The notes beneath the pieces were generated by a model. That model was given only the letters and a program-made list of their open reading frames with translations. It did no database searches and was not told the DNA's origin. A stretch of 64,000 nt of DNA from Hirudinaria manillensis (Eukaryota > Annelida > Clitellata > Hirudinida > Hirudinidae). The stretch's first letter is position 1. Each line of letters opens with the position of its first letter. Position numbers and translations under genes: made by a program. Of the stretch, positions 1-64,000 are shown in pieces. The stretch is from positions 6,797,501 to 6,861,500 of the forward strand of contig CM067529.1 of the NCBI GenBank assembly GCA_034509925.1. The letters are read 5' to 3'.

Positions 1-166
1 GCTAGGATGGTTTTGAAAAATAAATGAAAAAAAAAATAAACAAAATGAATAAATTCTTGATTTTCGTTGGTTGTTGAAGTGGAAAGAATGATTTAATGGC
101 GAGTTATTTGTCATGTGACCAGTGACATTTAATGGCCAGCGCTGTTTACAAACAGATGTCCGTCGG

Positions 167-174
167 TGACGTCA
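167..174. promoter_or_regulatory. Perfect CRE palindrome
   Basis: TGACGTCA, the consensus site for CREB/ATF bZIP factors, lies just upstream of a G-rich block. No gene start can be tied to it, so its use as a regulatory site is only inferred. Confidence 0.3.
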
Positions 175-180
175 TCTAGA

Positions 181-300
181 AGGGAGGCGACGGAGGTGGG
201 TTGGGGTGCAGGATGGATGGGTGGATGGGGGTGGATGGGGGTAAGTGGGGTACGGGGTGGATGGGTGGGAGTAGGGTGGGTGATTTGAGAGGTTCGGGGG
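181..300 (+). repeat. G-rich degenerate GGAT/GGGT tract, potential G-quadruplex
   Basis: The plus strand carries many runs of three to five G separated by short A/T spacers, built from degenerate GGATGGGT-like units. The spacing would allow G-quadruplex formation. No coding potential was seen. Confidence 0.5.
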
Positions 301-1439
301 ATTCCTATCCGCTCTTTGACACTCTCTCATTGAAGGATTCTTTCAAATATTACCGGTTATCAATATAAATATATTTTCTTAATTAAATAACAGTAATATT
401 AATTATTCAGTAAAATTCCCATGTATTACAATTATAAATTCAATCTTATTATGTTGACTTTAATTCATTTATTAATATGTGATCAACAACAACCAACTTA
501 TTTTAATTCACATCCTGGCGAACTAATCACGAGCAATTGATCCTAAATAAACAATTTTACCCATTAAGTAATCATCGTTTGAATAATTGATTAGCTAATT
601 AATATTAATCAATTGATGCCAAACCGGATTTAAACATTAACGTTGGACGTCGACAAAAGAAACGGGAAATCGTGCTTTGAAACTTCTGTAAATTTCATGT
701 CCTGTTGTGAACAACAACATTTGTGTCCATTTCGTGGTGTTGCGTTCGTCGTAGACTTTCTTTAAATTTCTTTTTATTTGTTTTTATTTTTTAAGTCAAA
801 CCTTGGAGTCGTAAAAATGAGTGTCGGTCGAATTTTTAAGTTCCCACTGCAAACACTGACGAAGTACTTGATGAAATATTCAGTACTGCATAATATAATA
901 CTGCAAACACAAAAATAAGTTTTACATCCGTTCAAGAGAGAAAGATTAGTTATTAATGTTATTAACAAACAACTATAATAATAATAATAATATTTATAAT
1001 AATTATTATAATTGTTATTATTTACAAGACAGAAAGAAATTGCGTAGATTAATAATGATCATTGGTCATTTACATCGATCAATTATCGTCCATCAAAAAG
1101 CAAAAAAAACTCAAATCGGATCTAAAGAAAGAATTTGAATGCCTAAAGTTGCTGCTAATTTGTTCCATGTTCTCATAATAAAATAACATTGGACTAATAT
1201 ATATACTTATATAATTTGATGCTTTCGAGAAGATAATAATTGTTGTTGTTTAAATAATAAATAATAATAATTTATAATTACATAATAACAATAACATAAT
1301 TATTTATTCTCCTGGCGAACAACATTATTTGAATCATTTTAAATTATTTTCGGCATTTAATTCTTTTCGAAAAATTTAGCTATCGAAAATGGCAGTGCAA
1401 AATACGCAACACAACATCTCTCTTTTTTACCCTAATTAC
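301..1439. other. AT-rich noncoding stretch
   Basis: Highly AT-rich sequence with stop codons in all frames and short ATA/ATT runs. I see no exon, RNA gene or recognisable element. Confidence 0.5.
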
Positions 1440-1600
1440 TTTATCCTTATCGTACTGTATCATCGTCGTCGTCATCATCATCGTCATCGTCATTACCATC
1501 TTCTATCTTGACTACGATCGTATAATGCTGATAGCATCACAACTACCAATAGCAACACCATCGCCGTCATCATCATCATCAGCACTTGGTGAAGATCATT
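1440..1600. repeat. Degenerate (ATC/GTC)n tract
   Basis: Imperfect CATC/GTC trinucleotide repeats. This is one of many GAY-type (GAT/GAC, or reverse complement) microsatellites scattered through introns and intergenic DNA of this window. Confidence 0.6.
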
Positions 1601-1687
1601 ACCATCACTTGCAGTGAACAAAAATCAATCGCGCATCTCTTTAAAATACGCGGCTTCGATTTCGGTGGCATTTTCTGGTTGATTTCG

Positions 1688-1906
1688 CAACCAACCAACC
1701 AACCAACCAACCAACCAACCAACCAACCAACCAACCAACCAACCAACCAACCAACCAACCAACCAACCAACCAACCAACCAACCAACCAACCAACCAACC
1801 AACCAACCAACCAACCAACCAACCAACCAACCAACCAACCAACCAACCAACCAACCAACCAACCAACCAACCAACCAACCAACCAACCAACCAACCAACC
1901 AACCAA
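1688..1906. repeat. (AACC)n microsatellite
   Basis: About 54 uninterrupted copies of AACC, ending in two AATC variants. Because 4 is not a multiple of 3, every frame stays open and reads as the period-4 peptide PTNQ or its reverse-strand counterpart WLVG. These reading frames are artefacts of the repeat, not genes. Confidence 0.95.
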
Positions 1907-2331
1907 TCAATCCGATATTTATAAATATTAATCATTACATAATGTAATATATTATTATTATTATTGCTATTATTACTATTATTATTATTTCACATATTTT
2001 ATATTCAATAACAAAATTTAAATTATATCGGAAAATTAAATTACATTTGAAAATAACAAAAACAGTGTCTGAATGTGTAAACATAAATGTTGAAATTATG
2101 TTTGAAACGAATTATTTAAAGGAACAATTTATTGTTTAATAAAGCATGTATTTATTAATAAAACATTTAAATATTAATAAAGACCTATTTAGTACTAATA
2201 AATGCATTTAATTGTTTTAATGCGTTTTCAATTATGGCTGATTGTGAATTTCAAATGAATGCAAAGGAGAAATGATTGAGGAGATCACGAAACGAAGCCA
2301 AGAAATATTAATTAATTAATTGAGCAGGGAT

Positions 2332-2442
2332 TTTAAGCTTTTAATATTATTTAATATTAATTAATATTATTTAATATTTATTATTCAATATCATTTAATA
2401 TTATTTAATAGTATCTAATATTAATTAATATTATTTAATATT
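2332..2442. repeat. Degenerate TTTAATATTA repeats
   Basis: Repeated blocks of ATTTAATATT and ATTAATATT, roughly 10 bp each, forming an almost pure A/T tract with self-complementary segments. Confidence 0.6.
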
Positions 2443-2703
2443 CCGTTGTTCACGATTAATAAACCCTTTTGTAACTTGTATTGGATTTTATTGATTATTT
2501 ATTTATTTATTATGGCGAATTTGTTGAAATTTAAATTAAATCGCAAATAATAATTTAATTTAAAATTAAACTGAAAATAATAATAATAATAATAATTGAT
2601 AAATGAGCGATGAATTGTTGGAAGTTGTTGATAAATTTTAACGGATGGAGTCGATTCAATGAATGATTGAACAGCTTTAATCACACTGTCGGTGAATACA
2701 GTT

Positions 2704-2800
2704 ATGATGATGACGACGATGATGATGATGATGATGATGATGATGGCGGTGGTGATGATGATGACGAAGACGAAGGCGACGACGAGGATGAGGACGATGC
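2704..2800. repeat. (GAT/GAC)n microsatellite
   Basis: A GAT/GAC run grading into GAA/GAG variants. It would encode an Asp/Glu run on the plus strand, but there is no supporting exon structure. Sequence on both sides, from 1907 to 3270, is AT-rich with no gene seen. Confidence 0.7.
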
Positions 2801-3272
2801 TGAGGTTTCAATCGGCATTTGTCTAATAAACATTCTTCTCTTAATTTCTAAACGCACAAAGTAATTGATGACTTGAAATGTTTTTATTTCAACTGCAATT
2901 AATTGCCCGTATTTATTTTCATCAATTACTTTTAATTTAATATTAATTAATTAATTAATATTTAATAATAAATTAAAAAATAATAATAAATTAATAGTAA
3001 ATAAATTAATTAAATAATTAATGGCAAATAATTCATTGAAGCATCTCCATCGTGATGTTAAGCTTTAAATATTGTTATTCTTAAATTCAAGCGTCGAGGA
3101 CTTTATAAATTATTTGGAAACAAAATGATAATTAAATTATAAAAATACAATTTCGCAATTTTATGAAATAAAAAGTAATTTAAACGTCTGCACAGATAAC
3201 AATCAACTCAAGTGGAGGCCCCACAAAGTGACCTCATTTCGGACATCGTGAAACCTAATTTGCTTTTTCCAC

Positions 3273-3308
3273 CCAATGGGAAGTGACCACAACAATGTGC
3301 TATAAATA
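3273..3308 (+). promoter_or_regulatory. Candidate core promoter: CCAAT box and TATA box
   Basis: A CCAAT box at 3273-3277 is followed by TATAAATA at 3301-3308, inside a short less AT-rich island. The spacing is normal for an RNA polymerase II promoter, with a start expected near 3330-3340. The nearest plus-strand gene is the lectin/CUB protein whose first recognisable exon ends at 4638, so this could be its promoter; the link is inferred from position alone. Confidence 0.35.
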
Positions 3309-4106
3309 GCGTAATAACCATAAATTGCTTGTGTTTGCATCTTTCCAGTCGAGTTTGTATTAATGGATTTTTAAATTAATTCACAATTAAATGAAAATAA
3401 TTTGATAAACATTGAGTTATAATTGATATGAAACGTCATGAATTTACGTGAATCAGTTTTTTTGGGGGGGATTTGAAAGGATTATTACTTTATTTATTTA
3501 TTTATTTATTTATTTATTTTGTTATTTTATTATTCCGTTGAATTTATTCCATGATTTCATTGAATTCGTGGAGACATCTTCATTCGAAAGCAGCTAAAAG
3601 GTCACCAGAGGACCATTAGTTCCTCAGAAAATGAAAACAAATTTTGATTTAAAAAATAAATAAATAAATAAAAATAAAAACTCGCAGCGAAGGAAAATAA
3701 TCGTAAAATTACTGAATATCTTTGCACATCGCTTGCTTTCATCCGATTCTCGGAATCGCTGAAAATGATTGAAAGAGCAACTGATTGAAGTCAATCGAGG
3801 AGCTTCAAAGAAACAGTCAATCATCGCCTCATGTGCTTCAAGCAATTGAGTTACTCCCCCAACATTCCTCACATCCCGGAATGCTTCCGGGTTGCTATTG
3901 GAAACGACTCCATTAAGAAGCGACGGACATCGTCATCATCACCTGGTTCTCTTCATTTGCATTGATCTTCGTCGTCGTTGTTGTTGTTCACTTTTTGTTT
4001 TTTTTTTATTTATTTCAAAACATTAACAAAACAATTGAACCGTCAGAATGAGTTTAAAATGCCAACTAATTGTACCTATTATTCTTCTTGATTTGTCATT
4101 ACCAAC

Positions 4107-4181
4107 CTCCTCCTCGTCGTCATCATCATCATCTTCATCGTCGTCATCATCATCATCTTCATCGTCGTCGTCGTCATCAAC
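4107..4181. repeat. (TCA/TCG)n microsatellite
   Basis: A dense TCA/TCG trinucleotide run reading as poly-Ser (+) or poly-Asp (-). A plus-strand frame opening at 4048 begins with a short hydrophobic stretch that could pass for a signal peptide, but it runs straight into the repeat and has no convincing donor site. I do not call it an exon. Confidence 0.65.
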
Positions 4182-4547
4182 GAGAGCAGTCAACAACAGC
4201 AGCATGTTTAGATTGAAAAGGATTCGAAGAGATTCAAAACTTGGAATTCAAAGAAGCAAATTTTGATTGAATTTCTTTTTCCAAGGAATGGAAATGGTTG
4301 GAATTGGTTGGGTCGGAAATGTTTATTGCAATAAAAAATTATTTATTTATTTATTTATTATTTTAATATTATTATTTATTAAACATTTCTTATATTATTA
4401 TAAATAATATTATTTATATTATATTAATTATATAAATAAAATTTAATTATTTTATTTAATTTTCATTGGAAAAATGTTAACAAATGGAATTCATTTGACA
4501 ACTGCCTCTTGAAATTTTTAACGTCTCCTCTTGTTTGTCGTTCGAAG

Positions 4548-7500
4548 GTTCATCGGGGAGACGTGAGTTTTGCCAGTGGGAGACCTTTGTTGCAGACTGT
4601 TCGTCATCCAATCAACTTGTCATCATTTCCAGCGCCAGGTTGGGGAACAAATGGCTTTGCGAATGGCCCCGACCATCATCGTCGTCATCATCAACATCGT
4701 CATCATCGTCGTCGTCATCGCCGTCGTCGTAATCGTAATCTGTCACTCAGGTACGGCAGGATGGGCGTGGGCAGGTGCCTGACGGTCGACTACTACAACG
4801 GATGTTACGCTGACGTCACCGACCACATGACCTTGAGGTGTTCAGGAAGGTCGTCTTGTTCCGTGTCCATTCCCGATCCCGAGATGTTTCGAGTTCAACC
4901 GTGCAGAAAGGATTTGGTTGCCTACCTGGAGTGTGCGTACACCTGCGTCGAAGGTCATTTTGTTTGTTGTCGTTGCTTGCTTGCTTTCTTTCATTCATTC
5001 ATTCGTTCGTTCGTTCGGTCATTCTCTTCTTCACATACGGGTTTTTCTATCATTTTTAGAGTGGTCCCCGATGAGAGCTTGTTGTTGTGTTGCATTTTGT
5101 TTTTACATTTCTGTGGTTCTTGTCGTTTGATTGTTTGTTTGTATGATTTGTATTTGATTTGTATGTTTGTGTGATCGTCGTTGCTGTATGTCTGTCTGTC
5201 AGAGAAAAGAGTCTCAAAAGGTTATAAAAAGTGCTTTTCCAAATCGAATAAATGCATGGACCATAAAATGCGATTATTCTCCTAAAATTAGTTTCGTTTA
5301 ACGTCTTCAGTTGAACGATGAAATCCACCTCTCTGAACGCTGCAAACAAGTGTTGCCAAAACAAATGTTGCAAAAACAAATGTTGCAAAAACAAATGTTG
5401 CCAAGGAAAATGTTGTTGTAAACAAACATGTCTGAAGAGAAAAAAAAAATATCGAAGACAAAGAGGTGCGATGTGTTGACGAACAAGTGAATGAATAATT
5501 GCCTTCATTGCCATGTTTCAGCTGCCAAAGATGGCGCTAACAAATGATTGAATTGATGTCAACAAATCAACTCATTTGTGTCCTCAAGTTGTGCAAATAC
5601 TCAAAATATGTAAGGTGACCAGAGTTGTTATAATTCGTCGACAATGACTCTTCACAACGACTCACGATGTTGAAAATAGCAACAAACAACAACAACAGCA
5701 ACAACAACAGCAGCAACAACAACAACGACAGCAATAATATATTTTTAAAATACTTGAAAATAATAATGATTTCTGAAGTTTTCGAACACGAATTCTTTTT
5801 TATTATATTTTGTCGCACGAATATTAATTTTATTATTAATTTTAGTATTAATAACAAGAGGATTTAAACTTATAAATGGTATAAATAATTAAATTTTTTT
5901 CATTTTAACGTGGGTTTTATTTAAAAGTTGTCTTCAAATTAACTTAAATTATATAATTAATTATTATTAATTAATTTATAATAATAATATTATTCATTAA
6001 TACATCGATTAAGTGCAAAAAAGTTACATTAAGCAATAAAAACACGTGACTAGGAATGAACGGTTGAACATTCAACAACTGATTGAAGTTAAAAACTTTC
6101 AATCGCTGCTGATTTCAAAGCTGAACTCATTCGAGGAGTCCTTGGAATCCACGAGATGCTCAAAGGAAACTTTTTGTTTTATGAAAGCCACGCTTGAAGA
6201 ATTTTCTGCTGATGGAGAGGGTCACATCGTGATGACGACGACGACGATGATGATGATGGTGATGACGACGATGACAATGATGATGATGGTGGTGATGACG
6301 ATAACGACGACGACGATGACGACGATGTCCAATTTGAATCAAGAAATGGATAGATACAGGCAGAAAAATCCAAACATAATCACAAGTTAAAAGTAATCAT
6401 CCAATGATGATGATGACGACGACGATGACGACGACGATGATGGTGGTGGTGGTGGTATTATTCTATGCTTCAACGTAGCTTTCCAGTTCTTTCTGCCCTT
6501 CGTAATCTTTCGATTGCACGTCTTTGTTTCTCTCATTAATGACGTCACGTGCCCGGAAGTGAATTTGGCGTCTGCCCGAAGATTGCTTGTTGACACGCCA
6601 TTCATGGCGCAATGGAAAGGCGTCAAGCAGGTGTCAACAATTGCGCTTGAGAGTGTTTTCTTTTTCGAACGTCAACAACACTTTTGTATGTTCCTGATGG
6701 TTCATCTACTCTTCGAAGTACTAATGACGTACTAATAATGGCACGTTGTTGATGCAATTTACGAAAAATATAATAAAAATGCAATAATTAATTAATCATT
6801 ACATCAGTGTTCAACCATAAAATGCCGACCAATTCGACATCGTGTCCGGAAATCAACGCCCAGTCGGGTTGGCTTTCCAGCCGCTTCCTGGAAAACCAGC
6901 AGGAGTCCTGGGGCAGAGCGGCCTGTCCCTGGACCATCAGGGTTCATCGGGGACAGCGCATCAGTTTGACTCTCAACGACTTCACGGATTATTCGGCTCT
7001 TCAAGCGGTCACCTTCAAGGAGCAGTTGCTCTGTCCAATCCTCTTCGTCGTCAGGAATCACGTGCCAGGGTCCATGGAAACGACTCAGACGTCGATCAGT
7101 TCTTGCGATTCGAAACTGAGGAGGCGTTTGGCCTACTTGTCTCAAAGTCATCAGGTGACCATCCACGTTCCCAAGGAAACGGAGAAGATGAGGAACGCTA
7201 CGAACGGCAAGGAATTTCCGAATTTCATGATCCATTTCCAAGGTGATTGGAGTTTTATCGTTAGTGTTTGGCGGATCTTTAGAGTCACTTCTTCGTCGAC
7301 CTACAAATTTGAAAAGCGAGGTTGCACTGCATTGCACTCACTGGGCTATCGAACTGTTAAGCCATTGTTAGGCCATGGCATGCATTAAGGCAAAGGCCTC
7401 GTTCGATACTTTAGCATTTGTTTATTTTTAAAATGAAATAGACTTGGAAATCGTTGTATATTTCGATCATCAAACTGTTGTTATCACAACAAATAGCAAC

Positions 7501-8430
7501 AGGTTGCGCAACGACGACACCACCCACGAACGGATGGATGGAACGAAGAGGAGAAAACATGCTCATCGCCTGCAACAACACCAACCAAAAGTGGTTCCTC
7601 GTTTGCAAAGACAACACCTGGGTCGGTAACCATGGCAACTGCTCGCCAGAAGGCAAGTGCACGTCACGCTCTTTGACGTTGACGTTGACCGAGTTGTGAT
7701 CGTCGCTTCGTTTAAGTTTAATTTAATTCGTGAATTAATTTGTTATTTAATTAAAAGAAGCCACGGAATATGAAGTCGCGAATTTAATAAATAATTACAT
7801 TTATTATAAATAAATAAATTTATTATAAATAAATAAATTTATTATAAATAAATAAATTTATTATAAATAAATAAATTTATTATAAATAAATAAATTTATT
7901 ATAAATAAATAAATTTATTATAAATTAATAAATAAATAAATAATTACATTTATTTATTAACGGCACTTGTAAAAATGCATTCGTAGATTAACTTATCAAT
8001 TAACTCACAAAAAGACATTCATAAAATATTTACAATTATTTGTTATAATAATATGTCGAATTAAAACAATTAATTTGGAAAAAAAATTTAATTAAATTAA
8101 AAATTAAAAAATACATCAAGATTACGGAAAATGTTGGCGCTGGAAGGAAATGTCAGAAATTGTAATTTTATTTTTTGAAAAAGGAAGCTGTCAACAAATA
8201 TGTCCTGCAATCGCCTTTTTTAAAGATAATAATAATAATTATTATTATTGTATTTATTTATTATAATATATTATATTAAGTTTTATTATTATTATATTAT
8301 TATTAATATTAATATGTTATGAATACTTAATAATATAATAATATCAAATTAAATGAAATAATAATATAATGTAAGTACGGACTAATAACTAAAAGCTACA
8401 TCGTAACATATAAAACATTATTATTATTAC

Positions 8431-8463
<33 letters not shown>

Positions 8464-11400
8464 CATTATTATTATCATTATTATTATTATTATTATTATC
8501 CAAATTGGCATACAATTATTTATTATTCTTATTACAGGAGTTAAACGATAATCACAAAGCGATATGCAGGAATTATTAATGTTATTAAATTGAATTAGTT
8601 AATTAATTTTATATTAAATTGAATTATTAAATTGAAAATATGACGTTCACAATAAACAAGTTATAAACTGGCACACGCACAATTGCAAGAAAGACTGACT
8701 TTGATATTGCATGAGTTAATTATAATCCTTGAACGGGTCACCTGATTGGATGACGAGGCTTTTAAGATTTTAAGTGAACGATTAACAAGGCCTTCATTTT
8801 GCCATTTTTCATTTCAATTCAGGAAAGTTTCATAATTTGAATTTGAAAAAAAATATTTGATAATATGATAATATAAAAAAAAATAATAATAACAATAACA
8901 GTAATAATAACAATAATAACAGTAATAATAACAATAATAATAACAATAGTAATAATAATAGTAATAATAATAATAATAATAATATTGAGATAATATTATT
9001 GCAATAAATAATAATTATGTGTCTCATATTAATCTTGTACTATTATTATAAGAATCATATTTCTCTTGTTACGTGCAAGAATTTATTATGTACAGGTGAT
9101 TAAGCAGCATCAAGGCGTGGATTAATAAACCTTTATTGGTTTCATAAATTTCATTCATTCATTCGTTTCATGGCAGAAAGACAGAAAGAATGAATGAAGG
9201 AATGAATGAAAGAATGAATGAAAGAATGAAATAATGAAAGAATAAAAAAAATAAAAAACTAATCTGACAATTAAATACTCCCCAGAACGAGGAACTGAAG
9301 TTTATTTTAAACGCAATTTGTGATCATTTTGAACAAATAAAATAAAATAATTTTAATGATAATTATCGGCTAAATAATTAAACAATTATTGTTGCAATTT
9401 TTGATTAATCAATATTTACATATAAATTTTTTTATTTATGAATTTAATTTCATTTGATTTACTTAGACCCGCCTCCGACATTTTAGGAAAACTAATGTCA
9501 GGCACATGGGCGCAGGAGTTTGTCTGAAAACAACAACTTTAGCAATATTTTCCCGCGAATGTCAAGAAATAAATGAATTACTGCTTAATAAACATAAATT
9601 ATGAATTTAATTAATTACGGACAATTATGGATGTACTCACGGAATCGTTCAGCTGAGGTAATTGATAAATGAAAGATCTCATGTTGCATCACAACTTCGG
9701 ATAAAAACGACGACAACAACAACAACAGCAAATAATTAGTTGTGCTTCGTTGGAGCAGATGATTGCAATTTTCCTCCAATTCCTTTAGAATCAGAACAAA
9801 TGCAGTCATCTTTTGTCATGTCGTGGAATGAATTCTGAAACATGTTTTTGGACGCCAGCATCGATTGAACGACTGAAATTATTGAAGAATTAATACATTA
9901 TCTTTAGACCGACCATCTTATATTCATTCAGCTCCTCGCATGTTGTATTCAGCACATCCGATAAACAATTATTTCCGGTTAAATGGATGGATATTATAGT
10001 TGAAGAAATAAACATAATAATAATAAAAACTTACTTCAAAGATCTTTTGAATTGTCTTACAAAGAATGTGTCAGTAAATCATAGTGCAGAGCTGAGACCG
10101 CGTTGTGAACGATTCCTTTTGATGTCCTTTTGTGCCTCCGATAGGCCTTACCTCTTGGTGCATTTGTTTCAGAATAAAAATAAATAAATAAAAATAAATA
10201 AAAAAAGTAACTTTTTATCGTCTTCACACATGGAGAAGTTCACAAGGAAGATCCATAAATCTCCGGGAGACGCCTCAGTTTCAAAATGAACCTCGATTGG
10301 AAAGGTTTAATGCGCTTCTAACTTTTCGGCCATCTTTATTGCTTCCCAGGCATTGTAAGCAAGAGCTTCTTAGGAATAAAACCACGCTTTTATTTTTCTT
10401 ATTTTCCTCATTTTCTTAGAATTTTAACGAACTTGGAAAATAAAAGATAGAAAAGTCGAAGCTAATTTCATACCAATAATTTTCTTCAACGTCCGACTTG
10501 TGGACGATCAGCCATCTCTTACAGTCGCTAATAAAATTAATTAAATTATTAAATTAAAATTAAATGATAATATAAATAATAAACTTATCCAAATAATTAA
10601 AGTCTGTTTTTCAAACTTGTACATAACTCAATTTACTGTAGCAAAAGCATTGTAATCAGACCTAACACGCACAATATGATTAATATATAAAAATAATAAA
10701 TGTTATTTAAGTGCATACTTATAATACTCATTTACTGTAATATTTACATTATTTATAATGTTTTATTTCTTTTAGTTCAGTATTTATAACCCGAATAATA
10801 GAAATACTTGAAGAATTTTCGACGTGTATAATTTATTCTAACAAATGTGAAACAAAAAGAAAATAATAAGAAATAGGAAAAAATGGTCCGGCGCAGGTAA
10901 TAATTCTGCGTGACATCTCTTAATTGGCTTTATAACGCCATGTTTTACGTGCGGGACACGATTTATGTTCCCCTCCTCAAACTCCTCACAGCTCCCCAAC
11001 GCCAACCCAACGATGTACAACGTCTTCAATGTACAAGCTTGTAGTACAAATAGTAAACTGTGTTTACAATACAATATTACAAATATTAAAACTTCATTTC
11101 CTGATTTCTTGCTTAAAATGTGTTAATGTACGAAAGTTCACTTCCTAACACGTGAATTTCGAATGAAATTTTAAAAAATTCTAATGAAGCGCTAGATAAT
11201 ACATTAATAATACAGCACTAACACAACATATTAGCAATGAATGAGAGTCAAATGTATAAATGACATGGTAATTAAACTTCTTTGTCTTAAGAATGGTTTT
11301 AATTACATTTACCTTCGTTGAAATGTTTGAATTAAATAGAAATAATAAAACGTTACTTTTTAAATATGCAATAACAAGAATATTCTGATTATTGATGATA

Positions 11401-13234
11401 ATAATGTTTGTCATTTTAACCATTTAATATTAATAAAATATTTAATAATTATAGTTTACTATTATATCATTGGACTGTGGTTATTTCATCTTCCATCCAA
11501 CAAACTGCCATTTGTCTTCTGGTTGCCTAAAAATGCTTTAAAACCAACAACGCTGTCTCGTAACGTGATAGATGAGCGAATTATATTTTATATTATATTT
11601 ATATATTTTATAATAATATCGGTAAAGTGCAATGATAAATTATATATAATAGCATATAAATATAATCGTATTTAATAATATTTAAGTCTCATTTTAAACG
11701 TTTGACATTTGGAATTTAATAAATGTCTAAATTTAAACAATTCGTTTGAAAGTTTTGTGAGTCGAGAAACGTTGACATGAATTTTAAAAAAAAACAGTTT
11801 CGTTTTAATCTTCATTTCAAGTCTTTAACTTTCCATTTATAGTTTAATTAATAATAAAACATTTTTGGCGTTAATCAGACAAAGATAATTATAATAAACA
11901 CAATTATAATAACTTAAGATATGCAACAATACGTGTTAGGTGAATAGTTTTAAGGCATTACAAAGTATTTAGTTTTACAAGTTCCCGATTGCAGCTTCGA
12001 GCAAGAAAACAACTTCAGACCACGAGGCAGATGGCAGGTTTTTAATCTTCAAGTTGGATGACATGTCCAATGTTCCCATCGGTGAGAATAAAGGCATGAC
12101 TGATTAATTTTATTAATCCCTTTGTTTCAATCATTTGTCCATTGTTTACGTTTTGGCCATTTTTTTTTGTATTTCTGTTCCTGCCCCGTGAAAGTCGTTC
12201 TCCATCATTTTTGGCATTCGATGTTTTGGTCACTCACTCGTTACTTTCATGAATTCATGTTAGTAACATGTTATTCTAAATGTTAATCGTTAAAGGAATC
12301 GATTAAGAGGCAGAAAACGTTATTCATCTGCAACGTTGCATAAGATGTTGATGGGAATTTAAACTTGATTTGTGCTCAACAATCTCCCAATATAGATAGA
12401 AAGAATGTACATTTGTCGAAAAGACGCCAGCTATCGCGGATATTTAAATGCAAATAAAAATATCTTCTGAAATTTAAAGATTAAAAGTGGATGACTAAAA
12501 TAATTTTTCCCTAGGACTCATATTGGCCGTTGTCATAGGAACGGTGGCTGGCATGCTCATTGGATGCTTCTTGCTCGTCATCGTCTTCTTTTTCAAGCAG
12601 AGGTCGATTTCATCTCAGAATTGCGAAGAATTTTTGAAAGTTTTTTTCAAAAAAATAAATAAATAATCTAATTGCTTCGTTATTTAATAAATAAGTTAAT
12701 AAAGATGCATTTAATAAGGATTTTACTGAGTCCATGAATTGATGAGCACAAAATAATTTTAATTTGATGGTTTTGTTTCAATGCAATGCATTGTAATGGC
12801 TTTAACATTAAATAACCAATACATTTACTACTTTTTAATATTACACTAACATCATTCGTTTATTTATTTATTTTCACGCTCAAAAACACAGGGTTCCCAG
12901 CAAGTTACGATCAAAAGGTCCCCAGACGACCACGGAACACTACCTAGAAAATGGAGAGCCATGCCAGGAATGTTCATTTTCGTCTCTCTTCAAAGAAAGC
13001 GAACATTCATTTCAACACGACCTTCCCACGGTTCACCTGGAACCATCGAAATATTCGGGTAACGACGATCCGATACTCATGAACAAAGAGCGAGAAATCG
13101 ACTGCAACTCCGCCAGGCAGACATATGCTTTCGTAGAGACATACAACGAAAGTAAAAGCGCCAATTTCGTCTCGAGTAACGTCTATTTTTCAAATAGCCA
13201 CTTCTCCGAGAGTCCTCAGACGGTGTTGTTTTAA
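4548..13234 (+). CDS. Single-pass membrane protein with SUEL lectin and CUB domains (5' end missing)
   Basis: Probable exons: about 4548-4638, 4751-4953, 6808-7242, 7503-7652, 12515-12602, 12892-13234 (stop TAA). Phases agree at every junction. Exons 1-2 encode a SUEL/rhamnose-binding lectin domain: the motif SARYGRMGVGRC forms across the first junction, followed by CSGRSSCSVSIPDPE and YLECAYTC. Exon 3 is a CUB domain (ACPWTIRVHRGQRISLTLND). Exon 4 is a short Cys-rich segment (CNNTNQKWFLVCKDN). Exon 5 is a transmembrane helix (LAVVIGTVAGMLIGCFLLVI) followed by KQR, and exon 6 a roughly 114-residue cytoplasmic tail with a YAFV (YxxPhi-type) motif. The lectin-plus-membrane layout recalls EVA-1, but EVA-1 carries two lectin domains and no CUB, so I give no symbol. 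A surface receptor or adhesion role is inferred. The signal peptide exon was not found, and the exon 1 acceptor could instead lie at 4576. The exon 4 donor appears to be GC. A 36-bp in-phase microexon at 12003-12038 is possible. Confidence 0.82.
4676..4740. repeat. (CAT/CGT)n repeat filling a 112-bp intron
   Basis: The 4639-4750 intron of the lectin/CUB gene consists largely of CATCGTCGT-type trinucleotides between a GTTGGG donor and a CACTCAG acceptor. Read through, it produces spurious poly-Ser or poly-His/Arg frames. Confidence 0.75.
5344..5405. repeat. 15-bp tandem repeat, about 4 copies
   Basis: The unit ACAAATGTTGCAAAA repeats with few changes within the 4954-6807 intron of the lectin/CUB gene. 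Being a multiple of three, it keeps a minus-strand frame open that reads QHLFL repeats; I do not regard this as coding. Confidence 0.7.
6228..6452. repeat. Two (GAT/GAC)n microsatellites
   Basis: Runs at about 6228-6325 and 6403-6452 of GATGAC-type trinucleotides with GTG variants, separated by about 80 bp of non-repetitive sequence. Both lie inside the 4954-6807 intron. Confidence 0.7.
6540..6561. promoter_or_regulatory. Clustered CRE, E-box and ETS sites inside an intron
   Basis: TGACGTCA (6540-6547) overlaps the palindromic E-box CACGTG (6546-6551), and CCGGAAGTG (6553-6561), a perfect ETS core, follows two bases later. Three strong consensus sites in 22 bp, in a locally GC-richer stretch, suggest an enhancer or internal promoter for the lectin/CUB gene. 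Function is inferred. Confidence 0.4.
7800..7930. repeat. 19-bp A/T tandem repeat, about 7 copies
   Basis: The unit TTTATTATAAATAAATAAA repeats at exact 19-bp steps (for example 7801, 7820, 7839). It lies in the long 7653-12514 intron of the lectin/CUB gene. Confidence 0.85.
8417..8500. repeat. (TTA)n microsatellite
   Basis: TTATTATTA run with a few TAC/TCA interruptions. A related degenerate (AAT/AAC)n tract lies at about 8868-8990 and reads as poly-Leu on the minus strand. Confidence 0.75.
9150..9237. repeat. Inverted CATT/AATG repeats
   Basis: A TCATTCATTCATTC arm at about 9151-9164 faces a longer GAATGAATGAA-type arm at 9188-9230, so the segment can fold into an imperfect hairpin. It probably arose from tetranucleotide expansion rather than transposition. 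Confidence 0.5.
9238..12514. other. Remainder of long intron of the lectin/CUB gene
   Basis: Mostly AT-rich intronic sequence. Small less AT-rich islands occur at about 9470-9520, 10080-10170, 10880-11050 and 12000-12240, but none contains an exon that fits the phase-1 junctions on either side, except the doubtful 36-bp candidate at 12003-12038. No gene on the other strand is recognisable. Confidence 0.5.
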
Positions 13235-13349
13235 ATAACTTGCCTTCGATTTCCATCAGAAACCACCTGATTATTTTTTAAGAAATAAGCAATAACGATA
13301 TTTATGTACATTCAGATTATAACATTCCTCTATTCGCTTTCCTCAATAG

Positions 13350-13370
13350 AATAAAAGTCATTTTAATAAA
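13350..13370 (+). terminator. Polyadenylation signals of the lectin/CUB gene
   Basis: Two AATAAA hexamers, at 13350-13355 and 13365-13370, lie 116-136 bp after the stop codon at 13232-13234. This suggests a short 3' untranslated region. Confidence 0.6.
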
Positions 13371-14591
13371 CTTGCACACATGTTCAGACTTAAGGTGGCA
13401 TCAAATGAAACAACAGACGCGTTATTAAAGGAATTGATTAAAGTTTTTAGACATGGATTTAATCTGATTGGCCGAAAGAAAATTTTGAAGACCTAAAAGA
13501 AGTAGCTGAATCAAAGTGTGGGATGTGAATGAATTTGTTCTATTTGTTGCAAATTGAAAAAATGCAGTGCATTTAATGCACAATCGCCTCTTGGTCAAGA
13601 ACCTCATCTTCTCTCCCAGTAAAACATTTATGTATAAACCCTAGAAGGGTAGAATTTTATTGTCGTTTTGTAATCTTAAGAACATTTTTAATATTCAGAG
13701 TTGAAAGAAGAAATTATATCAAGAATCATTTACTCTTATGAAATGAACACAAATTAAAAATGCTTTGCTTAATCTCGGTTACGATTCAAGATCGCCATTT
13801 TATGTATTTTCAGGGTGGGGGGAAGTGTAGACCCTGATGCCTGCTTAGAATTATCTCCCGGTCAAGATATTGTCGAAGACCATATGCGGTCTATCCGAGT
13901 GGCTATGCAAATTGGGCCTGCTTTTTCTAAAGAAGATCATCAAAATTAATTAGCATTTAGAAAATAAGGGAAGTAAACTGAAATACTAGAATCTCAAGGA
14001 ATCAAACTTATCGTGCATTTACTATATAAAATATTGCCATTTAATTAAGTTTAAGTCATTAATAATAACTTTTTTTTGTTTTGTTTTTTATATGAGTCCG
14101 TTTTTTAAGCAAATTTTGGAGTTATTTTCTGGCATCTTTTTACATTACTTTTAACCGGCATCAATTGATCTATGAAAATTAACATACACATTACAGAAAC
14201 TAATTGGACGTAAACGTTTTAATCATCGCTCTTTTTTGTACGAATCTTCTTCATTCCAATTTTTGTTCAGTATTTATTACTAAACTTCGACAAATTCTGA
14301 TAAGAATTTTTAAATTAATTAAATTTATCAAACTAAAATTATAATTATTTATTTTCATAATATACTGAATATTAATGAAAGGGAATCACTTTTTAGCAAA
14401 ATACATTTGTTTACCAAGATGGGGGAAACCCCGAGAATTTTTATTTCGAAGCTTTCTTGAGTTTTGCTAAGAGTTATTTCATTTCTCAGAAGCTCGCAAT
14501 GTTGTATTATTTAGATTATTATTTTATGATTTAGTTGACTGCAATATTTAGCTCGTGTTAATGGCAACCTCACCATCCGGAATATTACAAG
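13371..14591. other. Intergenic region upstream of GUCD1
   Basis: Mostly AT-rich. A compact, less AT-rich block at about 13800-13930 contains an octamer-like ATGCAAAT at 13904-13911 and a near-palindrome GACCATATGCGGTC just before it. I could not match it to an exon or a known RNA. It might hold a 5' exon or promoter element of the gene that follows. Confidence 0.35.
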
Positions 14592-15790
14592 ATGACTCGA
14601 ATTCGGCATGAAAGACAGCGTTATTCGTGGGATTGCGGTTTGGCATGCACGAGGATGATACTCAAGTAGCTGTTTCAATTCTTAAATTGTACAAGTTTTC
14701 ATTATTTAGAAATAAGACAAATTATACGTAAATGAATATTTATTGGTAGATCGGACGTAATGGATTTTGTAACATAACAGGAGCTACGATAGAAATGTGA
14801 ATGTTCTTCAGGAGATATGTCAAACATTTGGCATTAGGACAAGGTCCCATCAGTTTCTAATTCTCAAATTCAATTTCACATGAATCAACCATACTTTTTA
14901 AATATTTTTTAGTGTGTGGACTGTAGATATAGCATCTATATTGACATCTTACAAGATAAGATATCTGTTTGTCACCAAAAGAGCTGGTGTTGACTATAGC
15001 TATGAAAATGAAGTGAGGAATTGATTTTTAAAGTAATTAATTTGTTGCTTTCATAAGTCTCACTCTAATTTCATTTTGTAGCCATTTTTTGCACCAAATT
15101 TCAAAAATGATGTCAAGAGAGTGCAGAAGCTTTTTGACAATTCTGAATACATAAAACTCAACATTCAGCAAAGGTAATCACTTTATATAATAATTATATT
15201 GTGTTGCTTGATAATCTTTGGAATGTGTCCTAATACTCAAACATGTCTGTGAGTATTTTTTTCATGTAATGAAAACAGTGGTTTGATAATGCAGATCGAT
15301 TTCAGAAGGTGAGATAATTCAACACCTGAAGACCGGACAACCGATCATCGTCCTTCTTGATTGGAGTAAAATGAAAGAAACTAATGTCAGTTTCTCAAAA
15401 TGCTTTCAACATTTATTTCTGTGTAATCTTAAATTTGATATTTCTAATATTTTTTCAATTTGTTAGATCTTTGGTTGCTTAGGTACAAGTAAAAGCTCCT
15501 CATATCAAGGTACTTTAGTCTGCACCAAAAGCTTCTGTTAACTTCGTTTGTCTTTTCTCTTTAGGCCATTATGTAGTACTTGTTTCATATAATGATGATA
15601 AAGATTGCTTCTACTACTTGGATCCAGAAAGAAACTCAAGTAATATTTTCTTGAAAATGAATTTGTTTAAGGATATTAAAAACCAATGAATCTCCACAAA
15701 GGAGAAAGAAAAATGAAAAGCGAAGACCTGGAAAGAGCCAGGAAATCATACGGCACAGACGAGGATCTCATTCTAATTTATGATGACTGA
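14592..15790 (+). CDS. GUCD1: GUCD1 (guanylyl cyclase domain-containing 1) orthologue
   Basis: Eight exons: 14592-14665, 14781-14843, 14913-15012, 15082-15173, 15295-15385, 15467-15509, 15565-15639, 15702-15790 (TGA); about 208 residues. All phases match. Family landmarks run in order: YSWDCGLACTRMIL near the N-terminus, SVWTVDIAS, an EIIQHLKTGQPIIVLLDW block, then QGHYVVLVSY, YYLDPE and the near-invariant C-terminus SYGTDEDLILIYDD. The Cys of DCG, the His of GHY and the Asp of LDP sit in the order expected for a C39-like papain fold, which this family is thought to share; activity is not proven. Human GUCD1 has about 30 more N-terminal residues, so a 5' exon may be missing. The chosen ATG is preceded in frame by a TAA 12 codons upstream. 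The last acceptor is placed at 15701 because the nearer AG would bring in a stop codon. The gene converges on COX19. Confidence 0.9.
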
Positions 15791-15840
15791 TATTTTGTTT
15801 GTTATAATTGTATAAATGTAGCCTATGTTTTGTTATTTTT

Positions 15841-15846
15841 AATAAA
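15841..15846 (+). terminator. GUCD1 polyadenylation signal
   Basis: AATAAA 51 bp after the GUCD1 stop codon. The convergent COX19 signal lies only about 215 bp further on, so the two 3' ends are closely packed. Confidence 0.65.
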
Positions 15847-16060
15847 ATATCTTTTGGTTTGAAGTATTTGCAATGCATCAACATTTGAGGTCAACAACAT
15901 GCCAATTGCAAAAACTCCATGGGTAGACCTAAACAGTCTTTCTATTATGGGTTGATTAATCCCCACACCAGAACATCTCCATTTGTTCCAATATAATGTT
16001 ATATATAATGTTAAGCAAATGAACTCCAAAATTAAACAAAATCATCATATTTTTAATTTT

Positions 16061-16066
16061 TTTATT
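16061..16066 (-). terminator. COX19 polyadenylation signal
   Basis: TTTATT on the plus strand is AATAAA on the minus strand, 42 bp beyond the COX19 stop codon. Confidence 0.6.
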
Positions 16067-16107
16067 TATAGTATAAATTGAAACAGTTGTCATTGCCCAT
16101 TATGATT

Positions 16108-16520
16108 TTAAACAGGTTTATCATGAATTTGTTCTTGATTTTGGTTTGCGTTTGAATCATTTATCAAATCCTTAAAACCCAATTTTGAAAAATCTTCTTT
16201 TCTCATCAAATCACTGAAAAAATAAAGAAGTGAGAATATAAAAGAACATTTATATAACAGTCATAAATGTTACTTGTTCATGCGGCACTCTAGGTAGTCC
16301 TTTGAATATTGACGGCAATCAGAATTGGTGTTTCTATTGCCTCTGAGACATTTCATATACTTTACCATAACCTCTTTGCATAACCCTTGAAGTGCACAAT
16401 GCCAATGAATAGTTATGCATCTTTAATTGCAAAATTAACAACAGATTCACCTTCATGATCAAGAGGAAAACTTCCTTTATCTGGTGGTTTAATATCACGA
16501 AAGCTCTTTTGAAAATTCAT
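16108..16520 (-). CDS. COX19: COX19, cytochrome c oxidase assembly factor (twin CX9C)
   Basis: Three minus-strand exons: 16520-16451, 16385-16274 and 16213-16108, giving 95 residues against about 90 in human. The N-terminus MNFQKSFRDIKPPDKGSFPL matches the conserved COX19 PPDKGSFPLDH element. Two CX9C motifs follow (Cys26/Cys36 and Cys47/Cys57), then YLECRM and the KLGF element. COX19 is a soluble protein of the mitochondrial intermembrane space, imported by the MIA40 disulfide relay, that works with COX11 in copper delivery to cytochrome c oxidase; this role is known for the family and assumed here. Both introns are short (65 and 60 bp), with GT-AG ends on the minus strand. The asparagine-rich C-terminal tail differs from vertebrates. 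The gene is convergent with GUCD1 and divergent from TMEM184. Confidence 0.94.
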
Positions 16521-17609
16521 CACAGACATGATTTCGATCAAATCAAACCAACCACCGAAAAACGCTACGCTGTAGGTTACGGAATGTTTATGTTACAACT
16601 GATTGGTTTATTATTTGTAATGCAGCCTCATTTCAAAGTATAAATTATGTAATTATTTTTAAAATATTTGAAATAATTGTTTGTTTACTAATTAAATAAT
16701 TTAAACCAAAAAGATATTAATTACCCCGTCGATAAACCGTCGGACAGGTTTCAGATGTGTTCTTATTATCCACTACAACTAAATTAAGTGTCGGATCTTA
16801 TTTCTTATTTGGATATTCTGAGAGAATATGGATGCTGGCGATAGAGAAAGCTAATAAATTAAATATTTTATAATTTACAGTCAAATCTATTTCTAAATTT
16901 GATTTAGGTAGATGTTTCAAAAAACACAATTCAACCAGTTTATAAATTAGAGGTATAGCTGTTTGAAGCGGATTAAAAATTAAAGTGCTGCAACCTTTTC
17001 AATGTTAGCATTTGGAGAAGGAATGCTAAGTCGGACTAGTCAAACAGGGGAATGCTACATTAGACCGGATAAATAATCCGATGGGTCGGATGCAATAATA
17101 AATAACTAGGAGGGCACCAGGCTTGTTTGTCAACCCCTGATGGAACAGCAAAGTTCTTAGAATGATAGGGATTCATGTCTTTCCAGATAGGAGATTTTCA
17201 TATCTTTTTTCCGACTGGTTGGCTTTTTTTTAAACTCATCGTATGTTTACAACATAAGGGGAGAGGGGAAAACTCTACCCAGATCCCAATTTTCAAATTT
17301 TATTCCCCTTTGGAAAGGATTTGCAAAGAATGTGTTCTCATAAACTCTACGTCTTGCCTCGACCTGGAAAATGAATATTAACGTAGAATGGTCATCGTTT
17401 CCAGAAAATTCGTCATTATACAATTTTTTAAACATTTACCAAGTTTGACAGATTAACAACAAATGCGCGAAGCTGCGTCTGCGCTCAGATTGTTTGTTTT
17501 TATGGTTTTACCATCAGTGAAGTTATAGTTTTATGTCTTCTGTTCGTTTAGAGATCATACTTTATAGAATTAAGTTTTTCCGTGCTGCCGCTTTCACCTA
17601 TTTAAGGCT
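16521..17609. other. Divergent intergenic region between COX19 and TMEM184
   Basis: About 1.1 kb separating two divergently transcribed genes, so it should hold both promoters. A GC-rich TGCGCGAAGCTGCGTCTGCG element at 17464-17483 resembles an NRF1-type half-site repeat and lies about 130 bp before the TMEM184 start. The open frames here (for example 17175-17381) show no family resemblance. Confidence 0.4.
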
Positions 17610-21091
<3,482 letters not shown>

Positions 21092-21928
21092 CTTTGCGTC
21101 GTCTTCAGGACGTCGAGGGAATGCCGCAAGAAGCATCGACGCGCGTCTTATTTTATCGACGTGGTTCCATTTATCGAATGCCAATATTTTACCATTTAAA
21201 CCACACAGTGTTTTATGTTAGCATAACAGCTCAGTTGCAAATGTCCAAAATTTTTTTGTTAAACTTGTTTTTATTAAAAAATGCATCCTTTATTTTCATC
21301 CTTATATACAGGAAATACAAGTGCATATATAATATATTATATAAATATATCCTTCTGCGAAACATTTTTGTTTGACCTATTCTGTCATTCTAGTCTAGAA
21401 TCATCGAGTCATTTTTGACGTAGTTTCTTTTGTCGTTCCACGTTTGGACCTTCATTCAGTTCTGCATTTTAAAGCTTAAGCTGGTCTTAAACCGTTCGTT
21501 TACATTTTCAAGTTTACAAAAATTCAAATCAAATGTTTACTGTGATTTTTAACAATTTTTGTTTCCTTTGATGACGAGGAAGGATTCTTTAGAAATTTTT
21601 AAAGTTTGTTGCATCAAACTATTTCTAAATATGAGGATATTTTTCTGCATTTAGAGTTGCATTATGTAGCAGTATTTCTTCGTTGTTTGTTTTTTTTTAA
21701 ACGTGTTTAATGAACCGTGTTCGATATATTTTTCAATCTCCGAATTCTTTCTCAATCCTCTAAAATGGCCTCTAGTACTGTGGCATGTTTGAAACGTTTT
21801 GTGTTAATATTATAAAATAGGTTACCACGTAGCAGGTGTCGAGTGTTCTTGCCCCGCCTGTGACAGATGATTCTAGTTTTATTGAAGGTAATCAATGATT
21901 TCGGCACATCTCCGCAAGGCACGTTGTC
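21092..21928. other. 3' region of TMEM184 and upstream region of CFAP96
   Basis: AT-rich sequence. There is no AATAAA close to the TMEM184 stop; an ATTAAA variant near 21276 may serve instead. No further gene is seen before the X-box of CFAP96. Confidence 0.4.
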
Positions 21929-21942
21929 GTTGCTATGGAAAC
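21929..21942 (+). promoter_or_regulatory. X-box (RFX binding site) of the CFAP96 promoter
   Basis: GTTGCTATGGAAAC fits the X-box consensus bound by RFX factors (two half-sites around a central AT) and ends 59 bp before the CFAP96 start codon. X-boxes within about 150 bp of the start are typical of ciliary genes. The match of motif, distance and gene function makes this a persuasive regulatory call. Confidence 0.75.
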
Positions 21943-22001
21943 TCTTGTGGGGTTTTGATGTCGGAATCGAGGGGAGAGACTTCGTTTGCTATCGTGCCGA
22001 G

Positions 22002-23710
22002 ATGGGCAAAAGAAACGATGAAAAGCTAACCAAGTCCGATTTAGATAGACTTGGTATCTTCAAAGAAATGGGTTACATTTCAATCGGAGATGAATACCGG
22101 GGCCGATCAGGTGAGGGTGTGTTTTTTTTATTGAAATGAAAATAAAGAAGCGGAAGATGTATATTTAGTATTAAATTATGAAATAATCGCTAAAAATACA
22201 CGTCCTCTGAGACATGGCCCAAGATGATTTCTGAACTGTTGGAAGGATATGTCTTCAATGCTGCCGCCAGCAAAGGAAAGCAAATGTTAATCGGAGCTGC
22301 GAAGACCAAGTCAGCAAATGGCGACGGATATTTTGAAAGCAAATTCGTCAGAGCTTTTGACGGTGAGGTGCCTAAGAAATCATCCAAAATCAAACGCGAC
22401 AAAAGCCCTAACGGAGGAAATACGAGGGAAAACAGAAAGCCCTTCATACCAACTGGAGGTCCGAAGAAGCCGTAAGAAATTCCAACGATTTTGGACTTCC
22501 TAATGATTTGTGATTTCTGCTCAGTTTTGACCGGTTAATTCCAATGTTTAGGTCAGGTTTGGGAAGTTACTATGGATGCTTATCAGGACCACCTGAAGCC
22601 ATGAGTTCCTCAGTGAAAACGCCTGTTGACTCTGATAAAAAGAAATCGAAAAAATCCAAGAAAGGAGTTCAACTGAAAGCCTGGAATTGTTGTGGGTAAA
22701 GAATTATTGCAATTCTCATGTAAAATTAAAATTCATTGTAATTCATTAATTACTTAATTAAATTTCTATCGAGTACCTGTCATAATAAACTTAATGTTCA
22801 TTTCTATGGTAATGTTTATAATTAAGATTTCTGAAATAGAGTGAATCGGCTTGACGAGTGGTTTGAAATCATTCATTAACAGAAATCCGGGGAGTACGTT
22901 CGCCCGAAGCTTGGAACACATGGCAGATGATTACGATGCTTACAAGTTACAGATGAAGGTGAGCATCCTAAAGACCATCTCTCGATCTTAAATCCTTGGT
23001 TGGACTTTGCCGGAAATACCAACAAGGAATTGATTTTTACAGGAGGACATTTTGAGAAACAAAAACTTAATGAAAGGTGAGTCGTTCAAAATAAATTTGG
23101 CCCCGAAAGCATTTTTTGACGAGAATCCGTACAAGTCTGATGGAAAGCAGAAAATTAAAGAAAAAACTACCGTTAAACCGAGTTTCGTGCAAGAAATTCC
23201 CTTCAAGCCATCATCGCCATCCAAAAGGGTTGGTTTCCATGGCGATTTGTTTCAATTGTTCATGAACGAATGAAGTTGAAAATGTTATTTGTCTATAGTT
23301 ATAAACTACAACCACTTGAGACAAATCGTCTGCTAATTTACCGAGAGATGTCACATTAAGAAATCATTCGCAAATCAATAAAAATATTTACTTGAATAAA
23401 AATTAAAATGCATTTAAGGGTGTATGACTGCATTTAGGACGGAGGCATGAAAGCCGGATGTTTAAATCCCTTTCCATCGAGTGAAGTCGATGGAAGAACA
23501 TCGGAAGAAGTTACACGGAACGTGAAACAACAACAACAACAACAACAACTGAAAACAAAAGTTTTTCATTCGTCGTCAGCTCCGAAATCGACTCCTGTTT
23601 TCTCAATTCTCAACTTAAATGTTGACAAGTCAGCCTCTGATTTCACTTATTTTAACGACGATGCATTCATTTTTTTGTTATTTAAATTGTTATTATTGGC
23701 TAAAAATTAA
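22002..23710 (+). CDS. CFAP96: CFAP96 (C4orf47-like) cilia- and flagella-associated protein
   Basis: Six exons: 22002-22110, 22246-22471, 22552-22695, 22883-22958, 23043-23228, 23438-23710 (TAA); about 337 residues against about 309 in human. Conserved blocks in order: DRLGIFKEMGYISIGDEY at the N-terminus, NAAASKGKQM, GYFESKFVRAFDGE, GGPKKPSGLGSYYGCLSGPP, LMKGESFKINLAPKAFFDEN, PFKPSSPSKRDGGMKAG, and KVFHSSSAPKS with a final SILNLNV. The internal start (not the longer frame opening at 21867) is chosen because homologues begin just before the RLGIF block and the base context is good. Orthologues locate to centrosomes and ciliary microtubules; the upstream X-box agrees with that. A run of seven glutamines (CAA codons) interrupts the last exon, and the final 20 or so residues are hydrophobic and unlike the family, so the true 3' end may differ. 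Confidence 0.92.
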
Positions 23711-25828
23711 ATTTTAAAATCATTATAAATTAACGTAATGTCACTTTAATTATTGCATTTATTGCTACCATTAAATTTCAAAGTCTAAAATAATAATTTA
23801 ATAGAAAGGCTGACCTTCTTTGGGTGATCAAGTGATGGAGTTTACACGATAATAGAACAAACACATTACGTAATTAATTAATCACTGATTTAATTTTCAA
23901 TATAACAACAATCCTTTATCATCATGTCATTCAAAATAATATTTTATTCTGCAATAACAGTAATAAAGAGATAATAAATAATAATAATGTAATAATTGGT
24001 CTTTAATGGAACGTTTTATGATTCTATTTTCAGATCATTAAATTCTCAGAATTACAAAAGTTTCCAACAGATGTCTTCATTTCACTAGGATTCCAGTTCA
24101 TGTTCGGATCTCAATTTCATTCATTTAATCTTGTAATAAATTGTTGTCGTAATTAATAAATTATAATTGTCTTTATAAATTATCAATGATATTTTGGCTA
24201 AGCTATTTTGTTGTTCTGCAACATCTTTTCAAAAGGCTGCAATATCATCGAAATTATTATTATTATTATTTTACATTAAATGATTAATCGATGTCCACTC
24301 GTAGAATAGTAGTAATACGTAGTGTTATTGATCGGCACTATTAATATAATTAATAATCCACTAACAAAACAATTTGCGGATGAAAAATGGTCGACACGTC
24401 TGGGTGTCAAGGAGGGACTTGAAGTACTGGAGTCTGCGACCACGAAATGGATTGTGTTTATTAAGTTGTCAAGTGATTATTGACGCTAATTGATGTTTTA
24501 ATGCATCCTTCAAAGACACAATTTCTAAACAAACGGAGAAGTGACTGACTAAGAAGATGATGCTGTTCGCTCACGAATTATGATTTTAAATTAATTAAAA
24601 TTTAACTCGTTAAAATAATTTAATATTTTAATATTAAAAACCGTTTCACGTTATACTTGTTTCACCATGGAGTTTGTTTCAGAACAATGGCATACGAACG
24701 AATGCTTTGGTTTATTTCTTTAAATAATTAATCGGTTAATTAATAATTCAAAGTGAGTGTTTTCTGCCAGCTGGCGACGAAAAAAAATAATGGCTTGCAA
24801 CCTGGTAACCTTAACTAAACGAGATCAACACTAATTGGTCCCAAGGTTAAAGAATTTTGTTTATTTATTTATTTATTTACTTATTTATTTATATGTTTTA
24901 CACTGGTCTCAATGACACGCAGCTTGTCAGACTATGGTTGAGAAGTGAATCTAATAAAACGATAAAGTCATTCAATCGGACGTAATTTATTAATTTAACG
25001 AACCGAGATGCAAGACAAAGTCATAATGATAACATCGGTGATAAGAAACGAGACATGTCTCACGTTAGACCCTCAGTTTATTGAACCCTGGACAGGTAAC
25101 TGATGCTCCTCAGAGATGCTTTTTTTTAGGGGGAGTGGGAGTCGAATGTGGATGAGTATGAGTGGTTGGGGTGAATTAATTAATTACTTAATTGGGGAAT
25201 TAATTATAAGGATTAGTTACCTGTTAATGGTTTAATCATTTTACGTGATTAAAATTATTTAGAACAAATAATTTCTACCCATCAGGATCAGACATCTTGC
25301 TGTCAAATGTTGTAAAGCGTAGGCGCTCCTTGTAAACATTTACGGGCACAAATTTCAGTGAATCTTTACAAGCCATTATTAATCGAACTTTGCAGAGATT
25401 TTACGTGGTTTGCTTTTAGTGGTTTTGTGACCAATTGATTAAAAACAATTCAATTAGTTGTGATTAATTTATATTAGTTGTTAGCAGTAATTAATATCCA
25501 CAAAGCTAACTGCAAAATCGCAGAAAGCTCCTAAGATTTTATGTAACGGGTAATACTATGTACAACGACGTCGCAACACTCTCGAAAGTACAATACCGCG
25601 TTGTAGTCCGTGATAACAACAACAACAACAACGGGAGCACAGAGCAAAAGTGTGATCCTGCAGATAAAGTTGCTTCAATTGATGATTGTTGAGGTTCACA
25701 ACAAACTCAAAACAGGATTTTGTATTTTCAAATATTTTCCGATTCGTTCAAACGATTTTTTCAAATCATTGAGTAACTGGTAAATGCCTAGCAAAAGAAG
25801 ATCATCAAACAAAGTTAATGATAGAGGG
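23711..25828. other. AT-rich gene-poor region
   Basis: Low-complexity AT-rich DNA with short TTTA and TTATTA runs. All frames are closed over useful lengths. I see no exon, RNA gene or transposon. Confidence 0.45.
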
Positions 25829-26105
25829 AAGCACGGACGGACGTAGGGTTGGATGGATAGACGGACGTACGGACAGGCGGATGGACGGATTGGTCCGGTT
25901 GAAGACTTCGCCGTCTGCTCACTTATCTCCATCCTGTGATGTTTATGCTCTCCGTGACTGTCTTGTTGAACTTGTTATTGAAAACGTGCACGTGTCAAGA
26001 AGTTTCTCCTACCGATCCTGGAGATCCTCTCGCGTAGAAAGTCACGTTGGCATCCATCCACTCATCCATCCGTCCGTCCGTCAATTCATCCATCCATTCA
26101 TTCAT
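25829..26105. repeat. Element with inverted GGAC/GTCC termini
   Basis: The left end (about 25829-25890) is built of GGAC/GGAT units and the right end (about 26050-26105) of the complementary CATCC/GTCC units, around a non-repetitive middle of about 160 bp. The layout resembles a small palindromic or MITE-like element, but no target-site duplication is evident and convergent tetranucleotide growth could explain it. Confidence 0.35.
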
Positions 26106-27897
26106 TAAATGATATTGATGATGATCATCATAATTGCTTCATCCAGACAACTTAGGGGAAGGGGATTTCAGGTCCCCCAAAGCAGCAGATTGCATAAATC
26201 AATTCATTTGACAATATAATTTTACAAACAAAATATTTCGTTGATATTCTTTTATTCTTGCAATATTTAATCTAAACAATAGGTTCTATGATTTAAAATT
26301 GAAAAAGTTGCTTAAAACATTAATTTAAAAAGTAATTTAAAGTGTTAATTAAAATGCTCTTTAAAATTATGCCTGGCACGTCGATGGTTCGGCATTGCCG
26401 AGTCTCAATGAACATTGAACGCAGAAGAGGAGTTAAATTGTAACTTTTGAACGTCTTCTGCTAGAAACTATTCGTTGCTGCAGTCGTAAGGCCCGAGCAA
26501 GTCGAGCGACTTCTAGCTTAGGTAGGTGAGCAACAGAAAGTTGAACAGAGGTCTGTGCAGCTGTGTTGAGTGCTTACGAAAGATTCGCTTTCTCCAGAAG
26601 CTTCGGATAGCTTCGAGTTTCTCGGATGATGATCCACTTCTCGGTGGACTGCCTTCGTTCCGAGCTCACGGAAAAGCGAAGTTGAAGCTCCCAATTAATA
26701 AACTGAGTCACACGAAACCACCGTCGAAACATAGAAACAAAGATTCCATTCCGATGTCTTTGTCTTTCTTTTTCTTCATCCACGTCGTCCTAAGAAGCGG
26801 AAGATGCCACATCCGGCCCTGCGACTTTCTCATCGACCGCTTTACTGTTGCACTTGCGTTTCGTTATTTAACAATTATTCGATTATAATTAATTAATTAA
26901 TTTATTTATTTGTTACTTACATTATTTACAACGTACATTCACTTAAATGTGTGGCGGTAACATCGTCGCCTAAGAAAAGCGAAGACCCAATTAGCATTAT
27001 TAACGATTGTTGTTCTTGTTGTACTCTCGGAACGTCACGTACAACACGTGCAAAGTACAACACGTGCGATCACGTACAACAGGGGAGCGTTTGATAGCAG
27101 TTGCACGGAGGACTGCAGATAAGAAATTCTTCTGACAGGAAAACGTGGGATGTTCAAGGTGAGTCACCGACACTCGTGGATGTTCAGTGACGATTCCTGG
27201 ACACGTGGAATAACAAAGGAAGGAGGAGGAGGAAGACGACGACGACGATGATGCAGTCGTGAAGAGATGAACATTCACAGAGTTTATTTATTTGTTCGTA
27301 GACCACAAAGTCTTGGAGACCCTCAGAAGTTATTCACTCGCGTGTAACAACATCATCTGCAATCTCATTGAATCTCATTTAAGTTTAAAAAAAAACATGG
27401 CTTATGCTTCACTTTCCGTGGAATTTCAAATCTTAAAATTGTTTTTCCAACAATGTCAAAAATAAAACGAAATGAAAATTTTTCTCTTGAACGAGGAACT
27501 CCCATTAAAAGGAAAACAATGAAAAACAAAATCTAAAAAAAGTGTTTCGATAAAAACATTTCTCGAGAAAAACACCGCAATCGCCACCGATGACACAATC
27601 GAATCCCATCGGCCATTCGGCTGCAGCGGCATCGGCAGCATCGGCAGTAGACGTGTCCACGAAGAACACCTTATCACGCGCACGCATCGACACACGCGCA
27701 CGCTCGGCGGGGGATGGAAAGATGAGACGACGACTGCAGGGGAAAGGCAGGAGAATAAATAGGGCACTCCTCCTTTGTTCCGCGCCTGGAAAGAGTTTAT
27801 GAGACTCGAACTTTCACTACGACAGGATTGGGGTCCGAGGTCCCAAAGAGATTGAAAAAGGAACTATTCTACGATTCATCGGAGACTTCAATTTGTT
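26106..27897. other. Unassigned region with two denser islands
   Basis: Blocks at about 26370-26860 and 27500-27800 are less AT-rich than their surroundings. The second is CpG-containing and ends in a TATA-like AATAAATAGG at 27753-27762, as a promoter might. Frames there (for example 26526-26888) match no family I recognise. A (CTT/CGT) microsatellite at about 27218-27251 is also present. Confidence 0.35.
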
Positions 27898-28007
27898 CTA
27901 CTTATCTTCGTCATCGTCTTCTTCTTCACCATCGTCTTCATCGTCTTCTTCTTCTTCATCATCATCGTCTTCTTCATCCTCGCAAATAAACATGGACGAC
28001 AATTCTC
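27898..28007 (-). CDS. Possible acidic C-terminal exon (speculative)
   Basis: On the minus strand a good acceptor (pyrimidine-rich tract ending in CAG, 28010-28008) is followed by a 110-bp open segment in phase 1. It reads ELSSMFICEDEEDDDD and continues as Asp/Glu almost to a TAG stop at 27900-27898. Acidic tails like this end many nuclear proteins. Against it, similar GAY microsatellites are common in noncoding DNA here, and no upstream exon could be found between 28008 and 29000. Confidence 0.2.
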
Positions 28008-29050
28008 CTGAAAAAGAAAAAGTGGGATTATTTTTTTCAAATTAATTTTGTGAATTATGTAATTATGTCTGCAAATGAAATTTATTCTTATTTGTTTGTC
28101 AATTAAACTTAATTTTAGATTTAATTTTAAGGAAATGACAATTGTGCATATATTATAACATAACGTTATAATATAAGACAATTATAACATATGCGCTTAT
28201 GTTTTTAAGCCGATATAAAGCGTAGATGGTCATTTAATGCCCAGAGGCAAACTTTCTGACACTTTATCTATATGTTGCATGAATAATAGCTAAGTATTGG
28301 ATGGTATAATTATTATTATTATCAAAAATAATCAATAATTAATTAATATATTTCAAAATGATATAATAATAAATATTGACTGACATCATTAATAAATATT
28401 AGATGAATATTATCAATAATTTGCATAGCATTAACGATCACTTCCTAATATCTTGATTACATAATAATCCATAATAACATCCTGATTAACCACCTCGATT
28501 GGTTGAATGTCATTAATAATTTATTATCAGAGGCAATCTTTGCGATACGTATCGGAAGAATAATAACTGAATAACGAATAATTTAGTAACTATTAATGAA
28601 TAATTAATTAGTAACTTAATGAATAATTAATTGATCCATCGCTTAACAACAATAACAACATCAACAACGACGTCAACATTTGTGAGTTCGTATGGAAAAG
28701 AGCAAAGTAATTGTTCAGTCGACAAGACGAGAATCGATTCCATGGAACGATTTGGAATTTGTTGGAGACATCGACGTTCTTGTGGTCTTGATTTGTCATA
28801 TATATATATATCTAGGATATACAGTATACTATCTATATATACTAGTATATATATCTAGTATATATAGTGTATAACGTATATAAGATGTATAGGCATGATT
28901 AAATAGGTAAATTAATGAATAATATATATGAATATACGACATTCGTTGACGTCAGCTATTCGCTTATGTTTATCCATGCTTTCAAAAAGATTGTTCGCTT
29001 GTTTCTTATTTCATCCGTTAACAAATCCAACTCCTGAATGACTGAATAAA
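28008..29050. other. AT-rich region with (TA)n tract
   Basis: A TA-rich microsatellite with CTAG interruptions occupies about 28796-28880. A short GC-richer patch at 28660-28790 has open frames on both strands, but I cannot identify a product. Confidence 0.4.
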
Positions 29051-29628
29051 TGGACGGACAAATGGATGGATGAATGGATAGACGGGTGGATGGATGGATG
29101 GATGGATGGATGGATGGATGGATGGATGGATGGATGGATGGATGGATGGATGGATGGATGGATGGATGGATGGATGGATGGATGGATGGATGGATGGATG
29201 GATGGATGGATGGATGGATGGATGGATGGATGGATGGATGGAAGGATGGATGAATGGATCGGATGATGGATGGATGGATTGATGGATGGATGGATGGATG
29301 GATGGATGGATGGATGGATGGATGGATGGATGGATGGATGGATGGATGGATGGATGGATGGATGGATGGATGGATGGATGGATGGATGGATGGATGGATG
29401 GATGGATGGATGGATGGATGGATGGATGGATGGATGGATGGATGGATGGATGGATGGATGGATGGATGGATGGATGGATGGATGGATGGATGGATGGATG
29501 GATGGATGGATGGATGGATGGATGGATGGATGGATGGATGGATGGATGGATGGATGGATGGATGGATGGATGGATGGATGGATGGATGGATGGATGGATG
29601 GATGGATGGATGGATGGATGGATGGGTA
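29051..29628. repeat. (GATG)n microsatellite, two blocks
   Basis: Tetranucleotide GATG repeats in two almost perfect blocks, about 29084-29246 and 29283-29625, separated by a roughly 40-bp degenerate stretch. Since 4 is not divisible by 3, all plus-strand frames stay open and read as MDGW-type period-4 peptides. These are artefacts. Confidence 0.95.
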
Positions 29629-31355
29629 AATGTCGAATCGAGAAGGGGTTTTATTAGGAAAAGTGATTTTACAATCTATTTACTAACGACACGAGTGAGT
29701 TTAGGAATCTTCTGAGAATTCATGAACAACAAATAATTGAAAATTAACAACAGTTGACAAGTTTATTAAACAACGTTTATCTCTTAAAAGCGCCTCGTTG
29801 TCATTCATTATGCTGATTATAAAGTCCTGCTTAATGTAATAAATTATAGAATATCCGTCAATATTTTTTTAAAAATATTTATTAAATAATTTGTTTTTTT
29901 CCAAGTTTGCAATTAATGCGATTAATGTCCACGACATTAAAAATTGAAAATGACTTTAAATGACTTGAATTGTATTCAGCCAAGAACGAACCCAAAGATT
30001 GAACACAATTACGTTTTACTTTAATGAATATTCATCGTGAATAATAAACATTGAGAATAATTAATAACATTAACAGAAAGCGGTTTGTCGTTTGGACCGA
30101 AAAATGGTCCTGAAATCTTGTCACGCAAGAGTTATTTGCCTCGAGCGCATGTTCTTCAATTTCCTTATTGCTTCTTGAAACTTTGTTGCTACGCGTTTTA
30201 CAGTCGATCTTCTGTAAAAACTGATTTGGATGGAGGAATATGAGAGAATTAAATCGGACTGAATTGCAATTTAAAGACTAAAGAAAATAAATTTGTAACA
30301 AATTCAATGGGGACGATAATGTGAAAGCAATAAACGAACAAAGAATGGTAGCAATACCGTACCAGGGCTCTCTGGTGCTCGGATGGTTAACTTTCTGGGG
30401 GACAAGACAGGAGCGGAATGGTTCCGTGCACAGACGTTCACACCTACGTGGAAAAATCGCTGCAAGGTAGCATCCAGAGTAGGAGCTGTGATGCTACACA
30501 GTCTCACTTGAATCATCCACTGCTGCGTGCCACTTCTTCCAGGATGGAAAAGTTGAGATGGTGATGAAGGAGAGAGAACTATGCGAAGTGACTGCGCGTC
30601 TAGCAACGGCTTGTCATGATAGCAAAAGTCCTGCCTACTTGCAAACCCATGCTGCTTCGTTTCTTTCGCTTCTTAAGCGACCAACTCCATCCTAGCATCT
30701 CCTTGCTTCTTCTGCTACCGCAATTTCATTAAAAAGTAAACCAAATAGCAGAACGTTAGGCAATAAACACTGAGCCGCTAGAAACTATACCATCTCCGAC
30801 CAATGGCAATGCTTAATTACTTCATTAATATTCATCCAGGTAAAGGTTGTTAAACATTTCGAACGCTTAGAAATGAATAAATATTTCACTGAAGTTTGGG
30901 TAAACGTAGCCGACATCGAAGCTTTGCACGGAAGGTTTTATGACAAGTCATGGAGGAAGAATTACAATTTCCTGGCAGTGATGAGCACATCGGAGCATGC
31001 CACACGTAATGGAGGCAACATAATTGAACGCGAGTGGACCAATAGCGGGAGAGTCATTCATGTCCTAGGAAATTGAAACGTCACGGTTTGCTGTGACCAT
31101 CAAAGAGTGACAACAGGCCTCGCCGGTCATATTCGAGCACTCTGCTGCTCTTTGACGCGTGCTGAATGACAATGTGGTCGCTCTCTGATTCCGAGTTATC
31201 GATGAGTTCAAGCCATTCCAATGACATTGTTTCCATGTGTCGACACGTTGAATCGATGCCATTTCGAATGTTGACACTGAACGATTGTCTCGAAATTTAT
31301 TTTGGGGTACATCCGCCACGTTCCTTCCCATCTCCTCACCATTGTCACATTGGAC

Positions 31356-31448
31356 GTCGTCGTCGTCGTCGCCGCCATCATCATCACCATCATCATCGTC
31401 GTCGTCGTCATCGTCATCATCATCGTCGATGTCGTCGTCATCGTCATT
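31356..31448. repeat. (GTC/ATC)n microsatellite
   Basis: A trinucleotide run reading poly-Asp on the minus strand. It forms the core of a spurious 184-codon minus-strand frame (31619-31065). Confidence 0.75.
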
Positions 31449-31453
31449 AGTGT

Positions 31454-31510
31454 GTGAACCGTCTTGATTTGTTTTGATATTGTGAACCGTTTGCTTTGTT
31501 TTGATATTGA
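31454..31510. repeat. Tandem duplication of about 28 bp
   Basis: Two diverged copies of a GTGAACCGT...TTGTTTTGATATT segment sit side by side just after the trinucleotide run. Their presence inside the minus-strand frame argues that the frame is not a gene. Confidence 0.6.
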
Positions 31511-33007
31511 TATGAAACTGCGATTTTGAACGTCTATGGATAAGTTGACGTCGACGACATTCAAGACGAACTTGAGGTGACATTGAACTGACTGGCATTT
31601 GTTTATTTCTGTTGGACAAAAGGTTGTCCTCAGGTGAGGAAAGGCATCGTACAGCGTTGGATCAGGTAAACAATGATAAGGATGAATACAAAAACCTAAC
31701 TTTGAAGGATGCAAATCTCCACCGAGACATTGCATTAAAAACCCTTCGATTAATAAAATACATTTCTCTTACGTTTGCGTTCCTCGTTTTGTTGAAACAT
31801 GAATTTCGTTCAATTCTGGTTAATTTTGAATTTCTTTAATTTGTGGATTTGAGTTTTTAATTCAACGTATTCAGTTTTTAAAAATAACATTTGAAGGTCA
31901 TTCAGTGTTCGGCAAGAAATTGTGCGTGTTCTTCATTTCAACCTGACAAAGAAAGACTTAGATTTTGTCAGTCATGCAAGCATGGATGGGTTTTCCATGG
32001 TCAGTCAATTAGATAACCATTTTCTGTTCATTTTACAGTTTTGTTTTTATGAAGATTTCAACTTTAAACTTGATTTTGGTTAAAGTTTTGTTTAATAAGT
32101 TCAAGTTATTCATGACAAACGTTACCTTAAAGATTCTTTCTCCAGATAAACGTTTATGGCTTTTGTTAATATTTGCTTATATTTAAATATTTTTAAATAT
32201 TTGTTTATATTTAAATCGATCGACGAATAAGTGATTAAAACGAAAAGGTCACATTCGCTTCTCGACCTTTTCATGAAGACCGACATAAATATCCGCGATG
32301 ACAACCTTTCAAATGAAGATTACGCTGTCGATGGATTAGCAAGCAGAAGTGGAAAAGATCGTAATTAGCCAATAAAGTGAAGTAGAAACGCAACAATTAC
32401 GTTGCAAGCCATGAAATATGTTTCGCCAGACCTCATAACGACAAAGTTATTCCTGGAAATGCGAACGGCAATGGAGAAACGAGGCTGGCGACGTATTAAG
32501 GCTCACCTATATTATCGTAGAATTAAGCTGTCACTTGGTCTCCCGGATTAGACTTTGATAGAAGTAATCCTCGATCGATGAAGCCTGCATTTTCAAACAA
32601 TTTCATACGTTTAGAGAATTACCAGCTTCATGGAACTTTATTTAACGAACGGCATGATATGAACGAAGGTAAATAGTTCTCGGTAAATACGGGCATTTGT
32701 GGCATCAGAATGTATGCAAACTTGTATTAAAAAGCTCTCCAACATTGACTCTGTATGTGCTTAAGTGATATTAATTTGATTAATTAAATTAATTTGATTA
32801 ATTATTTATTAAATAGCAATTAAAATGAAATATTTCTTGGCAGTTGTGAACAAAATGACGAAACGAGAAGAAAAAAGGACAGAAATCATCCTCGTTAAAC
32901 CAATTTCCCAAGGTAGAATCCCTTTCTTTGATTGTCTATGAAGAGAATCGATTTTAACAGGAGATCTTTAAGAGAGATTTAATTGAATGTTAACTTTACA
33001 CACGTAG

Positions 33008-36000
33008 ACACCGTCGAACCCGATAAAGAGGGTCGTGGTTCACCATCCAAAACAACTTCTGAACGTCCTTTGAATTCTCCACCACTGTCCACACCATCTC
33101 CCTCTTGTCTTCAGTCTTCGATTGCTCCATTTTGCCCTGCGACGTTCACTCCAAGTAGAGACTTCAATTCGAATCATGTCATTCCAAAAAATCCCCTAAC
33201 ACCGGATTCTCTGACATCTTCTGATTCCGTTATAGACAAGGAGCAGACCATGTTTTTATCATCAGGAGTTGGTCAAATGGATTCAAAATGTTCCGACGAA
33301 ATTTCACCGCGACGTGCAAATGAATCGAAGGAACCAAACCAAGACAAGATGGTCTTTGACGTAGCAAGTCTCGCTCTCTACGGTTCTCAAGGCTGTCCTC
33401 TGCGTCTAAAGATTTTGATGGACAAATTGTTTTCAACCATGAGCGAAAAAGAAGTTGAACAAGTGCTTCATTCTTTCGGATGGACTTTGGAGGATTTCTC
33501 GAGAGGATACATGCTGGCCGTGAGGAACACTCGATACGTTTAAATATAATTTAATATAAACATTTTTTAGCTTTCCTTATTGCGTACTCTCACCTTTTGC
33601 GTAATTTTCCAATTATTTTAACGCATTGCCTAAACCAGTAAATAAGAGGATGAAATAAATAGAAATGAAATAGCATGTGCGCATTATTTTACTTTAAAGC
33701 TCTGTGCTATTTTCTTAGGATCGAGATGGTCACCTCCTAGAGAAATGGTCGATGGCAACCAACGAAGAGGAAGAATTGATAGTCGCTCAGTTTTTAAGAT
33801 TTCAAGAAACAAGAGAAATAGCTTTGAATTTCATTGCAAATTCACACGAGGCATCGACTTATTGGAGCTGCACCCCTACTTTGAAGAACGAAAATATCGA
33901 AATGAGTTCAGTTCCATTGATTTCGAATCAGTCGCATGACAAATCTTCCGAGGTTTACTCAAAATCGTCAAAAACATTACAAGGCAACGATTCTTCTTTG
34001 CAATCGAGTCAATCAAATTGCGAGAAAGCTGTGAAGAATTTTGTATCGGATGAAATCGTCGATAAAAGCGACGTTAAAGTCACCAAAGACGTCGCCAGCG
34101 AAGAGAAAACTTCTGCCCAAGAAGCCACGAAGTCACCAGCAGACATTAAACCCAACGTCTCTCAATCTTCTTCAACTGGCCCCTTTAAGTCATCGGTCGC
34201 AGGAACTTCAGCCAGCAACTCTGCCATCGGTGCGAACAACTTGCTGGGATTTGGAAACGTACAAAACTTGTTGAAAAGTTGCGATGCTGCTCAATTGTTG
34301 ACGAAGACCTTTATGTATCCACACTTGACTGGTGCAGCGTCCAATTTTGCTAGATTTCTGGCTCCAAGTATTTTTCAAAATTTAGTGCCGGCCATGTTGG
34401 GAGGAAATTGTGGACTTGTTTCTCAACCTTCGACAGTGTCTTCGAGCGGACCCTCGACATCTCAAGCGGTCGGTTCGCAAAATCTCGGCTGCGGCAGTTC
34501 CGCTCATAACGTAGGTTTGTCGGCATTCATTTCGGGCAATTTGGCTCATCCAGGAGTATCTCCATCCAATTTGATTCGATCCCCAGTACGAAATTTACTG
34601 GATACAGGAGAATTTAGAAAAGAGCAAAACATTCAACAGTTACAACTGCTTCAGAAGAATGCCGTCTTAAATTTGCAACAACAGTTGCAGCAGCAACAAC
34701 AAAAATCTCAGCAAAAAGTGCTCGTTCCAAATCCTCTAGACGTGGCCAACCTGGCCAAATTAGACGGCGGACGAGCCCTTTTAAATTTTGCACTAACTAA
34801 CCCGGCAGCACTGCAAAGTGCCTTTTCTTCTTATTCTTCGGCGGCTAAACATGAAAATTCTGAAAATAAACTCACCCCTGTGGCAGCTGCACTTTTAAAC
34901 CGTCAGTTACTGGTCTCGGGGACTTTACCGACCGATTTACCAAAGTTGTCGTCCACGAAGTTAGATTCGTTGTCTGTTCAGGTCCTTAACTCGAACAATA
35001 ACAACGACTCTGCTATAAATTACAGCATCAAGGATAAATTGAAAGGAACCCCTCAAGCAGTTTCTCAGCAATCTAAACAACCTCTGATGACAATTCCGGT
35101 AGGAGTTTCCAGCTTAATTGAGCGCAATGCAGTCCTTCTTGCCAAGCAACAGCAGCTGAAACAGGGTCGTAAATCCAATTCGGGCAGTTCCACTGTCAAG
35201 AGACCATGGCAACCTACGCCAGGATACGGAGGAACTCTCATATCTCCATCTGGGAAAAAAAGAGTTCTTTGCACGGCTTGTCATAAAACTTTCTGCGACA
35301 AAGGAGCTTTAAAAATCCATTACAGCGCTGTTCATCTCAAAGAAATGCACAGATGTACAGTCGAAGGTTGCACGATGATGTTTAGTTCGAGGCGCAGTCG
35401 CAATAGACACAGTGCCAACCCCAATCCTAAGCTTCACATGCCTCAGACAGTTAGAAGAAAGTTACCAGAAGGATATCAACCATTTCAGCAGGAGTCTCAG
35501 CAACAAATTGCCAACAGCTCCCAGTCCATCGGTGGAATGGAAGACGATTTTGAAGAAACCGATGGCGAGATGCAAATAGTTTATTCGACCATGGCAGAAG
35601 ACGAGTCCGATGAAGACATGAAGAGCGATGGGTCTACTTCATCGCACCAAATGCAGATTGCCGATTTCAAAGTCGAAGACCTTTCGTCGAGCAGCAACTA
35701 TTTAACTGATTCGGTCGATATCAAATATCCATTTAAGAACATAACATCGGCTCCATTTGCAGACAAGAAATTTATAATTTCCGATTGCAACGACACTTCC
35801 GAGGCTATTAACCTCTCGACAAACAATCAAGCACTGCCAGTCAAACAAAATAACAACCAGCAAGAACATTTCTCTTCGCGTAGTAGCAAACGCAAAAGCA
35901 GCATTCCGACCAAGTATTCGTCGCAAGTCGTCACAACAAATAACGACTCCTCGAATAATTGCGAAAAAGTCGAGCCTGACGAAAAGAAACCTAGGACCTT

Positions 36001-36763
36001 TGATTCCGATGAGAAATGCCTGCCTTCTGACTTTCACGATTCCTTCGCTGGTTCGAAATCTTCAGAAACTCCAATCAAAGATCATGCATTAAACATGTTA
36101 GATATCAATTATTCCGTCGAGCGAAGTATCACCGATACAGTCATTAGACTTCGTAACAACAAACTCTCTTCGAAAATTCCAGCCCTCCCCAAACAATCTG
36201 ACGACCGTGTCGGCGATGAAGTCAAATATTCGGACACATTTCTCGGTAGTCCTAAAAGATGCAATTCAATTCTGCCTCTAAAACCTGTGACGGAAAAACA
36301 CAACTCATGTAATCAGACGGAATTTTCAAAAGGTTACGAGGCTTCCCTCACAAATATAGAAGCAAGCAATTCGTTTCAAGAAGATGAGTACAATGCGGGG
36401 AGAAATTTCCCATTCTATTTTGGACTAATTCCAAAAATTCAGAAAGATTCAACCTCAGATGATATCAGCAAATCATTTCAGGAAGCAAATAGCGATCCGT
36501 GTGAAGCTCTCAATCTGACCACTTCGAAAAAAATGCAGACATTCAATGACAAAACTATCGACAAAGTGGAACGTGGTCATTATCACAACGGAGAAGCAGA
36601 AACCGTTGGAATTGAAGATAAAGGTCCAGATTCGGAGCTTTATTGCCATCTGTGTGGAAAGCAAGATTTTGAAAATAGCCAATTACTCAATGAGCACATC
36701 CAAATGGCACACAACAGCGAAATTACAAAGGAAAAATTCAAATACATCTGCCGAGACAACTAA
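33008..36763 (+). CDS. Basonuclin/disco-type C2H2 zinc-finger transcription factor (5' end missing)
   Basis: Two exons seen: about 33008-33519 and 33719-36763 (TAA), joined in phase 0; about 1,185 residues. Exon 1 ends with the basonuclin N-terminal domain ([41 protein letters not shown]). Exon 2 continues it ([20 protein letters not shown]), which secures the junction. A Gln-rich segment lies near 34630-34720. The zinc-finger pair at about 35265-35440 reads [20 protein letters not shown] then [20 protein letters not shown], the basonuclin/disco signature (C-x2-C-x12-H-x4-H and C-x4-C-x12-H-x8-H). One further finger, [18 protein letters not shown], is near the C-terminus. Vertebrate basonuclins have three finger pairs, so the set is reduced. 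EAINLSTN and EALNLTTS elements resemble CtBP-type corepressor motifs (inference). A nuclear DNA-binding regulator is the family role. Earlier exons and the start codon are not found; the frame is closed by TAA at 32980, and the acceptor at 33006-33007 is a best guess. Confidence 0.9.
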
Positions 36764-37899
36764 TTCGCAATTATAAAAGAACTATTCCATTTTAAGATGT
36801 TTCTAATCGAGTGATCGTCATGTTATATTAACTGTGAGATTTTTGATAAGATTTACCCCAAATATTTGTATGAAAACGTTTGTTAATATGTTTTACATTT
36901 TCAGAAAATTGTTCATTAATTGTTCATTAAATATGGCAACCCATTTTTGTAAGAAATCATTCTAATCACAACTTAATGTGTGTGAAAATAACAACATTTT
37001 GTATATAAAATCTGTTGATTGTTAATGTTTAACCAGTGGGATACAAATGTGTGCAACATATTCTACAAATTATTGTTAAAATCAAGCACACCATTCAAAT
37101 GGCTTTGTTTTACATTGTGCCTTTTATAAGACGCTGTGCGAATGAAGCGAAGAATTGTGAAAAAAACCGTCGCGAATTTCTGTTTTCAGAGACCGATGAT
37201 AATTATCATTACAGAATCCATTTCCTCTCGCAGTTGTGTGTTAAATGTGATCGTTGTCAAATGTTAGCTTAAAAATTGCACATAAACTTGTTGCTTTCAA
37301 AGTGTTCGTATAATTCATCAAATGCTAAGAAGCCAGGGAGAGTCAGTGACGTTATTAATAATTAAAATTAATCAAGAAAATGTGTCACGACATAGCACCA
37401 TCCCATCTGATGACAAAAGAAAATAAACCAATCAAAGCAAAGAATCGCAATTCAGAGGATCATTCGAACTAAGGCAAAATTTAATAATTCATGACCAGAC
37501 CGACCAATAACAAACTCTGCGACATCTCATTGGCCTTAGGCAAGCTAACAAGAAATTTCTTATTGGTCTGTGACAACAGTAACCAAACGCATTTTACGAC
37601 AACAGGACAGATTAAATGGCCAAGATCCAAAATTTATCACGCAATGGCCTAAATAAAAAACACAAAAAAACAGACATACAATCAAATGGATTAAACAAAA
37701 TAAAACCAGAGACAAAAAATCAACTCATTGATGACGTTTTACGATAGATAAAAACTATTTTCATACTGATAATGTATAGCATGCAATGGAGGCCAATGTA
37801 TATCACAAACTGTCATAGTTCAGAGAGAGTGATAATGACTATAAATCTCGAAATAAAACAGACACAATTGATTATCAAATGAAAATGCATCAAAAATAA
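36764..37899. other. 3' flank of basonuclin-like gene up to the tRNA array
   Basis: AT-rich sequence with an ATTAAA poly(A)-signal variant at 36926-36931. Around 37430-37580 there are four CCAAT/ATTGG motifs in mixed orientation, including an inverted ACCAATAA...TTATTGGT pair. A 78-codon frame at 37036-37272 shows no recognisable family. Confidence 0.4.
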
Positions 37900-37939
37900 G
37901 ACTCGGCCAGACTATCGCTCAGGGAGAGACGAGGCGCTC

Positions 37940-37944
37940 AAAAA
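37940..37944 (-). terminator. RNA polymerase III terminator of the first tRNA-Lys copy
   Basis: On the minus strand TTTTT begins 6 bases after the tRNA 3' end, a standard pol III stop; it recurs in every unit. A second T run (TTTTTT, then TTTT) lies about 110 bp further downstream in each complete spacer (38167-38172 in the first full one) and could act as a backup. Confidence 0.8.
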
Positions 37945-37949
37945 CCCGT

Positions 37950-38022
37950 CGCCCAACGTGGGGCTCGAACCCACGACCCTGAGATTAAGAGTCTCATGCT
38001 CTACCGACTGAGCTAGCCGGGC
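37950..38022 (-). tRNA. tRNA-Lys(CTT), copy 1 (reference copy)
   Basis: A 73-nt cloverleaf read on the minus strand. The acceptor stem GCCCGGC pairs with GTTGGGC (two G-U pairs) and the discriminator is G73. The D arm is GCTC/GAGC. The anticodon stem TGAGA/TCTCA encloses a loop with CTT, so it decodes AAG. The T arm contains GGGTTCGAGCCCC. Internal pol III promoters are intact: A box TAGCTCAGTCGG and B box GGTTCGAGCC. There is no intron and CCA is not encoded, as is normal for eukaryotes. The body is nearly identical to the vertebrate tRNA-Lys(CUU). This copy lies closest to the left edge of the array and is transcribed outward, toward the basonuclin-like gene. Confidence 0.98.
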
Positions 38023-38280
38023 GGATGCCCTCCTACGGAGTTGCTTCGTCACGTCCCAATTTCCCAGGAATCGATCGCAGCCAACGGTTACGAGATGCGC
38101 CGAGATTTACGTTCGTTATTTGGTATCGTTCGCCTTCCCACCAAATGCCTTTGCCGTCGTCTGGCCAAAAAAGAAAATGCCCTCGAATCCAGCAAGACAC
38201 GGCCTCCGAGCAACGTCGTCGGTTCCATCCGACTCGGCCAGACTATCGCTCAGGGAGAGACGAGGCGCTCAAAAACCCGT

Positions 38281-40670
38281 CGCCCAACGTGGGGCTCGAA
38301 CCCACGACCCTGAGATTAAGAGTCTCATGCTCTACCGACTGAGCTAGCCGGGCGGATGCCCTCCTACGGAGTTGCTTCGTCACGTCCCAATTTCCCAGGA
38401 ATCGATCGCAGCCAACGGTTACGAGATGCGCCGAGATTTACGTTCGTTATTTGGTATCGTTCGCCTTCCCACCAAATGCCTTTGCCGTCGTCTGGCCAAA
38501 AAAGAAAATGCCCTCGAATCCAGCAAGACACGGCCTCCGAGCAACGTCGTCGGTTCCATCCGACTCGGCCAGACTATCGCTCAGGGAGAGACGAGGCGCT
38601 CAAAAACCCGTCGCCCAACGTGGGGCTCGAACCCACGACCCTGAGATTAAGAGTCTCATGCTCTACCGACTGAGCTAGCCGGGCGGATGCCCTCCTACGG
38701 AGTTGCTTCGTCACGTCCCAATTTCCCAGGAATCGATCGCAGCCAACGGTTACGAGATGCGCCGAGATTTACGTTCGTTATTTGGTATCGTTCGCCTTCC
38801 CACCAAATGCCTTTGCCGTCGTCCGGCCACAAAAGAAAATGCCCTCGAATCCAGCAAGACACGGCCTCCGAGCAACGTCGTCGGTTCCATCCGACTCGGC
38901 CAGACTATCGCTCAGGGAGAGACGAGGCGCTCAAAAACCCGTCGCCCAACGTGGGGCTCGAACCCACGACCCTGAGATTAAGAGTCTCATGCTCTACCGA
39001 CTGAGCTAGCCGGGCGGATGCCCTCCTACGGAGTTGCTTCGTCACGTCCCAATTTCCCAGGAATCGATCGCAGCCAACGGTTACGAGATGCGCCGAGATT
39101 TACGTTCGTTATTTGGTATCGTTCGCCTTCCCACCAAATGCCTTTGCCGTCGTCCGGCCAAAAAAGAAAATGCCCTCGAATCCAGCAAGACACGGCCTCC
39201 GAGCAACGTCGTCGGTTCCATCCGACTCGGCCAGACTATCGCTCAGGGAGAGACGAGGCGCTCAAAAACCCGTCGCCCAACGTGGGGCTCGAACCCACGA
39301 CCCTGAGATTAAGAGTCTCATGCTCTACCGACTGAGCTAGCCGGGCGGATGCCCTCCTACGGAGTTGCTTCGTCACGTCCCAATTTCCCAGGAATCGATC
39401 GCAGCCAACGGTTACGAGATGCGCCGAGATTTACGTTCGTTATTTGGTATCGTTCGCCTTCCCACCAAATGCCTTTGCCGTCGTCTGGCCAAAAAAGAAA
39501 ATGCCCTCGAATCCAGCAAGACACGGCCTCCGAGCAACGTCGTCGGTTCCATCCGACTCGGCCAGACTATTGCTCAGGGAGAGACGAGGCGCTCAAAAAC
39601 CCGTCGCCCAACGTGGGGCTCGAACCCACGACCCTGAGATTAAGAGTCTCATGCTCTACCGACTGAGCTAGCCGGGCGGATGCCCTCCTACGGAGTTGCT
39701 TCGTCACGTCCCAATTTCCCAGGAATCGATCGCAGCCAACGGTTACGAGATGCGCCGAGATTTACGTTCGTTATTTGGTATCGTTCGCCTTCCCACCAAA
39801 TGCCTTTGCCGTCGTCTGGCCAAAAAAGAAAATGCCCTCGAATCCAGCAAGACACGGCCTCCGAGCAACGTCGTCGGTTCCATCCGACTCGGCCAGACTA
39901 TCGCTCAGGGAGAGACGAGGCGCTCAAAAACCCGTCGCCCAACGTGGGGCTCGAACCCACGACCCTGAGATTAAGAGTCTCATGCTCTACCGACTGAGCT
40001 AGCCGGGCGGATGCCCTCCTACGGAGTTGCTTCGTCACGTCCCAATTTCCCAGGAATCGATCGCAGCCAACGGTTACGAGATGCGCCGAGATTTACGTTC
40101 GTTATTTGGTATCGTTCGCCTTCCCACCAAATGCCTTTGCCGTCGTCCGGCCACAAAAGAAAATGCCCTCGAATCCAGCAAGACACGGCCTCCGAGCAAC
40201 GTCGTCGGTTCCATCCGACTCGGCCAGACTATCGCTCAGGGAGAGACGAGGCGCTCAAAAACCCGTCGCCCAACGTGGGGCTCGAACCCACGACCCTGAG
40301 ATTAAGAGTCTCATGCTCTACCGACTGAGCTAGCCGGGCGGAGGCCCTCCTACGGAGTTGCTTCGTCACGTCCCAATTTCCCAGGAATCGATCGCAGCCA
40401 ACGGTTACGAGATGCGCCGAGATTTACGTTCGTTATTTGGTATCGTTCGCCTTCCCACCAAATGCCTTTGCCGTCGTCTGGCCAAAAAAGAAAATGCCCT
40501 CGAATCCAGCAAGACACGGCCTCCGAGCAACGTCGTCGGTTCCATCCGACTCGGCCAGACTATCGCTCAGGGAGAGACGAGGCGCTCAAAAACCCGTCGC
40601 CCAACGTGGGGCTCGAACCCACGACCCTGAGATTAAGAGTCTCATGCTCTACCGACTGAGCTAGCCGGGC
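38281..40670 (-). tRNA. tRNA-Lys(CTT) copies 2-9
   Basis: Eight genes beginning at 38281, 38612, 38943, 39274, 39605, 39936, 40267 and 40598, each 73 nt and identical in body to copy 1. The spacer variant GGCCACAAAA occurs in the units following copies 3 and 7 on the plus-strand scale. Confidence 0.96.
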
Positions 40671-40928
40671 GGATGCCCTCCTACGGAGTTGCTTCGTCAC
40701 GTCCCAATTACCCAGGAATCGATCGCAGCCAACGGTTACGAAATGCGCCGAGATTTACGTTCGTTATTTGGTATCGTTCGCCTTCCCACCAAATGCCTTT
40801 GCCGTCGTCCGGCCAAAAAAGAAAATGCCCTCGAATCCAGCAAGACACGGCCTCCGAGCAACGTCGTCGGTTCCATCCGACTCGGCCAGACTATCGCTCA
40901 GGGAGAGACGAGGCGCTCAAAAACCCGT

Positions 40929-41001
40929 CGCCCAACGTGGGGCTCGTACCCACGACCCTGAGATTAAGAGTCTCATGCTCTACCGACTGAGCTAGCCGGG
41001 C
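40929..41001 (-). pseudogene. tRNA-Lys(CTT) copy 10 with mutated B box
   Basis: One base differs from the reference tRNA: the T loop reads GGTACGA instead of GGTTCGA, replacing T55. T55 is almost universal (it becomes pseudouridine 55) and is part of the B box bound by TFIIIC. The copy is therefore probably poorly transcribed or unstable. Its unit also carries two private spacer changes near 40710 and 40742. Confidence 0.75.
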
Positions 41002-41259
41002 GGATGCCCTCCTACGGAGTTGCTTCGTCACGTCCCAATTTCCCAGGAATCGATCGCAGCCAACGGTTACGAGATGCGCCGAGATTTACGTTCGTTATTT
41101 GGTATCGTTCGCCTTCCCACCAAATGCCTTTGCCGTCGTCTGGCCAAAAAAGAAAATGCCCTCGAATCCAGCAAGACACGGCCTCCGAGCAACGTCGTCG
41201 GTTCCATCCGACTCGGCCAGACTATCGCTCAGGGAGAGACGAGGCGCTCAAAAACCCGT

Positions 41260-44200
41260 CGCCCAACGTGGGGCTCGAACCCACGACCCTGAGATTAAGA
41301 GTCTCATGCTCTACCGACTGAGCTAGCCGGGCGGATGCCCTCCTACGGAGTTGCTTCGTCACGTCCCAATTTCCCAGGAATCGATCGCAGCCAACGGTTA
41401 CGAGATGCGCCGAGATTTACGTTCGTTATTTGGTATCGTTCGCCTTCCCACCAAATGCCTTTGCCGTCGTCCGGCCACAAAAGAAAATGCCCTCGAATCC
41501 AGCAAGACACGGCCTCCGAGCAACGTCGTCGGTTCCATCCGACTCGGCCAGACTATCGCTCAGGGAGAGACGAGGCGCTCAAAAACCCGTCGCCCAACGT
41601 GGGGCTCGAACCCACGACCCTGAGATTAAGAGTCTCATGCTCTACCGACTGAGCTAGCCGGGCGGATGCCCTCCTACGGAGTTGCTTCGTCACGTCCCAA
41701 TTTCCCAGGAATCGATCGCAGCCAACGGTTACGAGATGCGCCGAGATTTACGTTCGTTATTTGGTATCGTTCGCCTTCCCACCAAATGCCTTTGCCGTCG
41801 TCCGGCCAAAAAAGAAAATGCCCTCGAATCCAGCAAGACACGGCCTCCGAGCAACGTCGTCGGTTCCATCCGACTCGGCCAGACTATTGCTCAGGGAGAG
41901 ACGAGGCGCTCAAAAACCCGTCGCCCAACGTGGGGCTCGAACCCACGACCCTGAGATTAAGAGTCTCATGCTCTACCGACTGAGCTAGCCGGGCGTATGC
42001 CCTCCTACGGAGTTGCTTCGTCACGTCCCAATTTCCCAGGAATCGATCGCAGCCAACGGTTACGAGATGCGCCGAGATTTACGTTCGTTATTTGGTATCG
42101 TTCGCCTTCCCACCAAATGCCTTTGCCGTCGTCTGGCCAAAAAAGAAAATGCCCTCGAATCCAGCAAGACACGGCCTCCGAGCAACGTCGTCGGTTCCAT
42201 CCGACTCGGCCAGACTATCGCTCAGGGAGAGACGAGGCGCTCAAAAACCCGTCGCCCAACGTGGGGCTCGAACCCACGACCCTGAGATTAAGAGTCTCAT
42301 GCTCTACCGACTGAGCTAGCCGGGCGGATGCCCTCCTACGGAGTTGCTTCGTCACGTCCCAATTTCCCAGGAATCGATCGCAGCCAACGGTTACGAGATG
42401 CGCCGAGATTTACGTTCGTTATTTGGTATCGTTCGCCTTCCCACCAAATGCCTTTGCCGTCGTCCGGCCAAAAAAGAAAATGCCCTCGAATCCAGCAAGA
42501 CACGGCCTCCGAGCAACGTCGTCGGTTCCATCCGACTCGGCCAGACTATCGCTCAGGGAGAGACGAGGCGCTCAAAAACCCGTCGCCCAACGTGGGGCTC
42601 GAACCCACGACCCTGAGATTAAGAGTCTCATGCTCTACCGACTGAGCTAGCCGGGCGGATGCCCTCCTACGGAGTTGCTTCGTCACGTCCCAATTTCCCA
42701 GGAATCGATCGCAGCCAACGGTTACGAGATGCGCCGAGATTTACGTTCGTTATTTGGTATCGTTCGCCTTCCCACCAAATGCCTTTGCCGTCGTCTGGCC
42801 AAAAAAGAAAATGCCCTCGAATCCAGCAAGACACGGCCTCCGAGCAACGTCGTCGGTTCCATCCGACTCGGCCAGACTATCGCTCAGGGAGAGACGAGGC
42901 GCTCAAAAACCCGTCGCCCAACGTGGGGCTCGAACCCACGACCCTGAGATTAAGAGTCTCATGCTCTACCGACTGAGCTAGCCGGGCGGATGCCCTCCTA
43001 CGGAGTTGCTTCGTCACGTCCCAATTTCCCAGGAATCGATCGCAGCCAACGGTTACGAGATGCGCCGAGATTTACGTTCGTTATTTGGTATCGTTCGCCT
43101 TCCCACCAAATGCCTTTGCCGTCGTCTGGCCAAAAAAGAAAATGCCCTCGAATCCAGCAAGACACGGCCTCCGAGCAACGTCGTCGGTTCCATCCGACTC
43201 GGCCAGACTATCGCTCAGGGAGAGACGAGGCGCTCAAAAACCCGTCGCCCAACGTGGGGCTCGAACCCACGACCCTGAGATTAAGAGTCTCATGCTCTAC
43301 CGACTGAGCTAGCCGGGCGGATGCCCTCCTACGGAGTTGCTTCGTCACGTCCCAATTTCCCAGGAATCGATCGCAGCCAACGGTTACGAGATGCGCCGAG
43401 ATTTACGTTCGTTATTTGGTATCGTTCGCCTTCCCACCAAATGCCTTTGCCGTCGTCCGGCCAAAAAAGAAAATGCCCTCGAATCCAGCAAGACACGGCC
43501 TCCGAGCAACGTCGTCGGTTCCATCCGACTCGGCCAGACTATCGCTCAGGGAGAGACGAGGCGCTCAAAAACCCGTCGCCCAACGTGGGGCTCGAACCCA
43601 CGACCCTGAGATTAAGAGTCTCATGCTCTACCGACTGAGCTAGCCGGGCGGATGCCCTCCTACGGAGTTGCTTCGTCACGTCCCAATTTCCCAGGAATCG
43701 ATCGCAGCCAACGGTTACGAGATGCGCCGAGATTTACGTTCGTTATTTGGTATCGTTCGCCTTCCCACCAAATGCCTTTGCCGTCGTCTGGCCAAAAAAG
43801 AAAATGCCCTCGAATCCAGCAAGACACGGCCTCCGAGCAACGTCGTCGGTTCCATCCGACTCGGCCAGACTATCGCTCAGGGAGAGACGAGGCGCTCAAA
43901 AACCCGTCGCCCAACGTGGGGCTCGAACCCACGACCCTGAGATTAAGAGTCTCATGCTCTACCGACTGAGCTAGCCGGGCGGATGCCCTCCTACGGAGTT
44001 GCTTCGTCACGTCCCAATTTCCCAGGAATCGATCGCAGCCAACGGTTACGAGATGCGCCGAGATTTACGTTCGTTATTTGGTATCGTTCGCCTTCCCACC
44101 AAATGCCTTTGCCGTCGTCTGGCCAAAAAAGAAAATGCCCTCGAATCCAGCAAGACACGGCCTCCGAGCAACGTCGTCGGTTCCATCCGACTCGGCCAGA

Positions 44201-44311
44201 CTATCGCTCAGGGAGAGACGAGGCGCTCAAAAACCCGTCGCCCAACGTGGGGCTCGAACCCACGACCCTGAGATTAAGAGTCTCATGCTCTACCGACTGA
44301 GCTAGCCGGGC
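41260..44311 (-). tRNA. tRNA-Lys(CTT) copies 11-20
   Basis: Ten 73-nt genes at 41260 and every 331 bp to 44239, bodies identical to the reference. The copy ending at 41994 has G-to-T two bases upstream of its 5' end, outside the mature tRNA. Confidence 0.96.
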
Positions 44312-44569
44312 GGATGCCCTCCTACGGAGTTGCTTCGTCACGTCCCAATTTCCCAGGAATCGATCGCAGCCAACGGTTACGAGATGCGCCGAGATTTACG
44401 TTCGTTATTTGGTATCGTTCGCCTTCCCACCAAATGCCTTTGCCGTCGTCTGGCCAAAAAAGAAAATGCCCTCGAATCCAGCAAGACACGGCCTCCGAGC
44501 AACGTCGTCGGTTCCATCCGACTCGGCCAGACTATCGCTCAGGGAGAGACGAGGCGCTCAAAAACCCGT

Positions 44570-44645
44570 CGCCCAACGTGGGGCTCGAACCCACGACCCT
44601 GAGATTAAGAGTCTCATGCTCTACCACCGACTGAGCTAGCCGGGC
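44570..44645 (-). tRNA. tRNA-Lys(CTT) copy 21 with 3-nt D-loop insertion
   Basis: 76 nt long: GGT is duplicated in the D loop, making it three bases larger. All stems and the B box remain intact, so it may still fold, but the distance between the A box and the D stem changes. The unit is 334 bp. Confidence 0.8.
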
Positions 44646-44903
44646 GGATGCCCTCCTACGGAGTTGCTTCGTCACGTCCCAATTTCCCAGGAATCGATCG
44701 CAGCCAACGGTTACGAGATGCGCCGAGATTTACGTTCGTTATTTGGTATCGTTCGCCTTCCCACCAAATGCCTTTGCCGTCGTCTGGCCAAAAAAGAAAA
44801 TGCCCTCGAATCCAGCAAGACACGGCCTCCGAGCAACGTCGTCGGTTCCATCCGACTCGGCCAGACTATCGCTCAGGGAGAGACGAGGCGCTCAAAAACC
44901 CGT

Positions 44904-45638
44904 CGCCCAACGTGGGGCTCGAACCCACGACCCTGAGATTAAGAGTCTCATGCTCTACCGACTGAGCTAGCCGGGCGGATGCCCTCCTACGGAGTTGCTT
45001 CGTCACGTCCCAATTTCCCAGGAATCGATCGCAGCCAACGGTTACGAGATGCGCCGAGATTTACGTTCGTTATTTGGTATCGTTCGCCTTCCCACCAAAT
45101 GCCTTTGCCGTCGTCTGGCCAAAAAAGAAAATGCCCTCGAATCCAGCAAGACACGGCCTCCGAGCAACGTCGTCGGTTCCATCCGACTCGGCCAGACTAT
45201 CGCTCAGGGAGAGACGAGGCGCTCAAAAACCCGTCGCCCAACGTGGGGCTCGAACCCACGACCCTGAGATTAAGAGTCTCATGCTCTACCGACTGAGCTA
45301 GCCGGGCGGATGCCCTCCTACGGAGTTGCTTCGTCACGTCCCAATTTCCCAGGAATCGATCGCAGCCAACGGTTACGAGATGCGCCGAGATTTACGTTCG
45401 TTATTTGGTATCGTTCGCCTTCCCACCAAATGCCTTTGCCGTCGTCTGGCCAAAAAAGAAAATGCCCTCGAATCCAGCAAGACACGGCCTCCGAGCAACG
45501 TCGTCGGTTCCATCCGACTCGGCCAGACTATCGCTCAGGGAGAGACGAGGCGCTCAAAAACCCGTCGCCCAACGTGGGGCTCGAACCCACGACCCTGAGA
45601 TTAAGAGTCTCATGCTCTACCGACTGAGCTAGCCGGGC
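44904..45638 (-). tRNA. tRNA-Lys(CTT) copies 22-24
   Basis: Three reference-type 73-nt genes at 44904, 45235 and 45566. Confidence 0.96.
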
Positions 45639-45895
45639 GGATGCCCTCCTACGGAGTTGCTTCGTCACGTCCCAATTTCCCAGGAATCGATCGCAGCCAA
45701 CGGTTACGAGATGCGCCGAGATTTACGTTCGTTATTTGGTATCGTTCGCCTTCCCACCAAATGCCTTTGCCGTCGTCCGGCCAAAAAGAAAATGCCCTCG
45801 AATCCAGCAAGACACGGCCTCCGAGCAACGTCGTCGGTTCCATCCGACTCGGCCAGACTATCGCTCAGGGAGAGACGAGGCGCTCAAAAACCCGT

Positions 45896-45970
45896 CGCCC
45901 AACGTGGGGCTCGAACCCACGACCCTGAGATTAAGAGTCTCATGCTCTCTACCGACTGAGCTAGCCGGGC
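45896..45970 (-). tRNA. tRNA-Lys(CTT) copy 25 with 2-nt insertion after the D arm
   Basis: 75 nt: GA is duplicated in the 3' side of the D stem (GGTAGAGAGC instead of GGTAGAGC). This alters the D stem or its junction with the anticodon stem, so function is doubtful. The unit also lacks one A of the spacer A run. Confidence 0.7.
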
Positions 45971-46227
45971 GGATGCCCTCCTACGGAGTTGCTTCGTCAC
46001 GTCCCAATTTCCCAGGAATCGATCGCAGCCAACGGTTACGAGATGCGCCGAGATTTACGTTCGTTATTTGGTATCGTTCGCCTTCCCACCAAATGCCTTT
46101 GCCGTCGTCTGGCCAAAAAGAAAATGCCCTCGAATCCAGCAAGACACGGCCTCCGAGCAACGTCGTCGGTTCCATCCGACTCGGCCAGACTATCGCTCAG
46201 GGAGAGACGAGGCGCTCAAAAACCCGT

Positions 46228-46631
46228 CGCCCAACGTGGGGCTCGAACCCACGACCCTGAGATTAAGAGTCTCATGCTCTACCGACTGAGCTAGCCGGGC
46301 GGATGCCCTCCTACGGAGTTGCTTCGTCACGTCCCAATTTCCCAGGAATCGATCGCAGCCAACGGTTACGAGATGCGCCGAGATTTACGTTCGTTATTTG
46401 GTATCGTTCGCCTTCCCACCAAATGCCTTTGCCGTCGTCTGGCCAAAAAAGAAAATGCCCTCGAATCCAGCAAGACACGGCCTCCGAGCAACGTCGTCGG
46501 TTCCATCCGACTCGGCCAGACTATCGCTCAGGGAGAGACGAGGCGCTCAAAAACCCGTCGCCCAACGTGGGGCTCGAACCCACGACCCTGAGATTAAGAG
46601 TCTCATGCTCTACCGACTGAGCTAGCCGGGC
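46228..46631 (-). tRNA. tRNA-Lys(CTT) copies 26-27
   Basis: Two reference-type genes at 46228-46300 and 46559-46631, immediately before the rearranged unit. The spacer before copy 26 has a shortened A run (330-bp unit). Confidence 0.96.
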
Positions 46632-46886
46632 GGATGCCCTCCTACGGAGTTGCTTCGTCACGTCCCAATTTCCCAGGAATCGATCGCAGCCAACGGTTAC
46701 GAGATGCGCCGAGATTTACGTTCGTTATTTGGTATCGTTCGCCTTCCCACCAAATGCCTTTGCCGTCGTCTGGCCAAAAAAGAAAATGCCCTCGAATCCA
46801 GCAAGACACGGCCTCCGAGCAACGTCGTCGGTTCCATCCGACTCGGCCAGACTATCGCTCAGGGAGAGACGAGGCGCTCAAAAACC

Positions 46887-46954
46887 CGCCCAACGTGGGG
46901 CTCGAACCCACGACCCTGAGATTAAGAGTGCTCTACCGACTGAGCTAGCCGGAG
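46887..46954 (-). pseudogene. Degenerate extra tRNA-Lys copy
   Basis: 68 nt. Five bases of the 5' half of the anticodon stem region (ATGAG) are deleted, and the 5' acceptor strand begins CTCCGGC-like instead of GCCCGGC, so neither stem can form properly. It lies only 3 bp from the next complete copy (46958-47030), with no spacer between them. It is best read as a scar of unequal exchange inside the tRNA gene. A and B boxes persist, so transcription through both genes as a dimer is conceivable. Confidence 0.9.
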
Positions 46955-46957
46955 CGT

Positions 46958-49900
46958 CGCCCAACGTGGGGCTCGAACCCACGACCCTGAGATTAAGAGT
47001 CTCATGCTCTACCGACTGAGCTAGCCGGGCGGATGCCCTCCTACGGAGTTGCTTCGTCACGTCCCAATTTCCCAGGAATCGATCGCAGCCAACGGTTACG
47101 AGATGCGCCGAGATTTACGTTCGTTATTTGGTATCGTTCGCCTTCCCACCAAATGCCTTTGCCGTCGTCTGGCCAAAAAAGAAAATGCCCTCGAATCCAG
47201 CAAGACACGGCCTCCGAGCAACGTCGTCGGTTCCATCCGACTCGGCCAGACTATCGCTCAGGGAGAGACGAGGCGCTCAAAAACCCGTCGCCCAACGTGG
47301 GGCTCGAACCCACGACCCTGAGATTAAGAGTCTCATGCTCTACCGACTGAGCTAGCCGGGCGGATGCCCTCCTACGGAGTTGCTTCGTCACGTCCCAATT
47401 TCCCAGGAATCGATCGCAGCCAACGGTTACGAGATGCGCCGAGATTTACGTTCGTTATTTGGTATCGTTCGCCTTCCCACCAAATGCCTTTGCCGTCGTC
47501 TGGCCAAAAAAGAAAATGCCCTCGAATCCAGCAAGACACGGCCTCCGAGCAACGTCGTCGGTTCCATCCGACTCGGCCAGACTATCGCTCAGGGAGAGAC
47601 GAGGCGCTCAAAAACCCGTCGCCCAACGTGGGGCTCGAACCCACGACCCTGAGATTAAGAGTCTCATGCTCTACCGACTGAGCTAGCCGGGCGGATGCCC
47701 TCCTACGGAGTTGCTTCGTCACGTCCCAATTTCCCAGGAATCGATCGCAGCCAACGGTTACGAGATGCGCCGAGATTTACGTTCGTTATTTGGTATCGTT
47801 CGCCTTCCCACCAAATGCCTTTGCCGTCGTCTGGCCAAAAAAGAAAATGCCCTCGAATCCAGCAAGACACGGCCTCCGAGCAACGTCGTCGGTTCCATCC
47901 GACTCGGCCAGACTATCGCTCAGGGAGAGACGAGGCGCTCAAAAACCCGTCGCCCAACGTGGGGCTCGAACCCACGACCCTGAGATTAAGAGTCTCATGC
48001 TCTACCGACTGAGCTAGCCGGGCGGATGCCCTCCTACGGAGTTGCTTCGTCACGTCCCAATTTCCCAGGAATCGATCGCAGCCAACGGTTACGAGATGCG
48101 CCGAGATTTACGTTCGTTATTTGGTATCGTTCGCCTTCCCACCAAATGCCTTTGCCGTCGTCTGGCCAAAAAAGAAAATGCCCTCGAATCCAGCAAGACA
48201 CGGCCTCCGAGCAACGTCGTCGGTTCCATCCGACTCGGCCAGACTATCGCTCAGGGAGAGACGAGGCGCTCAAAAACCCGTCGCCCAACGTGGGGCTCGA
48301 ACCCACGACCCTGAGATTAAGAGTCTCATGCTCTACCGACTGAGCTAGCCGGGCGGATGCCCTCCTACGGAGTTGCTTCGTCACGTCCCAATTTCCCAGG
48401 AATCGATCGCAGCCAACGGTTACGAGATGCGCCGAGATTTACGTTCGTTATTTGGTATCGTTCGCCTTCCCACCAAATGCCTTTGCCGTCGTCTGGCCAA
48501 AAAAGAAAATGCCCTCGAATCCAGCAAGACACGGCCTCCGAGCAACGTCGTCGGTTCCATCCGACTCGGCCAGACTATCGCTCAGGGAGAGACGAGGCGC
48601 TCAAAAACCCGTCGCCCAACGTGGGGCTCGAACCCACGACCCTGAGATTAAGAGTCTCATGCTCTACCGACTGAGCTAGCCGGGCGGATGCCCTCCTACG
48701 GAGTTGCTTCGTCACGTCCCAATTTCCCAGGAATCGATCGCAGCCAACGGTTACGAGATGCGCCGAGATTTACGTTCGTTATTTGGTATCGTTCGCCTTC
48801 CCACCAAATGCCTTTGCCGTCGTCTGGCCAAAAAAGAAAATGCCCTCGAATCCAGCAAGACACGGCCTCCGAGCAACGTCGTCGGTTCCATCCGACTCGG
48901 CCAGACTATCGCTCAGGGAGAGACGAGGCGCTCAAAAACCCGTCGCCCAACGTGGGGCTCGAACCCACGACCCTGAGATTAAGAGTCTCATGCTCTACCG
49001 ACTGAGCTAGCCGGGCGGATGCCCTCCTACGGAGTTGCTTCGTCACGTCCCAATTTCCCAGGAATCGATCGCAGCCAACGGTTACGAGATGCGCCGAGAT
49101 TTACGTTCGTTATTTGGTATCGTTCGCCTTCCCACCAAATGCCTTTGCCGTCGTCCGGCCAAAAAAGAAAATGCCCTCGAATCCAGCAAGACACGGCCTC
49201 CGAGCAACGTCGTCGGTTCCATCCGACTCGGCCAGACTATCGCTCAGGGAGAGACGAGGCGCTCAAAAACCCGTCGCCCAACGTGGGGCTCGAACCCACG
49301 ACCCTGAGATTAAGAGTCTCATGCTCTACCGACTGAGCTAGCCGGGCGGATGCCCTCCTACGGAGTTGCTTCGTCACGTCCCAATTTCCCAGGAATCGAT
49401 CGCAGCCAACGGTTACGAGATGCGCCGAGATTTACGTTCGTTATTTGGTATCGTTCGCCTTCCCACCAAATGCCTTTGCCGTCGTCTGGCCAAAAAAGAA
49501 AATGCCCTCGAATCCAGCAAGACACGGCCTCCGAGCAACGTCGTCGGTTCCATCCGACTCGGCCAGACTATCGCTCAGGGAGAGACGAGGCGCTCAAAAA
49601 CCCGTCGCCCAACGTGGGGCTCGAACCCACGACCCTGAGATTAAGAGTCTCATGCTCTACCGACTGAGCTAGCCGGGCGGATGCCCTCCTACGGAGTTGC
49701 TTCGTCACGTCCCAATTTCCCAGGAATCGATCGCAGCCAACGGTTACGAGATGCGCCGAGATTTACGTTCGTTATTTGGTATCGTTCGCCTTCCCACCAA
49801 ATGCCTTTGCCGTCGTCTGGCCAAAAAAGAAAATGCCCTCGAATCCAGCAAGACACGGCCTCCGAGCAACGTCGTCGGTTCCATCCGACTCGGCCAGACT

Positions 49901-52900
49901 ATCGCTCAGGGAGAGACGAGGCGCTCAAAAACCCGTCGCCCAACGTGGGGCTCGAACCCACGACCCTGAGATTAAGAGTCTCATGCTCTACCGACTGAGC
50001 TAGCCGGGCGGATGCCCTCCTACGGAGTTGCTTCGTCACGTCCCAATTTCCCAGGAATCGATCGCAGCCAACGGTTACGAGATGCGCCGAGATTTACGTT
50101 CGTTATTTGGTATCGTTCGCCTTCCCACCAAATGCCTTTGCCGTCGTCTGGCCAAAAAAGAAAATGCCCTCGAATCCAGCAAGACACGGCCTCCGAGCAA
50201 CGTCGTCGGTTCCATCCGACTCGGCCAGACTATCGCTCAGGGAGAGACGAGGCGCTCAAAAACCCGTCGCCCAACGTGGGGCTCGAACCCACGACCCTGA
50301 GATTAAGAGTCTCATGCTCTACCGACTGAGCTAGCCGGGCGGATGCCCTCCTACGGAGTTGCTTCGTCACGTCCCAATTTCCCAGGAATCGATCGCAGCC
50401 AACGGTTACGAGATGCGCCGAGATTTACGTTCGTTATTTGGTATCGTTCGCCTTCCCACCAAATGCCTTTGCCGTCGTCTGGCCAAAAAAGAAAATGCCC
50501 TCGAATCCAGCAAGACACGGCCTCCGAGCAACGTCGTCGGTTCCATCCGACTCGGCCAGACTATCGCTCAGGGAGAGACGAGGCGCTCAAAAACCCGTCG
50601 CCCAACGTGGGGCTCGAACCCACGACCCTGAGATTAAGAGTCTCATGCTCTACCGACTGAGCTAGCCGGGCGGATGCCCTCCTACGGAGTTGCTTCGTCA
50701 CGTCCCAATTTCCCAGGAATCGATCGCAGCCAACGGTTACGAGATGCGCCGAGATTTACGTTCGTTATTTGGTATCGTTCGCCTTCCCACCAAATGCCTT
50801 TGCCGTCGTCTGGCCAAAAAAGAAAATGCCCTCGAATCCAGCAAGACACGGCCTCCGAGCAACGTCGTCGGTTCCATCCGACTCGGCCAGACTATCGCTC
50901 AGGGAGAGACGAGGCGCTCAAAAACCCGTCGCCCAACGTGGGGCTCGAACCCACGACCCTGAGATTAAGAGTCTCATGCTCTACCGACTGAGCTAGCCGG
51001 GCGGATGCCCTCCTACGGAGTTGCTTCGTCACGTCCCAATTTCCCAGGAATCGATCGCAGCCAACGGTTACGAGATGCGCCGAGATTTACGTTCGTTATT
51101 TGGTATCGTTCGCCTTCCCACCAAATGCCTTTGCCGTCGTCTGGCCAAAAAAGAAAATGCCCTCGAATCCAGCAAGACACGGCCTCCGAGCAACGTCGTC
51201 GGTTCCATCCGACTCGGCCAGACTATCGCTCAGGGAGAGACGAGGCGCTCAAAAACCCGTCGCCCAACGTGGGGCTCGAACCCACGACCCTGAGATTAAG
51301 AGTCTCATGCTCTACCGACTGAGCTAGCCGGGCGGATGCCCTCCTACGGAGTTGCTTCGTCACGTCCCAATTTCCCAGGAATCGATCGCAGCCAACGGTT
51401 ACGAGATGCGCCGAGATTTACGTTCGTTATTTGGTATCGTTCGCCTTCCCACCAAATGCCTTTGCCGTCGTCTGGCCAAAAAAGAAAATGCCCTCGAATC
51501 CAGCAAGACACGGCCTCCGAGCAACGTCGTCGGTTCCATCCGACTCGGCCAGACTATCGCTCAGGGAGAGACGAGGCGCTCAAAAACCCGTCGCCCAACG
51601 TGGGGCTCGAACCCACGACCCTGAGATTAAGAGTCTCATGCTCTACCGACTGAGCTAGCCGGGCGGATGCCCTCCTACGGAGTTGCTTCGTCACGTCCCA
51701 ATTTCCCAGGAATCGATCGCAGCCAACGGTTACGAGATGCGCCGAGATTTACGTTCGTTATTTGGTATCGTTCGCCTTCCCACCAAATGCCTTTGCCGTC
51801 GTCTGGCCAAAAAAGAAAATGCCCTCGAATCCAGCAAGACACGGCCTCCGAGCAACGTCGTCGGTTCCATCCGACTCGGCCAGACTATCGCTCAGGGAGA
51901 GACGAGGCGCTCAAAAACCCGTCGCCCAACGTGGGGCTCGAACCCACGACCCTGAGATTAAGAGTCTCATGCTCTACCGACTGAGCTAGCCGGGCGGATG
52001 CCCTCCTACGGAGTTGCTTCGTCACGTCCCAATTTCCCAGGAATCGATCGCAGCCAACGGTTACGAGATGCGCCGAGATTTACGTTCGTTATTTGGTATC
52101 GTTCGCCTTCCCACCAAATGCCTTTGCCGTCGTCTGGCCAAAAAAGAAAATGCCCTCGAATCCAGCAAGACACGGCCTCCGAGCAACGTCGTCGGTTCCA
52201 TCCGACTCGGCCAGACTATCGCTCAGGGAGAGACGAGGCGCTCAAAAACCCGTCGCCCAACGTGGGGCTCGAACCCACGACCCTGAGATTAAGAGTCTCA
52301 TGCTCTACCGACTGAGCTAGCCGGGCGGATGCCCTCCTACGGAGTTGCTTCGTCACGTCCCAATTTCCCAGGAATCGATCGCAGCCAACGGTTACGAGAT
52401 GCGCCGAGATTTACGTTCGTTATTTGGTATCGTTCGCCTTCCCACCAAATGCCTTTGCCGTCGTCTGGCCAAAAAAGAAAATGCCCTCGAATCCAGCAAG
52501 ACACGGCCTCCGAGCAACGTCGTCGGTTCCATCCGACTCGGCCAGACTATCGCTCAGGGAGAGACGAGGCGCTCAAAAACCCGTCGCCCAACGTGGGGCT
52601 CGAACCCACGACCCTGAGATTAAGAGTCTCATGCTCTACCGACTGAGCTAGCCGGGCGGATGCCCTCCTACGGAGTTGCTTCGTCACGTCCCAATTTCCC
52701 AGGAATCGATCGCAGCCAACGGTTACGAGATGCGCCGAGATTTACGTTCGTTATTTGGTATCGTTCGCCTTCCCACCAAATGCCTTTGCCGTCGTCTGGC
52801 CAAAAAAGAAAATGCCCTCGAATCCAGCAAGACACGGCCTCCGAGCAACGTCGTCGGTTCCATCCGACTCGGCCAGACTATCGCTCAGGGAGAGACGAGG

Positions 52901-55900
52901 CGCTCAAAAACCCGTCGCCCAACGTGGGGCTCGAACCCACGACCCTGAGATTAAGAGTCTCATGCTCTACCGACTGAGCTAGCCGGGCGGATGCCCTCCT
53001 ACGGAGTTGCTTCGTCACGTCCCAATTTCCCAGGAATCGATCGCAGCCAACGGTTACGAGATGCGCCGAGATTTACGTTCGTTATTTGGTATCGTTCGCC
53101 TTCCCACCAAATGCCTTTGCCGTCGTCTGGCCAAAAAAGAAAATGCCCTCGAATCCAGCAAGACACGGCCTCCGAGCAACGTCGTCGGTTCCATCCGACT
53201 CGGCCAGACTATCGCTCAGGGAGAGACGAGGCGCTCAAAAACCCGTCGCCCAACGTGGGGCTCGAACCCACGACCCTGAGATTAAGAGTCTCATGCTCTA
53301 CCGACTGAGCTAGCCGGGCGGATGCCCTCCTACGGAGTTGCTTCGTCACGTCCCAATTTCCCAGGAATCGATCGCAGCCAACGGTTACGAGATGCGCCGA
53401 GATTTACGTTCGTTATTTGGTATCGTTCGCCTTCCCACCAAATGCCTTTGCCGTCGTCTGGCCAAAAAAGAAAATGCCCTCGAATCCAGCAAGACACGGC
53501 CTCCGAGCAACGTCGTCGGTTCCATCCGACTCGGCCAGACTATCGCTCAGGGAGAGACGAGGCGCTCAAAAACCCGTCGCCCAACGTGGGGCTCGAACCC
53601 ACGACCCTGAGATTAAGAGTCTCATGCTCTACCGACTGAGCTAGCCGGGCGGATGCCCTCCTACGGAGTTGCTTCGTCACGTCCCAATTTCCCAGGAATC
53701 GATCGCAGCCAACGGTTACGAGATGCGCCGAGATTTACGTTCGTTATTTGGTATCGTTCGCCTTCCCACCAAATGCCTTTGCCGTCGTCTGGCCAAAAAA
53801 GAAAATGCCCTCGAATCCAGCAAGACACGGCCTCCGAGCAACGTCGTCGGTTCCATCCGACTCGGCCAGACTATCGCTCAGGGAGAGACGAGGCGCTCAA
53901 AAACCCGTCGCCCAACGTGGGGCTCGAACCCACGACCCTGAGATTAAGAGTCTCATGCTCTACCGACTGAGCTAGCCGGGCGGATGCCCTCCTACGGAGT
54001 TGCTTCGTCACGTCCCAATTTCCCAGGAATCGATCGCAGCCAACGGTTACGAGATGCGCCGAGATTTACGTTCGTTATTTGGTATCGTTCGCCTTCCCAC
54101 CAAATGCCTTTGCCGTCGTCTGGCCAAAAAAGAAAATGCCCTCGAATCCAGCAAGACACGGCCTCCGAGCAACGTCGTCGGTTCCATCCGACTCGGCCAG
54201 ACTATCGCTCAGGGAGAGACGAGGCGCTCAAAAACCCGTCGCCCAACGTGGGGCTCGAACCCACGACCCTGAGATTAAGAGTCTCATGCTCTACCGACTG
54301 AGCTAGCCGGGCGGATGCCCTCCTACGGAGTTGCTTCGTCACGTCCCAATTTCCCAGGAATCGATCGCAGCCAACGGTTACGAGATGCGCCGAGATTTAC
54401 GTTCGTTATTTGGTATCGTTCGCCTTCCCACCAAATGCCTTTGCCGTCGTCTGGCCAAAAAAGAAAATGCCCTCGAATCCAGCAAGACACGGCCTCCGAG
54501 CAACGTCGTCGGTTCCATCCGACTCGGCCAGACTATCGCTCAGGGAGAGACGAGGCGCTCAAAAACCCGTCGCCCAACGTGGGGCTCGAACCCACGACCC
54601 TGAGATTAAGAGTCTCATGCTCTACCGACTGAGCTAGCCGGGCGGATGCCCTCCTACGGAGTTGCTTCGTCACGTCCCAATTTCCCAGGAATCGATCGCA
54701 GCCAACGGTTACGAGATGCGCCGAGATTTACGTTCGTTATTTGGTATCGTTCGCCTTCCCACCAAATGCCTTTGCCGTCGTCTGGCCAAAAAAGAAAATG
54801 CCCTCGAATCCAGCAAGACACGGCCTCCGAGCAACGTCGTCGGTTCCATCCGACTCGGCCAGACTATCGCTCAGGGAGAGACGAGGCGCTCAAAAACCCG
54901 TCGCCCAACGTGGGGCTCGAACCCACGACCCTGAGATTAAGAGTCTCATGCTCTACCGACTGAGCTAGCCGGGCGGATGCCCTCCTACGGAGTTGCTTCG
55001 TCACGTCCCAATTTCCCAGGAATCGATCGCAGCCAACGGTTACGAGATGCGCCGAGATTTACGTTCGTTATTTGGTATCGTTCGCCTTCCCACCAAATGC
55101 CTTTGCCGTCGTCTGGCCAAAAAAGAAAATGCCCTCGAATCCAGCAAGACACGGCCTCCGAGCAACGTCGTCGGTTCCATCCGACTCGGCCAGACTATCG
55201 CTCAGGGAGAGACGAGGCGCTCAAAAACCCGTCGCCCAACGTGGGGCTCGAACCCACGACCCTGAGATTAAGAGTCTCATGCTCTACCGACTGAGCTAGC
55301 CGGGCGGATGCCCTCCTACGGAGTTGCTTCGTCACGTCCCAATTTCCCAGGAATCGATCGCAGCCAACGGTTACGAGATGCGCCGAGATTTACGTTCGTT
55401 ATTTGGTATCGTTCGCCTTCCCACCAAATGCCTTTGCCGTCGTCTGGCCAAAAAAGAAAATGCCCTCGAATCCAGCAAGACACGGCCTCCGAGCAACGTC
55501 GTCGGTTCCATCCGACTCGGCCAGACTATCGCTCAGGGAGAGACGAGGCGCTCAAAAACCCGTCGCCCAACGTGGGGCTCGAACCCACGACCCTGAGATT
55601 AAGAGTCTCATGCTCTACCGACTGAGCTAGCCGGGCGGATGCCCTCCTACGGAGTTGCTTCGTCACGTCCCAATTTCCCAGGAATCGATCGCAGCCAACG
55701 GTTACGAGATGCGCCGAGATTTACGTTCGTTATTTGGTATCGTTCGCCTTCCCACCAAATGCCTTTGCCGTCGTCTGGCCAAAAAAGAAAATGCCCTCGA
55801 ATCCAGCAAGACACGGCCTCCGAGCAACGTCGTCGGTTCCATCCGACTCGGCCAGACTATCGCTCAGGGAGAGACGAGGCGCTCAAAAACCCGTCGCCCA

Positions 55901-56629
55901 ACGTGGGGCTCGAACCCACGACCCTGAGATTAAGAGTCTCATGCTCTACCGACTGAGCTAGCCGGGCGGATGCCCTCCTACGGAGTTGCTTCGTCACGTC
56001 CCAATTTCCCAGGAATCGATCGCAGCCAACGGTTACGAGATGCGCCGAGATTTACGTTCGTTATTTGGTATCGTTCGCCTTCCCACCAAATGCCTTTGCC
56101 GTCGTCTGGCCAAAAAAGAAAATGCCCTCGAATCCAGCAAGACACGGCCTCCGAGCAACGTCGTCGGTTCCATCCGACTCGGCCAGACTATCGCTCAGGG
56201 AGAGACGAGGCGCTCAAAAACCCGTCGCCCAACGTGGGGCTCGAACCCACGACCCTGAGATTAAGAGTCTCATGCTCTACCGACTGAGCTAGCCGGGCGG
56301 ATGCCCTCCTACGGAGTTGCTTCGTCACGTCCCAATTTCCCAGGAATCGATCGCAGCCAACGGTTACGAGATGCGCCGAGATTTACGTTCGTTATTTGGT
56401 ATCGTTCGCCTTCCCACCAAATGCCTTTGCCGTCGTCTGGCCAAAAAAGAAAATGCCCTCGAATCCAGCAAGACACGGCCTCCGAGCAACGTCGTCGGTT
56501 CCATCCGACTCGGCCAGACTATCGCTCAGGGAGAGACGAGGCGCTCAAAAACCCGTCGCCCAACGTGGGGCTCGAACCCACGACCCTGAGATTAAGAGTC
56601 TCATGCTCTACCGACTGAGCTAGCCGGGC
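46958..56629 (-). tRNA. tRNA-Lys(CTT) copies 28-57
   Basis: Thirty reference-type genes at 46958+331k (k=0-29). I saw no change in any tRNA body here, and only one spacer variant (GTCCGGCC near 49156), so this half of the array is more uniform than the left part. Confidence 0.96.
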
Positions 56630-56886
56630 GGATGCCCTCCTACGGAGTTGCTTCGTCACGTCCCAATTTCCCAGGAATCGATCGCAGCCAACGGTTACGA
56701 GATGCGCCGAGATTTACGTTCGTTATTTGGTATCGTTCGCCTTCCCACCAAATGCCTTTGCCGTCGTCTGGCCAAAAAGAAAATGCCCTCGAATCCAGCA
56801 AGACACGGCCTCCGAGCAACGTCGTCGGTTCCATCCGACTCGGCCAGACTATCGCTCAGGGAGAGACGAGGCGCTCAAAAACCCGT

Positions 56887-59800
56887 CGCCCAACGTGGGG
56901 CTCGAACCCACGACCCTGAGATTAAGAGTCTCATGCTCTACCGACTGAGCTAGCCGGGCGGATGCCCTCCTACGGAGTTGCTTCGTCACGTCCCAATTTC
57001 CCAGGAATCGATCGCAGCCAACGGTTACGAGATGCGCCGAGATTTACGTTCGTTATTTGGTATCGTTCGCCTTCCCACCAAATGCCTTTGCCGTCGTCTG
57101 GCCAAAAAAGAAAATGCCCTCGAATCCAGCAAGACACGGCCTCCGAGCAACGTCGTCGGTTCCATCCGACTCGGCCAGACTATCGCTCAGGGAGAGACGA
57201 GGCGCTCAAAAACCCGTCGCCCAACGTGGGGCTCGAACCCACGACCCTGAGATTAAGAGTCTCATGCTCTACCGACTGAGCTAGCCGGGCGGATGCCCTC
57301 CTACGGAGTTGCTTCGTCACGTCCCAATTTCCCAGGAATCGATCGCAGCCAACGGTTACGAGATGCGCCGAGATTTACGTTCGTTATTTGGTATCGTTCG
57401 CCTTCCCACCAAATGCCTTTGCCGTCGTCTGGCCAAAAAAGAAAATGCCCTCGAATCCAGCAAGACACGGCCTCCGAGCAACGTCGTCGGTTCCATCCGA
57501 CTCGGCCAGACTATCGCTCAGGGAGAGACGAGGCGCTCAAAAACCCGTCGCCCAACGTGGGGCTCGAACCCACGACCCTGAGATTAAGAGTCTCATGCTC
57601 TACCGACTGAGCTAGCCGGGCGGATGCCCTCCTACGGAGTTGCTTCGTCACGTCCCAATTTCCCAGGAATCGATCGCAGCCAACGGTTACGAGATGCGCC
57701 GAGATTTACGTTCGTTATTTGGTATCGTTCGCCTTCCCACCAAATGCCTTTGCCGTCGTCTGGCCAAAAAAGAAAATGCCCTCGAATCCAGCAAGACACG
57801 GCCTCCGAGCAACGTCGTCGGTTCCATCCGACTCGGCCAGACTATCGCTCAGGGAGAGACGAGGCGCTCAAAAACCCGTCGCCCAACGTGGGGCTCGAAC
57901 CCACGACCCTGAGATTAAGAGTCTCATGCTCTACCGACTGAGCTAGCCGGGCGGATGCCCTCCTACGGAGTTGCTTCGTCACGTCCCAATTTCCCAGGAA
58001 TCGATCGCAGCCAACGGTTACGAGATGCGCCGAGATTTACGTTCGTTATTTGGTATCGTTCGCCTTCCCACCAAATGCCTTTGCCGTCGTCTGGCCAAAA
58101 AAGAAAATGCCCTCGAATCCAGCAAGACACGGCCTCCGAGCAACGTCGTCGGTTCCATCCGACTCGGCCAGACTATCGCTCAGGGAGAGACGAGGCGCTC
58201 AAAAACCCGTCGCCCAACGTGGGGCTCGAACCCACGACCCTGAGATTAAGAGTCTCATGCTCTACCGACTGAGCTAGCCGGGCGGATGCCCTCCTACGGA
58301 GTTGCTTCGTCACGTCCCAATTTCCCAGGAATCGATCGCAGCCAACGGTTACGAGATGCGCCGAGATTTACGTTCGTTATTTGGTATCGTTCGCCTTCCC
58401 ACCAAATGCCTTTGCCGTCGTCTGGCCAAAAAAGAAAATGCCCTCGAATCCAGCAAGACACGGCCTCCGAGCAACGTCGTCGGTTCCATCCGACTCGGCC
58501 AGACTATCGCTCAGGGAGAGACGAGGCGCTCAAAAACCCGTCGCCCAACGTGGGGCTCGAACCCACGACCCTGAGATTAAGAGTCTCATGCTCTACCGAC
58601 TGAGCTAGCCGGGCGGATGCCCTCCTACGGAGTTGCTTCGTCACGTCCCAATTTCCCAGGAATCGATCGCAGCCAACGGTTACGAGATGCGCCGAGATTT
58701 ACGTTCGTTATTTGGTATCGTTCGCCTTCCCACCAAATGCCTTTGCCGTCGTCTGGCCAAAAAAGAAAATGCCCTCGAATCCAGCAAGACACGGCCTCCG
58801 AGCAACGTCGTCGGTTCCATCCGACTCGGCCAGACTATCGCTCAGGGAGAGACGAGGCGCTCAAAAACCCGTCGCCCAACGTGGGGCTCGAACCCACGAC
58901 CCTGAGATTAAGAGTCTCATGCTCTACCGACTGAGCTAGCCGGGCGGATGCCCTCCTACGGAGTTGCTTCGTCACGTCCCAATTTCCCAGGAATCGATCG
59001 CAGCCAACGGTTACGAGATGCGCCGAGATTTACGTTCGTTATTTGGTATCGTTCGCCTTCCCACCAAATGCCTTTGCCGTCGTCTGGCCAAAAAAGAAAA
59101 TGCCCTCGAATCCAGCAAGACACGGCCTCCGAGCAACGTCGTCGGTTCCATCCGACTCGGCCAGACTATCGCTCAGGGAGAGACGAGGCGCTCAAAAACC
59201 CGTCGCCCAACGTGGGGCTCGAACCCACGACCCTGAGATTAAGAGTCTCATGCTCTACCGACTGAGCTAGCCGGGCGGATGCCCTCCTACGGAGTTGCTT
59301 CGTCACGTCCCAATTTCCCAGGAATCGATCGCAGCCAACGGTTACGAGATGCGCCGAGATTTACGTTCGTTATTTGGTATCGTTCGCCTTCCCACCAAAT
59401 GCCTTTGCCGTCGTCTGGCCAAAAAAGAAAATGCCCTCGAATCCAGCAAGACACGGCCTCCGAGCAACGTCGTCGGTTCCATCCGACTCGGCCAGACTAT
59501 CGCTCAGGGAGAGACGAGGCGCTCAAAAACCCGTCGCCCAACGTGGGGCTCGAACCCACGACCCTGAGATTAAGAGTCTCATGCTCTACCGACTGAGCTA
59601 GCCGGGCGGATGCCCTCCTACGGAGTTGCTTCGTCACGTCCCAATTTCCCAGGAATCGATCGCAGCCAACGGTTACGAGATGCGCCGAGATTTACGTTCG
59701 TTATTTGGTATCGTTCGCCTTCCCACCAAATGCCTTTGCCGTCGTCTGGCCAAAAAAGAAAATGCCCTCGAATCCAGCAAGACACGGCCTCCGAGCAACG

Positions 59801-62800
59801 TCGTCGGTTCCATCCGACTCGGCCAGACTATCGCTCAGGGAGAGACGAGGCGCTCAAAAACCCGTCGCCCAACGTGGGGCTCGAACCCACGACCCTGAGA
59901 TTAAGAGTCTCATGCTCTACCGACTGAGCTAGCCGGGCGGATGCCCTCCTACGGAGTTGCTTCGTCACGTCCCAATTTCCCAGGAATCGATCGCAGCCAA
60001 CGGTTACGAGATGCGCCGAGATTTACGTTCGTTATTTGGTATCGTTCGCCTTCCCACCAAATGCCTTTGCCGTCGTCTGGCCAAAAAAGAAAATGCCCTC
60101 GAATCCAGCAAGACACGGCCTCCGAGCAACGTCGTCGGTTCCATCCGACTCGGCCAGACTATCGCTCAGGGAGAGACGAGGCGCTCAAAAACCCGTCGCC
60201 CAACGTGGGGCTCGAACCCACGACCCTGAGATTAAGAGTCTCATGCTCTACCGACTGAGCTAGCCGGGCGGATGCCCTCCTACGGAGTTGCTTCGTCACG
60301 TCCCAATTTCCCAGGAATCGATCGCAGCCAACGGTTACGAGATGCGCCGAGATTTACGTTCGTTATTTGGTATCGTTCGCCTTCCCACCAAATGCCTTTG
60401 CCGTCGTCTGGCCAAAAAAGAAAATGCCCTCGAATCCAGCAAGACACGGCCTCCGAGCAACGTCGTCGGTTCCATCCGACTCGGCCAGACTATCGCTCAG
60501 GGAGAGACGAGGCGCTCAAAAACCCGTCGCCCAACGTGGGGCTCGAACCCACGACCCTGAGATTAAGAGTCTCATGCTCTACCGACTGAGCTAGCCGGGC
60601 GGATGCCCTCCTACGGAGTTGCTTCGTCACGTCCCAATTTCCCAGGAATCGATCGCAGCCAACGGTTACGAGATGCGCCGAGATTTACGTTCGTTATTTG
60701 GTATCGTTCGCCTTCCCACCAAATGCCTTTGCCGTCGTCTGGCCAAAAAAGAAAATGCCCTCGAATCCAGCAAGACACGGCCTCCGAGCAACGTCGTCGG
60801 TTCCATCCGACTCGGCCAGACTATCGCTCAGGGAGAGACGAGGCGCTCAAAAACCCGTCGCCCAACGTGGGGCTCGAACCCACGACCCTGAGATTAAGAG
60901 TCTCATGCTCTACCGACTGAGCTAGCCGGGCGGATGCCCTCCTACGGAGTTGCTTCGTCACGTCCCAATTTCCCAGGAATCGATCGCAGCCAACGGTTAC
61001 GAGATGCGCCGAGATTTACGTTCGTTATTTGGTATCGTTCGCCTTCCCACCAAATGCCTTTGCCGTCGTCTGGCCAAAAAAGAAAATGCCCTCGAATCCA
61101 GCAAGACACGGCCTCCGAGCAACGTCGTCGGTTCCATCCGACTCGGCCAGACTATCGCTCAGGGAGAGACGAGGCGCTCAAAAACCCGTCGCCCAACGTG
61201 GGGCTCGAACCCACGACCCTGAGATTAAGAGTCTCATGCTCTACCGACTGAGCTAGCCGGGCGGATGCCCTCCTACGGAGTTGCTTCGTCACGTCCCAAT
61301 TTCCCAGGAATCGATCGCAGCCAACGGTTACGAGATGCGCCGAGATTTACGTTCGTTATTTGGTATCGTTCGCCTTCCCACCAAATGCCTTTGCCGTCGT
61401 CTGGCCAAAAAAGAAAATGCCCTCGAATCCAGCAAGACACGGCCTCCGAGCAACGTCGTCGGTTCCATCCGACTCGGCCAGACTATCGCTCAGGGAGAGA
61501 CGAGGCGCTCAAAAACCCGTCGCCCAACGTGGGGCTCGAACCCACGACCCTGAGATTAAGAGTCTCATGCTCTACCGACTGAGCTAGCCGGGCGGATGCC
61601 CTCCTACGGAGTTGCTTCGTCACGTCCCAATTTCCCAGGAATCGATCGCAGCCAACGGTTACGAGATGCGCCGAGATTTACGTTCGTTATTTGGTATCGT
61701 TCGCCTTCCCACCAAATGCCTTTGCCGTCGTCTGGCCAAAAAAGAAAATGCCCTCGAATCCAGCAAGACACGGCCTCCGAGCAACGTCGTCGGTTCCATC
61801 CGACTCGGCCAGACTATCGCTCAGGGAGAGACGAGGCGCTCAAAAACCCGTCGCCCAACGTGGGGCTCGAACCCACGACCCTGAGATTAAGAGTCTCATG
61901 CTCTACCGACTGAGCTAGCCGGGCGGATGCCCTCCTACGGAGTTGCTTCGTCACGTCCCAATTTCCCAGGAATCGATCGCAGCCAACGGTTACGAGATGC
62001 GCCGAGATTTACGTTCGTTATTTGGTATCGTTCGCCTTCCCACCAAATGCCTTTGCCGTCGTCTGGCCAAAAAAGAAAATGCCCTCGAATCCAGCAAGAC
62101 ACGGCCTCCGAGCAACGTCGTCGGTTCCATCCGACTCGGCCAGACTATCGCTCAGGGAGAGACGAGGCGCTCAAAAACCCGTCGCCCAACGTGGGGCTCG
62201 AACCCACGACCCTGAGATTAAGAGTCTCATGCTCTACCGACTGAGCTAGCCGGGCGGATGCCCTCCTACGGAGTTGCTTCGTCACGTCCCAATTTCCCAG
62301 GAATCGATCGCAGCCAACGGTTACGAGATGCGCCGAGATTTACGTTCGTTATTTGGTATCGTTCGCCTTCCCACCAAATGCCTTTGCCGTCGTCTGGCCA
62401 AAAAAGAAAATGCCCTCGAATCCAGCAAGACACGGCCTCCGAGCAACGTCGTCGGTTCCATCCGACTCGGCCAGACTATCGCTCAGGGAGAGACGAGGCG
62501 CTCAAAAACCCGTCGCCCAACGTGGGGCTCGAACCCACGACCCTGAGATTAAGAGTCTCATGCTCTACCGACTGAGCTAGCCGGGCGGATGCCCTCCTAC
62601 GGAGTTGCTTCGTCACGTCCCAATTTCCCAGGAATCGATCGCAGCCAACGGTTACGAGATGCGCCGAGATTTACGTTCGTTATTTGGTATCGTTCGCCTT
62701 CCCACCAAATGCCTTTGCCGTCGTCTGGCCAAAAAAGAAAATGCCCTCGAATCCAGCAAGACACGGCCTCCGAGCAACGTCGTCGGTTCCATCCGACTCG

Positions 62801-63910
62801 GCCAGACTATCGCTCAGGGAGAGACGAGGCGCTCAAAAACCCGTCGCCCAACGTGGGGCTCGAACCCACGACCCTGAGATTAAGAGTCTCATGCTCTACC
62901 GACTGAGCTAGCCGGGCGGATGCCCTCCTACGGAGTTGCTTCGTCACGTCCCAATTTCCCAGGAATCGATCGCAGCCAACGGTTACGAGATGCGCCGAGA
63001 TTTACGTTCGTTATTTGGTATCGTTCGCCTTCCCACCAAATGCCTTTGCCGTCGTCTGGCCAAAAAAGAAAATGCCCTCGAATCCAGCAAGACACGGCCT
63101 CCGAGCAACGTCGTCGGTTCCATCCGACTCGGCCAGACTATCGCTCAGGGAGAGACGAGGCGCTCAAAAACCCGTCGCCCAACGTGGGGCTCGAACCCAC
63201 GACCCTGAGATTAAGAGTCTCATGCTCTACCGACTGAGCTAGCCGGGCGGATGCCCTCCTACGGAGTTGCTTCGTCACGTCCCAATTTCCCAGGAATCGA
63301 TCGCAGCCAACGGTTACGAGATGCGCCGAGATTTACGTTCGTTATTTGGTATCGTTCGCCTTCCCACCAAATGCCTTTGCCGTCGTCTGGCCAAAAAAGA
63401 AAATGCCCTCGAATCCAGCAAGACACGGCCTCCGAGCAACGTCGTCGGTTCCATCCGACTCGGCCAGACTATCGCTCAGGGAGAGACGAGGCGCTCAAAA
63501 ACCCGTCGCCCAACGTGGGGCTCGAACCCACGACCCTGAGATTAAGAGTCTCATGCTCTACCGACTGAGCTAGCCGGGCGGATGCCCTCCTACGGAGTTG
63601 CTTCGTCACGTCCCAATTTCCCAGGAATCGATCGCAGCCAACGGTTACGAGATGCGCCGAGATTTACGTTCGTTATTTGGTATCGTTCGCCTTCCCACCA
63701 AATGCCTTTGCCGTCGTCTGGCCAAAAAAGAAAATGCCCTCGAATCCAGCAAGACACGGCCTCCGAGCAACGTCGTCGGTTCCATCCGACTCGGCCAGAC
63801 TATCGCTCAGGGAGAGACGAGGCGCTCAAAAACCCGTCGCCCAACGTGGGGCTCGAACCCACGACCCTGAGATTAAGAGTCTCATGCTCTACCGACTGAG
63901 CTAGCCGGGC
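56887..63910 (-). tRNA. tRNA-Lys(CTT) copies 58-79
   Basis: Twenty-two reference-type genes at 56887+331k (k=0-21), the last at 63838-63910. The unit just before copy 58 is 330 bp because of a missing A. The window ends about 90 bp into the following spacer, so further copies to the right are expected. Confidence 0.96.
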
Positions 63911-64000
63911 GGATGCCCTCCTACGGAGTTGCTTCGTCACGTCCCAATTTCCCAGGAATCGATCGCAGCCAACGGTTACGAGATGCGCCGAGATTTACGT

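Follow-up and report, generated by a model that had tools for sequence, protein, structure and literature searches.

A long tandem array of tRNA-Lys(CUU) genes in the leech Hirudinaria manillensis, accompanied by eight or more further tRNA arrays

The window analyzed here, 64,000 nucleotides of the H. manillensis assembly (GCA_034509925.1, contig CM067529.1, positions 6,797,501 to 6,861,500), carries from position 37900 to its right end a tandem array of tRNA-Lys(CUU) genes (Table 1). Tandem Repeats Finder described this stretch as one array with a period of 331 bp, 78.6 copies, and 96% matches, and ARAGORN predicted 79 tRNA-Lys(CTT) genes, on the minus strand throughout, so that both tools agree with the first-pass annotation, which had proposed at least 79 genes in 331-bp units. 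No other period was listed by Tandem Repeats Finder for 37900 to 64000, short tandem repeats between genes included. The interval between unit starts is exactly 331 bp in 73 of 78 cases, and 60 of the 78 complete units in the window are letter-identical (13 distinct units), which bears out the earlier description of a very large single-tRNA monomer array evolving like a satellite. Its suggestion that the array continues beyond the window also held: the whole array has 148 unit starts and 147 complete units in about 48.8 kb, the copies beyond the window being counted by their spacers, as their tRNA stretches are masked as N. The array ends with a 41-bp stretch (83% match, C4:6884126-6884166) followed by unique sequence; unique sequence borders it at both ends, and it sits between two gene-like regions. 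The open frame to its left may code for a protein of the basonuclin/disco zinc-finger type, a likeness read by eye, and a Pfam search with the two neighboring frames gave no family matches.

Each 331-bp unit contains one tRNA-Lys(CUU) gene with an internal promoter and a downstream run of five Ts, and the gene is intact in nearly all of them. The internal RNA polymerase III (Pol III) promoter of tRNA genes is made up of the A box and B box motifs, and Pol III transcription terminates at runs of T; the first gene of the array contains both boxes (TAGCTCAGTCGG and GGTTCGAGCCC). Each of three copies in the stretch from 1 to 38700 scored 65.1 bits against the Rfam model RF00005 (cut-off, 29).

Table 1. 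Features of the tRNA-Lys(CUU) array (window positions) and further tRNA arrays of the assembly
Feature	Position	Strand	Size or unit	Remarks
Left neighbor, open frame	33719..36763	+	1014 aa	Zinc-finger-like by eye
tRNA-Lys(CUU) tandem array, part in window	37900..64000	-	331-bp units	79 unit starts, 78 complete units
Array edge, units 1-34	37900..49224	-		17/34 units differ from commonest unit
T5 run downstream of gene 1	37940..37944	-		Pol III terminator-like; sequence
First tRNA-Lys(CUU) gene	37950..38022	-	73 bp	Intact cloverleaf; ARAGORN, Rfam RF00005 (65.1 bits), fold
B box, gene 1	37961..37971	-		GGTTCGAGCCC; internal Pol III promoter, read from sequence
A box, gene 1	38004..38015	-		TAGCTCAGTCGG; internal Pol III promoter, read from sequence
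Spacer, genes 1 to 2	38023..38280	.	258 bp	ARAGORN gene bounds
Unit 28	46840..47238	-	399 bp	Intact tRNA plus extra damaged partial tRNA copy
Array interior in window, units 35-78	49225..63787	-		1/44 units differs from commonest unit
Lys-UUU array			281/286-bp unit	159 exact pattern matches, single strand; the 100 matches listed all in one array
Thr-AGU/Leu-CAG array			585-bp unit	About 75 units, estimated by length
Leu-UAG array			326-bp unit	At least 24 among matches listed
Gly-UCC array			293-bp unit	At least 98 among matches listed
Ser-CGA array			490-bp unit	At least 41 among matches listed
Ser-UGA/AGA array				More mixed composition; one short sample plus six matches over about 40 kb, continuity inferred
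Glu-UUC/Phe-GAA array			400-bp unit	At least 95 among matches listed
Glu-UUC/Arg-ACG array			465-bp unit	One short sample plus six matches over about 40 kb, continuity inferred

The units that depart from the commonest one lie almost entirely toward the edge of the array, the cut at unit 34 having been set after the data were seen. The interior units are nearly all identical over a stretch longer than the mean HiFi read length reported for this assembly (18.73 kb); hence, the precise number of copies is subject to how the assembler resolved them, and its behavior can be another source of the interior uniformity. This uncertainty is what would favor an artificial multiplication, during assembly, of a few units or of a single one. 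However, both flanks are unique, variants are scattered across units 3 to 34, and several tRNAs show the same organization with different periods, while an assembly error would not single out tRNA genes. We regard such an artifact as extremely improbable.

Variants are distributed unequally between genes and spacers when three arrays are pooled: the 328 bp of tRNA (including the Lys-UUU intron) carry 8 events and the 869 bp of spacer carry 59 (p 0.003), the latter count being somewhat inflated by Lys-UUU singletons arising from alignment beside insertions and by the Thr/Leu array having been counted in two pieces. None of the 8 tRNA events but 23 of the 59 spacer events are common to two or more units (p 0.04). 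Thus, in these small numbers, tRNA variants stay single while spacer variants spread. The Lys-CUU array alone gives 3 events in 73 bp of tRNA versus 9 in 258 bp of spacer (p 0.73), the tRNA being not less variable, and purifying selection is not shown for this array by itself.

The first-pass annotation called a single-tRNA monomer array of this kind unusual; it is not a solitary case, eight further tRNA arrays, each with its own unit, having been found in the same assembly. In these nine arrays a repeat carries one tRNA type or two, with a more mixed composition in the Ser-UGA/AGA array, and together they cover the isotypes Lys, Thr, Leu, Gly, Ser, Glu, Phe, and Arg; tRNA-Sec is present as a triplet (three matches, 76 bits, in a search with a Sec model), and masked stretches hide some tRNAs. 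Arraying does not seem to extend to every isoacceptor: in the same search Ser-GCU looks nearly single, with one good and one poor copy, and a single Gly-UCC copy was also found outside its array. Copy number is high for the arrayed isoacceptors and three for tRNA-Sec, all counts being lower bounds. Over the genome, the T-arm pattern GGTTCRAHHCC has 3692 matches versus 628 for the reversed control. The pattern GGTTCGAMTCCKG has 82 versus 11, most of them isolated matches spread over the genome, which shows that tRNA-like sites also occur outside arrays, and the T-arm pattern GGTTCGAWHCCGG gave 13 versus 8, with no array. A run of at least four Ts lies within 45 nt downstream of all 10 array genes examined, Sec included.

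A demand for AAG decoding had also been offered as the cause of the array. Published relative synonymous codon usage values are nearly equal (AAG 1.019, AAA 0.981), and the Lys-UUU array, with its 159 matches, is of about the same size; a special demand for AAG is therefore not indicated, and we rejected this explanation.

When eight units were compared, the only parts in common were the tRNA and chance-level matches, and no common promoter element upstream of the arrays was seen by eye in the units compared. Judging from this comparison, several isoacceptors have arrays whose spacers are unrelated to each other. This bears on two other readings, for neither of which the analysis gave positive evidence. 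In the first, the array would be a chromatin boundary or nuclear-organizing element whose tRNA output is of little weight, as its place between two gene-like regions and the proposal of such a role for a human tRNA repeat (PMC4041453) would allow. However, beyond the tRNA the compared units have only chance-level matches in common, a boundary would require neither as many as 148 copies nor tRNAs that change from array to array, and over the pooled arrays change is lowest in the tRNA, which makes this role improbable. In the second, a selfish satellite would have captured a tRNA gene. The homogeneity is satellite-like and decays at the edge, but several isoacceptors are arrayed separately with unrelated spacers, damaged tRNAs are not spreading in the pooled arrays, and no repeat common to both array borders was listed when each border was searched alone. 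A genome search with the unit, in which two of four candidates were scored, reported no dispersed copies. A satellite origin is thus very improbable, and the lone captured-tRNA satellite suggested earlier is left unsupported by the eight other arrays with their own units. No array of this spacer elsewhere without a tRNA was reported, and a comparison of the Lys-CUU spacer with about 55 kb of flanking sequence showed no similarity. A tRNA-derived SINE was likewise without support, the unit search, with two of four candidates scored, having reported no dispersed copies and the flanks compared having shown no similarity.

The spacers differ from their surroundings in base composition. With the tRNAs removed, spacer GC is 0.477 to 0.569 in seven arrays (four of the seven values come from less than 1 kb of spacer) and 0.554 over all Lys-CUU spacers in the window (ARAGORN gene bounds), versus 0.277 to 0.352 in ten flanking pieces of at least 1 kb, one nested in another. 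Three short pieces beside arrays (110 to 300 bases) have 0.218, 0.423, and 0.477, and the Sec spacer has 0.373. Singleton variants run 14 S>W versus 7 W>S (p 0.19); with shared variants added, which are not independent, and direction assigned from the majority, the counts are 27 versus 12 (p 0.024), implying an equilibrium GC of 0.36. As a test of GC bias these counts are weak. Frequent exchange, perhaps with GC-biased repair, may be the source of the GC-rich spacers (48 to 57% versus 28 to 35% in the flanks). CpG observed/expected is 1.11 to 1.43 in the arrays and 0.76 to 1.21 in most flanks; neither is depleted, and silencing of the arrays by CpG methylation was discarded since this ratio gives no clear separation of arrays and flanks.

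Taken together, the sequence evidence makes it probable that the RNA polymerase III genes of this locus form a working array, belonging to a set of nine or more tRNA arrays in the leech, kept uniform and providing bulk tRNA supply. The arrays would have grown by local tandem duplication, and unequal crossing-over and gene conversion, to which the variant pattern points, would keep them uniform; selection would block the spread of damaged tRNA copies while spacer variants do spread, and the main role would be the bulk supply of tRNA. Since tRNA clusters in Arabidopsis, where most tRNA genes are dispersed, are reported to be largely silent, arrayed genes need not be active. The arrays might be a conditional reserve, with most copies silent in most cells and activated only in a particular tissue or developmental stage, e.g., in the salivary gland or during oogenesis. 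Precedents have been reported: the Arabidopsis SYY cluster, which is active in root tips but silent in the majority of tissues, and the oocyte-specific tandem tRNA genes of Xenopus. However, all 159 Lys-UUU matches share one strand, and every one of the 100 that were listed falls in the array; this tRNA, which is needed at all times, would seem to have no source elsewhere, save masked or divergent copies. The arrays are also without CpG depletion, though so are most flanks. We consider a reserve of this kind unlikely. The Lys-CUU array and the other arrays suggest that a large part of the leech tRNA supply is held in long self-homogenizing arrays. A broader and more tentative proposal, which we think possible although the odds are against it, is that much of the working tRNA gene set of this annelid lies in long homogenized arrays, the sole source of some isoacceptors, in which frequent exchange with GC-biased repair raised the spacer GC of the large arrays to about 48 to 57% versus about 33% around them; array length and spacer GC would then jointly record the frequency of recombination at each tRNA locus, and supply would be tunable by array length.

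If this is true, a leech, which lends itself to keeping and breeding, would allow the study of changes in copy number, of concerted evolution, and of how tRNA dosage affects translation, and biased gene conversion could be followed in the natural experiment provided by the GC enrichment common to unrelated spacers. It would also suggest that older assemblies collapse such arrays: about 3,000 T-arm matches above the control were found here versus 429 tRNA genes predicted in the Hirudo medicinalis draft, a comparison that is only suggestive since species and measures differ. An annelid would join Entamoeba and Hydractinia in arraying a large share of its tRNA genes, pointing to a repeated origin of such arrays.

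In the literature, as far as it could be consulted, we found no report of tRNA arrays in leeches or other annelids, but one may exist, since thousands of noncoding RNA (ncRNA) genes are in the supplementary tables of a three-leech paper. Arabidopsis and maize also have one tRNA gene in tandem (27 tRNA-Pro and 28 tRNA-Ile, respectively), with fewer than 30 copies in these cases versus 148 unit starts in the leech (PMC12652284). The tRNA repeat at human 1q23.3, like the leech arrays, is a GC-rich, homogeneous series of tandem tRNA genes in an animal, and its copy number is unstable; it differs in that its unit spans 7.3 kb, carries a CTCF site along with several tRNAs, and is present in 9 to 43 copies at one locus (PMC4041453). 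In Entamoeba, near-identical units are arranged in tandem, some with one tRNA gene, but almost all tRNA genes are arrayed, a unit can hold as many as five of them, the arrays take up more than 10% of the genome, some units contain 5S, and in E. histolytica and E. dispar short tandem repeats lie between the genes (PMC2652664), whereas none are listed in the leech 331-bp array. Hydractinia, a cnidarian rather than an annelid, has tandem ncRNA arrays that also include U1, U2, U5, U6, and U3 (PMC11067881). The leech repeats are tandem, near-identical units, mostly with one or two tRNA types each, in keeping with the one to five tRNA genes per unit of the Entamoeba and Hydractinia kind, and they are an annelid case of the array type known in those two groups.

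The tandem array of tRNA-Lys(CUU) genes described in the first-pass annotation was borne out at 37900-64000 of the window, where Tandem Repeats Finder gave 78.6 near-perfect copies with a period of 331 bp and ARAGORN called 79 genes, all on the minus strand. Among the 78 complete units, 73 have a length of exactly 331 bp, 60 share one sequence letter for letter, and 13 distinct units occur in all. The array does run past the window end: with the next 40 kb added, there are 148 unit starts. The final one opens a stretch of 41 bp, beyond which the sequence is unique and AT-rich. Compared outside the tRNA stretches, 65 of the 68 complete units beyond the window show no difference, one is 330 bp long and two carry one or two changed positions. 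The window lies at C4:6797501-6861500 in an assembly of 148,429,096 bases in 23 contigs. Each unit has a single 73-bp tRNA gene with a predicted cloverleaf fold (65.1 bits against Rfam in 3/3 copies searched). An A box and a B box are discernible in the gene, and a terminator-like T run (TTTTT) lies next downstream. The left neighbor of the array is a 1014-aa frame, by eye presumably a basonuclin-like zinc-finger protein, and the right neighbor a 67-aa frame that by eye we take to be HMG-box-like; a Pfam search of both named no family. The same genome has a match to the hirudin family PF00713 (33.9 bits; cut-off, 25).

Variants were counted in three arrays by aligning each unit to the commonest one (78 Lys-CUU units; 106 Lys-UUU units, one overlong unit excluded; 17 and 22 Thr/Leu units from two pieces). 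With the arrays pooled, we found 8 events in 328 bp of tRNA versus 59 in 869 bp of spacer (p 0.003), the latter including a few alignment effects beside insertions and maybe some events double-counted across the Thr/Leu pieces; events common to two units were 0/8 in tRNAs versus 23/59 in spacers (p 0.04). The Lys-CUU array by itself shows no contrast between tRNA and spacer (p 0.73). Within it, 17 of the first 34 units differ from the commonest one versus 1 of the next 44 (a cut placed after looking), and unit 28 carries a slipped partial tRNA copy. Units 3-4 (from 38562) carry spacer variants that reappear, identical and in unchanged order, eight units further on in units 11-12 (from 41210), as though several units had been duplicated together. 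The edge pattern, the variants common to units and the partial copy in unit 28 are expected from unequal exchange; an assembler repeating one unit over an unresolvable middle would reproduce some of this pattern.

Simple sequence patterns and family models run against the genome, together with small sampled sequences, revealed other tRNA arrays; in the family searches, scores cover the best 63 of 10,475 candidates in one case and the best 53 of 10,413 in another. The Lys-UUU gene carries 22 inserted nucleotides where a tRNA intron would usually lie, and ARAGORN calls it a stop tRNA in 109/109 sampled copies called; this gene may therefore be overlooked or mislabeled by automatic annotation. 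No Ser-GCU array was seen among the best-scored candidates of the family search and the samples, unlike for the other Ser tRNAs. Genome-wide, the T-arm pattern GGTTCRAHHCC, which does not fit the window's own Lys-CUU gene, has 3692 matches versus 628 for its reversed control, GGGTTCGAYYCCC has 677 versus 5 and GGGTTCGAATCCC has 171 versus 1; hence roughly 3,000 T-arms stand over background, which is not a gene count.

Coordinates of arrays and other features (C, contigs of the assembly; L, small sampled pieces; copy counts for the other tRNA arrays are lower bounds, masked tRNA stretches being uncounted)
Feature	Location	Unit or spacing	Copies and remarks
Lys-CUU unit starts	C4:6835400-6884126	331 bp	148
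Lys-UUU array	C1, first match C1:8399770	281/286 bp	159 exact pattern matches
Example Lys-UUU gene with insertion	L013:377-471 (C1 array)
Thr-AGU/Leu-CAG array	about C1:5585510-5629335	585 bp	opposite directions within each unit
Leu-UAG array		326 bp	at least 24
Gly-UCC array		293 bp	at least 98; decayed middle stretch
Decayed Gly-UCC units	C1:3386500-3388500 (L037)	uneven	inside otherwise regular array
Ser-CGA array	C11	490 bp	at least 41
Ser-UGA and Ser-AGA, mixed order	C2		six genes in one 1.5-kb sample; six matches across 39 kb
Glu-UUC/Phe-GAA array	C2	400 bp, both per unit	at least 95
Glu-UUC/Arg-ACG array	C13	465 bp, both per unit	1.3-kb sample; six matches across 42 kb
tRNA-Sec, tandem	C2:12130380-12132195 (L023/L024)	1033 and 697 bp start to start; uneven spacers	three; equal scores
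Ser-GCU, good copy	C2:7323466-7323548 (L029)		66.3 bits
Ser-GCU, poor copy	C2:12888036-12888119 (L030)		42.8 bits; no downstream T run
5S rRNA array (best candidates scored)	C6:6120088-6139823	~200 bp	three at 120 bits; many lower-scoring, decayed-looking
ATGG microsatellite	window 29062-29625		141
CAAC microsatellite	window 1688-1910		56
Open frame	window 4440-5171		SUEL lectin match, 25.5 bits (below cut-off 31.4)

With tRNAs removed, spacer GC is 0.554 for Lys-CUU, 0.514 for Lys-UUU and 0.569 for Thr/Leu and, from 357 to 996 bases, 0.523 for Leu-UAG, 0.541 for Gly-UCC, 0.477 for Ser-CGA and 0.529 for Ser-UGA/AGA; the decayed Gly part has 0.533, and the samples from the two Glu arrays, tRNAs included, have 0.55 and 0.558. 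Flanks range from 0.277 to 0.352 (ten pieces of at least 1 kb, one nested in another), the tRNA-Sec spacers are near background at 0.373, and values of 0.218, 0.423 and 0.477 come from three short pieces next to arrays (110-300 bases), which may be partly array. Eight units compared have only chance-level similarity outside their tRNA parts. A GC bias common to unrelated spacers suggests that exchange is frequent and its conversion GC-biased. The direction of the variants (14 S>W versus 7 W>S for singletons, p 0.19; 27 versus 12 with shared variants added, p 0.024) leans the same way without settling the matter.

The simplest reading is that the array would serve tRNA supply. A demand for AAG decoding, one of the roles raised earlier, found no support: lysine codons are almost unbiased (RSCU, 1.019 and 0.981; PMC6050667), and both Lys tRNAs are arrayed at similar size. 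All Lys-UUU matches lie on one strand, and 100/100 of the matches listed fall in one array, which is therefore likely the sole source of tRNA-Lys(UUU), barring masked or divergent copies. In Arabidopsis, tRNA clusters are reported to be mostly silent. Tandem tRNA arrays reportedly include a 3.18-kb tDNA repeat in Xenopus, a comparison raised in the first-pass annotation.

Tandem tRNA genes specific to oocytes are reported in Xenopus, almost all tRNA genes are arrayed in Entamoeba (PMC2652664), single-tRNA runs occur in plants (fewer than 30 copies in two named cases, Arabidopsis and maize; PMC12652284) and large tRNA clusters arose independently many times among 74 eukaryotes surveyed (PMC2888827). 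Given the Entamoeba arrays, the plant runs and this survey, tRNA arrays are of a known kind. The paper on the H. manillensis HiFi assembly (PMC10671345) does not mention tRNA in its main text; that assembly totals 148.59 Mb (N50 11.46 Mb), with 13 scaffolds ranging from 14.76 down to 8.30 Mb, 9 small ones and the mitochondrial genome. As far as the literature searched shows, what is new is the occurrence in an annelid, the size of the arrays and the GC bias common to their spacers.
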